The notes below the pieces were generated by a model. It made no database searches. It saw only the letters and a program-made list of their open reading frames with translations, and was not told where the DNA came from. Of a stretch of DNA of 64,000 nt, positions 1 to 64,000 are shown piece by piece. A program made the translations under genes and the position numbers. The stretch comes from Rhodobacter sp. 24-YEA-8. GTDB lineage: Bacteria > Pseudomonadota > Alphaproteobacteria > Rhodobacterales > Rhodobacteraceae. The stretch is taken from the NCBI RefSeq assembly GCF_900105075.1, contig NZ_FNSK01000001.1, forward strand, positions 2,825,001 to 2,889,000, read 5' to 3'. Position 1 is the first letter of the stretch. Each line of letters opens with the position of its first letter.

Positions 1-155
1 GCCGAATCCGTGGAATAGCGCCCAGTCTCCGCCCGCCCTGCCGCCGGCAGCACCAGCCCCGCCGCCGCGCCCGCCAGCAAAGCCCGCCTGTTGATCCAGG
101 TTGCCTTCGGCGTGACATCCGACCAGCGCAGAGATTTCACAAATCGTCCGGCCAT
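1..155 (-). CDS. msrP: MsrP (YedY) molybdopterin catalytic subunit, N-terminal fragment
   Basis: Only the first 51 codons are in the window; the gene runs off the left edge. The ATG at 155 follows a strong GGAGGAG ribosome site. The start reads MAGRFVKSLRWSDVTPKA and continues into a twin-arginine segment (NRRALLAGAAAG, about residues 26-37), then an Ala-rich stretch. The pattern of SDVTPKA followed by NRR and a short hydrophobic core is typical of MsrP, the periplasmic Mo-cofactor enzyme that with the haem protein MsrQ reduces methionine sulfoxide in exported proteins. The catalytic part is not visible, so this rests on the signal region alone. It lies 176 bp downstream of clpB on the same strand. 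Confidence 0.7.
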   Translation of the reverse strand, partial: MAGRFVKSLRWSDVTPKATWINRRALLAGAAAGLVLPAAGRAETGRYSTDS

Positions 156-331
156 GGCACTCCTCCGTCACACCAACATCCGGCCCCACCCTGACACAGA
201 ACAGCCGAAGGTCCACACACAGTTAGGCGAGCATGAGACATCCGGCTTTCATCTGTCCCTAAATATCCCCGCCGGAGGCATCCGACAAAAGCAAGGAACG
301 GCAGGGTTCCCCGCCGCCCCCGTCATTTCAA

Positions 332-2947
332 TCAGTGAACCTGCGCCTCACTCGGGCGGGTGCGATGCGAGGCAACCACGCGGTCGCCCACCTGCAGGCC
401 TTCATCCCCTGCGGTCACTGCCACCGCCGAGCCGTCAAGGATCTCGCCGCCCAAAAGCATCTCGGCCAGTGGATCCTGCAGCTGCCGCTGGATCACCCGT
501 TTCAGCGGGCGGGCACCAAAGACCGGGTCATAGCCTTCCTCGGCCAGCCATTTCCGCGCCTTGTCGTCCAGCTCCAGCGTGATCTTGCGATCGGCCAGGC
601 GTTTCTCCAGCCGTTTCAGCTGGATCGAGACGATGCCGGACATATCGGCACGGCCCAGGCGGTCAAAGATGATCATCTCATCCAGACGGTTCAGGAATTC
701 CGGCCGGAAATGCGCCCTGACCGCCTCCATCACCTCGGCCTTCGCCCGGGTCGTATCCGCGCCATCTGGCAGTTCCGACAAAGCCCGCGCCCCAAGGTTC
801 GAGGTCAGGATGATCAGCGTCTGTTTGAAATCGACCACACGCCCCTGACCATCGGTCAGCCGCCCGTCATCGAGCACCTGCAACAGCACGTTGAACACAT
901 CCGGATGCGCCTTCTCGACCTCGTCGAACAGGACAACCTGATAGGGCCGGCGCCGCACGGCTTCGGTCAGCACACCGCCCTCGTCATAACCGACATAGCC
1001 CGGAGGGGCGCCGATCAGCCGCGCGACCGAATGCTTCTCCATGAATTCAGACATATCGATGCGGACCATCGCATTGTCATCGTCAAAGAGATATTCGGCG
1101 AGCGCCTTGGTCAGCTCGGTTTTGCCCACGCCGGTCGGGCCAAGGAACAGGAACGAGCCCAAAGGCTTATTCTCATCCGACAGCCCCGCCCGTGCACGGC
1201 GCACGGCTTTCGAGACAGCTTCCACCGCCTGTCGCTGGCCGATCACCCGTTTCCCGAGCTCCTCTTCCATCTTCAGGAGTTTCTCTTTCTCGCCCTCGAG
1301 CATTTTCGAGGTCGGGATGCCGGTCCAGCGCTCGACCACTTCGGCGATCTGCTCGGGGCGCACCGATTCTGAAACCAGAGCCTCGCCTTCCCGGCCTTCC
1401 GCCTCGCCAAGCTGCTTTTCCAGCTCGGGGATGGTGCCATATTGCAGCTCGCCGGCTTTGGCGAAATTGCTTTCGCGCTTGGCCTGGTCAAGCTCGGCCC
1501 GGGCGCGGTCAAGCTGTTCCTTGAGATCGCGGGCCTTGTTCAGATTGTCGCGCTCGGCCTGCCATTTGGCAGTCAGCTCGGCGGAATGGTCTTTCAGATT
1601 GGCAAGTTCCAGCTCCAGCTTGTCCAGCCGGTCTTTCGACGCCACATCCTCTTCTTTCTTCAGCGCCTCGGCCTCGATGGTCAGCTGCAGGATCTGACGA
1701 TCCAGCGCATCGAGTTCCTCGGGCTTGCTGTCGACTTCCATCCGCAGCCGCGCCGATGCCTCATCGACAAGGTCGATCGCCTTATCCGGCAGGAAACGGT
1801 CGGTGATATAGCGATGCGACAGCTGGGCCGCCGCCACCAGAGCCGAGTCGGTGATCTTCACCCCGTGATGGAGCTCGTATTTCTCCTTGATGCCGCGCAG
1901 GATCGAGATCGTATCCTCGACCGTCGGCTCTTTCACCAGCACCGGCTGGAAGCGCCGGGCCAGCGCCGCGTCTTTCTCGATATATTTGCGGTATTCATCA
2001 AGCGTGGTCGCGCCGACGCAATGCAGCTCACCCCGGGCAAGCGCAGGCTTGATCAGGTTGGCAGCATCCATCGCGCCGTCAGATTTACCGGCACCAACAA
2101 GCACATGCAGCTCGTCGATAAAAAGGATGATCTCACCGGCGGCGGCTTCGATCTCTTTCAGGATGGCTTTCAGCCGCTCCTCAAATTCACCGCGATATTT
2201 CGCGCCGGCGATCAGCGCCCCCATATCCAGCGCCATCAGCTTTTTGTTGCGCAGGGATTCGGGCACATCGCCGTCGATGATGCGCAAAGCGAGGCCCTCG
2301 GCGATGGCGGTCTTACCGACACCGGGCTCCCCGATCAGCACCGGGTTGTTTTTGGTGCGGCGCGACAGCACCTGCATGGCGCGGCGGATCTCGTCATCGC
2401 GACCGATGATCGGATCGATCTTTCCCTGGGCTGCGGCTTCGGTCAGATCCCGGGCATATTTCTTCAGCGCCTCCATCGTATCTTCCGACGAGGCACTGTC
2501 AGCCGTCCGGCCCTTGCGAATATCATTGATCGCAGCGTTCAGACCCTGCGCCGTCACGGCACCGGCCGTCAGCGCATCTTTCGCGCGGGTGTTCACCAGC
2601 GCAAGCGCGGTCAGCATCCGTTCGACCGGCACGAAACTGTCGCCCGCCTTTTTGGCAACCTCTTCCGCCTCGTCCAGCACGCGGACAAGTTGCGGGTCGA
2701 TATAGGTCTGGCCGTCGCCGCCGGTCACTTTCGGCAACTTCGCGATGGCGGCATTCACCGCCTCATTGACGCGCTCAGGCGCGCCACCGGCACGGCGGAT
2801 CAGATTGGATGCAAGGCCCTGGTCATCATCCATCAGGGCTTTCAACAGGTGATCGGGCAGCACACGCTGGTGGCTTTCCCGCATCGCAATGGTCTGGGCG
2901 GCCTGGATGAAGCCGCGCGACCGTTCCGTGAACTTTTCAATGTTCAT
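332..2947 (-). CDS. clpB: ClpB disaggregase (Hsp100 AAA+ ATPase)
   Basis: This 871-residue protein is the usual ClpB length. It works with DnaK/DnaJ/GrpE to thread and rescue aggregated proteins in the cytoplasm. Visible parts in order: N-terminal Clp repeat domain (about 1-145), first AAA+ module with Walker A GEPGVGKT at 206-213, a charged coiled-coil middle domain (about 400-530) and a second AAA+ module with GPTGVGKT at 603-610 and the [13 protein letters not shown]alker B region. The start is the ATG at 2947, which follows AGGAGA; the frame stays open upstream, but that part is low-quality sequence with no homology. A heat-shock-type promoter lies about 80 bp upstream. Very confident. 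Confidence 0.97.
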
Positions 2948-3024
2948 CGGTCTCTCCTTTTCATAAGCGCCGATCTTTGCGGATGCCCTGAAAAGGCACA
3001 TCCACCCCCGGCCTTCGCCTCTCA

Positions 3025-3053
3025 ATCTGGGGCGGCGCAGGGCTGCGTTCAAG
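3025..3053 (-). promoter_or_regulatory. RpoH (sigma-32)-like heat-shock promoter of clpB
   Basis: On the minus strand, CTTGAA (3053-3048) is followed by 15 bp and CCCCAGAT (3032-3025). This is close to the sigma-32 pattern CTTGAA-N13 to 15-CCCCATNT. It sits about 80 bp upstream of the clpB start, and clpB is a classic RpoH target. Transcription start has not been seen; this is a motif match. Confidence 0.6.
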
Positions 3054-3223
3054 CCGTCCGGGGACATCCCGACGAAAAATTCCCACGCTCTGGCGGGGCC
3101 ATTTTCCGCCGAAGCGCGGCAGAGATTTCGGCGGCTTTCGTCGCGCACTTCTGCGAGAGCGACGCCAGATCTTGTCCCCATGCGCCCGGCACAGGCACTG
3201 TTACAGCAAAAGAGGATAAGAGC

Positions 3224-3658
3224 ATGACCGAGAGACTCGAAGCCATTCTGCCGCAGGTGCCCGTCGAAGGCATCGCCGTTCATATCGGCCGCGCCGGGAT
3301 CTGCATGGGAGATATGGCCGAAGCGCGGCTTTTGCCCGATGGACGGGTCGGGATTTACGCGATGGTCCGGCGCCGGCTTATGGGGATCATTCCGGTCAGG
3401 CGGATGAGCTATCTCGGTCATCTCGGGCCGGTGGCCGAACGTATTCTGGCCCCGGCGCTGATCGAGGGGCTGATGTTGCGGCTGAGGATCGTGGTGCTGA
3501 CGCCCGAGCACCTTGCCACATCCGGGCCGCCCGAGATCCATGTCTCGGTCTGGGCCGATCCCTACAGGCTCGCGCCCTGCCTGAGCGATGATGCGCTGAT
3601 CATTCCCGAGCCCCCGCGCGCCTCCGACCGGGATGAAGACGCGCTGAGCCCGGCCTGA
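3224..3658 (+). CDS. Conserved-looking hypothetical protein, 144 aa
   Basis: I do not recognise this gene. The ATG at 3224 has a good ribosome site (AGAGGAT, 6 bp upstream). The frame is open far upstream, but that part is the antisense of clpB. The protein begins MTERLEAILPQVPVEGIAV and is a compact mix of hydrophobic and basic residues (GIYAMVRRRLMGIIPVRR, about residues 41-58), with no signal peptide or clear membrane segment and an acidic C-terminus (SDRDEDALSPA). It is divergent from clpB across a 276-bp gap and convergent with the TolB-like gene. Function unknown; a stress role is not shown by position alone. Confidence 0.6.
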   Translation: MTERLEAILPQVPVEGIAVHIGRAGICMGDMAEARLLPDGRVGIYAMVRRRLMGIIPVRRMSYLGHLGPVAERILAPALIEGLMLRLRIVVLTPEHLATSGPPEIHVSVWADPYRLAPCLSDDALIIPEPPRASDRDEDALSPA

Positions 3659-3699
3659 ATCCCGGCGCGCGACTGTAGCGGCAGCACAGGATCAACCGC

Positions 3700-4560
3700 T
3701 CAGGGCTCGTAGCGGATATAGGCAAAGGCGCTGCCATCCGGCGCCCAGGATGGCACATTGATCGTCCCCTGGCCCCCGGTGATTTCACGCAGGACCCGAC
3801 GATCCCCGCCACCTGCGTCAGAAATCATCAGCCGCACCGGCAGATCGGCCGGATGACCTTCGGTCCCGGGCGGATATGACAGCCAGCACAGCCAGCGCCC
3901 ACAGGGCGAGGGATGCGGAAACCAGTTCACCCGGTCATCCCGGAAAAGCTGGCGCTGATCGCCGCCATCCGCCGCCATCACCCAGATCTGCGCATGGCCT
4001 GTGCGGTCGCTGTTCCAGTAAATCCGCGCTCCGTCATGGCTGAAATCCGGCCCGTCATTATGGCCTGCGGCTTCGGTCAGCCGGGTCTCGGGCCCGCCTG
4101 CCAGCGCGCGGCGATATATGTCGATCTGCCGCTTTTCGCCCCGCGCCGCCGGATAGGTCATGGTCAGACCATCGGGAGAAAGCCCGTGCCACCAGCTCGG
4201 GGTCGCGCAGGACACTTTCTCCGGCGCCTGACTGGCACCGATCCCGGCCACCGGCACCGCATAGATCTGTGCGCCTTCGGCCTCGTAATGGCTGCCAAAC
4301 AGGATCCGGCCATCGCGGGTAAACCCGTGATCATTGTTGCAGCGCCCTGCAATCCCGGTGCTGATCGGTTCCAGCCGCGGCGCCTGCGCAGGCACACGCC
4401 AGAGACGCCCCCCGGCATTGACCAGAAACCAGGTTCCGCCAGTTAACCCATCGGGTGACCAGTTGGGCGCCTCCAGACGCTCCTGACCCTCACGGCCCTG
4501 ATGGCGCAGCACCTCCGTCACCTGTCCGTCAGGGGTGACGGTTTCCAGAACCGAGATCAC
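3700..4560 (-). CDS. TolB-like WD40/beta-propeller protein
   Basis: The 286-residue protein contains repeated propeller signatures of the PD40/TolB C-terminal family: NWSPDG (about 33-38), GLSPDGLTMTY, DFSHDGARIYWNSDRTG, HPSPCGRWLCWLSYPPGT and SWAPDGSAFAYIRYEP. No signal peptide is seen, so it is probably cytoplasmic rather than the periplasmic TolB of the Tol-Pal system. Such stand-alone propellers are often ligand-binding or hydrolase-associated modules; no catalytic residues are evident. Its start codon overlaps the stop of the gene at 4557-5330 by 4 bp (ATGA), so the two are probably translated together. Confidence 0.75.
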   Translation of the reverse strand: MISVLETVTPDGQVTEVLRHQGREGQERLEAPNWSPDGLTGGTWFLVNAGGRLWRVPAQAPRLEPISTGIAGRCNNDHGFTRDGRILFGSHYEAEGAQIYAVPVAGIGASQAPEKVSCATPSWWHGLSPDGLTMTYPAARGEKRQIDIYRRALAGGPETRLTEAAGHNDGPDFSHDGARIYWNSDRTGHAQIWVMAADGGDQRQLFRDDRVNWFPHPSPCGRWLCWLSYPPGTEGHPADLPVRLMISDAGGGDRRVLREITGGQGTINVPSWAPDGSAFAYIRYEP

Positions 4561-5330
4561 TCGCGCGCCTTTGGCGTCAGCAGCTTCTTCGGCCTGAGCG
4601 CCTCGGCGGCCTTAAACAGGCCAAAGGTCTGGTTGACGTAATTCACCGCGCCGCCGATCTGGTCGATATAAGTATCAAGCTCGGCCGTGCGCTCGGCTGC
4701 GATGACCTGCACCGCGCGGGACGGATCCATCCCCTCGAATTGCACATAGAACAGGGGCTCGCCCCGGCGCAGCACGAGGTCTTTCTGCGGTTCATGCCAT
4801 TCGAACGCCCACATCAGCGGGCGTGGCCAGACCGAGATCGGGAACCGCCCGCCGAAGATCGTGCCCGGCAGCGGATCGGCGCGGTAATGCATGAAGGGGG
4901 AAAGCTGTGTCAGATAGACCAGCTCATCCGCGATGAAACAGTAGGGCAGCGAAAGCTGGATCGTCGGGCGGTCCGGATAGCGCCATTCTGCCTCATTCAC
5001 GAGGGTCAGCATCTCATTAAGCTTGTTCCCCCGGACCGGGCTTGCGCTCCCAAGCCGGTTGATCAGCACCGCGCGGCCATCCTTGTCGCGGCCAAAGCCG
5101 ATCTGCAGGTCAAACGGGCATTTCACCATGAAATACCGGCTTTCCAGCTGGATCACGCCCGGGCAGCGCGCGGCACTTTTGGCATGGCTGCGGTTTTGTT
5201 GGCGAAACATCACCCGCTCTGGCGGATCGTAAAGCACCGCATTCTTGTCTTTGGTCAGGAACCAGCCCACCTGGATCGGGCCCGAGCCCGGCCCGTCCTC
5301 GGGCCGCTCGACTGTAATCGTGATTTCCAT
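4557..5330 (-). CDS. Hypothetical protein, 257 aa, coupled to a TolB-like gene
   Basis: I do not recognise this family with certainty. The ATG at 5330 (MEITITVERPEDGPGSG) is preferred because it is preceded by GAAGGCAGG; an in-frame ATG 54 bp upstream would also be possible. The protein is soluble, rich in aromatic residues and prolines (GWFLTKDKNAVLYDPPERV, residues 23-41; WPRPLMWAFEWHEPQ in the second half), with no signal or membrane segments. It could be a DUF6065-like protein, but that is a guess from memory. It is first in a two-gene operon with the TolB-like propeller (4-bp overlap). Confidence 0.6.
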   Translation of the reverse strand: MEITITVERPEDGPGSGPIQVGWFLTKDKNAVLYDPPERVMFRQQNRSHAKSAARCPGVIQLESRYFMVKCPFDLQIGFGRDKDGRAVLINRLGSASPVRGNKLNEMLTLVNEAEWRYPDRPTIQLSLPYCFIADELVYLTQLSPFMHYRADPLPGTIFGGRFPISVWPRPLMWAFEWHEPQKDLVLRRGEPLFYVQFEGMDPSRAVQVIAAERTAELDTYIDQIGGAVNYVNQTFGLFKAAEALRPKKLLTPKARE

Positions 5331-5495
5331 ATGCCTGCCTTCGGATATTTCCGCCAAAGTCGCGCCATTGCCCCGGTCTGTCAATCAACCCCCCGGCGGT
5401 GAACCGGGGCCTAACAGCGCCGCCCTTTCTCTTGTCAAACCCGCGCGCGCGTGACTATTGAGGCCAAATCCCTGCCCTGGACCCGGAGAAGCCCG

Positions 5496-6182
5496 ATGGA
5501 TGACCGCCTGATCGTCGCGATGGATGTGCCGAATGTGGTGGCGGGCCTCGCGCTGGCCGACCGGCTGGGCGAGGCGGTCGATTTCTACAAGATCGGGCTT
5601 GGAATGCTGACCGGCGGCGGCCTGGCGCTTGCGCTGGAACTGAAGAACGAGCGCGACAAGCGGGTATTCCTCGACCTCAAGCTTTTTGACATCGGCCAGA
5701 CCATCGAGAATGCGGTGAAGGGGATTGCCGGGCTTGGCCTCGATTTCCTCACCGTGCATGGCGACCCGCAGGTGGTGCGGGCGGCAGCGGAAGGCAAATC
5801 AGGAAGCGATCTGAAGATCCTTGCGGTGACGGTGCTGACCTCGCTCGACCGGGCCGATCTGGATGCGAATATGATCCTGTCCGGCGATATCCATGACATC
5901 ACTGTCGAACGGGCGGCGCGGGCGCTCGCCGCCGGCGCCGATGGCGTCATCGCCAGCCCGCAGGAGGCGGCGCGGATCCGTGCGCTGCCCGAGGCCGTTG
6001 GCAAGCTGATTGTCACCCCCGGCGTGCGTCCGGCAGGGGCTGCGACCGGCGATCAGAAGCGGATCGCCACGCCCGCCGCCGCGATCCGCGACGGTGCCGA
6101 TCATATCGTGGTGGGTCGCCCGATCTGGGCCAGTGCCGATCCGGCAGCAGCGGCCCGTGCGATCATTGCGGAACTGCCCTGA
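5496..6182 (+). CDS. pyrF: Orotidine 5'-phosphate decarboxylase
   Basis: PyrF removes CO2 from OMP to give UMP, the last step of pyrimidine synthesis, in the cytoplasm. The 228-residue length fits. The catalytic D-x-K-x-x-D motif reads DLKLFDIGQT, with D60, K62 and D65. The phosphate-binding end is TPGVRP followed by GADHIVVGRPIW. The ATG at 5496 has GGAGAA 7 bp upstream; longer in-frame starts lack a ribosome site. The gene stands alone, and its last 20 bp overlap the 3' end of the convergent TetR gene. Confidence 0.97.
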   Translation: MDDRLIVAMDVPNVVAGLALADRLGEAVDFYKIGLGMLTGGGLALALELKNERDKRVFLDLKLFDIGQTIENAVKGIAGLGLDFLTVHGDPQVVRAAAEGKSGSDLKILAVTVLTSLDRADLDANMILSGDIHDITVERAARALAAGADGVIASPQEAARIRALPEAVGKLIVTPGVRPAGAATGDQKRIATPAAAIRDGADHIVVGRPIWASADPAAAARAIIAELP

Positions 6183-6831
6183 CCAGACCCTCCGCGCCAA
6201 AATGGCGGGGGAAGAATGCGGCGACGCAGACCATCAGCGTCGCCAGCGCCTCGCTTGAATCATAAGGTGACTGCATCGTCATCATATCGAGCCAGACGCC
6301 CTCGGTCGTGACCCTGAGAACCCGCGCCGTGCGGGTCGGATTGACCGCATAGCCGTGATCTTCATTCATCCGGCGGCAAAGCGCTTCCAGATAGTGGTTA
6401 TACTGCTCGTCGTTTGACCCGCATTTCTCCTGGTAAAGCGGCCTCCCCGAGGTCTCGCCCCAGAACGAACACCAGGCCGCCAGCCGCCCCGGCGTGCAGA
6501 TCTCGGGCCGGAAATCGGCGGCCAGCATCGCGTAAAGCTGCTCTGCCGCGCCTGCCCCCGCTGCCTCGACCGCCCCGGTCCAGTTCTGCCGGTATTCCTC
6601 GGACAGATAGAGCAGCGTTTCCGACAGCAGGTTCTCCTTGGTCTGGAAGTGGAAATTCACCAGCCCATGCGACAGCCCGGCCATCCGCGCCACCTCGGAC
6701 ATCGTCGTCCTGGAATAGCCGAAACGCGCGATGGTCTCGATCGTCGCCTCGATCAGCTGCACGCGCCGGGCATCGCGCGGCATCTTGCGGGGCTGGGAAT
6801 CAGGGGTATCGGTCTGCTCGATTGCGGCCAT
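6163..6831 (-). CDS. TetR-family regulator, BetI-like
   Basis: The 222-residue protein has an N-terminal TetR helix-turn-helix (about residues 25-75: TIETIARFGYSRTTMSEVA then GLSHGLVNFHFQTKENLL) and a ligand domain like BetI, the choline-sensing repressor of glycine-betaine genes (matching patterns LAAWCSFWGE and GVWLDMM). It is divergent from the aminotransferase operon with 130 bp between them, so it most likely represses that operon and itself. A palindrome in the gap is a candidate operator. The BetI-like effector domain hints at a quaternary-amine-like inducer, but that is inference. Its 3' end overlaps pyrF by 20 bp. Confidence 0.85.
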   Translation of the reverse strand: MAAIEQTDTPDSQPRKMPRDARRVQLIEATIETIARFGYSRTTMSEVARMAGLSHGLVNFHFQTKENLLSETLLYLSEEYRQNWTGAVEAAGAGAAEQLYAMLAADFRPEICTPGRLAAWCSFWGETSGRPLYQEKCGSNDEQYNHYLEALCRRMNEDHGYAVNPTRTARVLRVTTEGVWLDMMTMQSPYDSSEALATLMVCVAAFFPRHFGAEGLVRAVPQ

Positions 6832-6898
6832 CTGCGTCTCCGTTCGCGGCCAGTCTTGCCTGAAAACCCGCTGCGTTAAAAGCGGTTTCAGATTCTGA

Positions 6899-6914
6899 TT
6901 GACAGTTCAGTCAA
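6899..6914. promoter_or_regulatory. Candidate operator of the BetI-like repressor
   Basis: TTGACAGTTCAGTCAA is an inverted repeat (TTGAC/GTCAA arms) in the gap between the divergent TetR gene and the catabolic operon. It resembles the TTGA...TCAA palindromes known for BetI. It also contains a TTGACA-like -35 element on the plus strand, so binding would block promoter access. Confidence 0.5.
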
Positions 6915-6961
6915 AATAATTCGACAGTTTGAAGAGCCGCAACAGGAACAGGTTTTACGCC

Positions 6962-8320
6962 ATGACCACCGCGCCGCACCGCAAGCTGGAAAAGTCGAAC
7001 ACCCATTTCAAAAAGGCGCTGACGAAGCTGCCGCTGGGTGTGGCCTCGACCTTCCGATACTGGGGTGACGAGCGGACAATCTATGTCCATCACGGCAAAG
7101 GTGGCCGGACCTGGGATATCGACGGCAATAATTACGTCGATTACCGGCTGGGCTACGGTCCGGCGATCCTCGGCTATGCAGACGACCGGGTCGATGCCGC
7201 CGCCCGCCGCGGGATGGAGGTCGGCGGCGTCTTTGCCCTCTCGACCGAGCGCGAGCTTGCCGTGGCCGAACGCATCTCGAAAATGGTCCCGGCGGCAGAG
7301 CTGGTGCGGTTTTCCAATTCCGGCACCGAGGCGGTGATGTCGGCTTTGCGGCTGGGGCGCGCCTATACGGGGCGCGAGAGCTATCTGCTGGTCGAGGGCG
7401 GCTATCACGGGTTGTTCGATGCCGCCATGTGGATGGCGAATATGGATGAATGGGACGCGAAATCGAACAGCGACCCGGAGGTGGTGCCCTATGGTCAGGG
7501 CATCCCGAACACCGTCAAACAGCTCGCCCATCTGGTGCCGATGAACGATATGCAGCGGCTGGAGGACACCTTTCGCCGCCATGGCGACGATATGGCCGCG
7601 ATGCTGATCGAGCCGATTCAAGGGAATTGCTGCGGCATTTCGGCCCGCAAGGATTACGTGCAGCTGGCCCGCAGACTCTGCGACCAATATGGTGTTCTGC
7701 TGATCATCGACGAGGTGAAGACCGGCTTTCGTGTGGGCAAGGGTGGCATCCAGGGCATCCTCGGCGTGAAGCCCGATATCACCACCTTCGCGAAAGCCGT
7801 CGGCAATGGCTACCCGATCTCGCTGGTCGCAGGCCGCGAGGATATCATGCGCACCTTCCGCTATGGCGGCGCATCGCATGGTGGCACCTATACCGCCCAT
7901 TCCGTCAGCCTCGCCGCCGCCGAGGAAACGCTGCGCATCCTCGACGAGACCCCCGCGCTTGAGACGCTGGCGACTTACGGCAGCCGGCTGAAGGATGGCA
8001 TCTCCGAGATCCTTTCGGCGCGCGACATCACGCATAGTTTCTCGGGCCATCCGTCGATGTTCGGCATCTTCTTCGCGCCCGAGCCGCCGGACAATTACCG
8101 TGCCTGGAAGACCTCGGATTATTCGTTCTACGACCGGATGGCCTGGTATCTGCACGATCTGAACATCATCGTTGAACCGGACAGCCGCGAGCCCTGGTTC
8201 ATGTGTGAGGCGCATGGGCTGGATGAAAGCTGCTATACCGACACCATCCGCGCGGTCGAAACAGCGGTCGATCTGACGCTTCGGGACCAGGCCGAAGGCA
8301 AGCTGGACGCCGCCGAATGA
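6962..8320 (+). CDS. Class III PLP aminotransferase (glutamate-semialdehyde-mutase-like)
   Basis: A 452-residue fold-type I class III aminotransferase. Key parts: FSNSGTEAV (118-126) binding the PLP phosphate, IIDEVKTGFR with D250 and E251, and the Schiff-base lysine K278 in TTFAKAVGNGYP. The family covers GSA aminomutase and omega-amine or amino-acid transaminases; the sequence alone does not give the substrate. The ATG at 6962 is preferred over a TTG 33 bp upstream and has AGGAACAGG before it. It is first in a long operon and overlaps the next gene by 4 bp. Within the locus it probably removes a primary amino group from the substrate or a breakdown product. Confidence 0.9.
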   Translation: MTTAPHRKLEKSNTHFKKALTKLPLGVASTFRYWGDERTIYVHHGKGGRTWDIDGNNYVDYRLGYGPAILGYADDRVDAAARRGMEVGGVFALSTERELAVAERISKMVPAAELVRFSNSGTEAVMSALRLGRAYTGRESYLLVEGGYHGLFDAAMWMANMDEWDAKSNSDPEVVPYGQGIPNTVKQLAHLVPMNDMQRLEDTFRRHGDDMAAMLIEPIQGNCCGISARKDYVQLARRLCDQYGVLLIIDEVKTGFRVGKGGIQGILGVKPDITTFAKAVGNGYPISLVAGREDIMRTFRYGGASHGGTYTAHSVSLAAAEETLRILDETPALETLATYGSRLKDGISEILSARDITHSFSGHPSMFGIFFAPEPPDNYRAWKTSDYSFYDRMAWYLHDLNIIVEPDSREPWFMCEAHGLDESCYTDTIRAVETAVDLTLRDQAEGKLDAAE

Positions 8321-9948
8321 GCTACGATGCTCTTATCCTCGGCGCGGGGCATAACGGGCTTGTCACCGCCTGCTACCTCGCCCGTGCCGGGATGAAGGTG
8401 CTGGTGATCGAGAAAAACGACTGGGTTGGCGGGGCCGCCGTGTCGCGGGAACTGACCCCCGGCTTCGCCTATTCCAACTGCTCATATGTCGCCTCGCTGT
8501 TCCGCCCCGAGATCATGCGCGACTTGGAGCTGCCGCGCCACGGCTTGCAGATCCTGCCCTATGAGGGCGGCGCCGTGTTCCAGGAGGGCGGCGGCTATCT
8601 CGGCATGTTTCGCGACCATGATGCGAACCGCCGCGAATTTGCCCGCCACGCGCCCCGCGATGCCGAAGCCTATGACACCTATTCCCGCGATGTGCTGCGC
8701 TATTGCCGTTTCATCCGCCCGATGCTTTTGCGCACGCCGCCCGATCCGGCGCGGTTCCGCCCGCGTGACATCGGCGAGCTGATATTCATCGGCAAACAGG
8801 TCTCGGGCCTGTCGGAACGCCAGATCGCTGAAATGGTCCGTTTCTGGACCATGTCGATCTCTGACTATCTCGACCACTATTTTGAAAGCCCGGTGATCAA
8901 GGCCTATCTCGCGGTTTCCGCAATCATCGGCACCGCGCTTGGGCCGATGTCGCCCGGATCGGCCTATGTTCTGCTGCACCATTACATGGGCGATGTGGAT
9001 GGCAATATCGGCGCCTGGGGCTTTGCGCGCGGCGGTATGGGGTCAATCACCAAAGCACTGTCCTCATCGCTGCAGGCCTCGGGCGGCGAGATCCGCACCG
9101 GCGCTCCGGTCGCCCAGGTGCTGGTGAAAAACGGGCGCTCCGTCGGTGTCGTGCTGGAAAACGGCGACGAGATCCGGGCAAAGCGCGTGATTTCGAACAT
9201 GGATGTCAAACGCACCATGCTGAAACATGTCGCCGAGGCCGAGCTTCCCGGCGACTATGTGGCGTCAGTGAAGAAGTTCAAAACGCGTGGCTCCTCGGGC
9301 AAGCTGAACATCGCGCTGGATGGGGTGCCGAAATTCGCCGCCCTGCCCGAGGGATCACCCGCGATCAAAGGCGATCTGCATTTCACCGATTCCATCGAAA
9401 AGATGGAGCGCGCCTATGACGACTGGAAGGCGGGTCACTTCAGCCGCGATCCGTTCCAGGATGTGATGATCCCCACCATGATTGATCCGACCATGACGCC
9501 GCCGGGCAAGCATTTCATGTCCTGTTTCGTGCAATATGCGCCGCCAAAGATCGGGGGCCTGGCAGAGGGGGGCCGCGACTGGACCGACGCTGACCGTGAC
9601 GCTTTCGGCGAGGCCTGTCTGAACCAGATCGAACGCTACGCTCCGGGGTTCCGAAACCTCGTCCGTCATGTCGAGATCCGCACCCCGCGCGAGCTGGAGG
9701 CCGAGGTTGGTCTGACCGAGGGCAATATCTTCCAGGGGGAACTGACCTTCGACCAGCTTTTGTTCAACCGTCCGGTCCCCGGATATGCCAATTACCGAAC
9801 GCCCGTTCGTGATCTGTGGATCTGCGGCTCTTCGACCCATCCCGGCGGCGGTGTGATGGGGGCGCCAGGCCGCAATGCGGCGGCGGAAATCCTGCGTGAT
9901 GCGAAACTCTCACCAAAGGACATGAGCGATGCCTGGCCCGTCCTTTAG
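8317..9948 (+). CDS. CrtI/PYROXD2-like FAD-dependent oxidoreductase 1
   Basis: The 543-residue flavoprotein starts with a Rossmann dinucleotide site (GAGHNG, residues 9-14) and ends with the C-terminal FAD motif of the phytoene-desaturase/PYROXD2 group (DLWICGSSTHPGGGVMGAPG). Enzymes of this fold oxidise C-N, C-C or C-O bonds using flavin; carotenoid activity is unlikely because no carotenoid genes are nearby. Its start overlaps the aminotransferase stop by 4 bp (ATGA). It is followed by a distant paralogue, so the pair may act on successive intermediates or form a complex. Substrate unknown. Confidence 0.88.
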   Translation: MSYDALILGAGHNGLVTACYLARAGMKVLVIEKNDWVGGAAVSRELTPGFAYSNCSYVASLFRPEIMRDLELPRHGLQILPYEGGAVFQEGGGYLGMFRDHDANRREFARHAPRDAEAYDTYSRDVLRYCRFIRPMLLRTPPDPARFRPRDIGELIFIGKQVSGLSERQIAEMVRFWTMSISDYLDHYFESPVIKAYLAVSAIIGTALGPMSPGSAYVLLHHYMGDVDGNIGAWGFARGGMGSITKALSSSLQASGGEIRTGAPVAQVLVKNGRSVGVVLENGDEIRAKRVISNMDVKRTMLKHVAEAELPGDYVASVKKFKTRGSSGKLNIALDGVPKFAALPEGSPAIKGDLHFTDSIEKMERAYDDWKAGHFSRDPFQDVMIPTMIDPTMTPPGKHFMSCFVQYAPPKIGGLAEGGRDWTDADRDAFGEACLNQIERYAPGFRNLVRHVEIRTPRELEAEVGLTEGNIFQGELTFDQLLFNRPVPGYANYRTPVRDLWICGSSTHPGGGVMGAPGRNAAAEILRDAKLSPKDMSDAWPVL

Positions 9949-11467
9949 TCGCACTTCCTCTGATGTGATCGTCATCGGGGCCGGGCCGAATGGCCTCGCC
10001 TGCGCCCACCGCCTGGCCTCGAAAGGCCGCAAGGTGACGCTGATCGAGGCCGATGCCGAGCCCGGCGGCGGTATCCGTGCGCTGCCGGATCTGGCTCCCG
10101 GCCTGACGCCCTCGCTCGCGCATCTCGTCTGGCAGCTCGACCCGCGCGTCGAGGCGGCGATGGACCTGACCCGCCACGGGCTCAGCTGGGAGGCGACAGA
10201 TATCCCGACCACGGTGATCGGGCGCGAGGGAAATCTGGTGATCCGGGGCGCGCTGACCGATGGCCCGGATGCCGCCGCCTGGAAGGCGCTACACCAGCGT
10301 CTGATGTCCTTTGCGGCGGCGCTGGAACCCTTCCGGCGCATGGCCCCGCCACGCCTGCAGGCGGGCGGCAATTCCTGGGGCAGGCTTGCGAAGAACCTGA
10401 TCGGTATCCGCGCGCTTGGTACGAAGGATTTTCGCGAATTGCTGCGGGTCATCCTGATCAACGCCCATGATGTGGCGCAGGATGAACTGTCTGACCCCCG
10501 GTTGCGCGCCGCCCTGTGTTTCGATGCCGTGCTGGGCGCCTGGGCGGGCCCGCGCTCTCCCAATACGCTGATTTTGCTTCTGGACCGGCTGGCCGGAGAA
10601 ATCACAGGACGCAAGGGTGCACTCGGGCTGCCCAAAGGTGGCATGCCCGCGCTGGCCCAGGCCATGACAAATGCTGCGACCGCAGCAGGTGTTTCGCTGC
10701 GCAGCAATTCCCGCGTCAGCCGAATCACCGTCGCCGATGACCGCGTCACAGGCGTCGCCCTGGCGAGCGGCGAAACCCTCGTCGCGCCGGTGGTGATCTC
10801 GGCGATCGGGCCAAAGGCAACGATCCTGTCCCTGGCTGGCCCGGAGCATTTCGACACCGGCCTTGTCACCGCTTTGCGCCATCAGAAATCGCGGGGCGGC
10901 ACTGCAAAACTGCATCTCGCACTTTCCGCCCGCCCGGATTTTCAGGGTGCCGACCTGCGTTCCCGCCTGCTGCTGGCCGCAGATGAGCATGAGGTTGAAA
11001 CCGCCTTCAACCCGGTCAAATATGGCGAGGTGCCTGACCGCCCGGTGATGGAAATCGTGATCCCCACGGCATTTTCCGGCGGCACTGGTCCGCATCTTCT
11101 GTCGGCCAATGTGCAATTCGCACCCCATGCGCCAAGGGCGGGCGAAGACGCGGCGCGTGAGGCGATGCTCAAAGCCTGCCTCGCGCGCCTGGAGGAGGCG
11201 TCGCCGGGGATCAGCGCACTGATCACCCGCGCCGGGATCCTGATGCCCTATGATATCGAACGACAGTTCGGCATGGCGGGGGGCAACTGGCATCATGGCG
11301 AGCTGGCGGTTGAACAGATGCTCTTCAACCGCCCTATCGCGCCGCTGTCGCGCTATGCAACACCGCTGAAAGGGCTCTGGCTTACCGGCGCAGGAACCCA
11401 TCCGGGCGGCATGTCGGGCGCCGTCGGCTGGAACGCGGCTGACGCAGTACTGGAGGCGAGAACATGA
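9929..11467 (+). CDS. CrtI/PYROXD2-like FAD-dependent oxidoreductase 2
   Basis: A 512-residue protein with the same layout as its upstream neighbour: GAGPNG at 17-22, a central substrate domain, and the C-terminal FAD motif GLWLTGAGTHPGGMSGAVGW. The two proteins share motifs but are clearly divergent, so this is an old duplication or separate recruitment. The ATG at 9929 overlaps the previous gene by 20 bp in another frame, and the next gene starts in a 4-bp ATGA overlap, so translation is coupled. Likely an amine or alcohol dehydrogenase-type step in the same pathway; substrate unknown. Confidence 0.87.
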   Translation: MPGPSFSRTSSDVIVIGAGPNGLACAHRLASKGRKVTLIEADAEPGGGIRALPDLAPGLTPSLAHLVWQLDPRVEAAMDLTRHGLSWEATDIPTTVIGREGNLVIRGALTDGPDAAAWKALHQRLMSFAAALEPFRRMAPPRLQAGGNSWGRLAKNLIGIRALGTKDFRELLRVILINAHDVAQDELSDPRLRAALCFDAVLGAWAGPRSPNTLILLLDRLAGEITGRKGALGLPKGGMPALAQAMTNAATAAGVSLRSNSRVSRITVADDRVTGVALASGETLVAPVVISAIGPKATILSLAGPEHFDTGLVTALRHQKSRGGTAKLHLALSARPDFQGADLRSRLLLAADEHEVETAFNPVKYGEVPDRPVMEIVIPTAFSGGTGPHLLSANVQFAPHAPRAGEDAAREAMLKACLARLEEASPGISALITRAGILMPYDIERQFGMAGGNWHHGELAVEQMLFNRPIAPLSRYATPLKGLWLTGAGTHPGGMSGAVGWNAADAVLEART

Positions 11468-12651
11468 GCGCATTGAGCCATTTCACCACCCCCCTTGCTC
11501 AGACCCCGTTCCACCCGCGCACCAAAGCCGCGAACCGCCTGCAGGGCTGGGCGCCCTGGGCCGGGTACATGGCCGCCACCTGTTTCGGCGACAGCACGAT
11601 GGAGCATACGGCGATCCGCAACGCGGCAACGCTTTATGACATCTCGCCCATGGTGAAATACCGCATCACAGGCGCGGATGCGGTGGCTTATCTCAACCGT
11701 CTGACGCTGCGCGATGTGGGGCGGCTGGCAGTGGGTCAGATCCATTACACGGCCTGGAGCGATGATCTGGGCAGGGTGATGGATGATGGCACCGTCTTTC
11801 GCCTTGGGCCGGATGATTTCCGGCTGTGCTGCCAGGAACGCCACCTGCCCTGGCTGCTCGACAGTGCCTGGGGGCTGGATGTGCGGCTCCGGGACGAGAC
11901 CGAAGATCTCGCCGCGCTGGCGCTGCAGGGGCCGGTCTCGGCGACGGTTCTGGCTCAGGCGGGGTTTGACATCCAGGCGCTGAAACCCTTCCGGCTGGCG
12001 ATTTTCCCGTTCCGATCCGGCGAGGTGATGATTTCGCGCACCGGATTTACCGGCGATCTGGGCTATGAACTCTGGATCAGCCCCGATCTCGCCCTGCCGC
12101 TCTGGGATCACCTGATGCAGGCAGGCGCGCTTTACGGGCTGATGCCGGTCGGGTCCGAGGCGGTGATGCTTGCGCGGCTTGAAGCCGGGTTCATCACGAC
12201 CGGCATGGATTTTGTCCCTGTTCAGCATGCGGTGCGCGAAGACCGGGCGCGTTCGCCCTTCGAAATCGGTCTGGACTGGATGATCGCCTGGGATAAGGGG
12301 CATTTCACCGGGCGCCGCGCCCTGATGGCCGAGCGCGACGGCAAATCATCGAAATGGGCGCTGGTCGGGCTCGACATCCCCGGCAATGTCAGTGCCGAGG
12401 GCGCGATCCTCTACTTCGACAAGCGCCGCGAGGCGGGGTTCATCACCGCCGCCTGCTGGTCTCCGACATTAAAACGCAACATCGCCATCGCCCAGGTCGA
12501 GGCTCGCCATGCCAGCTGCGATCAGCTCTGGGTCGAAATCTACGCGCTGCGCGAGCTTCAATATCAAAAGCTTATGCTGCCGGTCACAAAAACCACCCGG
12601 CCGTTTTTCGCCCCCGAACGCCGCCGTACCACCCCGCCGGGGAGGTTCTGA
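11464..12651 (+). CDS. GcvT-like aminomethyltransferase / folate-dependent demethylase
   Basis: The 395-residue protein has the GcvT/DMGDH C-terminal fold. The folate-site signature SDDLGRVMDDGTVFRL (99-114) matches the conserved aspartate region of glycine-cleavage T-protein, and LALQGPVSATVL and RTGFTGDLGYELW are further family blocks. Family members transfer a one-carbon unit from an N-methyl or aminomethyl group to tetrahydrofolate; stand-alone versions in catabolic operons usually handle methyl groups released from N-methylated amines or DMSP. No gcvH or gcvP is nearby, so this is not the glycine cleavage operon. Overlaps its neighbours by 4 bp and 1 bp. Strong support for a methylated substrate. 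Confidence 0.88.
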   Translation: MSALSHFTTPLAQTPFHPRTKAANRLQGWAPWAGYMAATCFGDSTMEHTAIRNAATLYDISPMVKYRITGADAVAYLNRLTLRDVGRLAVGQIHYTAWSDDLGRVMDDGTVFRLGPDDFRLCCQERHLPWLLDSAWGLDVRLRDETEDLAALALQGPVSATVLAQAGFDIQALKPFRLAIFPFRSGEVMISRTGFTGDLGYELWISPDLALPLWDHLMQAGALYGLMPVGSEAVMLARLEAGFITTGMDFVPVQHAVREDRARSPFEIGLDWMIAWDKGHFTGRRALMAERDGKSSKWALVGLDIPGNVSAEGAILYFDKRREAGFITAACWSPTLKRNIAIAQVEARHASCDQLWVEIYALRELQYQKLMLPVTKTTRPFFAPERRRTTPPGRF

Positions 12652-13817
12652 TGCCACATGACATCGCCCAAAGCCCCCATCCTGACAGCCCCCGCCTCAG
12701 CCACTGCCCCGAAACGCTTCCCCGTGCGGCCTGGATCGCCCCCGAGTGGTTCGCCCGGGAAATGGAAACGATTTTCGCGCGGGAATGGGTGATGGTCGGG
12801 CGGCTGGCCGATCTGCCCGCCGGCACTATGCGCGGAACCAGAGTGGGAGCGGCCCCGGTTCTGCTTGCGCGGGCGCCTGACGGCAGCCTTTCGGCCTTTC
12901 ACAACAGCTGCCGCCATCGCGGGTCTGAACTGTGTCGCGAGGGGGAAGAGCGCAGCCTCGGCAAGCTGATCACCTGCCCCTATCACGCCTGGGCCTTCGC
13001 CGCCAAAGACGGGCGGCTGGTCTCGACCGCCCATGCTGTGCCAACCGCTGACTTCCGCAAAGACGATCACGCGCTGAAGCCGGTCGCCACGCGCATCTGG
13101 AACGGGTTCATCTTTCTGAACCTTGCCTCTTCCCCCGGCCCGCTGACCGCCGATATGCCGCTGGAAACCTATGACAACTGGCCGATGGCGAGCCTTGTCA
13201 CAGGGCATCGCTGGATCTCGGACCTCGACTGCAACTGGAAGGCATTCTGGGAGAATTACTCGGAATGCCTGCACTGCCCCGGCATCCATCCCGAACTGTG
13301 CGAGATGGTGCCGGTCTACCGGCAGGGCATCATGGGCGAGAATGAGGCGCAAGACTGGACTCCCGATCAGCCCACCGGCCCGAACCTCAAAGCAGGGGCC
13401 GAAAGCTGGACTCCTTCGGGTGCGCCCTGCGGTCCGTCCTTTCCCGGGCTGACGCCAGAGGAACGCGCGCGCGGCTATACATTCGTCACGCTCTGGCCTT
13501 CGACCTATATCGTCGCGCATGTCGATTATGTCCGCGCCGTCCGGCTGGAGCCGGTCTCGCCCACCCGTACAAGGCTGGTGGCGGAATGGTATTTTTCGCC
13601 CGAGACGCTGGCACAGCCCGGCTTTGACGCCGCCACCATCGCGGCCTTCGCGAAACTGGTGATGGAGCAGGACGGCGCCGCCTCCGAGATGAACCAGCGC
13701 GGCATCGCCTCGCCTGCCTTCACGCGCGGCACGCTGATGCCCGAAGAATATGAGATCCACCGTTTCCACCAATGGGTGCTGGCGGCCATGGCTGCCAGCA
13801 AGGGGGTGCCAGCATGA
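12651..13817 (+). CDS. Rieske oxygenase alpha subunit 1 (GbcA/CntA-like)
   Basis: A 388-residue Rieske non-haem iron oxygenase. The [2Fe-2S] ligands are C87-x-H89 and C109-x2-H112. The mononuclear iron site lies in NWKAFWENYSECLHCPGIHP with H208 and H213, and the residue linking the two centres is Glu205 rather than the usual Asp. A bridging Glu is, as I recall, a mark of oxygenases acting on quaternary amines (CntA carnitine oxygenase, GbcA glycine-betaine demethylase). The third iron ligand is probably the Asp in MEQDGAASEMNQRG. The ATG shares one base with the upstream stop. No beta subunit, ferredoxin or reductase gene is adjacent. Confidence 0.9.
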   Translation: MPHDIAQSPHPDSPRLSHCPETLPRAAWIAPEWFAREMETIFAREWVMVGRLADLPAGTMRGTRVGAAPVLLARAPDGSLSAFHNSCRHRGSELCREGEERSLGKLITCPYHAWAFAAKDGRLVSTAHAVPTADFRKDDHALKPVATRIWNGFIFLNLASSPGPLTADMPLETYDNWPMASLVTGHRWISDLDCNWKAFWENYSECLHCPGIHPELCEMVPVYRQGIMGENEAQDWTPDQPTGPNLKAGAESWTPSGAPCGPSFPGLTPEERARGYTFVTLWPSTYIVAHVDYVRAVRLEPVSPTRTRLVAEWYFSPETLAQPGFDAATIAAFAKLVMEQDGAASEMNQRGIASPAFTRGTLMPEEYEIHRFHQWVLAAMAASKGVPA

Positions 13818-15043
13818 CCATATTTCCCGATACTCCCTTGCGCTCTGACCCGATCCCGACAGGCTGGGACCGGCGCGGATTGCCCGCCTGGACCTATCAT
13901 TCCCGGGCCCTGTTCGATCTGGAACGTGAAGAGGTTTTTCTGACCCATTGGCAGGTCGCAGGCCATATCTCCGACATTCCGGCGCCGGGCGACTGGCTGT
14001 CCTTTGACCTTCTGGGCGAGCGCGCGGTGATCCTCCGGGGCCAGGATGGCGAGATCCGCGCCTTCATGAATCTCTGTCGCCATCGCGGCGCGCGGGTGGT
14101 GGATGGCGCCCAGGGCAAATGCCGGGGCGCGCTGGTCTGCCCCTTCCATGGCTGGGTCTATAACCTTGACGGCACGCTTCGCGGCGTCTCGCGCCCTGAA
14201 ACCTTCGGCGATGGCCTGGAGAAATCCGCCTTCGGGCTGAAACCGCTGGAGCTGGAGATTTTCGCGGGCTTCCTGTTCCTGCGCTTTCGCCCCGGGCCTC
14301 AGCCGGCGGTGCGTGACCTCCTTGCGCCCTATGCGCCCGATTTCACCGCCTGGAGCGGCGAGAGGCTGATGCCGCTCGATATCTCCGGCTGGTCGGCGGA
14401 GCTTGCAGTGAACTGGAAATCGGTGCGCGATGTGGACAATGAGGGCTATCACGTCGCCCTCGCCCATCCGTCTTTGCAGGATCTGTACGGCCGCGATTAC
14501 CGCGACCTCTACCTGCCCGGTGGCCTGCATGTCAGCTACGGCTTTTACGGCGACCGCCCGGGGCGGAGCTGGTCGGTGAAGAACTATGTCAGGCATTCGC
14601 CGCAGCGCGCAGATCTGCCACCGCATCTGCAACGGAACTGGGCCTATTACGGCCTTTTTCCGAATACGGTGATCGCCTTCACGCCTGAAAGCGCGCAATT
14701 CTACCATGACCTGCCGCTGTCACCGGGCAAAACGCTCCTGACCGGCCGCCAGTATCGGCTGGCCGATGAAGACCGCCAGACCCGCGTCGCCCGCTATCTC
14801 GCGCAGCGGATCGACCGCGACACCTCGGCCGAAGATCAGCAGCTGTCGATCTGGTCGAACGAATCAATGCGGTCTGAAAATTTCGAAGGCTTCCACCTCT
14901 CGGACCTCGAATACGGGTTGCGCCGCCATCATGACCAGCTGCGCAGCCTGCTTCCGGTGATGTCCCGCTGCGCCGCACCCGCAGAGGGTGAAATGCGCGC
15001 CCTCAACAAGGATTTGCTTTGTGCAAAGGCAAGCCGGGCATAG
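13814..15043 (+). CDS. Rieske oxygenase alpha subunit 2 (GbcA/CntA-like)
   Basis: A 409-residue Rieske oxygenase, distinct from its neighbour. [2Fe-2S] ligands: C88-x-H90 and C109-x2-H112. Iron site in NWKSVRDVDNEGYHVALAHP, with H213 and H218 and a bridging Glu210. A probable third ligand is the Asp in SAEDQQLSIW. Overlaps the previous gene by 4 bp (ATGA). Two such subunits in tandem suggest either two successive oxidations (for example two N-demethylations) or a hetero-oligomer. It is followed after 42 bp by the binding protein of the ABC importer, so oxidation and uptake are co-transcribed. Confidence 0.9.
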   Translation: MTIFPDTPLRSDPIPTGWDRRGLPAWTYHSRALFDLEREEVFLTHWQVAGHISDIPAPGDWLSFDLLGERAVILRGQDGEIRAFMNLCRHRGARVVDGAQGKCRGALVCPFHGWVYNLDGTLRGVSRPETFGDGLEKSAFGLKPLELEIFAGFLFLRFRPGPQPAVRDLLAPYAPDFTAWSGERLMPLDISGWSAELAVNWKSVRDVDNEGYHVALAHPSLQDLYGRDYRDLYLPGGLHVSYGFYGDRPGRSWSVKNYVRHSPQRADLPPHLQRNWAYYGLFPNTVIAFTPESAQFYHDLPLSPGKTLLTGRQYRLADEDRQTRVARYLAQRIDRDTSAEDQQLSIWSNESMRSENFEGFHLSDLEYGLRRHHDQLRSLLPVMSRCAAPAEGEMRALNKDLLCAKASRA

Positions 15044-15085
15044 GCTTTCTTAAAAATCAGACAATAAAACGCCAGGGAGACTAAG

Positions 15086-16204
15086 ATGAAGCTGACCCGT
15101 CGCCACGCACTTACCGCCCTTTCCGGTGCCGTTCTCGCCGGACCGCTGTCTGCGCCCTTCATCCGCCCCGCCCGCGCAAGCGCCGGCTCGGTCAATGTCT
15201 ATAACTGGTCGGATTATATCGGCGAGACCACAATTGCCGATTTCGAGGCCGAGACCGGAATCTCGGTCATCTATGACCTTTACGCCAGCTCCGAAGAGGT
15301 GGATGCCAAAATGCTGGTCAGCGGCACCGGTTATGACCTCGTACTGCAATCGGGCATGTCCTATCCGCGGATGGTGGCGGCTGGTGTCTATCAGAAACTC
15401 GATCGCTCCAGATTGCCGGGATGGAGCAATCTCGACCCCGATATCCTGAGGATCGTCGAAGATTATGATCCCGGCTCTGAACATGGCGCCCCCTATATGT
15501 GGGGCTCCGTTGGCATGGCCTACAATATGCAGATGGTACGCGCGCGGCTGCCTGATGCTGATCTGAACAGCCTTGATGTTCTGTTCAAGCCCGAGAATGC
15601 GTCGAAACTGGCAGATTGCGGGATATCGGTTCTCGATAGCCCGACTGATGCGGGCTATATGATGCTGAAATATCTGGGCCTCGACCCCAATACCGCCGGC
15701 GCCGCCGAATATGCGAAAATGGCCGAGGCTTTTGCGCCGATCCGGAAATATATCACCACCTTTGACAATGCGAATTACCTCAACGCGATCCCCAATGGCG
15801 AGCTTTGCGTGATCAATTCCTGGTCCGGTGATTACGGCGTCGCCAAGGCCCGCGCCGCTGAGGCCGGGATCGAGATGGAACTGGCCTATTTCGTCCCCGA
15901 AACCGGTGCGCCGGCCTGGTTCGATCTCTGGGGCATTCCGGCCGATGCGCCGAATCTGGAAAATGCCTACATATTTCTTGATTATCTGTTGCGGCCAGAA
16001 GTGGCAGCGGCCTGCACCAATTTCACCGGCTATGCCAATGCCAATAAGGCGGCGACCCCGCTGGTCGATCCGGAAATTGCCGGCGACCCCGCGATCTATC
16101 CCGATGACGAGACTCTGTCGCGTCTTTTCACCACGCGCCCGATGACCGAAGACCAGGAGCGTGACCTGAACCGCGCCTGGCAGGCGATCAAGAGTGGCAG
16201 CTGA
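15086..16204 (+). CDS. PotD/PotF-like amine-binding periplasmic protein
   Basis: The 372-residue solute-binding protein has a Tat-like signal (TRRHALTALSGAV, residues 4-16, then cleavage near ARASA). VNVYNWSDYIGETTIADFE closely matches the E. coli putrescine protein PotF. Pocket residues known in PotF appear at equivalent spacing: W41-S42-D43, an acidic residue at D188, W246 with D249 (SWSGDYG), and W278 with D280 (WFDLW). These carboxylates hold ammonium groups, so the ligand is probably cationic. It heads the transporter part of the operon; ribosome site GGGAGA upstream. Confidence 0.92.
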   Translation: MKLTRRHALTALSGAVLAGPLSAPFIRPARASAGSVNVYNWSDYIGETTIADFEAETGISVIYDLYASSEEVDAKMLVSGTGYDLVLQSGMSYPRMVAAGVYQKLDRSRLPGWSNLDPDILRIVEDYDPGSEHGAPYMWGSVGMAYNMQMVRARLPDADLNSLDVLFKPENASKLADCGISVLDSPTDAGYMMLKYLGLDPNTAGAAEYAKMAEAFAPIRKYITTFDNANYLNAIPNGELCVINSWSGDYGVAKARAAEAGIEMELAYFVPETGAPAWFDLWGIPADAPNLENAYIFLDYLLRPEVAAACTNFTGYANANKAATPLVDPEIAGDPAIYPDDETLSRLFTTRPMTEDQERDLNRAWQAIKSGS

Positions 16205-16217
16205 AGCGAGGCCTGTC

Positions 16218-17333
16218 ATGTCAGAGCCCGTCATGTCGGAAAATGCCTCTTTCATCCGTATCGAGGGCGTCTCCAAACGCTTTGGCCAGTTCGAGGCGGT
16301 TCGGGACGTCAACCTGACCATTGGCAAGGGCGAGATCTTCGCCCTGCTCGGCGGCTCAGGCTGCGGCAAGACCACGCTTTTGCGGATGCTGGCGGGCTTC
16401 GAGACCCCGACATCGGGGCGGATCTTCATCGACGGCCAGGACATGGCCGATACGCCCCCCTGGGATCGCCCGGTCCATATGATGTTCCAGAGCTATGCGA
16501 TTTTTCCGCATATGAGCGTCGAGAAGAACATCGCCTATGGGCTGAAACATGAAAAGATGACCGCCGCCCAGCGCCGGGCCCGTGTCGAGGAAATGCTGGC
16601 CCTGGTGCAGCTGACCCAGTTCGCCAAAAGGAAACCGCATCAGATTTCCGGCGGGCAACGCCAGCGCGTGGCGCTCGCCCGGGCGCTGGCCCGGCAACCC
16701 AAGGTGCTGCTGCTGGACGAACCGCTTGCGGCGCTCGACAAGAAACTGCGCGAACATACCCAGTTCGAACTGATGTCCATTCAACAGCGCACCGGCGTCA
16801 CCTTTGTCGTGGTCACGCATGACCAGGAAGAGGCCATGACCCTCGCCGACCGCATCGCCGTGATGGACAAGGGCGAGGTCAGACAGGTCGGCCCCGCAAC
16901 CGAGATTTACGAATACCCCAATTCCCGCTTTGTCGCGGGCTTTATCGGCGCGATCTCGACCTATCCGGCCCGCGTCATCCGCCTGACCGGAGATCTCGCA
17001 GAAGTCGACATCCCCGCGATGGGCGGCACCTTCGCCGCCCGCAAATCCTCCGGCCTGGTCGAGGGCCAGCAGATCACCATCGCCCTGCGCCCCGAAAAGA
17101 TCACCATCTCGAAAACCTGCCCCGATGCAGTGAATGTGGTCGAAGGCCAGGTGAAAGACCTCGCCTATTTCGGCAAAGACAGCCTCTACCGAGTCACCCT
17201 GCCCGGCGGCGATCTGATTTCCGTCCATGCCGTCAACGCGCGGCGCGCCTCGGAATCCGGCCGCCCCGCCGATTGGGACGACCGTGTCTGGCTCTCCTTC
17301 GAGCCCGCCTCAGCCATAATCCTCACGGATTAA
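16218..17333 (+). CDS. PotA/PotG-like ABC importer ATPase
   Basis: A 371-residue ATP-binding subunit for the amine importer. Walker A GGSGCGKT is at 45-52, followed by the Q-loop (MMFQSYAIFPHM), signature SGGQRQR, Walker B VLLLDEPLAALD and the H-loop VTHDQEEAM. The C-terminal third is a TOBE regulatory domain (RPEKITISK). The start is the ATG at 16218; the N-terminus contains a tandem PVMSE repeat giving another in-frame ATG at 16233, so the exact start is not certain. It follows the binding-protein gene after 13 bp. Confidence 0.93.
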   Translation: MSEPVMSENASFIRIEGVSKRFGQFEAVRDVNLTIGKGEIFALLGGSGCGKTTLLRMLAGFETPTSGRIFIDGQDMADTPPWDRPVHMMFQSYAIFPHMSVEKNIAYGLKHEKMTAAQRRARVEEMLALVQLTQFAKRKPHQISGGQRQRVALARALARQPKVLLLDEPLAALDKKLREHTQFELMSIQQRTGVTFVVVTHDQEEAMTLADRIAVMDKGEVRQVGPATEIYEYPNSRFVAGFIGAISTYPARVIRLTGDLAEVDIPAMGGTFAARKSSGLVEGQQITIALRPEKITISKTCPDAVNVVEGQVKDLAYFGKDSLYRVTLPGGDLISVHAVNARRASESGRPADWDDRVWLSFEPASAIILTD

Positions 17334-17366
17334 GGAGGCATGACCATGCCCATCAGAACCAAAGCC

Positions 17367-17428
17367 CTCTTCCTCCTGACACAAATACTCCCGGGGGGTG
17401 CAGAAGGCAGGCAGCTCTGCGCACCCCG
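17367..17428 (+). repeat. Dispersed extragenic element, copy 1
   Basis: Between the ATPase and permease genes lies CTTCCTCCTGACACAAATAC followed by TCCCGGGGGG. Nearly the same core (CTTCCTC-TG...AAATACTCC..GGGGGG) recurs at about 62287-62321, and a looser inverted copy at about 40682-40712. G/C-rich arms follow the core. Similar short elements are common between genes in Rhodobacterales. Confidence 0.55.
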
Positions 17429-17449
17429 CCCCAACACACGAGGCCAGCC

Positions 17450-18370
17450 ATGAAAACGCTCGCCTCCTGGTTCCATCGCCGCGGCTGGCGCGATCTGATC
17501 ATCGGGATCCCCTATCTCTGGCTGATCGTCTTCTTTCTGATCCCCTTCCTCATCGTCGTGGCGATGAGCCTCGCGACCCGCACCCCCACCGCGCCGCCCT
17601 TTGGTTATGGCGGCGAGAACCCGATCCTGAATTTCGAAGGCTATGGCCGCCTTTTCACCGAGACCCTCTATATCCGCGCCTTTATCACCTCGCTGATGAA
17701 TGCGGCCGTCGCCACGGTGATCTGCCTGCTGATCGGCTATCCGATGGCGCTCGGCCTTACCCGGGTTTCGAAATCCTGGCGCAATATCCTCCTCATGCTG
17801 GTGATCCTGCCCTTCTGGACCTCGTTCCTTCTGCGCGTCTACGCCTGGATGGGGATGATGGGGCGGAACTCCTGGTTCAACGGGCTGCTCACAGACATCT
17901 GGAATTTCCTCACCCCGCAATCTTACGCGCTGACCTCGATCCCGATGATGAACAGCAACTTCGCGGTGGTCCTCGTCATGGTCTATTGCTACCTGCCCTT
18001 CATGATCCTGCCGCTTTACGCCAATCTCGAACGGCTCGATCCGGTGCTGGACGAGGCCGCGATGGATCTCGGCTCAAGGCCTTTCCAGGTCTTCCGCGAT
18101 GTCACCCTGCCGCAATCGATACCGGGCATCATCGCGGGCGCCATGCTCGTCTTCATCCCGGCAGCGGGAGAGCTGGTGATCCCCGCCCTCGTCGGCAATC
18201 CCTCTTCGCCGATGATCGGCCGCATCATCTCGGATGAATTCGCGCAGGTCAGGGACTGGCCCATGGCCTCGACCGTCGCAGTGGCGCTTCTGATCCTGAT
18301 GGTTGGACCGACCATGCTCTATTCGCGATATCAGCAAAAAGCCGAGGGCCGGGCGGAGGAGCGCCCATGA
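17450..18370 (+). CDS. PotB/PotH-like ABC importer permease
   Basis: A 306-residue inner-membrane permease with about six hydrophobic segments (first at roughly 16-40). The EAA loop that docks the ATPase reads DEAAMDLGSRPFQVFRDVTL. The ATG at 17450 has GAGG 6 bp upstream. There is a 116-bp gap after the ATPase gene, filled by a short dispersed repeat, which is unusual inside an otherwise tightly packed operon. The stop overlaps the second permease by 4 bp. Confidence 0.92.
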   Translation: MKTLASWFHRRGWRDLIIGIPYLWLIVFFLIPFLIVVAMSLATRTPTAPPFGYGGENPILNFEGYGRLFTETLYIRAFITSLMNAAVATVICLLIGYPMALGLTRVSKSWRNILLMLVILPFWTSFLLRVYAWMGMMGRNSWFNGLLTDIWNFLTPQSYALTSIPMMNSNFAVVLVMVYCYLPFMILPLYANLERLDPVLDEAAMDLGSRPFQVFRDVTLPQSIPGIIAGAMLVFIPAAGELVIPALVGNPSSPMIGRIISDEFAQVRDWPMASTVAVALLILMVGPTMLYSRYQQKAEGRAEERP

Positions 18371-19206
18371 CCCGCCGCCCCGTCTTTCTGATCACCGTGA
18401 TGTGCTTTGGTTTCGCCTTTTTCTACATCCCGATCCTTTCGATGATCATCTATTCCTTCAACGAAAGCCGGCTGGTGACGGTCTGGGGCGGGTTCTCAAC
18501 CAAATGGTATGCCTCTCTGTTTTCCAACCGCCAGATTGGCGCGGCGCTCTGGCTTTCGTTGCAGATCGCGCTGATCTCGGCCTCGGTCGCGACGGTGCTT
18601 GGCGCCATGGCCGGGATCACGCTGGCGCGGTTTCGCAAATTCCGGGGCCGCACCGCCTTTTCCGGCATGGTCACAGCACCGCTGATCATGCCCGAGGTGA
18701 TCACAGGCATCTCGCTGCTGATCTTCTTCACGCTGCTTGCGAACTGGATCGGCTGGCCCGGGCAGCGCGGTTTCACCACGATCACGCTGGCGCATATCAC
18801 CTTCTCGATGGTGTTCGTCACTACCGTGGTCCATTCGCGGATGATCCAGATGGACCGCTCGATCGAAGAGGCCGCGATGGATCTCGGCTCGCGGCCCTGG
18901 CAGGTGCTGAAGGACGTGACCCTGCCGGTGATCTCGCCCGCGCTGCTGTCGGGCTGGCTGCTGGCCTTCACCATCTCGCTTGATGATGTGGTGATCACCA
19001 CCTTCGTGATGGGGCCGGGATCGACCACGCTTCCCTTGCTGATCTGGTCCAAGGTCAAGCTGGGCGTCACGCCCGATATCAACGCGCTCGCCACGCTGAT
19101 CGTGGTGATTGTGGGGATCTGCGTTGCCATTGCCGGCTGGCTGATGAGCCGGGCCGAAAGGCGCCGCCTCGCCGAAGAACGCCTCGCTTACCGGAGCAAC
19201 GGATGA
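18367..19206 (+). CDS. PotC/PotI-like ABC importer permease
   Basis: The 279-residue partner permease has about six membrane segments starting with FLITVMCFGFAFFYIPILS. Its EAA loop is EEAAMDLGSRPWQVLKDVTL. SLDDVVITTFVMGPGSTTLP is the typical end of PotC/PotI proteins. It overlaps PotB by 4 bp upstream and the cupin gene by 4 bp downstream, tying the importer to the downstream enzymes. Confidence 0.92.
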   Translation: MTRRPVFLITVMCFGFAFFYIPILSMIIYSFNESRLVTVWGGFSTKWYASLFSNRQIGAALWLSLQIALISASVATVLGAMAGITLARFRKFRGRTAFSGMVTAPLIMPEVITGISLLIFFTLLANWIGWPGQRGFTTITLAHITFSMVFVTTVVHSRMIQMDRSIEEAAMDLGSRPWQVLKDVTLPVISPALLSGWLLAFTISLDDVVITTFVMGPGSTTLPLLIWSKVKLGVTPDINALATLIVVIVGICVAIAGWLMSRAERRRLAEERLAYRSNG

Positions 19207-20063
19207 CGGATCTCAGAACCGGCGCGCTATGGCTTGCCCTGGCTGAGCCCGTCGGCCCGCCCGGCTCCGGGCGTCGCCGCTACGGCGCGGCAATGGCGCT
19301 CCACGCAACGGGCGCGCTGAGCACCGCCCAGCTTGAGGCTTACCGCGAGGCGGCCACCGCCGATGCCGTCGAGCCATTCCGCGTCATGGCGGATCGCGGG
19401 CTCGCGCCGCCCGCTCCGCCCACGCCCGATGCCGCCGCCCGCCTCGCGCATCTCATGGCCGAGACCGACCGCTGCCTTGCCGCCCATTTCGGCCCGGGGA
19501 TTGCCGAGACCCGCACGCTTCTCGCCCCCGCCCTGTTGCAAAGGCCAGCCCCACGCCCCGGGCTTGCGAACCCGGTGGTCGAAACCCATATGGCAACGGC
19601 ATTGGAGGCCGTGAAAACAATCGACCCGACACTGGCCGCCGCCATCGCCGCCGTGACCGAAGATCTGACCTGGATCACCTATGACGCCTATCCGCCCGAT
19701 CAGATCGGGCCGCATTTCGCCCGTTCTCACGCTTTTTGCTCGCTGATCGGCGATGGCGCACCCTGGGCAGCACAGGATTTCGACCTTGGGCTTTTCCTCG
19801 TCGCGCCAGGCATTCTCTACCGCGACCATGCCCATCCCGCGCCCGAGCTTTACCTGCCGCTCACCGGCCCGCATCGCTGGCGTTTCACCCCTGGCGGAGC
19901 CTTTCGCACGCTCCCCGCGCTGCAGCCGGTCTCGAACCCGGCGCTAAAGCCACATGCGACCCTGACAGGGGCCGTGCCCTTCCTCAGCCTCTTCGCCTGG
20001 ACCCGCGATGTCGACCAGCCCGCCCATGTTCTGCCGGCCAGCGACTGGAACCTTTATGAGTGA
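19203..20063 (+). CDS. DMSP-lyase-family (DddQ/DddL-like) cupin
   Basis: The 286-residue protein has a C-terminal cupin whose metal motif fits the DMSP lyase group. In LYRDHAHPAPELYLPLTG, Y206, H211, E215 and Y217 keep the spacing I recall for DddQ (Y120, H125, E129, Y131), and H251 lies 40 residues after H211 (38 in DddQ). DMSP lyases release acrylate and dimethylsulfide by beta-elimination, but the superfamily also holds proteins with other or no known substrates. The N-terminal ~150 residues are helical-looking and Ala-rich. Its place between an amine importer and an amidohydrolase argues for a lyase or isomerase acting on the locus substrate, not necessarily DMSP. No signal peptide. Confidence 0.7.
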   Translation: MTDLRTGALWLALAEPVGPPGSGRRRYGAAMALHATGALSTAQLEAYREAATADAVEPFRVMADRGLAPPAPPTPDAAARLAHLMAETDRCLAAHFGPGIAETRTLLAPALLQRPAPRPGLANPVVETHMATALEAVKTIDPTLAAAIAAVTEDLTWITYDAYPPDQIGPHFARSHAFCSLIGDGAPWAAQDFDLGLFLVAPGILYRDHAHPAPELYLPLTGPHRWRFTPGGAFRTLPALQPVSNPALKPHATLTGAVPFLSLFAWTRDVDQPAHVLPASDWNLYE

Positions 20064-21678
20064 CCACCTGCTGATCAATGGCCGCGTCCATACGATGGAT
20101 CCGGCTTTGCCGCAGGCCCGCGCGATCCTGATCCGCGACGGCATTATCGCGGCGGTCGGTGGCGATGATATCCCCGCGCTGGCCAAACCCGGCGCACGGA
20201 TCACCGATCTTGGCGGGCGGCTCGTCCTGCCGGGGTTTCAGGATGCCCATACCCATCTTCTCTCGGGCGGCACCGATCTCGCCACCGCCGCACAGCTTTA
20301 CGAGGCCGAAGATTCCGACAGGCTGGCGCAGCTGATCCGCAGCCATGCCGCAGCTCATCCCGACCTGCCTTTGCTGGTCGGTGCCGGCTGGCAGCCGGGG
20401 ATTTTCGGCGACCATAACCTCACTGCCGCCTGGCTTGATCCGCTGACCGGTTCCCGCCCGGCGCTGATCTATGATTCCAGCTTCCACTCTGCCTGTTTCA
20501 ACACGGCGGCACTGGCGATGGCCGGGATCACCGCTGACACGCATGCCCCGCCCAATGGTCATATCCTGAGGGATACTGCCGGCCAGGCCACCGGCATGTT
20601 GCATGAAGACGCGATCCCCTGGGCGCTGGAACGCCTGCCCGGTTTCACCGATGACCAGTTGCTTGCGGGGCTGATGGCAGGCCAGGCCCATGCCAATCGC
20701 CATGGCATCACCGGCGTGATCGACGCAAAAATCACCGCGACAGAGGCGCGGATCTATGCCCGTGCCGCGCGCGAAAACCTACTCACCCTGCGCGTCGCCG
20801 GGGCGGCGCATGTGTCCGAGGCCGATACTCCGGAAACCGCACTGGCACGGCTTAGCGCGCTTCGCACCGCCCATCTGGGCCCGGATTTCCATATCAATGC
20901 CGCGAAATTTTTCATGGATGGTGTGTTCGAGAACCGCAGCGCCGCCTGCCTCGCGCCCTATGCCGACGAAGCGGGCGGCAACGCGCCCTGCATGTTCCGC
21001 CATGATCAGACGCTGGCGCTGATGACCGCGCTGGATGCCGCGCGGTTCCAGATCCATGTCCATGTGATCGGCGATGCCGCCTGCTCCCGCGCGCTGGACG
21101 GGCTGGAGGCGGCGCTGGCCGCCAATGGCCCCTGGCCCGCCAGCCATCAGATCACTCATCTGCAACTGGTCGCCCCCGCCGATTTTCCCCGCCTCGCGCG
21201 GCTCGCAATGGCGAATATTCAGCCGCTCTGGGCGCGATTCGACCCGAAGATCCCCGATATCGCGCTCGACATGATCGGGCCCGCCCGCCTGCCCACGACC
21301 TACGCGTTTCGTGACCTGCTGAAACTCGGAGCCGGTTTCGCCCTTTCGTCTGACTGGCCGGTCTCGACCCTGAACCCGTTCGAGATCATCGAAACCGCCA
21401 TTACCCGCCAGGCACGCACCAAAGATCATCCCGGCCCGCCCTTTCTGCCCGATCAGGCACTGAGTGTGACCGAATGTGTGGCAGGCTATACGATTAACGC
21501 CGCCCGCGCCTCGTGGCGTGACGGCTATAGCGGCCGGCTCTCTCCCGGTTTTTCTGCCGATCTGATCGTGACGGATCAGGATATTTTCAGCTGCGCCCCC
21601 GCGCAGATTTCTGCCACCCGCGTCCTTCTGACCCTGTTCCGGGGCCAGGAGGTCTGGCGTGATCCGTATTTCCGCTGA
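20056..21678 (+). CDS. YtcJ-like metal-dependent amidohydrolase
   Basis: A 540-residue Amidohydro_3 family enzyme. It starts with the small beta domain (MSDHLLINGRVHTMDPALP) and the metal motif GFQDAHTHLL (H65, H67). Later blocks include HVHVIGDAACSRALDGLE, SDWPVSTLNPFEIIE and the C-terminal GRLSPGFSADLIVTDQD. Relatives hydrolyse amides, N-formyl groups or cyclic C-N bonds; substrates are mostly unknown. The ATG at 20056 overlaps the cupin stop by 8 bp. It is the last gene of the catabolic locus and could release an amide- or formyl-linked product. Confidence 0.88.
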   Translation: MSDHLLINGRVHTMDPALPQARAILIRDGIIAAVGGDDIPALAKPGARITDLGGRLVLPGFQDAHTHLLSGGTDLATAAQLYEAEDSDRLAQLIRSHAAAHPDLPLLVGAGWQPGIFGDHNLTAAWLDPLTGSRPALIYDSSFHSACFNTAALAMAGITADTHAPPNGHILRDTAGQATGMLHEDAIPWALERLPGFTDDQLLAGLMAGQAHANRHGITGVIDAKITATEARIYARAARENLLTLRVAGAAHVSEADTPETALARLSALRTAHLGPDFHINAAKFFMDGVFENRSAACLAPYADEAGGNAPCMFRHDQTLALMTALDAARFQIHVHVIGDAACSRALDGLEAALAANGPWPASHQITHLQLVAPADFPRLARLAMANIQPLWARFDPKIPDIALDMIGPARLPTTYAFRDLLKLGAGFALSSDWPVSTLNPFEIIETAITRQARTKDHPGPPFLPDQALSVTECVAGYTINAARASWRDGYSGRLSPGFSADLIVTDQDIFSCAPAQISATRVLLTLFRGQEVWRDPYFR

Positions 21679-21757
21679 AAGAACGGAATCCGCATAAACC
21701 CATTCTAAACGCTCTGTCTTGCAGAATGCCCCTGAATTTCAGCAAGGGCCGGCAGGC

Positions 21758-21994
21758 ATGTATCCGCTCCATCTCTTTCTCCGGCTCGAAACCGGCACCG
21801 GACGGGACGACTGGCTTCTCCTCAGCGTGGCGGCGGCGGCGCTGACAACCTTTATAGGCATCTGGCTGAGTTCGGGCGGCGCGGAACAGATCACGCTCGG
21901 TCTGCGCGGCGTCATCTCGGCCGCGGTGAATGAAATCGGCCGCGAGGAAGGGCCAGTGCCCGACCTGCCGCCAGGAGGGGAGGACATACCGTGA
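21758..21994 (+). CDS. Small one-helix membrane protein, probable Flp-type pilin
   Basis: This 78-residue protein has a short N-terminus (MYPLHLFLRLETGTGRDDW) then one hydrophobic helix (WLLLSVAAAALTTFIGIWL, residues 19-37). Many Rhodobacterales Flp variants have a GAVTVDWVVLTAA-type sequence, and the DW-L-L-x-AA pattern here resembles that. The canonical Flp Glu-5/Tyr-6 pair is not evident. It lies first in the tad gene set, and its stop overlaps the GTG of cpaB by 4 bp, the expected place for a pilin-like subunit. A small accessory membrane protein is the alternative. Confidence 0.55.
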   Translation: MYPLHLFLRLETGTGRDDWLLLSVAAAALTTFIGIWLSSGGAEQITLGLRGVISAAVNEIGREEGPVPDLPPGGEDIP

Positions 21995-22821
21995 AAGTCA
22001 GGATTCTGATGCTTATCCTGTTTGGCATCCTGCTCTCTGTCGCCGCGGGTTTCGGGACATTTCAGTATTCGCGCGCGCTGGAAACGGAACTCGCCGCCGC
22101 CAGGGTCAGCCTGCGCGCCTTTGGTGAGACCGTGCTGGTGCCGGTACCGGTCCGCGACCTCGCCCCGGGCAGTATCCTCAGCCATGAAGATTTCCTGGGG
22201 GTCAGGATCCCGGGCAGCTACCTTCCGGCCAATGTGTTGCAAAACCTCCCTCCCCCGAGCGGGGGCGGCTTTATCGCGCTGGCCGCATTGCGTCAGGGGG
22301 CGCTCGTACTGAATGGCGATATTGCCACATCTGCCGGGGGCCCTGACTACGGGTTTATTCTCTCCGGCGATGCCAGGGCCATTGCCATCAAGGCACAAAA
22401 TCTGTTGGATTTTATTGATCGCCTGAAACCGGGCGATCCGGTCGACCTTCTGTGGACCCATAATATCGGTGGCGGCACGACCGAGACGCGGATGATCGGC
22501 TCGGCGTTGCGGATCCTCGCGCTTCCGGGCAATAGCAGCGAGGGGCCGCTGGCCGACAAAATGATGCTCGAAGGCGCCTCGCAGGACGCGATGCGTGTGG
22601 TGGAAGCATCGTCTTCGGGCCTGTTCAGCATCCTGCCCGCAGCGCGCAAGCTGAGCCTTGAGCACGAAGAATTTGTGGTCGGCCCGGCCGATCTGGCAAC
22701 TTTGCCGCTGGTGGTACGCGGGGGACAGACCGACGGGATCGCACAGGCCTCGGCCCGCGCCAGGTGCCAGACCGCTATCGTGCGTGGCGGAGCACGGTCG
22801 GTGATGGATGTGCCATGCTGA
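21991..22821 (+). CDS. cpaB: CpaB/RcpC Flp pilus assembly protein
   Basis: A 276-residue protein with an N-terminal membrane anchor (MKVRILMLILFGILLSVAAG) and an SAF-type domain (VLVPVPVRDLAPGSILSHED, about 48-67), followed by the RcpC/CpaB region. CpaB sits in the periplasm and helps the pilus secretin. The start is GTG at 21991 in a GTGA overlap with the pilin-like gene. It overlaps cpaE by 7 bp. The secretin gene cpaC/rcpA, which usually follows, is missing here. Confidence 0.85.
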   Translation: MKVRILMLILFGILLSVAAGFGTFQYSRALETELAAARVSLRAFGETVLVPVPVRDLAPGSILSHEDFLGVRIPGSYLPANVLQNLPPPSGGGFIALAALRQGALVLNGDIATSAGGPDYGFILSGDARAIAIKAQNLLDFIDRLKPGDPVDLLWTHNIGGGTTETRMIGSALRILALPGNSSEGPLADKMMLEGASQDAMRVVEASSSGLFSILPAARKLSLEHEEFVVGPADLATLPLVVRGGQTDGIAQASARARCQTAIVRGGARSVMDVPC

Positions 22822-24167
22822 CAGAGGATCCGGTCCCAACAGCTGAAAGCGACGCGCCGCTCAGGATCTGTGCGATATGCGACGGGTTCGATGCGCTTTT
22901 GCGGATGTCGGCCTGGCTTGCGCATCTGCCGGCGAATGCCAGCCGTTCCGACCTGAGCCTGACCGAGGCGCTGGATATACTGCATCAACCAGAAGCGCAG
23001 GATTTCGACCAGATCATCCTCGCCCCGGATACCGGAAAATCGGTCGCGCCAAAGCTGGTGACCGGCGTTTTGCAGGCAGCGGCCAGCCTCAACTGCGACC
23101 TCATGCTGCTGCTGCCACCCGGCGCGAGACTGACCCTGCCGCAAATTCCAGGGATGCAAATCCATTACGGTCCACCCTTCGCCCTGCCGGACCCCCGCGC
23201 TGACCACGAAGCTGACCGTCCGGGCATCGCGCGCGATGAGGCCTTACCTGCGCCAGATGCGGCCCCGCGCCCGGGTGAGGTCGCGCCCCAGACCGGCCGC
23301 CCCCTGCTGACCCGCCTGTTGCGCCGGCGGTCGGTGAATGCCGCACCGCAGACCAGGGCATTCACGGCGCCCGAGCTGCCGCAGCAGCCCTGCCGGATTC
23401 TGGCCTTTCAGCCGGTTGCCGGTGGCGTCGGCGCCACTACGATAGCCGTCAACCTTGCGGTCGAGCTCTCCCGCCTGTCACCGCCTTCAGACATTTGTCT
23501 GATTGACCTCAATCCGCAATTCGGAAACGCTGGCACCTATCTTGATCTGCCGGTAAATTCGCGGGTGACCGACGCTTATCGGCAGCTCTCGGCGCTGGAC
23601 TATGACTCCTTTCAGTCCTGTCTGCTCCGGCTCTCTGACCATTTACGGGTCTTCACGGCCCCTGCGGAAATTCTGCCGGTCGACGGGATTTCCGAACGGG
23701 ATCTGCGCCGCATTATCGCACTTGCCCGCGACAGTGCCGATCTCGTCCTTCTCGATCTGCCACATCTGATCACCGACTGGAGCGGAACCGCCTGGGCCGA
23801 GGCCGACGCCATTTTCACCACCAGCCGGGCCGATGTGCGCTCGGCCCAGAATATGGCGCGACTGCTCGCATTGCTGCGCTCCGAAAGACTCGCCGATGGC
23901 CGGCTCTTTCATCTCCTGAACATGGTCCCGGCCCGGCCCGATGCGGGCTGGACCGCCTCGCGATACGGGTTTGAAACCGGTCTCGGTGCAGGTTTCTTCC
24001 GCCTTCTGCCGGATGGCGGTCCTGAGGTCGGGGCGGCCTGCAATTCCGGCACTCCCCTGTGGCGGGCGGCTCCTGACAATCCGCTGCGCAAGGGGATCCT
24101 CGGCCTCGGTGAACTCCTGGCGCCAAAGATCGGGCGCCGTCATCTGAATGAAACGGGAACCGCCTGA
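22815..24167 (+). CDS. cpaE: CpaE/TadZ pilus localisation ATPase-like protein
   Basis: The 450-residue protein has an N-terminal receiver-like region, a Pro/Ala-rich linker (about 130-190) and a MinD/ParA-type domain starting near 190. The P-loop reads GGVGATT at 203-209, the deviant form lacking the second lysine that is common in CpaE. ICLIDLNPQFGNAGTYLDL is the switch region and LVLLDLPHLI the Walker B-like strand. CpaE/TadZ places the pilus machine at a cell pole. It overlaps cpaB by 7 bp and touches cpaF by 1 bp. Confidence 0.85.
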   Translation: MLTEDPVPTAESDAPLRICAICDGFDALLRMSAWLAHLPANASRSDLSLTEALDILHQPEAQDFDQIILAPDTGKSVAPKLVTGVLQAAASLNCDLMLLLPPGARLTLPQIPGMQIHYGPPFALPDPRADHEADRPGIARDEALPAPDAAPRPGEVAPQTGRPLLTRLLRRRSVNAAPQTRAFTAPELPQQPCRILAFQPVAGGVGATTIAVNLAVELSRLSPPSDICLIDLNPQFGNAGTYLDLPVNSRVTDAYRQLSALDYDSFQSCLLRLSDHLRVFTAPAEILPVDGISERDLRRIIALARDSADLVLLDLPHLITDWSGTAWAEADAIFTTSRADVRSAQNMARLLALLRSERLADGRLFHLLNMVPARPDAGWTASRYGFETGLGAGFFRLLPDGGPEVGAACNSGTPLWRAAPDNPLRKGILGLGELLAPKIGRRHLNETGTA

Positions 24168-25555
24168 TGTTTGACAAATTCCGCCAGAGCAAATTCGGCG
24201 AGGCCACGCCGGTCGCCGCACAGGATCTTCCCCTGCCAGCAATGGAAGAAGGCGAGCCCATCCCCTCGCCTGACCTTGCCACAGCCAGGCAACGGCGCCG
24301 CAAGCTGGCCGAAATCCGGCAGCAGGCACATCAGCAACTATTGGAAATCCTGAACCTTTCCGCGCTGGTGCAGGCCTCTGAGACCGACATTAAGACGGAA
24401 ATTGCTGCGGTCCTCAAGGCACTGATCCCGTCACAAAGCGTCGCCGTCAGCCGCTCGGAACGGGATGGGCTGGTCGAAGACCTCTATTATGAGGTGATGG
24501 GCCTTGGCCCGCTCGAGATCCTGATCAATGACGAGACGGTTTCCGACATTCTGATTAATGGGCCAGAACAGGTTTTCGTAGAACAAAGTGGTCTGCTCGA
24601 GATCACCGATGTGCAATTCCAGGATGAGGCGCATCTGCGGCGCATCCTGCAAAAGATTGTCGGCATGGCAGGGCGGCGGCTCGACGAATCGACGCCCTAT
24701 GTCGATTCCCGCCTGCCTGACGGGTCGCGGCTCAATGCGGTCATCGCGCCGATCGCACTGGACGGCACGCTGGTCTCGATCCGCAAATTCCGCAAAGACA
24801 AGCTCAGCCTCGAACAACTGACCTTTCTTGGCGCCATGAGCGAGAAGATGGCCATATACCTGCGGGCCGCCGTCGCCTGCCGGCTGAATATCGTAATCTC
24901 GGGCGGCACGGGATCGGGAAAAACCACGCTGATGAACGCGCTTTCGGCCTTTATCGGCAAACGGGAGCGGATCATCACCGTTGAAGACACCGCCGAGTTG
25001 CAATTGCAGCAGGCGCATGTCGGCCGGATGGAAAGCCGGCCCGCGAATATCGAAGGCAAAGGCGCCATCACCCAGCGGGACTGCCTGAGGAATGCCCTGC
25101 GGATGCGCCCCGACCGGATCATCGTGGGCGAAACCCGCGGCGATGAGGTGATCGACATGCTGCAGGCGATGAACACCGGTCATGACGGCTCGATGACCAC
25201 GATCCACGCCAACTCCGCCCGCGACGCCACCAGCCGACTGGAGAACATGGTCGCGATGTCGGGCGTTGAGATCCCGCTCGGCGCGTTGCGGCGCCAGGTC
25301 GCAAGCGCTGTCAATCTGATCGTGCAGGTCAACCGGCTGCAAGACGGCAGCCGCAAAGTGACCTCGATCACAGAAGTCACCGGCTGCGAAGGCGAGGTTC
25401 TGACCATGCAGGAGCTTTTCTTCTTTGAGCATACCGGCGTCACGCCGGATGGCAGGGTCGAGGGCGGGTACGGCACGTCAGGGGTGCGCTCGGCCTGGTC
25501 CGATCGCTTCCGACGCTGGGGGATTTCCCTTCCCCCCGATCTCTACGGGGTGTGA
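24167..25555 (+). CDS. cpaF: CpaF/TadA pilus secretion ATPase
   Basis: A 462-residue type II/IV secretion ATPase that powers Flp pilus assembly at the inner membrane. Walker A is SGGTGSGKTT at about 245-254; the Asp box (IITVEDTAELQL), Walker B-region RMRPDRIIVGETRG and the His box (GSMTTIHANSARDA) are all present. The N-terminal ~75 residues form the charged helical domain usual for CpaF. The ATG shares its first base with the cpaE stop. Confidence 0.96.
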   Translation: MFDKFRQSKFGEATPVAAQDLPLPAMEEGEPIPSPDLATARQRRRKLAEIRQQAHQQLLEILNLSALVQASETDIKTEIAAVLKALIPSQSVAVSRSERDGLVEDLYYEVMGLGPLEILINDETVSDILINGPEQVFVEQSGLLEITDVQFQDEAHLRRILQKIVGMAGRRLDESTPYVDSRLPDGSRLNAVIAPIALDGTLVSIRKFRKDKLSLEQLTFLGAMSEKMAIYLRAAVACRLNIVISGGTGSGKTTLMNALSAFIGKRERIITVEDTAELQLQQAHVGRMESRPANIEGKGAITQRDCLRNALRMRPDRIIVGETRGDEVIDMLQAMNTGHDGSMTTIHANSARDATSRLENMVAMSGVEIPLGALRRQVASAVNLIVQVNRLQDGSRKVTSITEVTGCEGEVLTMQELFFFEHTGVTPDGRVEGGYGTSGVRSAWSDRFRRWGISLPPDLYGV

Positions 25556-25557
25556 CC

Positions 25558-26508
25558 ATGTCGCTTTCCCTGACCTTCGGCCTGATCCTGACCCTCGGCT
25601 GCGGCCTCTTCCTGCTGGCCCTTTGGCAGATCTCAGAGCTTGGCCCACGGCGCAGGCGGCTTATGGCGATCCGGCGTTTCTCGGGGCAGGTGCGGAGCGA
25701 GGACCCGCTGCTGGAAGCGGCTGATGCCATCGCACTCCGCCGGGACGGGTTGCACAAAAGCTGGCTGAGCCTGTCCGGTGCGGTCGCCGGCGGGCGGGCA
25801 GATGTGTTGCCCCGCCACCTCGTCCTGATCCTCGTTCTCACAGTTACCACAGTTGTGACATTGCTGGCGCATGTCATTCTTGGTCTCGGACTGGCGATCG
25901 GGGTTGCCTGCGGCCTGATCCTCGCCGTGACCATCTGGATCCTGCAGGTCCGGCGACTGATCCACCGTCGCGCCCTGTCCATCGAAGAATCCCTTCCCGA
26001 AGCTATGGATCTGATCGTGCGTTCGCTCAGGGTGGGGCAGCCGGTGGGTCCGGCCGTTCAGACCGCCGGGAAAGAGCTCAGCGGCCCGATTGCGGAAGAA
26101 TTCTCTGAAACCTCGGCGCGGATCAGCTATGGCCAGGAGCCGGTCTGCGCATTGCGCGACATGGCAAACCGAACGGACAGCCAGGGATTGCGCTTTTTCG
26201 CGGCCGCAGTAGCGATTCAGTCCAGCACCGGCGGCAATCTCGCCGAAGTGCTGGACCGCCTCTCCGCCATCGCGCGCGGGCGACAGCAATTGCACCGCAA
26301 GGTGCGCTCCATCACTTCGGAAGCGAAATGGTCCGGGCGGTTTCTGTCTTTTTTCCCGCTGGGCGCAACAGGGATGCTCCTTATGGTAAACCCCGAATAT
26401 TTCTCAGAAATATCTGACAAGCCTTTCTTTTTGCCAATGCTGGGTCTGGTGGGAACTTTGCTCATTCTCAACATTCTCTTCATGCGCTGGCTGGTCAAAG
26501 TGGAATGA
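25558..26508 (+). CDS. tadB: TadB inner-membrane pilus platform protein
   Basis: The 316-residue protein has two N-terminal membrane helices (about 5-22 and 85-130), a T2SSF domain (ESLPEAMDLIVRSLRVGQPVGPAV, about 142-165) and two C-terminal helices ending in LLILNILFMRWLVKVE. It pairs with TadC to form the platform under the ATPase. I chose the ATG at 25558 because GGGG lies 7 bp upstream; a GTG at 25552 overlapping the cpaF stop would add two residues. Confidence 0.92.
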   Translation: MSLSLTFGLILTLGCGLFLLALWQISELGPRRRRLMAIRRFSGQVRSEDPLLEAADAIALRRDGLHKSWLSLSGAVAGGRADVLPRHLVLILVLTVTTVVTLLAHVILGLGLAIGVACGLILAVTIWILQVRRLIHRRALSIEESLPEAMDLIVRSLRVGQPVGPAVQTAGKELSGPIAEEFSETSARISYGQEPVCALRDMANRTDSQGLRFFAAAVAIQSSTGGNLAEVLDRLSAIARGRQQLHRKVRSITSEAKWSGRFLSFFPLGATGMLLMVNPEYFSEISDKPFFLPMLGLVGTLLILNILFMRWLVKVE

Positions 26509-26545
26509 CACGGCAGTTCAGACATCTGGCAGGCGGATACCGGCA

Positions 26546-27394
26546 ATGACCTCATCCCTGTTTTTCCTCGGCGCCTTCACACTCGGCGGATCGCTTTTCT
26601 CACTGGCCATGCTGGTGGTCAGCCGCCTGCCGGAAAGCGCCTTCCGCGCCAGGGTGCCGAGCGATCCGGCCGCCCCCGCGCCACTCTCCGGCAATGCGGC
26701 CGAGCTGCGCCGTCAGCTCTTCCAAGCCGGCTTCAGCCATCCCGAGGCGGCGCGCTATTTCACTATGGTTAAAATCGGGCTGTCGGTCCTGCTGGTCGCC
26801 CTGGTTGCAGCGGCTCTGGTCCTTATCGGGCCTCTCGGCGAACTCACCCCGGTGAAAAAGGTGATCGCTTTGGTGGGCGCCTTTCTTACTGGCTATTTTC
26901 TGCCCACCCTCATCGTCGACAAAAGGCGCAAGGCCTGGAAAAAGCGGATCGCCATCGCGCTGCCCGATGCGCTGGATTTCATGCTCGTCTGCGTGGAGGC
27001 AGGGCAAACTACCGATCTCGCATTGCTGCGCGTGGCCGAAGAACTGGAACCGGTACATCCCGATCTTTCCGCCCGTCTCCAGGCGCTGACCGAGGCGCTG
27101 ACCGCAGGCGCTGAGAGACAAGATGCCTGGAGCCGGCTTGCCCTCGAGACCGGCAATGATGATCTGCGTCAGCTCGCCACCATCATCGTGCAATCCGGGA
27201 CGATGGGCACGCCGGTCGCCCATACGTTGCGGGTATTCAGCGCCGATCTGCGCGACCGCCGGGTGCGCCAGATCGAAGAGCGCGCAAATGTGCTGCCGAC
27301 CAAGATGACGCTCGGGACAATGATCTTCACTGTACCCCCGCTGCTGATCCTGCTGCTCGCGCCCGCGATCTACCGTCTGATCACCACCAGCTGA
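26546..27394 (+). CDS. tadC: TadC inner-membrane pilus platform protein
   Basis: A 282-residue T2SSF-family protein. N-terminal helix (SLFFLGAFTLGGSLFSLAM), two central helices (about 75-120), then the T2SSF region ALPDALDFMLVCVEAGQTTDLAL, and a final helix FTVPPLLILLLAPAIYRL. It lies 37 bp after tadB and 16 bp before the hybrid kinase gene, so all are probably on one transcript. Confidence 0.92.
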   Translation: MTSSLFFLGAFTLGGSLFSLAMLVVSRLPESAFRARVPSDPAAPAPLSGNAAELRRQLFQAGFSHPEAARYFTMVKIGLSVLLVALVAAALVLIGPLGELTPVKKVIALVGAFLTGYFLPTLIVDKRRKAWKKRIAIALPDALDFMLVCVEAGQTTDLALLRVAEELEPVHPDLSARLQALTEALTAGAERQDAWSRLALETGNDDLRQLATIIVQSGTMGTPVAHTLRVFSADLRDRRVRQIEERANVLPTKMTLGTMIFTVPPLLILLLAPAIYRLITTS

Positions 27395-27410
27395 CGGCGA
27401 GGCCCCCGCA

Positions 27411-29903
27411 ATGGAACAGAAACGCAAACACAGTGAGGGAGAAGGGGGCTGGCGCCCGGCCACGGTCTTCTGCCTGACCCTCATACCCGCGGCGGGTCAG
27501 ATCCTGACCCCGCTCGCCACGCAACCAACCGTGCAGCCACTCGCAACCGCAGTTTTTGCCGCTGTCCTGACAGGTACCCTCGCGATCCTCCTGCCGATGG
27601 ACAGACTTGGCGGCCGGATCACCCTGGTGCTCGTCCTCATAGCTGCGTTGCTCTTGCAACCGGCATTCGGGTTCAGCAGTCTCTTTCTGCCCGCTGGCAC
27701 CAGTATCGGCGAGCCCGTTGCCATGACGTCACTCTGCTGGGGGGGCGGCGCCCTGCTCGCCTTGCTGGCCCGCGCCTCGCGACAGGTGCTCAGCTGGCAG
27801 CTGGTCGCGACTTCAAAGGCACTGATCCATCCTATTCATCTGATTTTCGCCTGTTCGGTCTATATGACCGGGTTCTGGCTTATCGCAACCATGGTGCTGC
27901 CGGGCCTCAGCTCCCCGTTCTCGGTCGAACGCGCCCTGCTGCCCGCAGCGCTCGCCGCCCTCACGACCGGCATCACGCTCCTCTTCGGACTTGCCGTCAC
28001 CATCGCGAGTGACCGCAAGGAAATGGCGCCCTCTGAACTGACGCCGGTTCTGCTCGCCATTGCTGCCACCCTGGGCTACGGGATCATTACCGGCACCCGT
28101 GTCACTGCCGAACCTGGCTCCGGCTTCCTCACCCTGTTGCTGGTGCCCGCGCTGCTCACGGTTTTTCTGATGCGGCGTTTCACGGCACTGACCCTTATGG
28201 GAATGCTGCTCTGCCTCTCGACACCGCTGTTTTGCGGATGGTTGCTCAGCGATCCGACAGGCGACCCGGGCCTCCTTGCGCTTCTGCTGGCGCTTCCTTT
28301 CAGCATCATGCGCACCAGTCGGCTCAGCGGCGGCACTCTCGTGCGCCGCGCCGGCGACCCTCCGCCTGCGGTGATCTCAGCCTTCAGCCGCGATTCGACC
28401 AGCTGGCTCGTTCTGCTCAACCTGGAAAAGCAGACAGTGCATTTCCCCTTCGGATCCGCCTTTTCGGCAGAGCGCGGGCCGCCGGTCAGCTTCAATCGCA
28501 TCTTCCAGGAAAGCGCCTCGAGCGGGCTGCTCGATTTGCTGCGCGAGCTGCAGAAACCAGAGGCAAAGCAGACCGCGCCCGTCAGAATTCGCCTGCAGAT
28601 GAAACCCGCTGGGGAAACCCGCCGCGAGCTCAGCGGGCCGCAGCTTTTCGAGGCGCGGGTGCTGGAGAAGACCCTTCCAACCGCCTGGCTCGCGCTTTTC
28701 AGCCTTTCGCATGAAAAAGAACTGGCCGAACGCGCAGAAAGGCTGCTGGCAGATGCCGTCCTGCGCGAGGAAAGGCTGCTCTCCTTTGCCGCACATGAAC
28801 TGCGCACTCCCATAGCCATCCTCTCGATGCTCGCCGAAGAGCTGCGCAGCGGCGCGCTCTGGGCAGATATTCGCGAAGGGTTCGAACAGACGATGGACCG
28901 CATCAACGCGATCGTCGAAGGCCTCAGGGCAGATTCCGGCGCCTCGGCCCTTCCTGCCGGGCAGAGCTTTACGCCCATCGACCTGATATCCCAACTGCTT
29001 GAGATTTTCTCGCCGGTCGCCACCACCCATGGTATCACCATCGAGGCCAGCCGGACCGACAGCGCCGATCTGCAGTTTCGCGGCGATTTCGCGCGGGTCT
29101 TCATCGCCCTTTCAAAATTGCTTCACAACGCGATCCTGCATTCGAAAGGCTCGGCAATCCGCCTCAGCGTGATTGCAGGTCGCGGGTCTGGTGCCGAGGT
29201 CATGCTCACCTGGCATGTCGCCGATAATGGCATCGGCATCCCTGAAGCGGAACGCGCGCGGATGTTCGAACCCTTCAGCCTCCCCCCCGAACACCGCCCG
29301 GGGCGTGGCGGCGCAGGGCTTGGCCTTTATACCGCACGCAAGGCCATCACTCTGCTCGGAGGCGAGCTGAACCTGCTTGAAACACCAAAGGGCGCGCATT
29401 TCGTGCTGAGCCACCCGGTGCGCAGTATCACGACCCCCATCCCGACCCCAATGCCAGAGATATTTCTTGAAGAAGACATGGCCCATTCTGCCGTCGCACC
29501 GCGCTGGTTTGCCCGGCAGGTGCTGCTGATCGAGGATAACCGCCTTGTCGGCGAGTTCACCCGCACGAGGCTGCGGAGGCTGTTTCACCGGGTCGACAGG
29601 GCCGAGACCGGACCAGCCGGTCTGGATATGTGGGCGCGCGGGAATTACGATCTGATCCTCGTCGACCAGCTGCTGCCGGGCAGTACCGGTTGCGAAATCG
29701 TGCGCGAAATCCGCAAGACTGACAAAAATGTTCCGATCATCGGCATCACCGCCTCGACGCTGGGGTCCGAATGTCGGGACCTCGAAGCCGCAGGTGTCAC
29801 CCTCGCGCTGGAGAAACCCCTTAGCTACACCCAGTTGCTGGGCCTGGCCGAGGAATGGTTTCCCGCCGAAGATGCATACCTGGGCTCGCGGATGAGCGGA
29901 TGA
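27411..29903 (+). CDS. Membrane-bound hybrid histidine kinase with receiver domain
   Basis: The 830-residue protein has about eight hydrophobic segments in residues 15-300, a cytoplasmic linker, a dimerisation/phosphorylation helix with H462 in FAAHELRTPIAIL, an HATPase domain (ADNGIGIPE near 604, then GRGGAGLGLYTARKA) and a C-terminal receiver (from about 703, QVLLIEDNR; phospho-acceptor D752 in LILVDQLLPGSTG; conserved Lys in ALEKPLS). No periplasmic sensor of known type is evident; the membrane region itself may sense. The gene sits directly after tadC, so control of Flp pili or surface attachment is plausible. A matching phosphotransferase or response regulator is not in the window. Confidence 0.9.
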   Translation: MEQKRKHSEGEGGWRPATVFCLTLIPAAGQILTPLATQPTVQPLATAVFAAVLTGTLAILLPMDRLGGRITLVLVLIAALLLQPAFGFSSLFLPAGTSIGEPVAMTSLCWGGGALLALLARASRQVLSWQLVATSKALIHPIHLIFACSVYMTGFWLIATMVLPGLSSPFSVERALLPAALAALTTGITLLFGLAVTIASDRKEMAPSELTPVLLAIAATLGYGIITGTRVTAEPGSGFLTLLLVPALLTVFLMRRFTALTLMGMLLCLSTPLFCGWLLSDPTGDPGLLALLLALPFSIMRTSRLSGGTLVRRAGDPPPAVISAFSRDSTSWLVLLNLEKQTVHFPFGSAFSAERGPPVSFNRIFQESASSGLLDLLRELQKPEAKQTAPVRIRLQMKPAGETRRELSGPQLFEARVLEKTLPTAWLALFSLSHEKELAERAERLLADAVLREERLLSFAAHELRTPIAILSMLAEELRSGALWADIREGFEQTMDRINAIVEGLRADSGASALPAGQSFTPIDLISQLLEIFSPVATTHGITIEASRTDSADLQFRGDFARVFIALSKLLHNAILHSKGSAIRLSVIAGRGSGAEVMLTWHVADNGIGIPEAERARMFEPFSLPPEHRPGRGGAGLGLYTARKAITLLGGELNLLETPKGAHFVLSHPVRSITTPIPTPMPEIFLEEDMAHSAVAPRWFARQVLLIEDNRLVGEFTRTRLRRLFHRVDRAETGPAGLDMWARGNYDLILVDQLLPGSTGCEIVREIRKTDKNVPIIGITASTLGSECRDLEAAGVTLALEKPLSYTQLLGLAEEWFPAEDAYLGSRMSG

Positions 29904-30174
29904 CAAAAATTCTGCTCCGCAGATCCGGGCAAACGGCACACAGCCCGAAGTCCCAAGCAGGATCTCCGTGAAGGCAGCAGGCATATGACAGCAAAAGCGA
30001 TCCTCGACAGTTCACCCGTTTTCTCCAGAACTCAGGGGCGGGAGATCCAACCACCTCGGCCCCTCAGGGGGCGGCAGACCTTTTCGCGACAAGTATCACT
30101 ATCAGGAAATCGATGTCCGCTCGGGGCCACGGCCCTGAGCTGCTCCCCGATTTTCGGATAGTTTTCCGGCTGAT
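29904..30174. other. Gene-free stretch after the hybrid kinase gene
   Basis: No convincing gene or RNA is seen. A 58-codon reading frame from 29985 has poor codon use and weak ribosome signals. The stretch leads into an IS3-type transposase remnant, so it may contain decayed mobile-element DNA. Confidence 0.5.
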
Positions 30175-30345
30175 TTAAGCTGGGGCCTGCGTCTGCTGAT
30201 CGGTTTCGGTGCCGTTGAAGCAGGCCACGGCGAGCGACTTTCCGTCATGGACGGTGTGGGCTCGTCGGTGATTATAGAAGGCAATCCATCGGACGATGGC
30301 AGCCCTGGCCCGCGATCCGGTGTCCCAGGCGTGCAGATATCTGGT
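30175..30345 (-). pseudogene. IS3-family transposase (OrfB) C-terminal remnant
   Basis: Reading the minus strand gives about 55 codons ending at TAA (30175-30177): YLHAWDTGSRARAAIVRW, IAFYNHRRAHTVHDGKS, then FNGTETDQQTQAPA. This matches the end of IS3-type integrases (pattern YLxAWETGS...WIxFYNxxRPH), with the usual Pro of RPH changed to Ala. Just upstream the frame is stopped by TGA and the rest of the transposase is gone, so the element is dead. No clear terminal inverted repeats were found. It is the only mobile-element trace in the window and marks the boundary between the tad locus and the helicase gene. Confidence 0.75.
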
Positions 30346-30434
30346 TATCTCAATTGTGGCAGGGCGCGCTCAAACCGGATTGGCCCCAGACGGAGACGTC
30401 ACCAGCTGCCGGTTGCGGACAGGTGAAAAAGAAC

Positions 30435-30463
30435 CGGCCCCCGGCTGAGAGAGCCGGGGGCCG
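30435..30463 (-). terminator. Intrinsic terminator of the DEAD-box helicase gene
   Basis: A perfect 12-bp stem (CGGCCCCCGGCT / AGCCGGGGGCCG) with a 5-nt loop, followed on the minus strand by a T-run (GGTTCTTTTTC), 43 bp after the helicase stop. Confidence 0.88.
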
Positions 30464-30505
30464 TGATTTCATATTGCCCTACCGGGGAAGCGGTCCGCGC
30501 TGCGC

Positions 30506-32818
30506 TCAGCTGCGCGGGCGTTTCGGCGGGGTGAAACGCTTTGAGGTATCGCTGGCATCTGCCGGCCGCGCCGCAGGCTTGCGCGGCGCAAAGCCTTTTC
30601 CTGCCTCAGCTTTCGCCCCAAAGGTCTTGCCGCCGGCCGCACGCGGAGCGCCCTTGCCATAGGCCGGTTTCGCATCACCCGATTTCGCCGCTGCGGATTT
30701 CCCGGCATAAGGCTTGCTGCCGTCGCGTTTCTCGAACGGCCGGCCCTCGGCGCCCCCTTCGGCGCGCGGTTTGCGCGGCGCCTCATCGCGACCCGCATAA
30801 GAGTCGCGGCCCTTCGGCGCGCCGGTATGGCTCTTGAATCCCGTCGAGCGCGCCGGACGATCCGGGCTGCCACCATGCGATTTGAACCCGGTCGAGCGCG
30901 GTGCTGGCTTTGACGGCCGGTCATCGCGCATCGGGCGCTCGCCCTCGGTCGGGGTCCAGCGCGGTTTGGCCGGCGCGTCGTCGTCGCGGCGCGTATAGGG
31001 TTTACGTGGTGCATCGCTGTCTTCACGGCGCGCATAGGGCTTGCGCGGGGCATCGCCATCTTCACGCTTTGCCCAGGGCTTGCGCGCCTCGCCGCTTTCA
31101 GCTGCCTCTCGCGGGGCGCGCGGACGGCGCGGAGCCTCCTCTTCACCCTCGCCACGCGACGGGCGCGGCGACCAGGCCGGTTTGCCTTCACGCGGGGTAC
31201 GTTCGGGCCGGCCACCGGTCACCCGGCCCTTCGGCCCGAATTCCGGTGCCTCAGCGACACGCTCCATCGTAAGACCCGGCTCGATCTCGGTCATTTCTTT
31301 GAACCGCCCGGCCAACTGCTCGGCGATCTGCACATAGGTCACGTCCTGCTGCACCCGGATCGCGCCGATCCCGTCTTTAGAAATGCCGCCGGCATCGCAG
31401 ATTTTCGGCAGGAGCCAGCGCGCTTCGGCCCGGCCCTCATGCCCGACCGAAAGCTTGTACCAGACCGACGGCCCGAATTCGCCCCGTTCGCGCGGCGGCA
31501 GGGCAGCGGGCGGCGGCAGGTCTTCGACCAGCTCTTCCGGGGCCGAACGCTTGGCGCGCCACAGCCGTACAAAGGCCGCCGCAATCGCCTCGCCGCCATG
31601 CGCTTCCAGAAGCTCATTCGCGATGCCAGCTTCTTCGCCCAGGGCTTCCGTCAGCGACGGGTCCGAGATCAGCCGTTCATCTTCGCGCGACTGCACCTCA
31701 TCAGCGCCCGGCGCCTTGCCCCATTCGGCGACCAGTTTGGCGCCTTGCAGGATGCGGTTCGCTTTGCGGAATTCAGCCTGCGGCACCACAAGGACCGAAG
31801 TCCCTTTGCGCCCGGCGCGGCCCGTCCGGCCCGAACGGTGCAGGAGCGTTTCCGGATTGGTCGGCAAATCGGCATGGATCACGAGATCCAGCCCAGGCAG
31901 GTCGATGCCGCGCGCGGCCACATCGGTCGCGATGCAGACGCGGGCGCGCCCGTCGCGCAGCGCCTGGAGCGCATGCAGACGTTCGCTTTGCGACAGCTCG
32001 CCCGAAAGCGCCACCACCGGGAAGCCCCGGTTCACCATCCGCGCATGCAGGTGGTTCACGTTGGCCCTGGTCTTGGCGAAGACAATCGCCACCTGCGCAT
32101 CATACCAGCGCAACAGGTTGAAAATGGCCGGTTCCTTGTCGCGATTCGACACCGAGATCGCGCGATATTCGATATCAGCATGCTGGCTGGCCGAGGATTT
32201 CACCTCGATCCGGCGCGCGTCGCGCTGATAGGTCGCGGCAAGCGAGGCGATCTCTTTCGGCACGGTGGCCGAGAACATCAGCACCCGCTTTTCTTCGGGG
32301 GCGCCACCAAGCAGGAATTCCAGATCCTCGGCAAAGCCCATATCCAGCATCTCATCGGCCTCATCGAGGACGACCGCCGCCAGTTCCGACAGATCAAGCG
32401 ACTTGCGCTCGACATGGTCGCGCAACCGGCCCGGCGTGCCGACCACGATATGCGCGCCGCGATCCAGCGCGCGGCGTTCGGTGCGGTAATCCATGCCGCC
32501 GACGCAAGAGGCCACGACCGCGCCTTCATACAGCCAGACCAGCTCGCGCTGCACCTGGAGCGCCAGTTCGCGGGTCGGCGCGATCACGAGGGCCAGCGGC
32601 TTTTCCGCCGGCAGAAGCTGGTCGATGCCACCGAGAACCTCGGGCGCGATGGCCAGACCAAAGGCCACCGTCTTGCCCGATCCGGTCTGCGCCGAAACCA
32701 GCAGATCGCGCCCGAGCAGCTCGGGGGCCAGCACGGCCTCCTGCACCGGGGTCAGCGAGGAATAGCCCTTGGCTGCCAGCGCCGCCTGAAGCGGGCCCGC
32801 GAGAGAATCAATCGTCAT
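30506..32818 (-). CDS. deaD: DEAD-box RNA helicase (DeaD/CsdA-like) with long basic tail
   Basis: The 770-residue ATP-dependent RNA helicase has the Q-motif (LTPVQEAVLAP), motif I AQTGSGKT (43-50), PTREL, motif II DEAD (152-155), SAT (183-185) and HRSGRTGRAGRKG. After the helicase core, residues about 451-520 (VWYKLSVGHEGRAEARWLLP...) look like a DbpA-type RNA-binding domain. Residues 530-770 are a disordered Arg/Lys/Pro-rich tail with internal repeats (STGFKSH twice, KPYxRREDSD units). Likely roles are ribosome assembly and mRNA unwinding in the cold. The ATG at 32818 is the conserved start; upstream in-frame codons are not family-like. Confidence 0.93.
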   Translation of the reverse strand: MTIDSLAGPLQAALAAKGYSSLTPVQEAVLAPELLGRDLLVSAQTGSGKTVAFGLAIAPEVLGGIDQLLPAEKPLALVIAPTRELALQVQRELVWLYEGAVVASCVGGMDYRTERRALDRGAHIVVGTPGRLRDHVERKSLDLSELAAVVLDEADEMLDMGFAEDLEFLLGGAPEEKRVLMFSATVPKEIASLAATYQRDARRIEVKSSASQHADIEYRAISVSNRDKEPAIFNLLRWYDAQVAIVFAKTRANVNHLHARMVNRGFPVVALSGELSQSERLHALQALRDGRARVCIATDVAARGIDLPGLDLVIHADLPTNPETLLHRSGRTGRAGRKGTSVLVVPQAEFRKANRILQGAKLVAEWGKAPGADEVQSREDERLISDPSLTEALGEEAGIANELLEAHGGEAIAAAFVRLWRAKRSAPEELVEDLPPPAALPPRERGEFGPSVWYKLSVGHEGRAEARWLLPKICDAGGISKDGIGAIRVQQDVTYVQIAEQLAGRFKEMTEIEPGLTMERVAEAPEFGPKGRVTGGRPERTPREGKPAWSPRPSRGEGEEEAPRRPRAPREAAESGEARKPWAKREDGDAPRKPYARREDSDAPRKPYTRRDDDAPAKPRWTPTEGERPMRDDRPSKPAPRSTGFKSHGGSPDRPARSTGFKSHTGAPKGRDSYAGRDEAPRKPRAEGGAEGRPFEKRDGSKPYAGKSAAAKSGDAKPAYGKGAPRAAGGKTFGAKAEAGKGFAPRKPAARPADASDTSKRFTPPKRPRS

Positions 32819-33066
32819 TATTTGTCCTGTCAGGGGGCCAGTTGCCCCCGCATATGAGCCAGAGAGAAGGCCCAGAGCACCGCCGCAACCCTCCCGGTCG
32901 CGGCCCGGAGCAGACAGGCCTGGGGGCGCCATACAGTGTTTTCCCGCCACTGTCCATCGATCACCGCCCATCAGGCCCCAGACAGCAAATCCCCCTGTCC
33001 GCCAAGGCCCGACCGGGCCCGCCACCCCTGTTCGCAGCCCGATGTTCCGGTTATGATCCTGCCATC

Positions 33067-34359
33067 ATGCCAGCCCTCTGCCGCGATTGCCTGACCCGAT
33101 TCGAACCAGGACAGCCAGGTATCGGCCAGCCGGGCACGATGGGGCGTGGCCGCCGCTGCCCCTCCTGCCGGTCACCCCGGGTGATCGCCCATGCCGAGCT
33201 TGACAGCCTCTCCATCGCCCATATGGATTGCGACGCCTTTTACGCCAGTGTTGAAAAGCGCGACAATCCGGCCCTTCGGGACCAGCCGCTGATCGTCGGC
33301 GGCGGCCGGCGTGGCGTGGTTTCGACCTGTTGCTATCTCGCCCGGATTAAGGGCGTGCGCTCGGCCATGCCGATGTTCCAGGCAATGAAGCTCTGCCCCG
33401 AAGCCGTGGTTGTGCCGCCCCGCATCAGCCATTACGCCGAAGCGTCGCGGCAGATCCGCGCCATGATGGAAGAACTGACCCCCGATATTGAACCCCTGTC
33501 GCTGGATGAGGCCTTTCTCGACCTCTCCGGCACCGCGCGGCTGCATGGCGCGCCGCCTGCCGTGCTGCTCGCGCGGCTGACAAAGCGGATGGAGGACGAG
33601 ATCGGTGTTTCCGGCTCGATCGGCCTGTCGCATAATAAATTCCTGGCCAAGATTGCCTCGGATCTCGACAAGCCGCGCGGTTTTTCGGTGATCGGGCGGG
33701 CCGAGACCCAGGCTTTCCTGACGCCAAAGCCGGTTGGCATCATCTGGGGTGTCGGCGCCGCGAGCCGGACCGCGCTTGAGGCCGCCGGGGTCAGAACCAT
33801 TGCCGATCTCCTCCGCTGGGACCGCCGCGATCTGGCATTGCGATTTGGCCAGATGGGCGAACGCCTCTGGCACCTGGCGCGGGGCGAAGACCATCGCCGC
33901 GTCAGCCGCGATACCGGTCTGAAATCCATCTCAAAGGAAACCACGTTTTTTGAGGACACCACCGATGCCGATCTGCTCGACGGCCATCTCTGGCGGCTTG
34001 CCGAACAGGTCTCGGACCGCGCGAAAGCCAAGGATCTCGCCGGCCGCACCATAACGCTCAAGCTGAGAAAAGGTGACTTCCAGATTGTCACCCGCCGCCA
34101 GGCATTGTCAGACCCGACCCAGCTTGCCGACCGCATCTACCGCACTGCGCGCGATATGCTCGACCGCTCGGGCATCCGGGGCCCCTTTCGCCTGATCGGC
34201 ACCGGCCTTGCCGATCTCTGCCCCGGCACAGAGGCCGACCGCAGCCCCGACCTTCTCGACCCGGCTGCCGCCCAGCGCGCAAAGGCGGAACAGGCCGCCG
34301 ATGCCATCCGCGCCCGTTTCGGCAAAGACGCCATTATCAAAGGCCGGGCCTTGCGCTGA
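33067..34359 (+). CDS. dinB: DNA polymerase IV with N-terminal zinc-ribbon-like extension
   Basis: A 430-residue Y-family translesion polymerase. The active-site block AHMDCDAFYASVEKRD gives D54, and the second acidic pair lies in EPLSLDEAFLDL. Helix-hairpin-helix and little-finger regions follow. The first 45 residues carry four cysteines in two CxxC pairs (CRDC at 5-8, CPSC at 31-34), a zinc-ribbon-like extension absent from E. coli DinB; I recall similar extensions in Rhodobacterales relatives. The ATG at 33067 includes this extension and is the only start that does. Divergent from the helicase gene with a 248-bp gap. Confidence 0.92.
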   Translation: MPALCRDCLTRFEPGQPGIGQPGTMGRGRRCPSCRSPRVIAHAELDSLSIAHMDCDAFYASVEKRDNPALRDQPLIVGGGRRGVVSTCCYLARIKGVRSAMPMFQAMKLCPEAVVVPPRISHYAEASRQIRAMMEELTPDIEPLSLDEAFLDLSGTARLHGAPPAVLLARLTKRMEDEIGVSGSIGLSHNKFLAKIASDLDKPRGFSVIGRAETQAFLTPKPVGIIWGVGAASRTALEAAGVRTIADLLRWDRRDLALRFGQMGERLWHLARGEDHRRVSRDTGLKSISKETTFFEDTTDADLLDGHLWRLAEQVSDRAKAKDLAGRTITLKLRKGDFQIVTRRQALSDPTQLADRIYRTARDMLDRSGIRGPFRLIGTGLADLCPGTEADRSPDLLDPAAAQRAKAEQAADAIRARFGKDAIIKGRALR

Positions 34360-34500
34360 GCCCGTTCCTTGTGGCGTTGTATTCCCGCCAGCGGCGTCTT
34401 GAGCCTCCCCGGAGACAGAACAGAGACGGGCATTGCGATCTGACCCTTGCTGATCTTCAGAGAGGGGGAAAGCGCTGCTGTGCTCAGCAAGGCGAGACGG

Positions 34501-34550
34501 CACTGACCTGCCACGACCCCGGATCCAGCGCGCGGCAAGCCAGGTCAGTG
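34501..34550. repeat. Perfect 10-bp inverted repeat, 30-bp spacing
   Basis: CACTGACCTG (34501-34510) and CAGGTCAGTG (34541-34550) are exact reverse complements in the gap between the convergent dinB and the 113-aa gene. There is no T-run after it, so it is not a classic terminator. The rest of this 276-bp gap holds nothing I recognise. Confidence 0.55.
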
Positions 34551-34635
34551 GGTTGCGACATTTCCCCTTCCACAGCCACGCCCGGAAGGCACCTCTTCTG
34601 CCCCCGCAATTGTGCTTTCAACCGGGAGAATAAGG

Positions 34636-34977
34636 TCAGTCGAAAAATGGCGTCATCTGCGCCACGATCACCGAATTCTCGGCCAGAGCGCGCTCCATCA
34701 GCACAACCTCGTCTTCGCCGATCTCGTCCCCGGCGGCCCGGCGCTCTTCAAGCGTGCCAAGCCCCTGGACTTCCAGCGGTGAAAGATCGGCTTCCTTCAG
34801 AATCGCCACCGTCTCACGCACCGCTTCGGCCTCATCCACGCCCGAGGCATAACACAGCAATGCCGCTCCGGTTGCTTTCTCCGGGAGACCATCGCCGGCC
34901 TTGCGACCGACCTCGACCACCAGCGAATAGACCTGCTGCGGACGCTTTTCTTTTACCGGCTTCTCAACATCTTCCAT
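34636..34977 (-). CDS. Small acidic hypothetical protein, 113 aa
   Basis: I do not recognise a named family. The protein starts MEDVEKPVKEKRPQQVYSLV, is acidic overall (many Glu, EERRAAGDEIGEDEVVLMER near the C-terminus) and has no signal peptide or membrane helix. It may be a conserved Rhodobacterales protein. It lies 78 bp downstream of dapD on the same strand, with two tandem palindromes in the gap, so it is either the second gene of a dapD operon with a partial terminator between, or separately transcribed. Confidence 0.65.
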   Translation of the reverse strand: MEDVEKPVKEKRPQQVYSLVVEVGRKAGDGLPEKATGAALLCYASGVDEAEAVRETVAILKEADLSPLEVQGLGTLEERRAAGDEIGEDEVVLMERALAENSVIVAQMTPFFD

Positions 34978-34985
34978 GTCGCGCC

Positions 34986-35030
34986 CCCAAATCCTTCAAA
35001 GGATTTGGGCCGGTTTCTGATCAGAAACCG
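34986..35030. repeat. Two back-to-back perfect palindromes downstream of dapD
   Basis: CCCAAATCCTT..AAGGATTTGGG (34986-35009, 2-nt loop) is followed after 1 bp by the perfect 20-bp palindrome CGGTTTCTGATCAGAAACCG (35011-35030). As RNA each would fold into a hairpin between dapD and the next gene. A similar three-hairpin cluster lies at 53114-53182. Confidence 0.75.
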
Positions 35031-35055
35031 ACCCGCGCCCCTGTTCACCTGCGGC

Positions 35056-35883
35056 TCAGTCGCGCAGAAGCTCGTTGATCGAGGTCTTGGACCGCGTCTG
35101 CGCATCGACCCGTTTCACAATCACCGCGCAGTAAAGGTTCACCCCGTTCTTCGAGGGCAGCGAGCCCGCGACAACGACCGATCCTGCCGGCACTTCGCCA
35201 TACATCACTTCGCCGGTCTCGCGGTCGACGATCTTGGTCGATTTCCCGATGAACACACCCATGCCCAGAACCGAGCCCTCGCGCACGATGCAGCCTTCGA
35301 CCACTTCCGACCGCGCGCCGATAAAGCAGTTATCCTCGATGATGGTCGGGCCGGCCTGCATCGGTTCCAGCACGCCTCCGATGCCAACGCCGCCGGAAAG
35401 ATGCACGTTCTTGCCGATCTGCGCACAGGAGCCAACGGTCGCCCAGGTGTCGACCATGGTGCCCTCATCGACATGCGCGCCGAGATTGACGAAAGACGGC
35501 ATCAGCACCACGCCTTTCGCGATATAGGCCGAGCGGCGGACGATGCAGTTCGGCACCGCGCGGAAACCAGCGGTTTTCCATTCGGCTTCGCCCCAGCCGT
35601 TGAACTTGCTGTCGACCTTGTCCCACCAGGTGCCGCCCTGCGAGCCGCCCTCATGGATCTCCATATCTTTCAGCCGGAAGCCCAGCAGGACCGCCTTTTT
35701 CGCCCATTGGTTCACATGCCAGACACCATCTGCCTGGCGCTCGGCCACCCGCAGCTGGCCTTTGTCGAGCGATTCCAGTGTCGCCTCGATCGCATCACGC
35801 GCCTCGCCTTTCGTGGCCGGGGTGATGGTATCGCGCGCCTCCCAGGCGGCCTCGATTGCGGTTTCCAGCGCGGCGTTCGACAT
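35056..35883 (-). CDS. dapD: Tetrahydrodipicolinate N-succinyltransferase
   Basis: DapD transfers a succinyl group from succinyl-CoA to tetrahydrodipicolinate in lysine and meso-diaminopimelate synthesis. The 275-residue length is exact for the family. It has an N-terminal helical domain ([18 protein letters not shown]), then the left-handed beta-helix hexapeptide region from about 110 ([23 protein letters not shown]..., [19 protein letters not shown]) and a C-terminal [24 protein letters not shown]. The ATG at 35883 follows GAGGAGAT. Confidence 0.97.
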
Positions 35884-36022
35884 GTGGATCTCCTCGGGCA
35901 GATTTATTCGGACAGTTTTGTTCTGGCAGGCTTCGTTCGTGACAGGGTTTTGTTCAGGTCCATGGGGCTATAAGGCTTGTATCCGGGTCACGCAATCGGC
36001 CCGGTGACTGGTGGGAGGTATC

Positions 36023-36844
36023 ATGAACGACGAGTCGCGCAATCATCCGTTCCGGGACAGTGGCCAGGATCTGGTCGCGGCAGATAAATGCCCCGATACG
36101 CTGCAGACCCGCGCCCCGGCTTATCGGCTGGCCTTTGCCGACCAGGATTTTCTGACGCGTGAGGATCTGCGCCCGGTAAGGCTGCAGCTGGAACTGCTGA
36201 AGCCGCAGCTGATCATGGATGAACGCGGGATCGAGACCACCATCGTCCTGTTCGGCGGGGCCCGCATTCCCGCGCCGGAACATCGCGATCAGGCAAAAAC
36301 CAAAGCGCTGGCCGATCTCTCGCCCTATTACGATGAGGCGCGCCGCTTCGCGAAGATCATGACCGAACGCAGCCTGGGGTCTTACGGGCGCAAAGGCGTG
36401 ATCGTGACCGGCGGCGGGCCGGGTGTGATGGAGGCAGGAAATCGCGGCGCAGCAGATGCCGGGGGCCATTCCATCGGCCTCAATATCGTGCTGCCGCATG
36501 AACAGGCGCCGAATGCTTATGTTTCACCGGATCTGTGCTTCAACTTCCACTATTTCGCGATCCGCAAGATGCATTTCCTGATGCGGGCCGAGGCCATCGT
36601 GGTCTTCCCCGGAGGCTTTGGCACGCTCGACGAGATGTTCGAGGCGCTGACCCTGATCCAGACCCATCGGATGAAGCCCGTACCCTTCCTGCTCTTTGGC
36701 AAGAGCTGGTGGGAAAGTGTGGTTAACTGGAGCCAACTGGCGGATGCGGGGGTGATTTCCCCGGAAGATCTCGACCTCTTCCGCATGGTCGAGACCGCAG
36801 AAGAGGCGATTTCGGTGATCGACGGCTGGAAAAAGCCCTGCTGA
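36023..36844 (+). CDS. LOG-family nucleotide phosphoribohydrolase-like protein
   Basis: The 273-residue protein carries the LOG/lysine-decarboxylase-like motif PGGFGTLDE at 196-204 and the upstream VTGGGPGVMEAGNRGA block. LOG enzymes cleave nucleoside 5'-monophosphates to a base and ribose phosphate. The N-terminal ~90 residues precede the core, as in the longer bacterial subfamily. The ATG at 36023 has GGGAGG 5 bp upstream. It stands alone between divergent dapD and convergent gst; the true substrate is unknown. Confidence 0.85.
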   Translation: MNDESRNHPFRDSGQDLVAADKCPDTLQTRAPAYRLAFADQDFLTREDLRPVRLQLELLKPQLIMDERGIETTIVLFGGARIPAPEHRDQAKTKALADLSPYYDEARRFAKIMTERSLGSYGRKGVIVTGGGPGVMEAGNRGAADAGGHSIGLNIVLPHEQAPNAYVSPDLCFNFHYFAIRKMHFLMRAEAIVVFPGGFGTLDEMFEALTLIQTHRMKPVPFLLFGKSWWESVVNWSQLADAGVISPEDLDLFRMVETAEEAISVIDGWKKPC

Positions 36845-36849
36845 ATGCA

Positions 36850-36871
36850 CGGGCGGGGGTAACCCCGCCCG
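36850..36871. terminator. Hairpin between convergent LOG and GST genes
   Basis: CGGGCGGGG-GTAA-CCCCGCCCG forms a perfect 9-bp stem in the 34-bp gap between two convergent genes. No T-run follows on either strand, so termination strength is uncertain. Confidence 0.5.
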
Positions 36872-36878
36872 CAGCTCC

Positions 36879-37574
36879 TTACCCGCGGGCGGGGATATTC
36901 ATGGCGCGCTGCATGGCCGGGCGCGCAAGGATCCGGTCCAGATAGGCCGGCACGTTTTTCAGATCCGCCCAGCCTGCGATCTCTGCGGCTTTGTAAAACC
37001 CCTTCAGCGTATTGAGCCAGGGGCCGATTGCCATATCGGCAATGGTATATTCGCCAACCAGCCAGTCCTGCCCCTCAAGCGCCTGATCCAGCACCTTCAG
37101 CAGCCGCTCTGCCTCGGCACGGTAACGTTCCTTCGGGCGCGGATCTTCGATCTCTTTGCCCGCGAAATGATGAAAAAAGCCAAGCTGGCCGAACATCGGA
37201 CCAAGCCCACCCATCTGGAACATCAGCCACTGGATCACCTGCCAGCGTTTGGCCTCGGGCAGAAACTTCCCGCTTTTCTCGGCCAGATAGAGCAGGATCG
37301 CCCCGCTCTCGAACAAGGGCAGCGGCTTATCCCCCGGCCCATGCGGGTCAATCATCGCCGGGATCTTGTTATTCGGGTTCAGCGACAGGAATTCCGGGCT
37401 GAGCTGGTCATTTTTCCCGAAATCGACCAGATGCGCCTCATAGGGAAGGCCGGTCTCCTCCAGCATCAGGGACACTTTGATCCCATTGGGCGTGGGCAGC
37501 GAATAAAGCTGGATCACCCCGGGATTGAGCGCGGGCCAGCGCGCCGTCACCGGAAAAGCTGAAAGTGTGGACAA
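36879..37574 (-). CDS. Glutathione S-transferase (YfcG/YghU-like)
   Basis: A 231-residue GST. The thioredoxin-like N-terminal domain contains [20 protein letters not shown] and the glutathione site [11 protein letters not shown] and [19 protein letters not shown]; the helical C-terminal half contains [19 protein letters not shown]. YfcG-type enzymes reduce disulfides with glutathione rather than conjugating it. The start is TTG at 37574, 5 bp after a perfect AGGAGG; no nearby ATG has a comparable site. Convergent with the LOG gene, divergent from mscL. Confidence 0.88.
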
Positions 37575-37723
37575 TATGGCCTCCTGCGGCTGTTTTGCTA
37601 AGAGATAGGCAATTTTTCCCAGTGGGTAAGCCCCAATTTATGTGCGATATTCCTGCGGTAACTGTGCGTGAAGCGCAGAGAAGCGGACCGGCGCAAGAGC
37701 CGGAGGAAACAAGGGACAGTCAG

Positions 37724-38110
37724 ATGCTCAATGAGTTCAAGGCCTTTATCTCGCGCGGCAATGTCATCGACATGGCCGTCGGTATCATCATCGGCGCAGC
37801 CTTCACCGCCATCGTCACGTCGCTGGTCGATGACCTCGTCAATCCGCTGATCGGTCTGATCGTCGGCGGCATCGATTTTTCGAATGTCAGCTTCGGCCTT
37901 GGCGAAGCACAGTTCAAAATCGGCAGCTTCATCAATGCCGTGATCAAGTTCCTGATCATCGCCTGGGTGGTCTTCCTGCTGGTCAAAGGGATCAACCGCG
38001 TCTCGCAACTTGGCAAGAAGAAAGAAGAAGCGGCCCCGGATGCGCCGGCCGCCCCGACCGAGGCAGAGCTGCTTCAGGCGATCCTGGTCGAGCTGAAATC
38101 GAAAGCCTGA
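37724..38110 (+). CDS. mscL: Large-conductance mechanosensitive channel
   Basis: MscL is a homopentameric inner-membrane safety valve opened by membrane tension in osmotic downshock. The 128-residue protein has the amphipathic N-terminus [20 protein letters not shown], first helix about 15-45, a short periplasmic loop, second helix about 68-90 and a charged C-terminal helix rich in Lys and Glu ([18 protein letters not shown]). AAGGGA lies 7 bp before the ATG. Single gene followed by a strong terminator. Confidence 0.97.
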
Positions 38111-38118
38111 TCTGACAG

Positions 38119-38147
38119 AACGGCCCGCCTCTCGCGGGCCGTTTTCG
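38119..38147 (+). terminator. Intrinsic terminator of mscL
   Basis: AACGGCCCGC-CTCTC-GCGGGCCGTT is a perfect 10-bp stem with a 5-nt loop running into GTTTTCGATT, 8 bp after the mscL stop. Confidence 0.9.
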
Positions 38148-38430
38148 ATTGCGCAGGCGGTTGCACCCCGTCGCCGCTGCATGTCAGCCGGGCGACCAGG
38201 GTGACGCCACCCTCAGAGCTCCGGTCATTGGCCGATATGACATTGCCTTATAAGCGGGGGCCAGCATCCGGAGAAACAACGCGATACACCTGCCGCCCGG
38301 TGCGGGGCGGGGGAGATCTGGCGCACAGGCAGCGGCGCCGCTGTCCGTGGCAACCCGCTGATGGCCACGCTCCGGCCCGGCGGCGCCGTAACTGCGGCGG
38401 ATTTCATGGTTTTCAGAAGCACGACAAAGG
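38148..38430. other. Gene-free stretch between mscL and rpsU
   Basis: I see no convincing protein or RNA gene. Short open frames exist on both strands, but their residue composition (Arg/Pro/Ala runs) is typical of random high-GC frames. No mobile-element sequence is recognised. Confidence 0.4.
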
Positions 38431-38458
38431 AAAACCCCCAACCACGAGGGCGGGGGTT
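38431..38458 (-). terminator. Intrinsic terminator of rpsU
   Basis: On the minus strand AACCCCC and GGGGGTT pair around a 12-nt partly paired loop, followed by a short T-run (GGTTTTCC). It lies about 108 bp after the rpsU stop, so it would give a long 3' tail. Confidence 0.65.
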
Positions 38459-38565
38459 GACCTTGTAAGGACCGAACGGCCCCAGTGTTCACGTCCCTGT
38501 CTGATCCCCTGGAAAACCCGAAGGACCAGATCGGGAAACGCCTCAAAGCTACCTCGCGGTAAGGC

Positions 38566-38772
38566 TCAGAGTGCGCCTTCGCGTTGCGCTTTCTTGCGCG
38601 CGAGTTTACGCGCACGGCGGATCGCTTCGGCTTGCTCGCGAGCTTTCTTAACCGACGGTTTCTCGAAATGTTGCTTAAGCTTCATTTCACGGAAAACGCC
38701 TTCGCGCTGCAGCTTCTTTTTCAGAGCACGGAGTGCCTGTTCGACGTTATTGTCGCGGACGCTGACCTGCAT
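38566..38772 (-). CDS. rpsU: 30S ribosomal protein bS21
   Basis: A 68-residue, very basic protein ([20 protein letters not shown] at the start; [20 protein letters not shown] in the middle; [12 protein letters not shown] at the end) matching bS21, which sits near the anti-Shine-Dalgarno end of 16S rRNA and aids initiation. AGGAAGG precedes the ATG. Divergent from coq9; followed by a terminator. Confidence 0.96.
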
Positions 38773-38876
38773 GTGGTTGTCACCACCTTCCTAAGCTAGA
38801 GTTGCACATATTTGTGCAGGCCCGGCGCGCATAACAGATGCAGGGGCTCCTGTCCACCTTTCGACCTGCGGAGACG

Positions 38877-39578
38877 ATGATGGAAGCGGCAATTGCAAGG
38901 GAAAAACTGCTGGATGCGGCCCTGGCGCATGTGGCGTTCGATGGCTGGTCCGAGACCACGCTGAAGGCGGCGGCGGCTGATTCGGGGGTGGCGCCAGGCC
39001 TTGCGGCTGCGCTCTTCCCGCGCGGCGGGATCGATCTGGCGCTGGCCTGGCATATGCGGGGCGACCGCGAGATGGCGCGGATCCTTGCCGAAGAGGATCT
39101 GGCCGCGCTGCGCTTTCGCGACCGGGTGGCGCGGGCGGTGCTCCTGCGGCTGGAAATCGCGGATCGCGAAGCGGTGCGGCGGGGCACCACGCTTTTCGCG
39201 CTGCCCCAGCACAGTGCCGAGGGAAGCCGTGCCATCTGGGGCACCGCAGATGCGATCTGGACCGCGCTTGGCGATACATCGGATGATCTGAACTGGTACA
39301 CGAAACGCCTCAGCCTCTCGGCTGTCTATGGTGCCACGGTTCTGTTCTGGCTGGGCGATGACAGTACCGGCCTTCAGGCAACGCGCGACTTCCTCGACCG
39401 CCGCATTGAAAATGTGATGCAGTTCGAGAAAGCGAAAGCAGCCCTTGCCAGCAACCCGATCGGCAAGGCACTGATGGGGCGACCGCTGAAATTCCTCGGC
39501 CGGATCCGCCCTCCCGTCCTGCCCGATGATCTGCCGGGCCAGGAGGCCAGGGGCGGCAAAGGCCCCCGCCCGTTCTGA
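38877..39578 (+). CDS. coq9: COQ9 family ubiquinone biosynthesis protein
   Basis: The 233-residue protein has an N-terminal TetR-like helical part (REKLLDAALAHVAFDGWSET) and the COQ9 domain (GLAAALFPRGGIDLALAWHMR, then ALGDTSDDLNWYTKRLSLS and RRIENVMQFEKAKA). COQ9 proteins bind lipid and present quinone precursors to a hydroxylase in ubiquinone synthesis. The helical start can be mistaken for a TetR regulator, but no DNA-binding motif follows. I chose the ATG at 38877 (GGAG 4 bp upstream); an ATG at 38838 lacks a ribosome site. Confidence 0.92.
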   Translation: MMEAAIAREKLLDAALAHVAFDGWSETTLKAAAADSGVAPGLAAALFPRGGIDLALAWHMRGDREMARILAEEDLAALRFRDRVARAVLLRLEIADREAVRRGTTLFALPQHSAEGSRAIWGTADAIWTALGDTSDDLNWYTKRLSLSAVYGATVLFWLGDDSTGLQATRDFLDRRIENVMQFEKAKAALASNPIGKALMGRPLKFLGRIRPPVLPDDLPGQEARGGKGPRPF

Positions 39579-39650
39579 TCCGCCCTCCGCCCCCTTTCCG
39601 CGTCACTGACCCGCCCCCCGCATCCCTGCCCGCAAAGACAAAGCAAGCCC

Positions 39651-40658
39651 ATGCCCCTTTCCGACAAACTCTCTGATTCCATGCAGGCCATCGAGATCGT
39701 CGCCCCCGGCGGCCCGGATGTGCTGCAACCCTGTACTCTGCCGGTGCCAGTGCCGGGCCATGGCCAGATCGTGATCCGGGTGGCCTATGCCGGGGTGAAC
39801 CGCCCCGATGCGCTGCAACGCGCCGGCGCCTATGCGCCGCCCGCGAATGCCTCGCCACTGCCCGGGCTGGAATGTTCCGGCACGGTGGTCGAGACCGGCC
39901 CCGGCGTCTCGCGTTGGAAGATCGGCGAGACGGTCTGCGCGCTGCTCCCGGGGGGTGGTTACGCGGAATATGCGCTGTGCCACGAGACCCATGCGCTGCC
40001 GGTGCCCCAGGGCATGTCGATGAAAATGGCCGCCTGCCTGCCCGAGACCTGCTTCACCGTCTGGTCGAATATCGTGATGCGCGGCGGGCTGCAGGCGGGC
40101 GAGAAATTCCTTGTTCACGGTGGCACTTCGGGGATCGGCACCACGGCGATCCAGATTGCCAGAGCACTCGGAGCACGGGTCTTCGCAACCGCTGGCAGCG
40201 ATGAGAAAGCCCAGGTCTGCCTCGATCTTGGCGCAGAAGCCGCTTTCAACTATCGCACCCGTGATTTCGTGACAGAAATGCGCAAGCTGGGCGGCGCGGA
40301 TCTGATCCTAGACATGGTTGGTGGCAGCTATATCCCAAGGAATATCAAAGCCCTCGCCGATGATGGCCGCATCGTGCAGATCGCCTTCCTGCAAGGCGCC
40401 AAAGCCGAAGTGAATTTCGCCGAGGTGATGATGCGCCGCCTGACCATCACCGGCTCGACCCTTCGCCCGCAAAGCGACATCGCCAAGGCCCGGATCGCGC
40501 GCGACCTGGAACGCGAGGTCTGGCCGATGATCGCCCGGGGCGCGCTGAAAGTGGTGCTCGACAGCGAATTCACACTTGGCGACGCAGCCAAGGCGCATGA
40601 GCGGATCGAATCCCCCGGCCATATCGGCAAGATCGTGATGAAGGTAGAGAATTCCTGA
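39651..40658 (+). CDS. NAD(P)H:quinone oxidoreductase (PIG3/Qor-like MDR)
   Basis: A 335-residue medium-chain reductase without zinc ligands. It has the substrate-site AGVNRPDALQRAGAY, LPGLECSGTVVETG, and the nucleotide-binding GGTSGIG at 157-163. The closest known type is TP53I3/PIG3 quinone reductase, which uses NADPH. The ATG at 39651 is used here; MQAIEIVAPGG at 39681 would also give a full domain. It lies 72 bp after coq9 on the same strand, and a shared quinone theme is possible but not shown. Confidence 0.88.
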   Translation: MPLSDKLSDSMQAIEIVAPGGPDVLQPCTLPVPVPGHGQIVIRVAYAGVNRPDALQRAGAYAPPANASPLPGLECSGTVVETGPGVSRWKIGETVCALLPGGGYAEYALCHETHALPVPQGMSMKMAACLPETCFTVWSNIVMRGGLQAGEKFLVHGGTSGIGTTAIQIARALGARVFATAGSDEKAQVCLDLGAEAAFNYRTRDFVTEMRKLGGADLILDMVGGSYIPRNIKALADDGRIVQIAFLQGAKAEVNFAEVMMRRLTITGSTLRPQSDIAKARIARDLEREVWPMIARGALKVVLDSEFTLGDAAKAHERIESPGHIGKIVMKVENS

Positions 40659-40681
40659 TCCGGGCGCGGGCTGCCCCCTGC

Positions 40682-40712
40682 ATCTGCGGCGGGAGTATCC
40701 CGATCAGGGGAA
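40682..40712 (-). repeat. Dispersed extragenic element, inverted copy
   Basis: Read on the minus strand: CCCTGATCGGGATACTCCCG. The ATACTCCC core matches the elements at 17367 and 62287, followed by G/C-rich arms. It sits between the quinone oxidoreductase and the convergent RNase T2 gene. Confidence 0.4.
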
Positions 40713-40758
40713 TGCAACTTCCTCCTGACCTCCGCCGGAGGCTTCCGGAGTGTGGCTT

Positions 40759-41400
40759 TCAGCGCACCGCGTCGAGCACCGCGTCTTTCAGCCGGCAGTC
40801 GCGGATCGCGCCCTCCCCACAGCGGCGCGGCGCGAGATCTTTGGTCAGACAGATCCGAACCTCGCGAATGGCACCGCCCTGGCAGATGATGGTGACCTGA
40901 TCGGGTTTCAGCCCCGGATTTGCCTCAAGAAAAGCGCCCTCGATCACTTCGGCGGGCACTTTAAGTGTCTTGGACATGCGGGCAAAGACCGGCGGGATTT
41001 CGACTTTTTCATAGGCCTCGCGTGCCTTTGCGTAATAGTCCCCCGGCGCGAGACCCGAACAGCGCCCATGCTTTTTCCACTGGTAAAAGGCATAGCCCGC
41101 GCCCCCCATCACATCCGCAATTGCGGCCGATTCAGAACGGGTCGGATCGCGCTCCACCGTGCGACAGTAAGATGGCCAGCCCTTTTCCTTTTGCGGCCAG
41201 AGCCCATGCAGCACAAAGGTCAGCCCGCGCCCGATATCGCATTGCGGATCGCGGCGCGCATCGCCTTCGGCCTCGCACCAGCCCGCGGACCAGGACAGCG
41301 CCATGACGTAATAGTCGAAATCGCCCGCCCTCTCACCCTCGGCTTTCGCCGGAAAGACAGTCAGCAGGCACAAGGTGACGAGCGACAGGATCCGCAGCAA
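40759..41400 (-). CDS. Ribonuclease T2 family protein with altered CAS2 motif
   Basis: The 213-residue protein has a signal peptide (LRILSLVTLCLLTVFPAKA, cleaved near residue 20), so it is exported to the periplasm. Motif CAS1 is intact: LTFVLHGLWPQ with H65 and W68. Motif CAS2 reads FYQWKKHGRCSG, keeping K110 and H111 but having Gln107 where known T2 enzymes have the catalytic Glu. Six or more cysteines suggest disulfides. It may be weakly active or act on a special substrate. The start is TTG at 41400 with GAGGGA 8 bp upstream. Single gene, convergent with the oxidoreductase. Confidence 0.88.
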   Translation of the reverse strand: MLRILSLVTLCLLTVFPAKAEGERAGDFDYYVMALSWSAGWCEAEGDARRDPQCDIGRGLTFVLHGLWPQKEKGWPSYCRTVERDPTRSESAAIADVMGGAGYAFYQWKKHGRCSGLAPGDYYAKAREAYEKVEIPPVFARMSKTLKVPAEVIEGAFLEANPGLKPDQVTIICQGGAIREVRICLTKDLAPRRCGEGAIRDCRLKDAVLDAVR

Positions 41401-41554
41401 TTTTACTTTCCCTCAGGCAGGAATCGCACTATACGGCAGGGTAATTCCCCGACATCGGAGAACGTGAACCAAAGGTTCACAGCCGTTTTCCCGGCGCGGG
41501 AGAGATTTGTAAAGGCCAACCCTGCTAGCAGGGCAACAGCTGAAAGGAAGTCCT

Positions 41555-42322
41555 ATGTCGAAGCCGATTATGGCCCGCGCGACCGCCGTCTGGCTGGTGG
41601 ACAACACGACCCTGACCTTCAGACAGATCGCCGATTTCTGCGGCATGCATGAGCTTGAGGTCCAGGGCATTGCCGATGGTGATGTCGGTGGTGGCGTCAA
41701 AGGGTTTGACCCGATCGCCAATAACCAGCTTGAACAGGTCGAGATCGACCGTGGCGAGAAAGACCCGCTCTACAAGCTCAAGCTCAAGTTCAACGCCGCC
41801 GCTCTGGGCGAGGAAAAGCGCCGTGGCCCGCGCTATACCCCGCTCTCGAAACGCCAGGACCGCCCGGCGGCGATCCTCTGGCTGGTCAAGTTCCACCCGG
41901 AGCTGTCGGATGGCGCCATTGGCAAACTTGTCGGCACCACCAAGCCGACGATCCAGTCGATCCGCGAACGCACCCATTGGAATATCCAGCATATCACCCC
42001 GGTTGACCCGGTCGCGCTTGGTCTGTGCCGCCAGTCTGAGCTGGATGCCGCCGTGCAGCAGGCCGTTCGCCGCAAGGCAGCCGAAGGCGGCGTGATGTCG
42101 GATGACGAGCGTCGCAAACTGGTTTCGACCGAGCAGAGCCTCGGCATGGAGCCGGTGGCGCGTGTCGAGACCGCTCTCACCGGGCTTGAGGTCTTTGGCG
42201 AGGAGCAGCCTGTCGAAGAGGAAGAAGCGGAAGAGAAGGACTTCTCGGATGCCGACAGCTTCTTCTCGCTGCCCTCCGGCGACAAGGATGAGGACGAGGA
42301 CGACGAGTCTGACCGTCGCTGA
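41555..42322 (+). CDS. trcR: DUF1013 cell-cycle regulator TrcR
   Basis: A 255-residue protein of the alphaproteobacteria-specific DUF1013 family, named TrcR in family databases. ATAVWLVDNTTLTFRQIADF and GMHELEVQGIADGDV form an N-terminal helix-turn-helix-like part; RGPRYTPLSKRQDRPAAILW and VGTTKPTIQSIRERTHWN are the conserved second block. The C-terminal 55 residues are a strongly acidic tail (EEEEAEEKDFSDADSFF). It probably binds DNA or RNA polymerase during the cell cycle. AAGGAAG precedes the ATG; a strong terminator follows. Confidence 0.9.
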   Translation: MSKPIMARATAVWLVDNTTLTFRQIADFCGMHELEVQGIADGDVGGGVKGFDPIANNQLEQVEIDRGEKDPLYKLKLKFNAAALGEEKRRGPRYTPLSKRQDRPAAILWLVKFHPELSDGAIGKLVGTTKPTIQSIRERTHWNIQHITPVDPVALGLCRQSELDAAVQQAVRRKAAEGGVMSDDERRKLVSTEQSLGMEPVARVETALTGLEVFGEEQPVEEEEAEEKDFSDADSFFSLPSGDKDEDEDDESDRR

Positions 42323-42357
42323 GCCACGATCCGCGCAGCAACTGACATGAACCGAGC

Positions 42358-42389
42358 AAAAAACCGGGCCCTGCGCCCGGTTTTTTTCT
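42358..42389 (+). terminator. Intrinsic terminator of trcR
   Basis: AAAAAACCGGGC-CCTGC-GCCCGGTTTTTTT gives a GC stem extended by A-T pairs and ending in a long T-run, 36 bp after the trcR stop. Confidence 0.93.
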
Positions 42390-42490
42390 TTGTCTCGCCT
42401 TAGTTCAGCGATCTTTGCCATAGATGACAAAAGCGGATCAGCGGGGGCTGATCCAGTCTGATGTTTCTCTGGAACGTGGATGCTGCTGCC

Positions 42491-42973
42491 ATGAAGCTGT
42501 CTCTGTTGCCGTCTCTGACGGCCGCCTTTCTTGCTCTGTCCTTACCCGCGCTCGCCTGCACGGCTGCTTCCGAGCGGCAGCAGATCCGCCAGGAATTCGC
42601 GCAATGGGTCAATGGATTGCGCGCGGAACGGGGCCTTGGGCCGCTACGCCTCAACGGAACCCTTGACCGTGCCGCAAGGGGTCACGCCTGTGACATGGCG
42701 GTGAATGCCTTCATGAGCCATAGCGGCTCGAACGGCTCGTCGCTGAAGACGCGGCTGAAACGGGCGGGCTACGGGCTTAAGACCGCGACCGAGAACCTCG
42801 CGACCAGCAGTTCCGCGCCCAATTCGGCGACGCCGGCGCGGCTCTGGCTGAATTCGCCCTCGCATCTGGTCAATCTGCTCAATCCCAATATCACCGAGAT
42901 GGGGCTTGAGATCACCGTGGCGCGCGGCAAGACCTATTACGTCTTTGTCGGCGGCCATCCGCGCCGCAGCTGA
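42491..42973 (+). CDS. Secreted CAP-domain (SCP/PR-1-like) protein
   Basis: The 160-residue protein has a signal peptide (MKLSLLPSLTAAFLALSLPALA) and a CAP domain: FAQWVNGLRAERGLGPLRLN, HACDMAVNAFMSHSG, TENLATS and LWLNSPSHLVNLLNPNITEM, with the two histidines (in HACDM and SHSG) typical of the fold. Bacterial CAP proteins are exported and their reactions are mostly unknown. An upstream ATG at 42461 is possible, but the ATG at 42491 gives a normal signal peptide. Convergent with the next gene with only 3 bp between stops. Confidence 0.85.
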   Translation: MKLSLLPSLTAAFLALSLPALACTAASERQQIRQEFAQWVNGLRAERGLGPLRLNGTLDRAARGHACDMAVNAFMSHSGSNGSSLKTRLKRAGYGLKTATENLATSSSAPNSATPARLWLNSPSHLVNLLNPNITEMGLEITVARGKTYYVFVGGHPRRS

Positions 42974-42976
42974 GCC

Positions 42977-43309
42977 CTATGCGGGCCAGCGCGCCCGGGC
43001 CAGGATCGGGGCGTCGCCTTCGGGCGGTGCCTCGCCTGTTTCCCAGGCGTAAAGGCGGATGTGATCCGGGCGGATGCCATCCGGCCCGGCAATCACCTGC
43101 CATTCAAGGTGAAACCCCTCGGGGATCAGCCCTTCGGCCCAGAAAGTGATCTCTTCACTGTCCAGCGCCTCAGACGGCAGCGCCGGCCAGCCATCAGCAT
43201 CGCCCCAGAAAACCAGCGCCTCGATCTCCGGATCCTCACCCGCAAGACGTGCCAGCGGCTGCAGAAACAGCTCTTCCGGTGTCTTTTCCTGCGGCTTTTT
43301 CGGCGCCAT
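42977..43309 (-). CDS. Hypothetical protein, 110 aa
   Basis: I do not recognise a family. The ATG at 43309 follows a perfect AGGAGG. The protein begins MAPKKPQEKTPEELFLQPLA, then is acidic and rich in Trp, Pro and Glu (DADGWPALPSEALDSEEITF, GFHLEWQVIAGPDGIRPDH), with no signal or membrane segment. The frame stays open to 43468, but that part overlaps the region before rnr and is not needed. Convergent with the CAP gene and divergent from rnr. Confidence 0.65.
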   Translation of the reverse strand: MAPKKPQEKTPEELFLQPLARLAGEDPEIEALVFWGDADGWPALPSEALDSEEITFWAEGLIPEGFHLEWQVIAGPDGIRPDHIRLYAWETGEAPPEGDAPILARARWPA

Positions 43310-43432
43310 ATCGGCCTCCTGCGGGGTGGCCCGCATAAGCGGGGGCTGCGGACGACCCCGCATAAGCGCGTGAAAGCGCAGCCTGTCAAGCATCCGCTTC
43401 CCGGCTGGCAAGGCGCGTGCTAGGTCTGAGAC

Positions 43433-45694
43433 ATGAGCCAGATCCCGTCCAAAGAGCAGATCCGTCAATGGATCACCGATAATCCCGGCCTGTCGTCAAA
43501 GCGCGACATCGCGAAAGCCTTCGGCGTGAAGTCCGATGAGCGGAGCGAGCTGAAACGCGTGCTGCGCGAGATGGAGGCCGAAGGGGATCTCGCGAAACGC
43601 GCGCGACGGTTCCTGCCGAAAGGCGAGCTGCCGCCGGTCGCGCTGCTGAAGGTGCTGCCGCCCGATGCGGCGGGCGATCTTTTCGCCGAAGCGATGGAGG
43701 AAGGCGTCGATCCCGATGCCGGCCGTATCCTGATCATCGCGAAAAAGGACGATCCCACTCTGGGCGTCGGCGACCGGATTCTGGCCCGGCTCGCGAAGGT
43801 CGATCTGGACGATTACGTCTGGGAGGCGCGGCTGATCCGGCGGATCGGGTCGAACCCGCTGAAAGTGCTGGGCGTGTTCCGCAAAGGATCCGAAGGCGGG
43901 CGGATCGTGCCGATCGACAAGGGCCAGGACAAGGAGTGGCGGGTCCTGCCCGATGGCGATATGGGCGCGAAAGATGGCGAACTGGTCGAGGGCGAGGCCG
44001 TCGGAAATCGCCGCATGGGCCTGCCGCAGGCCAAAATCGTGGCGCGGCTGGGCGATCCGGCGGGTCCGCGCGCGGTCTCGCTGATCGCGATCCATCAGCA
44101 TGGCATCCCCGACCAGTTCCCCGACAAGGCAGTAGAAGAGGCCGATAACGCGCCGCCCTTTACCATGGCGCATCGCGAAGATCTGCGGGATCTTGACCTT
44201 GTCACCATCGACCCCCAGGACGCGCGCGACCGTGATGATGCGGTGCTGGCGCTGGTTGATGACGAGCCGGGCAATCCGGACGGCTTTGTCCTTTGGGTCG
44301 CGATTGCCGATGTGGCGAATTATGTCCGCCCGGGCTCGGCCCTGGACCGCGAGGCGCGGCGCAGAGGCAATTCCACCTATTTCCCCGATCGCGTGGTGCC
44401 GATGCTGCCCGATACATTGTCGGGCGATCTGTGTTCGCTGCACGAGCATGTCGACCGCCCCTGTATGGCGGTCAGAATGCGGATCAATTCCTCGGGGCAG
44501 AAGATCGCGCATCGCTTTACGCGGGGCGTGATGCGGTCAAAGGGCAGCCTGGAATATGGCCAGGTTCAGCGCGCAATCGACGGCCAGCCCGACGCGGCGA
44601 CGGGCGCGCTCCTGCCGCAGCTTAAAGTGCTTTACGCCTGCTATGACGCGCTGAAACGCGGACGGGCTTTGCGCCAGCCGCTGGATCTGGATCTGCCCGA
44701 ACGCCAGATCGTTCTGTCAGATGAGGGCAAGGTTTTGTCGGTCGATTTCAAGGACCGGCTCGACGCGCATAAGCTGATCGAAGAATGCATGGTGATGGCG
44801 AATGTCGCCGCCGCCGAGGAATTGCAGCGGGTAAAGCAGCCTTTGCTGTACCGCGTTCATGAGGAACCCTCGCCCGACAAGCTGGAAAGCCTTCGCGAAG
44901 TGGCGGAGGGCTCCGGCTTTACGCTGGCTAAGGGTCAGGTGCTGAAAACCTCGCATCTGAACCAGCTGTTGAAACAGGCCGAAGGCTCGGAATTTGACGA
45001 GCTGATCAATATCTCGACGCTGCGCTCGATGACCCAGGCCTATTACGCGCCCGAGAATTTCGGCCATTTCGGGCTGGCACTGAAGAATTACGCGCATTTC
45101 ACCTCGCCCATCCGCCGATATGCCGACCTGATCGTGCATCGCGCGCTGATCCGGGGGCTGGGGCTTGGCCCAAAGGACACACCGGATGGCCTGTCGGATT
45201 TCGACATGGAGAACCTCGCCGAGACCGGCAAGCTGATCTCGGATGCCGAGCGTCGGTCCATGGCCGCCGAGCGTGACACGGTCGACCGCTATCTGGCCGC
45301 CTATCTTTCGGACCGGGTCGGTGCGGTGTTTACCGGCCGCGTCGCCGGGGTGCAGCGCTTCGGGCTTTTCGTGAAACTTGACGAGACCGGGGCCGACGGG
45401 CTGGTGCCGATCCGCGAGGTCGGGCGCGAATTCTTCCATTTCGACCCCGACAGCCAGACCCTGATGGGGGCCGACACCGGTCTGACCATCGGCATTGGCC
45501 AGAAGGTCAAGGTGCGCCTCGCCGAGGCCGTGCCGGTGACCGGCGGGCTGATCCTGGAACTTGTCGAGCTGGAAGACCGCGCTTTGCCTTCGGGGCGTGC
45601 CGCAAAGGGCCGGGGCCGCGCGCCAAAACGCGCGCTTGGCAAAGCACGGGCGGCCGAGGCCGCGAAACGCCGGGTGGTGAGGCGGCGGAAATGA
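43433..45694 (+). CDS. rnr: Ribonuclease R
   Basis: A 753-residue 3'-5' exoribonuclease for structured RNA. An N-terminal winged-helix region (KEQIRQWITDNPGLSSKRDI), cold-shock-like OB folds, the RNB catalytic domain with IDPQDARDRDD (D260 to D269), and a C-terminal S1 domain (GAVFTGRVAGVQRFGLFVKL) are all visible. The end is a Lys/Arg-rich tail (KGRGRAPKRALGKARAAEAA). RNase R takes part in mRNA decay, rRNA quality control and cold response. The stop overlaps the transglycosylase start by 4 bp. Confidence 0.95.
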   Translation: MSQIPSKEQIRQWITDNPGLSSKRDIAKAFGVKSDERSELKRVLREMEAEGDLAKRARRFLPKGELPPVALLKVLPPDAAGDLFAEAMEEGVDPDAGRILIIAKKDDPTLGVGDRILARLAKVDLDDYVWEARLIRRIGSNPLKVLGVFRKGSEGGRIVPIDKGQDKEWRVLPDGDMGAKDGELVEGEAVGNRRMGLPQAKIVARLGDPAGPRAVSLIAIHQHGIPDQFPDKAVEEADNAPPFTMAHREDLRDLDLVTIDPQDARDRDDAVLALVDDEPGNPDGFVLWVAIADVANYVRPGSALDREARRRGNSTYFPDRVVPMLPDTLSGDLCSLHEHVDRPCMAVRMRINSSGQKIAHRFTRGVMRSKGSLEYGQVQRAIDGQPDAATGALLPQLKVLYACYDALKRGRALRQPLDLDLPERQIVLSDEGKVLSVDFKDRLDAHKLIEECMVMANVAAAEELQRVKQPLLYRVHEEPSPDKLESLREVAEGSGFTLAKGQVLKTSHLNQLLKQAEGSEFDELINISTLRSMTQAYYAPENFGHFGLALKNYAHFTSPIRRYADLIVHRALIRGLGLGPKDTPDGLSDFDMENLAETGKLISDAERRSMAAERDTVDRYLAAYLSDRVGAVFTGRVAGVQRFGLFVKLDETGADGLVPIREVGREFFHFDPDSQTLMGADTGLTIGIGQKVKVRLAEAVPVTGGLILELVELEDRALPSGRAAKGRGRAPKRALGKARAAEAAKRRVVRRRK

Positions 45695-46935
45695 AACGGC
45701 TTGCCCTTGCGGCGGCGGTGATACTGGCGGCTGCCGCCATGGGGCCGGCGGTTCAGGCCCAGACCATCGAAGACACAGAGGGCAGCACTGCCGTGGGGCG
45801 CGAGGTCGAAACTGCAGCGGGGTTCCGCACCTGGATTGGCGAGTATCGCGGCAAGGCGCTGGAAGCCGGTGTGCCGGCAGCGGTCTGGGACCGCGAAATG
45901 CGCGCGGCAGAGTTCCTGCCCGATGTCGTGCGCCGCGACCGCAACCAGAATGAATTCACCCGCACGATCTGGGATTATCTCGACATCGCCGTTTCCGACG
46001 AGCGGGTGGCGATGGGCCGGGCGGCGGCTGAGAAACATGCGGACCTGCTGGCCCGGATCGAAGCGAAATACGGCGTACGCAAAGAGATTGTGCTGGCGGT
46101 CTGGGGACTTGAGACCTCTTACGGCACCTTTCGCGGCAGGACCGACACCATCTCGGCACTGGCGACGCTGACCTATGACGGGCGGCGCGAGGCGTTTTTC
46201 GGCGCGCAGCTGATTGAGGCGCTGAAGATCCTTGAGGCGGGCGAGGTCTCCCGCCCCGATATGCAGGGCAGCTGGGCGGGCGCGATGGGGCATACCCAGT
46301 TCATGCCGACCTCCTGGCGCGATTATGCGGTGGATTTCGATGGCGACGGGCGGCGGAACCTGTGGTCGGATGATCCCGCCGACGCCCTGGCCTCGGCGGC
46401 GCATTACCTCAGCCGGCATGGCTGGGCGCCGGGCGTCCCCTGGGGGATGGAGGTGCAGCTGCCCGAGGGGTTCGATTACGACCTGACCTCAGAGCGGGTG
46501 GTGAAGCCGGCAGCGGACTGGGCGGCGCTTGGGGTGAAGCCGGTGGCGGGGCCCTGGCCAGAGGGCGCGCGGGTGTCAATCCTGGTGCCTGCGGGAGCCA
46601 GGGGCGCGGCTTTCGCGATCTGGCCGAATTTCCAGGCGATCGAAAGCTACAACCCGGCCGATGCCTATGTGATCGCGATTGGCCATCTGGCGGACCGGAT
46701 CGCGGGCGGCCCGCCCATTGCGACCACCTGGCCACGTCACTGGAAGGCGCTGACACTGGACGAGCGCAAAGAGGTCCAGCAGCTTTTGACTGCTGCCGGC
46801 TATGACGCGGGCGGTGTTGACGGACGGATCGGGCCAAAGACCGTGGCCGCGGTCAAGGCCTGGCAAAAGGCAGGCGGGATGGTCGCGGATGGCTATGCCA
46901 GCCCGGATGTGCTGCGCGATTTGCGGGCGCAGTAA
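45691..46935 (+). CDS. MltB-family lytic murein transglycosylase with PG-binding domain
   Basis: The 414-residue exported enzyme has a signal peptide (MKRLALAAAVILAAAAMGPA, cleaved near VQA), an SLT/MltB_2 catalytic domain with E141 in VWGLETSYGTFRGRTDTI, and further blocks GAMGHTQFMPTSWRDYAVDF and NPADAYVIAIGHLADRI. A C-terminal PG_binding_1 domain (about 350-414: KEVQQLLTAAGYDAGGVDGR) anchors it to peptidoglycan. It cleaves glycan strands to 1,6-anhydro ends. There is no lipobox cysteine, so it is likely soluble in the periplasm. Coupled to rnr by a 4-bp overlap. Confidence 0.92.
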   Translation: MKRLALAAAVILAAAAMGPAVQAQTIEDTEGSTAVGREVETAAGFRTWIGEYRGKALEAGVPAAVWDREMRAAEFLPDVVRRDRNQNEFTRTIWDYLDIAVSDERVAMGRAAAEKHADLLARIEAKYGVRKEIVLAVWGLETSYGTFRGRTDTISALATLTYDGRREAFFGAQLIEALKILEAGEVSRPDMQGSWAGAMGHTQFMPTSWRDYAVDFDGDGRRNLWSDDPADALASAAHYLSRHGWAPGVPWGMEVQLPEGFDYDLTSERVVKPAADWAALGVKPVAGPWPEGARVSILVPAGARGAAFAIWPNFQAIESYNPADAYVIAIGHLADRIAGGPPIATTWPRHWKALTLDERKEVQQLLTAAGYDAGGVDGRIGPKTVAAVKAWQKAGGMVADGYASPDVLRDLRAQ

Positions 46936-46993
46936 CGGGTCGGGGCGCAGCCCCCACACTGCCGGACCATTTCGGACAGGGGGAAGCCGGGGG

Positions 46994-47650
46994 TTAAAGC
47001 CCGAGAAGGCCGGGCAGATCTTTCATGGAATGAAAAAGCGGCACATTCAGGGCTTTGAGACCTCTGGCGGGGGGCTTGTCTTCGCCATGCGCGGCAAAGC
47101 CGAGGCAGGGGATGCCTGCGGCGATGGCGGCGCGGGCGCCGGCCGGGCTGTCTTCGATCACAACACAGGCCTCTGGCGCCACGCCGCAGGCTTTTGCACA
47201 GGCGAGGTAAAGATCGGGCAGTGGTTTCGGCCTGCCGATGGCCTGGCCTGACAGCACGGTGCGGAACCTTGGGATAAGGCCACGTGCACCCAGAGTGATC
47301 TGCATCTTTTCGGGCGATCCGTTGGAGCCGACCGCATAGGGAATGCCCGCCGCATCCAGCCGGTCGAAGACCTGGAGAATATCCGGGATCAGCGGCACCC
47401 CGGCTTCGAGCATGGCATACATATTGGCATAGAGATCGGCGACCCAGCTTTCCGGCAGATCGGCCCCATTGGCACGGGCACGACTTGCGACATCCTCGAC
47501 CGTTCCGCCGATATAATCGCGCTCAAGCTCTTCCAGTGTCAGATGAAAGCCGCAGCTGGCAAATTCAGCCAGCATGATCTGGAATGTCGGGCCTTCGCTG
47601 TCGACGATCACGCCGTCACAATCGAAGAGTACAGCAGCGGGAGGTGTCAT
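46994..47650 (-). CDS. HAD-superfamily phosphatase
   Basis: A 218-residue HAD hydrolase of the phosphoglycolate phosphatase/beta-phosphoglucomutase group. The nucleophile motif is VLFDCDGVIVDSE (D10, D12), motif II GSNGSPE, motif III GRPKPLPDLYL, and motif IV VIEDSPAGARAA. A helical cap lies between about 18 and 85. The substrate cannot be told from sequence. The ATG at 47650 gives the canonical start; a longer open frame upstream has no conserved residues. It lies 114 bp downstream of rsmD. Confidence 0.88.
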   Translation of the reverse strand: MTPPAAVLFDCDGVIVDSEGPTFQIMLAEFASCGFHLTLEELERDYIGGTVEDVASRARANGADLPESWVADLYANMYAMLEAGVPLIPDILQVFDRLDAAGIPYAVGSNGSPEKMQITLGARGLIPRFRTVLSGQAIGRPKPLPDLYLACAKACGVAPEACVVIEDSPAGARAAIAAGIPCLGFAAHGEDKPPARGLKALNVPLFHSMKDLPGLLGL

Positions 47651-47764
47651 GTCGTGATCCGGTTCTGGCGGGGGCGGCAATCTCTGCCCGGCGCTATCAC
47701 CCATGGCCCCGGGCGAACAGCGCCCGGGCAGCATCAGATCGGCATTGTGTGATAGCGGTAACGC

Positions 47765-48334
47765 TCAGGCCAGGCCGGGCGCGCGCAGCAATGTGATCCA
47801 GGTCTCGCCATAGCGGCGCTGGTCGAGCAGATCGAATGCCTCGGGCGGGGCGGGGGCGGTGCCCTCTTCCCAGACGATGATCGCGCCCGGGGTCAGCCAG
47901 TCGCCTGCCAGTGCCGAGGCGAGCGCGGCCTCGCCAAGCGCTTTGCCATAGGGCGGATCGAGAAAGACGAGGTCGTAGCCTGGCCCGCGATTGGGGCCGA
48001 GCTTTGTCGCATCGCGGCGCCAGACATCGGTGACGCCCATCGCCTGCATCTTTTCGATATTCTTGCGCAAAAGCGCGCGCGACGCCGCGCCGTCATCGAC
48101 AAAAGCCACCCGCGTGGCCCCGCGCGACAAAGCCTCTAGCCCAAGCGCGCCAGTGCCTGCGAAAAGATCCAGCACCCGTGCCTCCTGGACCGGATTGCCA
48201 TAGCCGCCATTCAGAAGCAGGTTGAAGATCGCCTCGCGGACGCGGTCGGATGTCGGGCGCAGATGCGCCTCGACATCCCCCTGCCCGACATCCGCGAGTT
48301 GCAGGCCACGCCGCGCGCCTCCGATGATACGCAT
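47765..48334 (-). CDS. rsmD: 16S rRNA (guanine-966 N2) methyltransferase
   Basis: A 189-residue SAM-dependent enzyme that methylates G966 of 16S rRNA. It shows the N-terminal RIIGGARRG, LRPTSDRVREAIFNLL, the SAM site VLDLFAGTGALGLEALSRGA and the catalytic LVFLDPPYGKAL. Its ATG shares one base with the stop of the upstream ferredoxin reductase gene, so the two are an operon. Confidence 0.94.
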   Translation of the reverse strand: MRIIGGARRGLQLADVGQGDVEAHLRPTSDRVREAIFNLLLNGGYGNPVQEARVLDLFAGTGALGLEALSRGATRVAFVDDGAASRALLRKNIEKMQAMGVTDVWRRDATKLGPNRGPGYDLVFLDPPYGKALGEAALASALAGDWLTPGAIIVWEEGTAPAPPEAFDLLDQRRYGETWITLLRAPGLA

Positions 48335-49527
48335 TATTTCAGCAAGGCCTTCAGATCGGGTGCGGAGATGATGACCTCTGGCGCCGGTGACTTTCCGGCT
48401 TCGATCAGCCGCTTGCCGACCATATAGGCCCGCGCATCGCTCATCGCATCAACCGCGAGCAGGTCATCGCCCCGGTAATACCAGTGCGAGACGCCGCCGA
48501 TTTCACGGGTGATCACGCGGTCATAGCCGATATTCAGCCCGGCGATCTGCAGTTTCAGATCATACTGATCCGACCAGAACCAGGGTTTCGCCTGATAGGC
48601 CTTTGCCGCACCGAGCATATTCTCCGCGACGATCTCGCCCTGGTCGATGGCATTGCCGACCGATTCCATCCGGATCCGGCCGCCCTTCCACGGAAAGGAC
48701 GCGCAATCGCCCGCCGCCCAGATCGCCGGATCAGAGGTGCGGCCCTGCTCGTCCGTTGCGATGCCGTTATCCAGCGCGATGCCGCTGGCATCGGCCAGTT
48801 CCGCGCCCGGCGAGACGCCAACCCCCACCACAACGAAATCAGCCGCGATCTCGCGCCCGTCTTTCAACAGGACACCGGTGACCGCCCTGTCCCCGAGAAT
48901 GCGGTCGAGCGCGGTTTCCTCAAGGATCGTAACGCCCTGCTCGCTATGGGTTTTGCGAACGAAATCAGCGGTCTCGGCGGCGGCGACTCGGCCCAGGATG
49001 CGCGGTGCTGCCTCGATCAGGGTGACGGTGAGGCCGAGTTTTTTGGCAACCGCCGCCGCTTCCAGACCGATATAGCCGCCGCCGATCACGACGAGGCTGC
49101 GGCCAGCGGTGAATTCCGCGCGCATCCGGTCGACATCGCGCAGATTGCGCACGGTGAAGACGCCGTCCAGATCACCGCCGATGGCAGCGGGCAGGCGGCG
49201 CGGGCTTGATCCGGTAGTCAGCGCCAGCTGATCATAGGGGATGGTCTCGGCCCCGACCGTCACGGTTTTCGCGGCGCGGTCGATGGCGGTCACGGGCGCC
49301 CCCAGACGCAGGGTGATGTTGTTTTCTTCCCAGAATTCCGGGCCGCGCAGCCAGAGACGTTCCTGCTCCATCTCGCCCATCAGATAGGCCTTGGACAGCG
49401 GCGGGCGCTGATAGGGCGGCGCGGCTTCGTCGCCGATCATGGTGATCGGACCATCGGCGCCAAGGTTGCGCAATTTTGCCGCCAGCGCCGCTCCGGCCTG
49501 ACCGGCGCCCACTATCACCACCCTCAT
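48334..49527 (-). CDS. FAD/NAD(P)-dependent ferredoxin (rubredoxin) reductase
   Basis: The 397-residue flavoprotein passes electrons from NAD(P)H to a small iron-sulfur protein. FAD site: VVIVGAGQAGAALAAKL (GAGQAG 7-12). NAD site: SLVVIGGGYIGLEAAAVA. Second FAD motif: AIWAAGDCASFPW. The C-terminal ~75 residues match the reductase_C domain of oxygenase-coupled reductases. No ferredoxin gene is near. It could be a reductase for Rieske oxygenases such as the pair at 12651-15043, but distance makes that only a suggestion. GGGGG precedes the ATG at 49527. Confidence 0.9.
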   Translation of the reverse strand: MRVVIVGAGQAGAALAAKLRNLGADGPITMIGDEAAPPYQRPPLSKAYLMGEMEQERLWLRGPEFWEENNITLRLGAPVTAIDRAAKTVTVGAETIPYDQLALTTGSSPRRLPAAIGGDLDGVFTVRNLRDVDRMRAEFTAGRSLVVIGGGYIGLEAAAVAKKLGLTVTLIEAAPRILGRVAAAETADFVRKTHSEQGVTILEETALDRILGDRAVTGVLLKDGREIAADFVVVGVGVSPGAELADASGIALDNGIATDEQGRTSDPAIWAAGDCASFPWKGGRIRMESVGNAIDQGEIVAENMLGAAKAYQAKPWFWSDQYDLKLQIAGLNIGYDRVITREIGGVSHWYYRGDDLLAVDAMSDARAYMVGKRLIEAGKSPAPEVIISAPDLKALLK

Positions 49528-49606
49528 CTTCCGCCCCCTCTGGAATGTTACGCGACACAGCCTATAACTTCCCGGGCAACAGGCGCAACGCGCGAGGAGA
49601 CACGTA

Positions 49607-50098
49607 ATGTCGCAAATCACTGTCGGGGCGAAACTGCCCGAAGCGAAGCTCTTGAAACTGGGTGCCAACGGACCGGAAGCGGTGGATCTGGGCGAAAAGC
49701 TCAAGGGCCGCAAAGTGGTGATTTTCGGTCTGCCCGGCGCCTTTACCGGCACCTGCACCACCGCCCATGTGCCGAGCTTTATCCGCACCGCCGAAAAATT
49801 CGCGGCCAAAGGCGTGGCAGAAATCATCTGCGTCTCGGTCAATGATCCTTTCGTGATGGATGCCTGGGCGAAATCGACCGGGGCGGACAAAGCGGGGCTG
49901 AGCTTCCTCGGCGATGCGGATGGCTCTTTCACCAAGGCGATCGGTCTGGAATTCGACGCACCGCCCGCCGGTCTGCTGGGGCGTTCCAAACGCTACGCGC
50001 TGCTGGCCGAAGATGGTGTGGTCAGGGTGCTGCATCTTGAGGCCTCGCCGGGGCAATGCGAGATCTCGGGCGGCGAAGCGCTGCTGGCAGAGGTCTGA
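49607..50098 (+). CDS. Peroxiredoxin (Prx5/AhpE-like redoxin)
   Basis: A 163-residue thiol peroxidase of the Prx5 type. The peroxidatic cysteine is C50 in LPGAFTGTCTTAHVP, and C151 (ASPGQCEIS) is a possible resolving cysteine. It reduces hydrogen peroxide and organic peroxides in the cytoplasm, probably with glutathione/glutaredoxin or thioredoxin. GAGGAG lies upstream of the ATG. Divergent from the ferredoxin reductase gene (79-bp gap). Confidence 0.94.
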   Translation: MSQITVGAKLPEAKLLKLGANGPEAVDLGEKLKGRKVVIFGLPGAFTGTCTTAHVPSFIRTAEKFAAKGVAEIICVSVNDPFVMDAWAKSTGADKAGLSFLGDADGSFTKAIGLEFDAPPAGLLGRSKRYALLAEDGVVRVLHLEASPGQCEISGGEALLAEV

Positions 50099-50106
50099 TC
50101 CCTAAC

Positions 50107-50131
50107 GCGGGTGCCTTTCAGGGGCACCCGC
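50107..50131. terminator. Hairpin after peroxiredoxin gene
   Basis: GCGGGTGCC and GGCACCCGC pair perfectly (9 bp) around a 7-nt loop between two convergent genes. No T-run follows, so it may slow RNA decay rather than end transcription. Confidence 0.6.
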
Positions 50132-50174
50132 CCGCCCCGACAAAGATCGGACGGGGATCAAAAGGGACCGGGCT

Positions 50175-50540
50175 TCAGCGGCCCTGCGCCCTCATCTCGC
50201 AAAGGCAGAGGATCGGCGCGCCATGGTCTTCTATAATCACGGCTCCTGGGGCGATCCGGTCGAGCCGCTTTGCCAGGTCGATATCCAGAGCGCTCAGGCC
50301 ATTGACGTCATGGGTCGTCAGGGTGACATCGACAATATTATAGCGATTTGACCAGTCGGGATGGTGGTTCGCGCGTTCCGCCGCAAGCGCCACGCGGGTC
50401 ATGAAGCCCCAGGCCTCGGAAAAGCTGCGGAATTTCCATATCTTGCGGATCGCATCCTTGTCCGGCGCCGCCTTCCAGCCCGTCGCATCCAGATCAGGAA
50501 GCAGCGTCTGGCGTTCTTCCCGGGTGAGCAATGCGGTCAT
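50175..50540 (-). CDS. phhB: Pterin-4a-carbinolamine dehydratase
   Basis: A 121-residue enzyme that dehydrates 4a-hydroxy-tetrahydropterin to recycle the pterin cofactor. The active-site block NHHPDWSNRYNIVDVTLTTH has H59, H60 and H77. The core is about 100 residues; this protein has roughly 20 extra residues at the C-terminus (VIIEDHGAPILCLCEMRAQG). No phenylalanine hydroxylase is in the window. It lies 42 bp after the FemAB-like gene and ends the RidA-GDPD-FemAB run. Confidence 0.92.
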   Translation of the reverse strand: MTALLTREERQTLLPDLDATGWKAAPDKDAIRKIWKFRSFSEAWGFMTRVALAAERANHHPDWSNRYNIVDVTLTTHDVNGLSALDIDLAKRLDRIAPGAVIIEDHGAPILCLCEMRAQGR

Positions 50541-50582
50541 GGTAAAGGGCCCCTCAGCCTGTAACAGAAGATCAATGGCGGG

Positions 50583-51740
50583 CTATTCGTCCCCGGTGCT
50601 GCGACGGAAGGGGCCGTATTCCGTAAGGATCCCGATCTCTTCATCCAGCGCAAGCGATTCGCGGCTGACGAAATCGGCGACCGCCCGGCGAAATCCGGGA
50701 TCGGTGATCCAGTGCAGTGACCAGGTTTCCTGGGGCAGATACCCCCGCGCAAGCTTGTGTTCGCCCTGGGCACCGGCCTCGACCCGTTGCAGCCCCTGCG
50801 CGATGGCATAATCGATGGCCTGATAGTAACAGAGTTCGAAATGCAGCGCCGGATATTCCGCGAGCGCCCCCCAATAGCGCCCGAACAACGCGTCCCGCCC
50901 GATGAAATTCAGCGCGCCGGCCACCGGTGTCGCGCCATCGAAGGCAAGGACCAGCAACATGTCGTCGCGCATCGTCTCGTGAAGGGCGGTAAAGGCGGCG
51001 CGGGTCAGATAGGGACGGCCCCATTTGCGCGCGCCGGTATCCTGGTAAAAGGCCCAGAAAGCGCTCCAGTGTTCGGGCAGGATCTGATCGCCGCTGAGCG
51101 CGTGAATGGTGAGGCCATGGGCGCGCGCCGCCTCGCGTTCCTTGCGGATCATCTTGCGCTTGCGCGAGGACAGATCAGCAAGGAAGTCGTCAAATCTGGC
51201 ATAGCCACGATTAAACCAATGGAATTGCTGGCTCTTGCGGGGGATGAGGCCCTGAAATCCGCTCAGCGCCTGCGCCTCTTCAGGCGTGCAGAAGGTGACA
51301 TGCAGCGAAGAAATCTGATTGCCGGCGGTGATCGAAATGGCGGCTTCGGCCAGCGCCTCGCGGTGTTGGTCGGGGCCAAGAAACCGGCGGCCGCTGACCG
51401 GGGTGAAGGGCACCGCCGCCTGGAGCTTGGGGTAATAGCGGCCGCCGGCACGCTCATAGGCCTCGGCCCAGCCATGATCGAAGATATATTCCCCCTGGCT
51501 GTGGGTCTTGAGCCAGAGCGGCAACAGTGCTGCCGGACGCCCCGCATCAGACAGAATCAAGGGCTTTGGCAGCCAGCCGGTCTTTCCCCCGGTCGAGCCC
51601 GAAGCCTCCAGCGCCATCAGAAAACGATGCGTGGTGAAAGGGTCGATGGGCCGGCCATCTGCCTGTTCCGGCGCAGCAATCGCATCCCAGGTGGCAGCAG
51701 GGACTTCGGTCAGGCTTTCGGCGAGGGTAATATCGGCCAT
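50583..51740 (-). CDS. FemAB-like GNAT-fold protein (DUF482)
   Basis: The 385-residue protein matches the DUF482/peptidogalycan-synthesis family of the FemAB-like acyltransferases: FDHGWAEAYERAGGRYYPKL, PFTPVSGRRFL, SSRKRKMIRKEREAARAHGL, and the second GNAT half with LAFDGATPVAGALNFIGRD and GLQRVEAGAQGEHKLARGYL. FemAB proteins pass an aminoacyl group from tRNA to cell-wall precursors; the real substrate of this family is unknown. It lies 63 bp after the GDPD gene in the same direction. Confidence 0.85.
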   Translation of the reverse strand: MADITLAESLTEVPAATWDAIAAPEQADGRPIDPFTTHRFLMALEASGSTGGKTGWLPKPLILSDAGRPAALLPLWLKTHSQGEYIFDHGWAEAYERAGGRYYPKLQAAVPFTPVSGRRFLGPDQHREALAEAAISITAGNQISSLHVTFCTPEEAQALSGFQGLIPRKSQQFHWFNRGYARFDDFLADLSSRKRKMIRKEREAARAHGLTIHALSGDQILPEHWSAFWAFYQDTGARKWGRPYLTRAAFTALHETMRDDMLLVLAFDGATPVAGALNFIGRDALFGRYWGALAEYPALHFELCYYQAIDYAIAQGLQRVEAGAQGEHKLARGYLPQETWSLHWITDPGFRRAVADFVSRESLALDEEIGILTEYGPFRRSTGDE

Positions 51741-51803
51741 CGCGATCCTGTTTGCGGCGCGGGGAGCAGGTGTCTGGTTTAGATGGGTCGCCCCGGGGGC
51801 TGA

Positions 51804-52577
51804 TCAAGCCGGAAGCGGCGCGGAATAGCCTTCAAAGGTGACATTCTGCGCGATTTCACGGGCCTTTGCCTCGGCCTCGGGTGACCGGATGGTCCAGCAC
51901 AGGATCGCCGCGCCCTGGGCTTTCAACGCTGCCACGCGCGGGCGGGGCAGGTCTGCGGCCTCATGGCTGATAAAGGACGCATCGGTGCGGGCAAAATCCG
52001 GGATCTCGCGCAGATGGTCGCAAATGGCAGGGTCCAGCGGCGCCCAGTCCTCAGCCTCATAGGCCGAGGTGGTGATCCCCCGCGCGATCCCCGGCGCGAG
52101 CCGTGCCATATGGGCGATGGAATGCGGGTTGAAGGACATCACCGCAACATCACCCCGGTAATCGGCCAGCAGCCGCGCCGTCTCGGCCTCCAGCCGCCCG
52201 TCAGTGGCGGACATGGTCAGGGTCTGGTCCTTGATCTCAACCAGGAGCGGCACCTGACCCGCGACAAGATCAAGCACTTCAGCAAAGGTCGGGATCCGGT
52301 CCTCGCTGTCTTTCAGTGTGATCCGGGACAGATCAGCCGCGTTGCGAGCATTCAGCGGCCCGGTCTCATGCGTCAGACGGTCAAGGTCTTCATCATGAAA
52401 CACCATCGCCACGCCATCCTGCGACAGCTGGAGGTCGATCTCGATGGCATAGCCGGCGCTTATGGCCGCCCTTATGGCGGCGGGAGAGTTCTCGATGATC
52501 CCCCTGCTGCGGTCATGCAAGGCACGATGCGCGACCGGCAGGCAAAGCAAAGACGGCGGCAGAGGGACCCGGGTCAT
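51804..52577 (-). CDS. Glycerophosphodiester phosphodiesterase
   Basis: A 257-residue GDPD of the UgpQ type, cleaving glycerophosphodiesters to glycerol 3-phosphate and an alcohol. Catalytic blocks: VAHRALHDRSRGIIENS (H17, R18), AIEIDLQLSQDGVAMVFHDE and PLLVEIKDQ. The C-terminal AQGAAILCWTIRSPEAEAKA is usual for the family. No signal peptide, so cytoplasmic. It follows the RidA gene after 2 bp. Confidence 0.92.
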   Translation of the reverse strand: MTRVPLPPSLLCLPVAHRALHDRSRGIIENSPAAIRAAISAGYAIEIDLQLSQDGVAMVFHDEDLDRLTHETGPLNARNAADLSRITLKDSEDRIPTFAEVLDLVAGQVPLLVEIKDQTLTMSATDGRLEAETARLLADYRGDVAVMSFNPHSIAHMARLAPGIARGITTSAYEAEDWAPLDPAICDHLREIPDFARTDASFISHEAADLPRPRVAALKAQGAAILCWTIRSPEAEAKAREIAQNVTFEGYSAPLPA

Positions 52578-52579
52578 GA

Positions 52580-53038
52580 TCAGGCGATCTCGAAAATCGC
52601 GTCGATCTCGACCGCCACGCCCAGCGGCAGCGAGTTTGACGAGACGGCGGCCCGGGCATGGCGCCCTTTGTCACCCAGCACGTCAACCATGAAATCCGAG
52701 GCGCCGTTGATCACCTTTGGCTGATCGGTGAAATCGGCGGTGGAATTGACGAAACCTGTCAGTTTCACCAGCCGGGTGATACGGCTCAGATCGCCACCAC
52801 AGGCCACTTTGACCTGCGACAGGAGCGAAATCGCGCAGCGACGCGCTGCAGCCGCACCCTGTTCGACCGAAAGCTCGCTGCCCAGTTTGCCTTTGATCGG
52901 GCCGTGTTCATCGGCGCTGATCTGGCCCGAAATATGGACGAGATTTCCGGTCTGGACGAAACCCACGTAATTCGCGACCGGGGCAGGCGCGTCAGGAAGG
53001 ATAACGCCAAGCTCTTTCAGGCGGGCTTCGATGGACAT
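52580..53038 (-). CDS. RidA/YjgF family protein, long subgroup
   Basis: A 152-residue RidA-like protein (first gene of its operon). Blocks: VQTGNLVHISGQISADEHG, AARRCAISLLSQVKVACGG and HARAAVSSNSLPLGVAVEID with the conserved Arg of the active-site pocket. RidA enzymes hydrolyse reactive enamines and imines; this longer type (about 150 residues) is less studied. The ATG at 53038 has GGAGAAT upstream. Confidence 0.9.
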   Translation of the reverse strand: MSIEARLKELGVILPDAPAPVANYVGFVQTGNLVHISGQISADEHGPIKGKLGSELSVEQGAAAARRCAISLLSQVKVACGGDLSRITRLVKLTGFVNSTADFTDQPKVINGASDFMVDVLGDKGRHARAAVSSNSLPLGVAVEIDAIFEIA

Positions 53039-53113
53039 GGGATTCTCCGCTGATCAATGTCGCGGCAGAGCCTATCCGCAGGCCGCCCGGGCGACAAGCC
53101 GGGCGCGTCGGAA

Positions 53114-53182
53114 ACGATTTCTTTCAAGAAATCGTGCCGGAGCCTCTGCAGGCTCCGGTCCGGAGTTTTTATAAAACTCCGG
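53114..53182. repeat. Three tandem perfect palindromes downstream of the T1SS MFP gene
   Basis: In order: ACGATTTCTT..AAGAAATCGT (53114-53135), CCGGAGCCT-CTGC-AGGCTCCGG (53137-53158) and CCGGAGTTTT-TAT-AAAACTCCGG (53160-53182). The last ends 1 bp from the stop of the fusion protein gene. Each would form a hairpin in the minus-strand transcript; the distal one is followed by TTTCC and may terminate. Compare 34986-35030. Confidence 0.8.
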
Positions 53183-53183
53183 C

Positions 53184-54509
53184 TCAGCTCTCGCGGAACG
53201 CGCGATTGAAATAGTCCATGAAGGGTTTGACCAGATAGCCGATCGGGGTGCGGGGATCGGTCTGGATAAAAGCTTCGACCGGCATCCCGGGCATCAGCTG
53301 CAGATCCCCCAGTTTGTCAATTTCCCCGATATCCAGCACGATTTCGACCCGGTAGAAACTGGCACGGGTCGTCTGGTCGCTGAAAGCATCGGCCGATACA
53401 ACCGTCACCTTGCCCAGAAGATGCGGCGTTGTGCGCGACGAAAAGGCCGAAAAGACCAGCTCCACCGGCTGGCCGACATGGACCTGGTCGATATCAATCG
53501 GCGAGACCTGGGCCGCGATCACCAGCGGGCGATCCTGCGGCACGATATAGAGCAGCGGATCCGCCGCCCGGATGACCGCCCGCGGCGTGGTTACGCCAAG
53601 ACCCAGCACAATCCCCGAGACCGGCGTGCGGATATCGAGCCGTGCCACCTGTTCGCGCAGCGCGCGGCGGCGTTCGGCCAGTTCCAGCTCCATCGGGGCG
53701 ATCTCGCGCAGCCGGTCGGTCGCCTCTTCCCGGCGACGGATGTCGATACTGCCGATCACCACATTGATTTCGGTGATCCGTTCCTCAGCCTGAGCGCGGG
53801 TCGAGATCAGATCCCCGGTCTGACCCAGAAGCCGCGCCTCTTCGCGTTGCAGCGCCAGCACCGAAGCCATCTGGGTCAGCCCGCGTTCCAGCAGGCTCTT
53901 CTGGCTGGTCAGCTCCTGGCGGATCAGATCAAGCTGGATCCGGATCGCCTCGGATTGTGCGTCGATTCCGGTGATCCGCGCCTGAATCTGGCCGATCTGA
54001 CGCCCCAGCTGCTCGGCCTCTTTCGCCGAAGTCGCAAGCCGCGCCTCGAACAGGCTGATCTGACCGTCGATCTGACCCTGGACCTCGGGGCGGGCCTTTG
54101 CCTCTTCCCGCAGCGCCTCGGGGAAATCGAGCACCGGGATATTGTCGCGCTCCGCCTCCAGCCGCACCCGTTGTGAGATCACCTCGGTGAGCTGACCTTC
54201 AACAATCGCCAGTTCACTGTGCAAAAGCGTACCGTCCAGCCGGATCAGTATATCGCCAGCCTCGACCCGCTTGCCCTCATTCACCTCGATCGAGGCCACA
54301 ACCCCGCCATCGGGATGCTGGATCACCTGACGGTTCTGCTCTACCTCGATCTGGCCACTGGCCACGATGGCGCCCGAAAGGCTTGCCATTGCGCCCCAGA
54401 TGCCGAAGCCGCCGATCAGGGCTAAAAGGGCTGCGAAACCGATGATCAGCGGGCGGTGCATGGGCCATTGCCGCAGGCCGGGGGCGCTGCCGGGGTCAGA
54501 GCGGCTCAT
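53184..54509 (-). CDS. Type I secretion membrane fusion protein (HlyD/PrtE-like)
   Basis: The 441-residue adaptor has an N-terminal membrane helix (about 20-42: LIIGFAALLALIGGFGIWGA), a lipoyl-type half (GQIEVEQNRQVIQHPDGGVV, residues 53-72), a long coiled coil (about 100-300) and the second half (RTPVSGIVLGLGVTTPRAVI) plus a beta-barrel end. It links the inner-membrane ABC transporter to an outer-membrane TolC-like channel. Its start overlaps the ABC gene's stop by 4 bp. No TolC gene or RTX-type substrate gene is in the window. Confidence 0.93.
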   Translation of the reverse strand: MSRSDPGSAPGLRQWPMHRPLIIGFAALLALIGGFGIWGAMASLSGAIVASGQIEVEQNRQVIQHPDGGVVASIEVNEGKRVEAGDILIRLDGTLLHSELAIVEGQLTEVISQRVRLEAERDNIPVLDFPEALREEAKARPEVQGQIDGQISLFEARLATSAKEAEQLGRQIGQIQARITGIDAQSEAIRIQLDLIRQELTSQKSLLERGLTQMASVLALQREEARLLGQTGDLISTRAQAEERITEINVVIGSIDIRRREEATDRLREIAPMELELAERRRALREQVARLDIRTPVSGIVLGLGVTTPRAVIRAADPLLYIVPQDRPLVIAAQVSPIDIDQVHVGQPVELVFSAFSSRTTPHLLGKVTVVSADAFSDQTTRASFYRVEIVLDIGEIDKLGDLQLMPGMPVEAFIQTDPRTPIGYLVKPFMDYFNRAFRES

Positions 54510-56263
54510 TGCACACCTCCCTGGCTGGCCGGGATCTGCGCACCCTGCCCCGGGCGGACGATATCGCCGGCATTTTTCACCGCCTCGCGCAGCACCTGGT
54601 CACGCGGGCCGAAATTCTGCACCATCCCGTCTTTCATCAGCAGCAACAGGTCACATTCCTGGATCGCCGCCGGACGGTGCGCCATGATGAACACCGCGCA
54701 GCCATCGGTTTTTGCCTGGCGGATCGCCTGGTTCAGCGCCAGTGAACCATCATTGTCGAGGTTGGAATTCGGCTCATCCAGCACCAGCATCACCGGATTG
54801 CCGTAAAAGGCCCGTGCGAGGCCAATGCGCTGGATCTGCCCGCCAGACAGCTGGCCGCCCATGCTGGTCACCTGGGTGTCATAGCCCTTTGGCAGATGCA
54901 GGATCAGATCATGCACCGCTGCCTTCTTCGCCGCTTCGACGATCCCGGCGGGATCGGCATTCTCATCGAGCCGCGAGATATTTTCGGCAATGGTGCCATC
55001 AAACAGCGTTACCCGCTGCGGCAGATAGCCGATGTAACTGCCCAGCAGATCGGGATCATATTGATCCAGCGTCGCCCCATCGAGCCTGACCGTCCCTGCC
55101 GCAGGTGGCCAGACCCCGCAAAGTGCGCGCGCCAGCGAGGATTTCCCCGAGCCCGAAAGGCCGATCACTCCGATGGCCTGACCGGGATCGACCCGGAAAG
55201 ACACGCTCCGCAGAACCGGCCGCGGATCACCAGGCGGCAGAACCGCAAGACCCGAAACCTCGATCCGGCCGGTCGGGCGCGGCAAGGCGGTGCGGTTCAC
55301 CTCACGTGGCACTTCGGATAAAAGCTTGCCCAGACGATCCCGCGCCGCCCGCGTTCTGGCCAGCATCGGCCATTGCCCGATGGTCTGTTCAATCGGCTGC
55401 AAAGCCCGCCCCAACAGGATCGAACCCGCAATCATCGCCCCAGGCGACAGCGCATTTTTCAGCACGAGCCAGGCGCCAAGACCCAGGATTGCCGATTGCA
55501 GGAACAGCCGCAACGTCTTGGTCAGAACCGAATAGCCACCCGACCGGTCCGCCAGCTCCATCCCCCGGATCAGCGCGCGGCTGCGCAGGTGATACCAGCG
55601 GGTAAAGGCATTGCCGCTCATCCCGAGGGACCGCACCAGTTCGGATTCGGATTTAAGGTTCTCGGCCTGGCGGTCGGCGGCGAAACTGGCCAGCGTGGCC
55701 TGTTGGGTGATGGTATCGGTGGCGCGCTGATTGGCCCAGGCCAGCAAGAGCAAAAGAAGCGCCGCGCCAACCGCAAACCAGCCCAGCACCGGATGGAAGA
55801 TGAACAGGGCCGCGATGAAGATCGGGGTCCAGGGCAGATCCAGCAGCCCCTGCAGCAGGGGCGAGGCCCAGAAGCGCGCAATCGCCTCCAGATCCGACTG
55901 GGCGGCGCGAGCCTCGGTATCCATCGGCGCAACCGAGAGCCTGCGAAACGAGGCCGCCAGCACCCGCTTGTCCAGCGCCTCCTGGAACCGCGCCCCTATC
56001 CGGGCCAGGATGCGCGCGCGGGCATGGTCCAGAAGCCCCATCACCGCGAAGAGGAAGACCATCAGCACCGTCAGCGCGATCAGCGTCGGCTCGGATCTCG
56101 ACAGCAGCACGCGGTCATAGATCTGCAACATGTAAAGCGGCGAGGTCAGCATCAGAAGATTGGCGAAGACCGAGAAGAGAAATGCGGCCGACAACGCCCC
56201 CTTTGAGAGGGACCGGACCGAGGAAAGCTCATTCAGCCCGGATTGCGAGGTGCCTTGGACCAA
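54506..56263 (-). CDS. Type I secretion ABC transporter (PrtD-like)
   Basis: A 585-residue fused permease-ATPase: a membrane domain of about six helices (starting SAAFLFSVFANLLMLTSPLY) and an ATPase with Walker A GLSGSGKSS (K374), signature LSGGQIQRIGLARA, Walker B VMLVLDEPNSNLD. There is no N-terminal peptidase domain, as in protease/lipase exporters. I take the TTG at 56263 (GGAG 7 bp upstream), which gives the usual family length. An ATG at 56404 has a stronger AGGAG but would add 47 residues with atypical codons. Confidence 0.93.
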   Translation of the reverse strand: MVQGTSQSGLNELSSVRSLSKGALSAAFLFSVFANLLMLTSPLYMLQIYDRVLLSRSEPTLIALTVLMVFLFAVMGLLDHARARILARIGARFQEALDKRVLAASFRRLSVAPMDTEARAAQSDLEAIARFWASPLLQGLLDLPWTPIFIAALFIFHPVLGWFAVGAALLLLLLAWANQRATDTITQQATLASFAADRQAENLKSESELVRSLGMSGNAFTRWYHLRSRALIRGMELADRSGGYSVLTKTLRLFLQSAILGLGAWLVLKNALSPGAMIAGSILLGRALQPIEQTIGQWPMLARTRAARDRLGKLLSEVPREVNRTALPRPTGRIEVSGLAVLPPGDPRPVLRSVSFRVDPGQAIGVIGLSGSGKSSLARALCGVWPPAAGTVRLDGATLDQYDPDLLGSYIGYLPQRVTLFDGTIAENISRLDENADPAGIVEAAKKAAVHDLILHLPKGYDTQVTSMGGQLSGGQIQRIGLARAFYGNPVMLVLDEPNSNLDNDGSLALNQAIRQAKTDGCAVFIMAHRPAAIQECDLLLLMKDGMVQNFGPRDQVLREAVKNAGDIVRPGQGAQIPASQGGVQ

Positions 56264-56448
56264 TGCATTTCTCCAGATGTCACATAAATCGCTCAGTGAA
56301 TGGCCTGATTGTGGCCGAAGCCTGCCACCCGGGGGGTCGCTGCAGAAATGTCCGTTGTCTTGAGGATTGCCACACCGTAAGCCTCTCACGCAATATCTCT
56401 GCATCCTTCTCCTAGCTTAGTGTCTCGTGACGCCCTGAGATTCCGTTA

Positions 56449-57237
56449 ATGACCGTGACCAGCCAGACCGAAATCGTCTCTTTCCGCCCCTTCCTGCTGG
56501 TCCTCGGGCTGAGCGTGCTTGCGGCCTGTGCCCAGACGCCCCATACGGATGGCATTTATGACCCGATCGAGCCGATGAATCGCGGCGTCCATGCGGTGAA
56601 TAAAGGGCTGGACACAGTGATCGTGCGGCCGGTGTCAAAGGCCTATGGCACCGTGGTGCCGGGGCCGCTGCGCCAGGGGGTCTCGAATGTCGCCGATACG
56701 CTGGATCTGCCGGGCGTGGTGGTGAACCAGGTGCTGCAGGCCCGAATCGGCGAGGCAACGACAAATACACTGCGCTTTGCCGTGAACGCGACCGCCGGGA
56801 TCGGCGGGCTGTTCGACGTGGCCTCGGTACTGGGGATGCCGAAAACCGATGCCGATTTCGGCCAGACGCTCGCCGTCTGGGGTGTCGGCGAAGGGCCCTA
56901 TGTCGAATTGCCCATCGAAGGGCCGTCCACCGCGCGCGACACGGTCGGGATCGTGGTCGATTTCGCGATGAACCCGCTGAACAATGTGTTCGACGGCGAT
57001 GATGCCGATGCGACTCTCGCCATTGAAGGGCTTTCACGCCTAAATGATCGCTACCGCTATTCCGATACGGTGGATTCGATCCTATATGACAGCGCTGACA
57101 GCTATGCCCAGCTCCGGCTTCTCTATCTGCAGAACCGGCGCCATGAGATTGCGAAGGCAAAGGGCGCAGCGGATGGGGATGATGGCGACTTCATCGACCC
57201 CTATGAAGACGATTTCATTGATCCCTATGCGGATTGA
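56449..57237 (+). CDS. mlaA: MlaA (VacJ) outer-membrane lipoprotein
   Basis: The 262-residue lipoprotein has a lipobox LSVLAACAQ with acylated C27. The MlaA core reads DPIEPMNRGVHAVNKGLDTV, GVSNVADTLDLPGVVVNQVL, GGLFDVASVLGMPKTDADFG and GQTLAVWGVGEGPYVELPIEG. MlaA removes stray phospholipids from the outer leaflet and hands them to MlaC. The C-terminus carries a short acidic tandem repeat (DDFIDPY-type units). Followed after 16 bp by mlaC. The mlaFEDB transporter genes are not in the window. Confidence 0.93.
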   Translation: MTVTSQTEIVSFRPFLLVLGLSVLAACAQTPHTDGIYDPIEPMNRGVHAVNKGLDTVIVRPVSKAYGTVVPGPLRQGVSNVADTLDLPGVVVNQVLQARIGEATTNTLRFAVNATAGIGGLFDVASVLGMPKTDADFGQTLAVWGVGEGPYVELPIEGPSTARDTVGIVVDFAMNPLNNVFDGDDADATLAIEGLSRLNDRYRYSDTVDSILYDSADSYAQLRLLYLQNRRHEIAKAKGAADGDDGDFIDPYEDDFIDPYAD

Positions 57238-57253
57238 CGTTGCGAGGACTGAC

Positions 57254-57865
57254 ATGTCTGTTCATCTGGTTTCCGGCCTTTCGCGCCGCCACTTTCTGGG
57301 CACCGGGCTTGCGGCAGCTGCCGCGCTTGGTGCCATGCCTGCCTTCGCGCTTTCCGATGCCGAGGCCAAGGCCCTGATCGACAAGGCCGTCGCCGATATC
57401 AACGGGATCATCAACTCGGGCCGCTCCGAGGCCCAGATGTATCCGGCCTTTGAAAAGCTCTTCGTGAATTACGCCGATGTGCCGCAGATCGCACGGTCTG
57501 CCCTTGGACCGGCGGCGAAATCGGCGTCAAAGGCCCAGATGCAGGCCTTCACCCAGGCCTTCCAGGGCTATATCAGCCGCAAATACGGTCGCCGCTTCCG
57601 CGAGTTCATCGGGGGCCGCATTGAGGTCACCGGCGCGCGCCCGGTGAAAAGCTATTTCGAAGTGATCTCAACCGCCTATCTGAAGGGCTCCAGCCCTTTC
57701 GAAGTGCGCTGGCATGTGTCGAACAAAAGCGGGCGGGATCTGTTTTTCAACATCATCATCGAAGGCGTGAACATGCTCGCCTCGGAACGCACCGAAATCG
57801 GCGCGATGCTCGACCGGCGCAGGGGCGATATTGATGCGCTGATCCAGGATCTGCAAAAGGCCTGA
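57254..57865 (+). CDS. mlaC: MlaC periplasmic phospholipid-binding protein
   Basis: A 203-residue Tat-exported protein (LSRRHFLGTGLAAAAALGAM, cleaved near AFA). The MlaC/Ttg2D fold is seen in KYGRRFREFIGGRIEVTGAR and PFEVRWHVSNKSGRDLFFNI. It ferries phospholipids through the periplasm between MlaA and the MlaFEDB complex. It follows mlaA closely and ends before a strong terminator. Confidence 0.92.
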   Translation: MSVHLVSGLSRRHFLGTGLAAAAALGAMPAFALSDAEAKALIDKAVADINGIINSGRSEAQMYPAFEKLFVNYADVPQIARSALGPAAKSASKAQMQAFTQAFQGYISRKYGRRFREFIGGRIEVTGARPVKSYFEVISTAYLKGSSPFEVRWHVSNKSGRDLFFNIIIEGVNMLASERTEIGAMLDRRRGDIDALIQDLQKA

Positions 57866-57895
57866 AGCCTCCGGCGCTCACCGGGATCAACACGC

Positions 57896-57928
57896 AAAAG
57901 CCCGCCGGAATTTCCGACGGGCTTTTTC
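57896..57928. terminator. Bidirectional terminator between mlaC and amtB
   Basis: AAAAGCCCGCCGG and CCGACGGGCTTTT pair with one mismatch around AATTT, with a T-run on both strands (CTTTTTC on plus, the AAAA side on minus). It serves mlaC and the convergent amtB. Confidence 0.9.
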
Positions 57929-57966
57929 TTTCGCGTGTGGCGGGGCCCGAAGGCCGCCGCCCGTGA

Positions 57967-59304
57967 TCAGTAGTGATAGGCGCGCTCGCCATGCGAAGAG
58001 AGGTCGAGGCCTTCGCGCTCGGCGTCTTCCCTGACCCGCAGGCCGCCGGTCAGAACGCCGACCACCTTGTAGATGATGAAGGACAACACCGCGCAGTAGA
58101 CAATGGTGATACCGACAGCCGCGATCTGGTAATAGACCTGCTCTGCCATGCCGCGACCTTCCGGATAGCCCTGGCCGCCCAGCGACGGTGCCGCGAAGAT
58201 GCCTGCGCCAACCGCGCCGACGATGCCGCCGATCCCGTGGATGCCGAAGACGTCGAGGCTGTCATCATAGCCCAGCTTCACCTTCACGACGGCGACGAAG
58301 TAATAGGCCGCTGCCGAAGCGATGGCGCCGAGGAAGATCGCGCCGATCGGGCCGACTGCGCCGGCTGCCGGGGTGATGGCCACGAGACCAGCGATCATGC
58401 CCGAGACACCACCCAGCATCGAGGCCTTGCCGCGCAGCAGCGCCTCAACCAGCACCCAGCCGAGAATGCCGCCGGCGGTTGCGGTGAAGGTGTTGATCAT
58501 CGCAAGGCCTGCCAGCGTGCCGGCCCCCAGAGCCGAGCCCACATTGAACCCGAACCAGCCCACAAAGAGGATCGAGGCGCCGACCATGGTCAGGGTCAGC
58601 GAATGCGGCTGCATGTTCTCTTTGCCGTAGCCGAGGCGCTTGCCGACGCAGATCGCGCCAACCAGAGCCGCGATACCGGCATTGATGTGCACAACCGTGC
58701 CGCCTGCAAAGTCAAACACTTCCCAGCCGAAGAAGAGGCCATTCGCGTCCCAGGCCATATGTGCGACCGGGTAATAGACGACGGTGACCCAGATCAGCGA
58801 GAAGAGGAGCGCCGCCGAGAATTTGATCCGCTCGGCAAAGGCGCCGATGATCAGCACCGGTGTGATCGAGGCGAAGGTCATCTGGAAGGCGATGAAGACA
58901 TATTCCGGGATGGTGCCCGAAAGGCTCTCCGGCCCCACACCTGCGAGGAAGAGCTTGCCAAAACCGCCGAAATAGGGGCCCTCGGCGCCGCCAAAGGCGA
59001 AGGAATAGCCGTAAACCACATAGGCGACCATCATCAGTGCCGCGATGGTGGTGGTCTGCATCAGCACCGAAAGCATGTTCTTGCTGCGCACAAGGCCGCC
59101 ATAGAACAGGGCGATGCCCGGGAAGATCATGAAGAGCACGATGGCGGTCGAGACCATCATCCACGCAGTATCACCGGTATCCAGCGCGGGCGCGGCCTCG
59201 GCCACTTCGACAACCGCTTCTGTGGCTTCCTGCGCCAGGGCGGGCAGACCGGCCAGGAGCGACATCGCCGCGGCAAGCCCGGAATATTTGACAAGTTTGT
59301 TCAT
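57967..59304 (-). CDS. amtB: Ammonium transporter AmtB
   Basis: The 445-residue protein has a cleavable signal (MNKLVKYSGLAAAMSLLAGL, to about ALA24) and eleven membrane helices. The pore histidines are H206 (GGTVVHINAGIAALVG) and H356 (DVFGIHGIGG); a Phe gate lies in the conserved early helices. It admits ammonium when nitrogen is short, and GlnK blocks it. The gap to glnK is 35 bp with a GGGGGAAA ribosome site before the ATG. Confidence 0.96.
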   Translation of the reverse strand: MNKLVKYSGLAAAMSLLAGLPALAQEATEAVVEVAEAAPALDTGDTAWMMVSTAIVLFMIFPGIALFYGGLVRSKNMLSVLMQTTTIAALMMVAYVVYGYSFAFGGAEGPYFGGFGKLFLAGVGPESLSGTIPEYVFIAFQMTFASITPVLIIGAFAERIKFSAALLFSLIWVTVVYYPVAHMAWDANGLFFGWEVFDFAGGTVVHINAGIAALVGAICVGKRLGYGKENMQPHSLTLTMVGASILFVGWFGFNVGSALGAGTLAGLAMINTFTATAGGILGWVLVEALLRGKASMLGGVSGMIAGLVAITPAAGAVGPIGAIFLGAIASAAAYYFVAVVKVKLGYDDSLDVFGIHGIGGIVGAVGAGIFAAPSLGGQGYPEGRGMAEQVYYQIAAVGITIVYCAVLSFIIYKVVGVLTGGLRVREDAEREGLDLSSHGERAYHY

Positions 59305-59339
59305 TTTGGCTGTTTTCCCCTGTTCCCTCGGGTCCCTGT

Positions 59340-59814
<475 letters not shown>

Positions 59815-59949
59815 TAATCGGGGCATGTGATTATTTTTTCATCAGCGGATAGATTCGAATCGTTTCCTCCTGCCCTTCGCAAAGCCGGGCGAACCCGCTA
59901 TTCTCTGCCGGATTCTGAAAGAACACGCTTCGAGGCGGGCAGCAGGCAT

Positions 59950-62280
59950 ATGGCGACGAGTGGCGGGGGCAAAAGCCCTCTGGTGGCAGACAGACGATAT
60001 CCTCCCCGTGCTTCTGCGGGCGGCTCCGGTGGCAATTCCGGCAGAGGCCAGGGCGGAGGCCCGGGGCGTGGTGGCAGCGGCGGAGGCGGAGGTGGCGGCA
60101 GACCGCCGCAAAAACCGGCCCCGCGCAAACAGGCACCGAAACAACCCCGCAAAGCGGCCCGCGCCCGGCGCAAACATGGCTTCATTCTCGGGACCATCCT
60201 GTTCTTCTGGCGGATGATCTGGGGCGTGCTTTGGCGTGTCACCGCCGTCGGCGCATTGGTCGTCGGCGCAGTGGTCGCGTATTTCTACAGCCAGCTGCCG
60301 CCACTTGAGGCGCTGCTGGACGGGCGGGCGCGCGGCTCGGTCACCATGCTCGACCGCGACGGCAGGACATTTGCCTGGCGGGGTGAGACCTATGGCGGCC
60401 AGATCACCGCCGATACGGTCTCGCCGCATCTCCTCAATGCCATCGTTGCCACCGAGGACAAGCGCTTTTACTGGCACCTGGGCGTCTCGCCCCGCGGTAT
60501 CGCCAGCGCGATCCGGATCAACCTTGCCGAGGGACGCAGCGCGTTCCAGGGCAATGGCGGCTCGACCATCACGCAGCAGGTGGCCAAGCTTTTGTGTCTG
60601 GGCGTGCCATTCAACCCGGCGGAATGGAAATCCGAAGCCGAATATGAGGCGGATTGCCGGGGCGGCGGTATCAAGCGCAAGGTCAAGGAAGTGCCCTATG
60701 CCATCGCGATGGAGCTGAAATACTCCAAGAAGGACATTCTCGGCATCTATATGAACCGCGCCTATCTGGGTGCCGGCGCGCGCGGGTTCGAAGCCGCCGC
60801 ACAGCGCTATTTCGGCAAATCCGCCGCCACCGTGACCCCGGCCGAGGCCGCGATGCTTGCGGGTCTTCTGCAGGCCCCATCGGCGCTGGCGCCCACTTCC
60901 AACCTCGAACGCTCGCAAAACCGCGCCAATGTGGTGATCGGGCTGATGCAGGAACAGGGCTACCTGACCAAAGCCGAAGCCGATGAGGCTCGCGCCCATC
61001 CCGCCACCCCGACCGAGGCCGCGCGGCAGCGCTCGGGCGGCTATTTCGCCGATTGGGTGATGGAGACCACGCCGGATTACCTCGCCCGCGACACGACCGA
61101 AGATGTGGTGATCGAGACGACACTGGATCAGGATCTGCAGCGGAAATCCGAAGAGGCGCTGAAACATGTCTTTGATACGAAAGTCAAAGACGGCTCGACC
61201 GCCCAGGCCGCAATTGTGGTGATGAGTTCGGACGGTGCGGTGCGCGCGATGGTTGGCGGGCGCTCGATCCCGCGTGCGGGTGATTTCAACCGCGCGACCC
61301 AGGCGCTGCGGCAGACCGGGTCGGCGTTCAAGCCCTTCGTCTATGCGGTGGCGCTCGATCTGGGCTACAGCCCGCTCGATTATGTCGATGACAGCCCCTA
61401 TACGATCAATGTGCCCGGCTCCGGCCCCTATAGCCCCAAGAATTACGACAATAAATTCAAGGGGATGATCACACTGGTCCAGGCGCTGAAGGAAAGCCGC
61501 AATATCCCGGCGGTCAAAATCTCGGAAATGGTCGGGCGTGACCTCGTGAAAAAGGTCGCGACCGAATTCGGCGTTGCCTCCAAAATGGCCGATGGCCCGG
61601 CGCTGGCGCTCGGCGCCTCGGAATCGACGCTGATCGAGATGACCGGCGCCTATGCCGGCATCCTGAACGGTGGCTCTTCGGTGACGCCTTACGGTCTGCG
61701 CGCGCTGAAGCTCCGGGGCGAAAATGACGAACTCTTTGGCAGCGGCGGCGGTATCGGCGAAAGGGTGATCTCGGAAACGGCCGCCCATGCGCTGATCTAT
61801 ATGATGACCGAGGTGATCAATTCCGGAACCGGCGCCCGCGCCCGCCTCCCCGGCCGCGAGGCCGCCGGCAAAACCGGAACCACCAATTCGGCGCGCGATG
61901 CCTGGTTCGTGGGCTTTACCTCGGATTACGTGGTTGGCGTATGGCTCGGCTATGATGACAACCGCCCGCTGACCGGCGTGACCGGCGGCGGCCTGCCCGC
62001 AGATGTCTGGCGCGAGGTCATGATCCGGATCAACGAAGGCGTCCCCCCGATGCCGCTGCCGAAAGAGATCCCCCCGAACACGGTCGAAGCTGGCGGATCC
62101 TTCGGCCCCTCCCCGGATATCGGCGGGGTCGACCGCCCGGTCCTGCCCGAGGAAGTGCCCTATTTCGACGGCTCCAACGCGCCGGTCTATCAGGGCGGCT
62201 CGAACCAGCAGGGCGCCCCCGCCTCGCAAAACCAGGACGATATCGACCGCGCGGTTCGCGACGCCATGGGATTGAACTGA
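59950..62280 (+). CDS. Class A penicillin-binding protein (PBP1-type)
   Basis: A 776-residue bifunctional peptidoglycan synthase. Residues 20-75 are a Gly-rich, then Lys/Arg/Pro-rich cytoplasmic tail; one membrane helix lies near 95-113. The glycosyltransferase site is NAIVATEDKRFYWHLGV with E169, followed by GGSTITQQVAKLL. The transpeptidase has S458 and K461 (TGSAFKPF), S516-x-N518 (ESRN) and K641 in GKTGTT. The end is Gln/Asn-rich. It makes and crosslinks glycan chains in the periplasm. The ATG at 59950 is preceded by GCAGCAGGC; an upstream GTG is less likely. Confidence 0.95.
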   Translation: MATSGGGKSPLVADRRYPPRASAGGSGGNSGRGQGGGPGRGGSGGGGGGGRPPQKPAPRKQAPKQPRKAARARRKHGFILGTILFFWRMIWGVLWRVTAVGALVVGAVVAYFYSQLPPLEALLDGRARGSVTMLDRDGRTFAWRGETYGGQITADTVSPHLLNAIVATEDKRFYWHLGVSPRGIASAIRINLAEGRSAFQGNGGSTITQQVAKLLCLGVPFNPAEWKSEAEYEADCRGGGIKRKVKEVPYAIAMELKYSKKDILGIYMNRAYLGAGARGFEAAAQRYFGKSAATVTPAEAAMLAGLLQAPSALAPTSNLERSQNRANVVIGLMQEQGYLTKAEADEARAHPATPTEAARQRSGGYFADWVMETTPDYLARDTTEDVVIETTLDQDLQRKSEEALKHVFDTKVKDGSTAQAAIVVMSSDGAVRAMVGGRSIPRAGDFNRATQALRQTGSAFKPFVYAVALDLGYSPLDYVDDSPYTINVPGSGPYSPKNYDNKFKGMITLVQALKESRNIPAVKISEMVGRDLVKKVATEFGVASKMADGPALALGASESTLIEMTGAYAGILNGGSSVTPYGLRALKLRGENDELFGSGGGIGERVISETAAHALIYMMTEVINSGTGARARLPGREAAGKTGTTNSARDAWFVGFTSDYVVGVWLGYDDNRPLTGVTGGGLPADVWREVMIRINEGVPPMPLPKEIPPNTVEAGGSFGPSPDIGGVDRPVLPEEVPYFDGSNAPVYQGGSNQQGAPASQNQDDIDRAVRDAMGLN

Positions 62281-62283
62281 GCC

Positions 62284-62345
62284 CCGGTCTTCCTCTTGCC
62301 GGAAATACTCCACGGGGGGTGAAGGGGGTGAAACCCCCACCGCGG
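62284..62345 (+). repeat. Dispersed extragenic element, copy 2
   Basis: CTTCCTCTTGCCGGAAATAC then TCCACGGGGGGTG lies just after the PBP stop. It matches the copy at 17367 in the CTTCCTC-TG and AAATACTCC parts and is followed by G-rich then C-rich arms (GGGGGTG / CACCCCC-like). Confidence 0.55.
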
Positions 62346-62360
62346 CCCCCGGACAAATGC

Positions 62361-62388
62361 AAAAGGGCGGGACAATGTCCCGCCCTTT
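62361..62388. terminator. Bidirectional terminator, PBP and aminotransferase genes
   Basis: AAAAGGGCGGGACA and TGTCCCGCCCTTT form a nearly perfect 13-bp palindrome between two convergent genes with short A/T runs at both ends. Confidence 0.85.
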
Positions 62389-62406
62389 CCACATCCGTAA
62401 AACCGC

Positions 62407-63582
62407 TCAGAGAACCGAGGCAATCGCCTTTGCCAGCACCGGAACGGTCCCCTTGTTCAGCCCGGCGATATTGATCCGCGAATCCCCGACCATATAGACG
62501 CCGAAGTCTTCGCGCAGCTTCACCACCTGTGCTTCGGACAGCCCGAGCCGCGAGAACATGCCCCGATGATCCGCGACAAAGTCGAACCGGTCGGAATTGG
62601 TGGCCTTGCGCAGCTCGGATGCCAGCTGCTCACGCAGACCCAGCATGTTCAGACGCACCTCTTCCAGCTCGGCTTTCCAGTCGGCGGTCAGGGCGGCATC
62701 TTCCAGGATCGTGGTCACGATCCGGGCGCCGTGATCCGGCGGGAAGCTGAAATTCTGCCGGTTGAGGAAGTTCAGATTGCCCTGCACCACTGCCTTGCGA
62801 TCCGCCTGGGTCAGCGCGATCAGTACGCCGGTCCGCTCGCGATAGATGCCGAAATTCTTCGAGCACGAGGCCGCGACCAGCACTTCATCAAAGGCCGCTG
62901 CCACTTTGCGGGTGGCTTCGGCATCCGCATCCAGCCCGTCGCCAAAGCCCTGATAGGCCAGATCGACCAGCGGCAGCGCCTTGCGCGCTTTCAGAACCGT
63001 GATCACCTCATCCCACTGCGCAGGCGACAGGTTCGCCCCGGTCGGGTTGTGGCAGCAGCCATGCAGCAGCACGACATCGCCCTCGGCAACCTGGCTCAGA
63101 TCTTCGATCAGACCGGCGAAATCCAGCCCCGAGGTCTTCACGTCGAAATAGCGGTATTCCGCCATCGGCAGGCCAAGGAATTTCACCATAGACGGATGGT
63201 TCGGCCAGGTGGGGGCCGAAAGCCAGACCTTCGCCCCGGGCCGCGCAAGCTTTACCAGCTCGAAGGCCTGGCGCAGCGCGCCGGTGCCGCCGGGGGTCGA
63301 GATCGAGGCAGCACGTTCACCAAACCCATCGCCAAGGATCAGCGCGGTGATCGCGGCATTATAGGCGGGTTCACCGGCAAGCGCGGTGTAGGTCTTGGTG
63401 GTCTCGGCTTCCCAGATCTTCTTTTCGGCGGCCTTGACCGCGCGCATCACCGGGGTGAGCCCGGTCGCGTCCTTGTAAACGCCCACGCCAAGATCAATCT
63501 TGCCGTCCCGCTTGTCCTCACGAAACATCGCGATCAGTTGCAGGATCTTGTCCTGCGGCTGCTGGGTCAAAGCCTCAAGCAT
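62407..63582 (-). CDS. Aromatic/aspartate aminotransferase (class I PLP)
   Basis: The 391-residue enzyme matches the TyrB/AspC group: MLEALTQQPQDKILQLIAMF at the start, GVGVYKDATGLTPVMRAVK, TYTALAGEP, GTGALRQAF, HGCCHNPTGANLS, and the PLP lysine K242 in SCSKNFGIYRER. It swaps the amino group between aromatic or acidic amino acids and 2-oxoglutarate. In Rhodobacterales this type is often annotated as aromatic aminotransferase; substrate preference is not clear here. AGGAAGAC precedes the ATG. Confidence 0.93.
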   Translation of the reverse strand: MLEALTQQPQDKILQLIAMFREDKRDGKIDLGVGVYKDATGLTPVMRAVKAAEKKIWEAETTKTYTALAGEPAYNAAITALILGDGFGERAASISTPGGTGALRQAFELVKLARPGAKVWLSAPTWPNHPSMVKFLGLPMAEYRYFDVKTSGLDFAGLIEDLSQVAEGDVVLLHGCCHNPTGANLSPAQWDEVITVLKARKALPLVDLAYQGFGDGLDADAEATRKVAAAFDEVLVAASCSKNFGIYRERTGVLIALTQADRKAVVQGNLNFLNRQNFSFPPDHGARIVTTILEDAALTADWKAELEEVRLNMLGLREQLASELRKATNSDRFDFVADHRGMFSRLGLSEAQVVKLREDFGVYMVGDSRINIAGLNKGTVPVLAKAIASVL

Positions 63583-63643
63583 GTCTTCCTCACATCAGCG
63601 GGCCAGTCCCTGGCCCCATTGCGCCCGTTCCGGCGGCCTTGCC

Positions 63644-64000
63644 TTATGCAGCTGGGCCCGTCTCGACCGGCAAATCCTCATACATGCCCCATTCGGCCCA
63701 GGAGCCGTCATAGAGCGACCAGTTGCGATGCCCGATCCGCTCCAGCGCGAGCGCCAGGATCGCCGCCGACACGCCCGAGCCGCAACTGGTGATCACCGGC
63801 TGCGCCAGGTCTATCCCCGCCTCCTGAAAGATCATCCGCAGCACGGCGGGGTCTTTCATGGTGCCATCCTGGTTCAGCAGATTACCCCAGGGCAGATTGC
63901 GCGACCCGGGAATGTGACCTGCGCGCAGACCGGGGCGCGGCTCCGGCGCCTCGCCGGCAAAGCGCGCGGGCGCACGGGCATCAACCACCACGGCCTGTTT
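63644..64000 (-). CDS. sseA: 3-mercaptopyruvate/thiosulfate sulfurtransferase, C-terminal part
   Basis: The right edge of the window cuts the gene; 118 codons of the C-terminal rhodanese domain are seen. VVVDARAPARFAGEAPEPRP, GLRAGHIPGSRNLPWGNLL and the catalytic loop TSCGSGVSAAILALAL with its cysteine are clear. The CG[S/T]G loop favours 3-mercaptopyruvate over thiosulfate. It lies 61 bp upstream of the aminotransferase gene, so the two could act together (transamination of cysteine to mercaptopyruvate, then sulfur transfer), which is inference. Confidence 0.9.
   Translation of the reverse strand, partial: KQAVVVDARAPARFAGEAPEPRPGLRAGHIPGSRNLPWGNLLNQDGTMKDPAVLRMIFQEAGIDLAQPVITSCGSGVSAAILALALERIGHRNWSLYDGSWAEWGMYEDLPVETGPAA

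Follow-up and report, generated by a model that had tools for sequence, protein, structure and literature searches.

A candidate operon for catabolism of an N-methylated, polyamine-like cation in Rhodobacter sp. 24-YEA-8

Within the window, that is, the whole 64-kb stretch of DNA analyzed here, 12 genes on the plus strand (6962-21678) face an oppositely oriented BetI-like TetR gene. On balance, we favor reading this locus as an operon that is induced by its substrate and serves to break down a small N-methylated cation, polyamine-like and probably quaternary. Read directly from the sequence are a PotFABC-like importer, a divergent TetR gene with a candidate operator and a conserved gene set, and the predicted catalytic residues of RieA, RieB, GcvT and the cupin are intact. 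The initial annotation knew of no described pathway with this gene set, and our literature search, with subscription journals mostly outside its coverage, likewise found none.

Locus layout and conservation

All 13 genes are open frames at the positions first given, apart from three corrected starts (rieA, 12651; potB, 17450; amidohydrolase, 20056). The tight packing originally described held at 8 of the 11 junctions, where adjacent genes overlap by 1-20 bp, and broke down at the other three, which have gaps of 42 bp (rieB-potF), 13 bp (potF-potA) and 116 bp (potA-potB). The domain and family scan covered 10 of the 13 proteins and agreed with the earlier list (TetR, aminotransferase, two flavoproteins, GcvT, two Rieske proteins, PotF, cupin and amidohydrolase), while potA, potB and potC, left out of that scan, were identified by tblastn to relatives and by one relative's annotation. 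Rfam gave zero matches at gathering scores across the window.

The conserved co-occurrence in other Rhodobacterales that had been proposed as a check was indeed found. TetR and the first 11 genes kept an identical order in 5 of the 27 Rhodobacterales relatives examined, spanning five genera (one of them the genus of the window), and the same order was present in Fuscovulum. This shared order exceeds chance and marks a real conserved unit. The predicted amidohydrolase (Amidohydro_3 hydrolase, 20056..21678) was sparse, with matches among the 27 relatives in L037 (66%), L042 (48%) and, weakly, L045 (30%), as well as in Fuscovulum L064; hydrolysis, originally listed as a pathway step, is therefore not a core step, and by its distribution the gene is an accessory one. 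A wider module, composed of TetR, FAD1-FAD2-GcvT, a class III aminotransferase, RieB and a Pot-type importer, extends to Rhizobiales and gammaproteobacterial MAGs. RieB and FAD1 occurred together in 23 of 390 genomes, within 20 kb of each other in 22 of the 23, and one without the other in 5 and 2 genomes. In the best 80 of 588 confirmed FAD1 loci, the neighbors were FAD2 (73), gcvT (72), tetR (64), the Pot-type ATPase (62), rieB (35) and a class III aminotransferase of type AT3 (17), AT_b (43) or AT_c (4). A SAM methyltransferase was found in 39 of these 80 loci, which is odd for pure demethylation.

Other types of amine demethylase lie beside the module in some relatives. A dimethylglycine dehydrogenase (DMGDH)-type DAO-GCV_T fusion was family-scanned in L044, frames of the same length occur in L043, L045 and L046 (same genus), and blast matches were found in L075, L084 and L174. 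We rejected the idea that this fusion replaces FAD1/FAD2/GcvT in L043-L046, where FAD1 lies about 14 kb away in the same genomes; FAD1-FAD2-GcvT was found in both of these genomes examined for it (L169, L170), and the fusion is therefore an addition. Oxidored_FMN proteins were scanned beside the module in L065 and L169, with 27-31% matches in L133, L138, L170 and L174. An aldehyde dehydrogenase reached at least 60% in five loci, among them the query's own, and L082 gave a 38% match. The catabolic reading draws support from several of these findings: the pairing of RieB with FAD1 in the same genomes and at close range, the core order, the neighbor counts, and the other amine-demethylase types and the aldehyde dehydrogenase beside the module. 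We also counted in its favor the conserved residues of RieA, RieB, GcvT and PotF and, elsewhere in the genome, the GbcA-like, GbcB-like and GcvT-like proteins, the type III glutamine synthetase and the carnitine 3-dehydrogenase module, all described below.

Regulator, importer and aminotransferase

The facing regulator (6163..6831, minus strand) is BetI-like as first described, with TetR_N (PF00440) and BetI-type C-terminal (PF13977) domains, and scored 91.1 bits against a cut-off of 201.3 in the BetI model (TIGR03384). A true BetI with a choline operon was rejected on that score. A candidate repressor operator, TTGACAGTTCAGTCAA (6899..6914), occurs once in the window and in 0 of 100 shuffles; it is the sole exact site genome-wide, with none at one mismatch. 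At two mismatches, the genome gave 25 matches (two being the window site on both strands) versus 18 in a reversed control and, given this yield and the lack of a second exact or one-mismatch site, no regulon was drawn. The pattern appeared in 8 of 187 loci, one of which (L179) is the window site itself; in six of the seven remaining relatives it falls inside the tetR-operon gap, and the seventh, L070, has no tetR match. The complete operons of L037, L038 and L040, and also L064, lack even a loose version of the pattern. If the proposal is correct, this compact regulation (repressor plus candidate operator) opens the substrate to simple growth and binding tests.

The importer would consist of a PotF-like periplasmic binding protein (15086..16204), a PotA-like ABC ATPase (16218..17333) and PotB-like (17450..18370) and PotC-like (18367..19206) permeases. 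In PotF, W41, Y44, D188, W246, D249, W278, D280 and Y316 were kept in 23 of 23 sequences and position 43 was acidic (Asp in 18, Glu in 5), while positions 42, 89, 91, 92, 187 and 350 varied among relatives. We take these acidic and aromatic residues to be the ligand pocket; compared with native PotF, Asp presumably replaces Glu185 and Trp replaces Phe276. The protein thus shares its type and most pocket residues with the PotF/SpuD polyamine importers but falls below the PotF equivalog cut-off (NF007962, 335.1 versus 636 bits). The conserved pocket supports a cationic ligand, in line with the uptake initially proposed.

The first gene of the operon, AT3 (6962..8320), encodes a GntE/GSAM-like, PLP-dependent class III aminotransferase, as first listed. 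Its best NCBIfam models were GntE (NF041362; 436.6 bits, cut-off 525) and then the glutamate-1-semialdehyde aminomutase HemL (TIGR00713; 330.1 bits, cut-off 527.3), neither reached; a role in heme synthesis was rejected, given the HemL score and the amine context.

Oxygenases, flavoproteins and the one-carbon acceptor

RieA (12651..13817) and RieB (13814..15043; Asp208, bridging Glu210) both carry Rieske and Ring_hydroxyl_A domains. The nearest solved structure was 3vca/4qup for RieA (1.6e-40; CntA weaker, 3.9e-27) and CntA for RieB. We take 3vca/4qup to be the stachydrine demethylase Stc2. The bridging Glu equivalent to E205 of CntA was conserved in 21 of 21 RieA (E205) and 62 of 63 RieB (E210) sequences, the remaining one having Asp, a feature shared with Stc2 and CntA that supports placing both proteins among group V (quaternary-amine-type) oxygenases. 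According to PMC7948474, Tyr203 is the signature of group Va (carnitine CntA, choline monooxygenase and the benzalkonium enzyme OxyBAC), while the demethylating group Vb has Asn at this position. Position 203 is aromatic in RieA (Tyr in 20, Phe in 1; n = 21), whereas in RieB it is Asp in 60, including the window, and Tyr in 3 (n = 63). Asn was found in neither but does occur in the genome's own GbcA-like protein. By the alignment with this published scheme, the RieA signature suggests C-N cleavage over demethylation, and RieB fits neither group Va nor Vb. Thus, of the demethylating quaternary-amine Rieske enzymes initially proposed, the quaternary-amine type stood, with the bridging Glu in both, while residue 203 (Tyr in RieA, Asp in RieB) leaves the demethylation in doubt.

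The two Rieske proteins scored 153.9 and 119.2 bits in the GbcA model (NF058607, cut-off 670). Elsewhere, the window genome has GbcA- and GbcB-like proteins, each scoring under its cut-off. The family scan of ten proteins of the locus showed no Rieske reductase, a further difference from Stc2 and CntA; a reductase matched in 2 of the 84 loci scanned (L037-L063 lying outside that scan), one being the query itself, and the candidates in the genome are unlinked to the operon.

FAD1 (8317..9948) and its paralogue FAD2 (9929..11467; 29% identity) are Amino_oxidase/CrtI-type flavoproteins. The FAD1 model (mean pLDDT, 81.6) has a predicted CrtI-type overall fold, its nearest matches among the folds listed being CrtI-type desaturases, followed by renalase and putrescine/monoamine oxidases. 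Unlike the CrtI/CrtO desaturases and ketolases, these proteins form a pair within an amine-type operon and score far below cut-off for carotenoid desaturase (TIGR02734, 238.1; FAD1, 114.4; FAD2, 98.4) and CrtO (NF045689, 1000; 293.3 and 146.7); on the low scores and the amine context, carotenoid synthesis was rejected.

The adjoining GcvT-like protein (11464..12651; GCV_T and GCV_T_C domains) is nearest to the GcvT domain of TMAO demethylase (Tdm). D107, D108 and the RTG-G-GYE motif, which we take to be the catalytic Asp and the THF-site motif, were present in 90 of 90 sequences and match Tdm and GcvT, supporting the folate-linked C1 acceptor first suggested. It scored 121.8 bits in the DMSP demethylase model (NF009133, cut-off 410), and that identity was rejected. 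In Tdm, dimethylglycine dehydrogenase and sarcosine oxidase, the oxidizing domain is fused to the GcvT domain, while here a C1 acceptor with the same residues is a separate gene beside two CrtI-fold flavoproteins. We tentatively raise, with some doubt, the possibility that FAD1-FAD2-GcvT represents an unrecognized type of amine demethylase linked to folate, with a carotenoid-desaturase-fold pair standing in for the usual flavin domain, within a first pathway for N-methylated polyamine-like cations. In that case, the flavoprotein pair might also feed electrons back to RieA and RieB, for which a linked reductase is missing. Sphingobium has adjacent RieB-like and FAD1-like genes whose annotated surroundings include neither GcvT nor a Pot-type importer, which means that FAD1 does not have to be linked to folate.

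Proposed pathway and alternatives

In the catabolic reading, TetR would leave the candidate operator once the amine or an intermediate binds, and PotF would capture the cation. RieA and RieB, with electrons from an unlinked reductase, would oxidize either a methyl or a chain carbon adjacent to the quaternary nitrogen. The tertiary or secondary amine so formed would be dehydrogenated by FAD1/FAD2, and the C1 unit would pass to GcvT as methylene-tetrahydrofolate. AT3 would transaminate the primary amine thus released, giving an aldehyde for further oxidation by unlinked enzymes, while the cupin and amidohydrolase would serve a side branch or a late product. An N-methylated diamine such as N,N,N-trimethylputrescine is the substrate favored because of the importer fit, the best we found, but as a specific guess it is quite unlikely. 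Counted against the catabolic reading were the missing linked reductase, the group Va signature of RieA, the poor fit of RieB to either subgroup, the SAM methyltransferase of many loci, the carotenoid desaturases as nearest folds of FAD1, the Sphingobium pair, the variable PotF positions and the complete operons lacking the operator pattern.

The group Va signature (Tyr203/Glu205), which RieA shares with CntA, choline monooxygenase and OxyBAC in PMC7948474, would fit a different first step, namely, hydroxylation of a chain carbon with release of trimethylamine or dimethylamine and an aldehyde, leaving the methylamine or the remaining chain to FAD1/FAD2/GcvT and enzymes elsewhere. A GcvT-like gene adjoining a reductase, with a type III glutamine synthetase (L168 of the window genome), is consistent with methylamine use. 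However, RieA is nearer overall to 3vca/4qup than to CntA, and the GcvT of the operon, together with the DMGDH-type neighbors in some relatives, favors demethylation in place, making this order of events unlikely. Alternatively, a trimethylated diamine could be converted by the aminotransferase and an aldehyde dehydrogenase to 4-trimethylaminobutyraldehyde or gamma-butyrobetaine, with the Rieske/flavin/GcvT set acting on a later betaine. Carnitine 3-dehydrogenase (NCBIfam cut-off, 592 bits) does lie near the module in L082 (725.5), L105 (630.7) and, barely, L148 (595.8); L082 and L105 also hold BKACE, crotonobetainyl-CoA hydratase-like (below cut-off), CoA-ligase and acyl-CoA dehydrogenase genes, and the same five carnitine-route genes form an unlinked module in the window genome (L165; dehydrogenase, 746.3 bits). 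Nevertheless, the dehydrogenase was near 3 of the best 80 of 588 loci, a raw count to be set against the tendency of catabolic genes to cluster in islands, and the window operon has no aldehyde dehydrogenase, so that we consider this entry route very unlikely.

We give hardly any weight to a biosynthetic cluster, in which the aminotransferase would build an amine, a methyltransferase methylate it and the oxygenases tailor it. The proximity of AT3 to the GntE transaminase model and the SAM methyltransferase of 39 of the best 80 (of 588) loci would suit it, but there is an importer and no exporter among the 12 genes, the window genome has no close SAM methyltransferase (best, 6.6e-7) and a GcvT-type C1 acceptor is present. 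Just as improbable is an operon for DMSP-like compounds with a true DMSP (or sulfonio/ammonio-propionate) lyase. The cupin (19203..20063) does exceed the cut-off for the DMSP_lyase family (PF16867), and its His209, His211, Glu215, Tyr217 and His251 line up with solved DMSP lyases and were kept in 120 of 120 sequences (His209 in 116 of 120), so that the predicted site is intact; we take these to be metal ligands and the catalytic Tyr. Against this, the cupin occurred in 7 of the best 80 of 588 loci, none with AT_b, the importer is of the polyamine type and GcvT falls well short of the DMSP demethylase model.

The catabolic reading, if true, would give methylated nitrogen compounds a further turnover route and the CrtI fold a new role. 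The gene set for homarine catabolism is reportedly smaller than this operon. By its title, the homarine study (Nat Microbiol 2026, PMC13236597; cited in PMC13390433) shares the theme of methylated-amine catabolism in environmental bacteria, while Ruegeria, according to PMC12478193, demethylates glycine betaine by a different, cobalamin-type route. In public records, proteins of the module are named "phytoene desaturase family" and "dimethylsulfonioproprionate lyase family"; given these misleading names, an amine pathway is probably concealed in genomes of Rhodobacterales, Shinella and Mesorhizobium.

Operon layout, candidate operator and conservation within the Rhodobacterales

The twelve-gene operon lies on the forward strand (6962 to 21678) and faces a TetR gene on the reverse strand (6163 to 6831) across a 130-bp gap. 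Gene positions and family scans of ten proteins bore out the gene list of the initial annotation: a class III aminotransferase (AT3), two CrtI-type flavoproteins (FAD1 and FAD2), the folate C1 acceptor GcvT, two Rieske oxygenases (RieA and RieB), the PotFABC importer, a cupin and an amidohydrolase. Its description of these genes as packed with 1- to 20-bp overlaps holds for 8 of the 11 junctions, the other three being gaps of 42 bp (rieB-potF), 13 bp (potF-potA) and 116 bp (potA-potB). All scanned proteins fall within known superfamilies, and none of the ten reached a curated cut-off among the families listed (for AT3, FAD1 and FAD2, the best 25). FAD1 of the window shares 97% identity with a protein recorded for Gemmobacter sp. 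24YEA27, which suggests a host of the Gemmobacter/Pseudogemmobacter kind. Directly 3' of the operon (21991 to 25555), unrelated frames begin whose translations, by eye, resemble Tad/Cpa pilus genes.

Between tetR and AT3, the candidate operator TTGACNNNNNNGTCAA occurs once in the window (6899 to 6914) and in none of 100 shuffles. In the whole genome (5.01 Mb), TTGACAGNNCAGTCAA is matched exactly at a single site and nowhere with one mismatch. The pattern TTGACWGNNCWGTCAA was present in 8 of 187 loci, namely, L179 (the window site itself) and seven relatives (L041, L042, L070, L071, L075, L078 and L079), all of which hold the operon or part of it. The looser TTGA-N6-12-TCAA, a raw count without a chance control, was found in 34 of 78 tetR-operon gaps and was absent from the other 44, including those of L037, L038, L039, L040 and L064.

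A search for co-occurrence of these genes in other Rhodobacterales, suggested by the initial annotation, recovered both the same-order set and a linked RieB-FAD1 pair. Within the order, RieB matches (E ≤ 1e-60) were detected in 28 of 390 genomes, representing 18 of 139 genera, and 20 kb around 27 of them (all except the window itself) were compared. The order and orientation of tetR, AT3, FAD1, FAD2, gcvT, rieA, rieB, potF, potA, potB, potC and cupin were kept in 5 of the 27 (L037, L038, L040, L041 and L042), which belong to five genera, with L037 in that of the window. L039 lacked AT3 and the cupin, and the remaining 21 had partial or rearranged sets. Identity to the window in the five complete loci was 77 to 83% for AT3 and FAD1 and 49 to 57% for FAD2 and the cupin. 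Fuscovulum ytuae carries the entire set, including the amidohydrolase, followed by a methyltransferase gene. FAD1 matches (E ≤ 1e-140) were found in 25 of the 390 genomes; 23 had both proteins, 5 only RieB, 2 only FAD1 and 360 neither (one-sided Fisher P = 4e-30, ignoring kinship and with counts that hinge on both E-value limits). Both genes were on one contig no more than 20 kb apart in 22 of those 23 genomes and on separate contigs in the other (G314).

Rieske enzymes, importer and cupin

The residues that we take to be the [2Fe-2S] ligands and the two His and Asp of the iron site are kept in RieA (20 relatives plus the window) and RieB (62 relatives plus the window). The best solved-structure match of RieA is 3vca/4qup, presumably Stc2. 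According to PMC7948474, E205 of CntA is the bridging glutamate, and group V is split at position 203 into Va, with Tyr or Phe (carnitine, choline and benzalkonium), and Vb, with Asn (glycine betaine and stachydrine demethylation). The bridging glutamate is found as E205 in 21 of 21 RieA sequences and as E210 in 62 of 63 RieB sequences. At position 203, RieA has Tyr (20) or Phe (1), RieB has Asp (60) or Tyr (3), and the GbcA-like protein (glycine betaine monooxygenase type) of the same genome has Asn. By this scheme, RieA bears the Va mark despite its best solved match, and RieB, with Asp, matches neither subgroup. The glutamate kept in both supports the quaternary-amine type initially ascribed to the pair. 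These subgroup marks weaken a simple demethylation reading.

In PotF (22 relatives plus the window), W41, Y44, S185, D188, W246, D249, W278, D280 and Y316 are the same in every sequence, position 43 is always acidic (Asp in 18, Glu in 5), and positions 42, 89, 91, 92, 187 and 350 vary; going by PotF structures, these positions presumably line the polyamine pocket. Such an acid-rich, aromatic pocket fits a cationic ligand, which we infer to be diamine-like rather than a betaine. Among the best 120 of 335 cupin homologues, the five residues aligned with the DMSP-lyase metal ligands and Tyr were kept in all 120, apart from one of the five, His209, which was kept in 116. The cupin may be an active lyase for DMSP or another compound.

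Taken together, we lean toward an operon that takes up a small, polyamine-like cation bearing N-methyl groups and breaks it down by oxidation, passing C1 to folate and transaminating the amine. The least secure parts are how RieA, RieB, FAD1 and FAD2 share the work, where the electrons come from and which compound is the substrate. The process, methylated-amine catabolism, would be a known one with an unusual enzyme set; a literature search, outside the homarine-catabolism paper, found no pathway with this gene set.

The wider module and its neighboring genes

Scanning named genomes with an FAD1 alignment confirmed at least 588 of 593 pattern matches, and the best 80 loci (L070 to L149) were kept, 50 of them exceeding 21 kb and the others ending at contig ends. 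This set overlaps the order-wide one (L082 and L039), and counts over all loci are thus not fully independent. In the marker scan of these best 80 of at least 588 loci, we detected FAD2 (73), gcvT (72), tetR (64), a potA-type ATPase (62), another class III aminotransferase, AT_b (43), a SAM methyltransferase (39), rieB (35), a MAO-like gene (27), AT3 (17), rieA (10), the cupin (7), aldehyde dehydrogenase (6), a further aminotransferase, AT_c (4), and DMGDH-type and Oxidored_FMN-type genes (2 each). Shinella, Mesorhizobium and Rhizobium loci mostly have AT_b and another binding protein. In gammaproteobacterial, Kiloniella and Aestuariispira loci the aminotransferase is AT3, AT_c or AT_b, and some also carry genes for CoA ligase and for aldehyde and acyl-CoA dehydrogenases. 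RieB-like and FAD1-like genes adjoin in Sphingobium sp. TomTYG65 (L068:8166-10958), with the remaining module not annotated nearby, a possible minimal form. A MAG record titled Exiguobacterium profundum (L079), probably a wrong label, has tetR, all eleven core markers and an FAD1 80% identical to that of the window.

A DMGDH-type fusion (DAO plus GCV_T) was family-scanned beside the module in L044, and such a fusion or a similar gene lies near it in L043 to L046, L075, L084 and L174. Oxidored_FMN proteins were family-scanned in L065 and L169, with 27 to 31% matches in L133, L138, L170 and L174. Both families contain known amine demethylases. Three loci have carnitine 3-dehydrogenase close to the module (L082, 725.5 bits; L105, 630.7; L148, 595.8; cut-off, 592); in L105 (951-7369) and L082 (34-6743) it belongs to a gamma-butyrobetaine/carnitine set with BKACE, hydratase, CoA ligase and acyl-CoA dehydrogenase genes. 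The window genome has the same five genes unlinked to the operon (L165). A presence in 3 of the best 80 FAD1 loci is too rare to assign the module to carnitine chemistry. The GbcA-like protein of this genome scored 497.6 bits (cut-off, 670) and its GbcB-like protein 367.4 bits (cut-off, 500).

The SAM-dependent methyltransferase, of the Methyltransf_11 type (L064:31126-31899; L090:9010-9840), adjoins tetR/FAD1 in Rhizobiales loci and lies behind the operon in Fuscovulum (L064) and L075; no close homologue was found in the window genome. At another place in that genome, genes for a GcvT-like protein and a reductase are grouped with others (L168:9229-13192), and a type III glutamine synthetase lies ca. 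5 kb on (18499-19842; 652.8 bits; cut-off, 469.6); together they look like a set for dimethylamine/methylamine use, a naming that we assume for these genes. Glutamine-synthetase-like genes also occur near the module in several relatives (L063:11592-12956, no family match at E 1e-60; L141:18794-20284, under the named cut-offs; L176:14714-15913; L138:19400-20746), a hint that a primary amine may be gamma-glutamylated.
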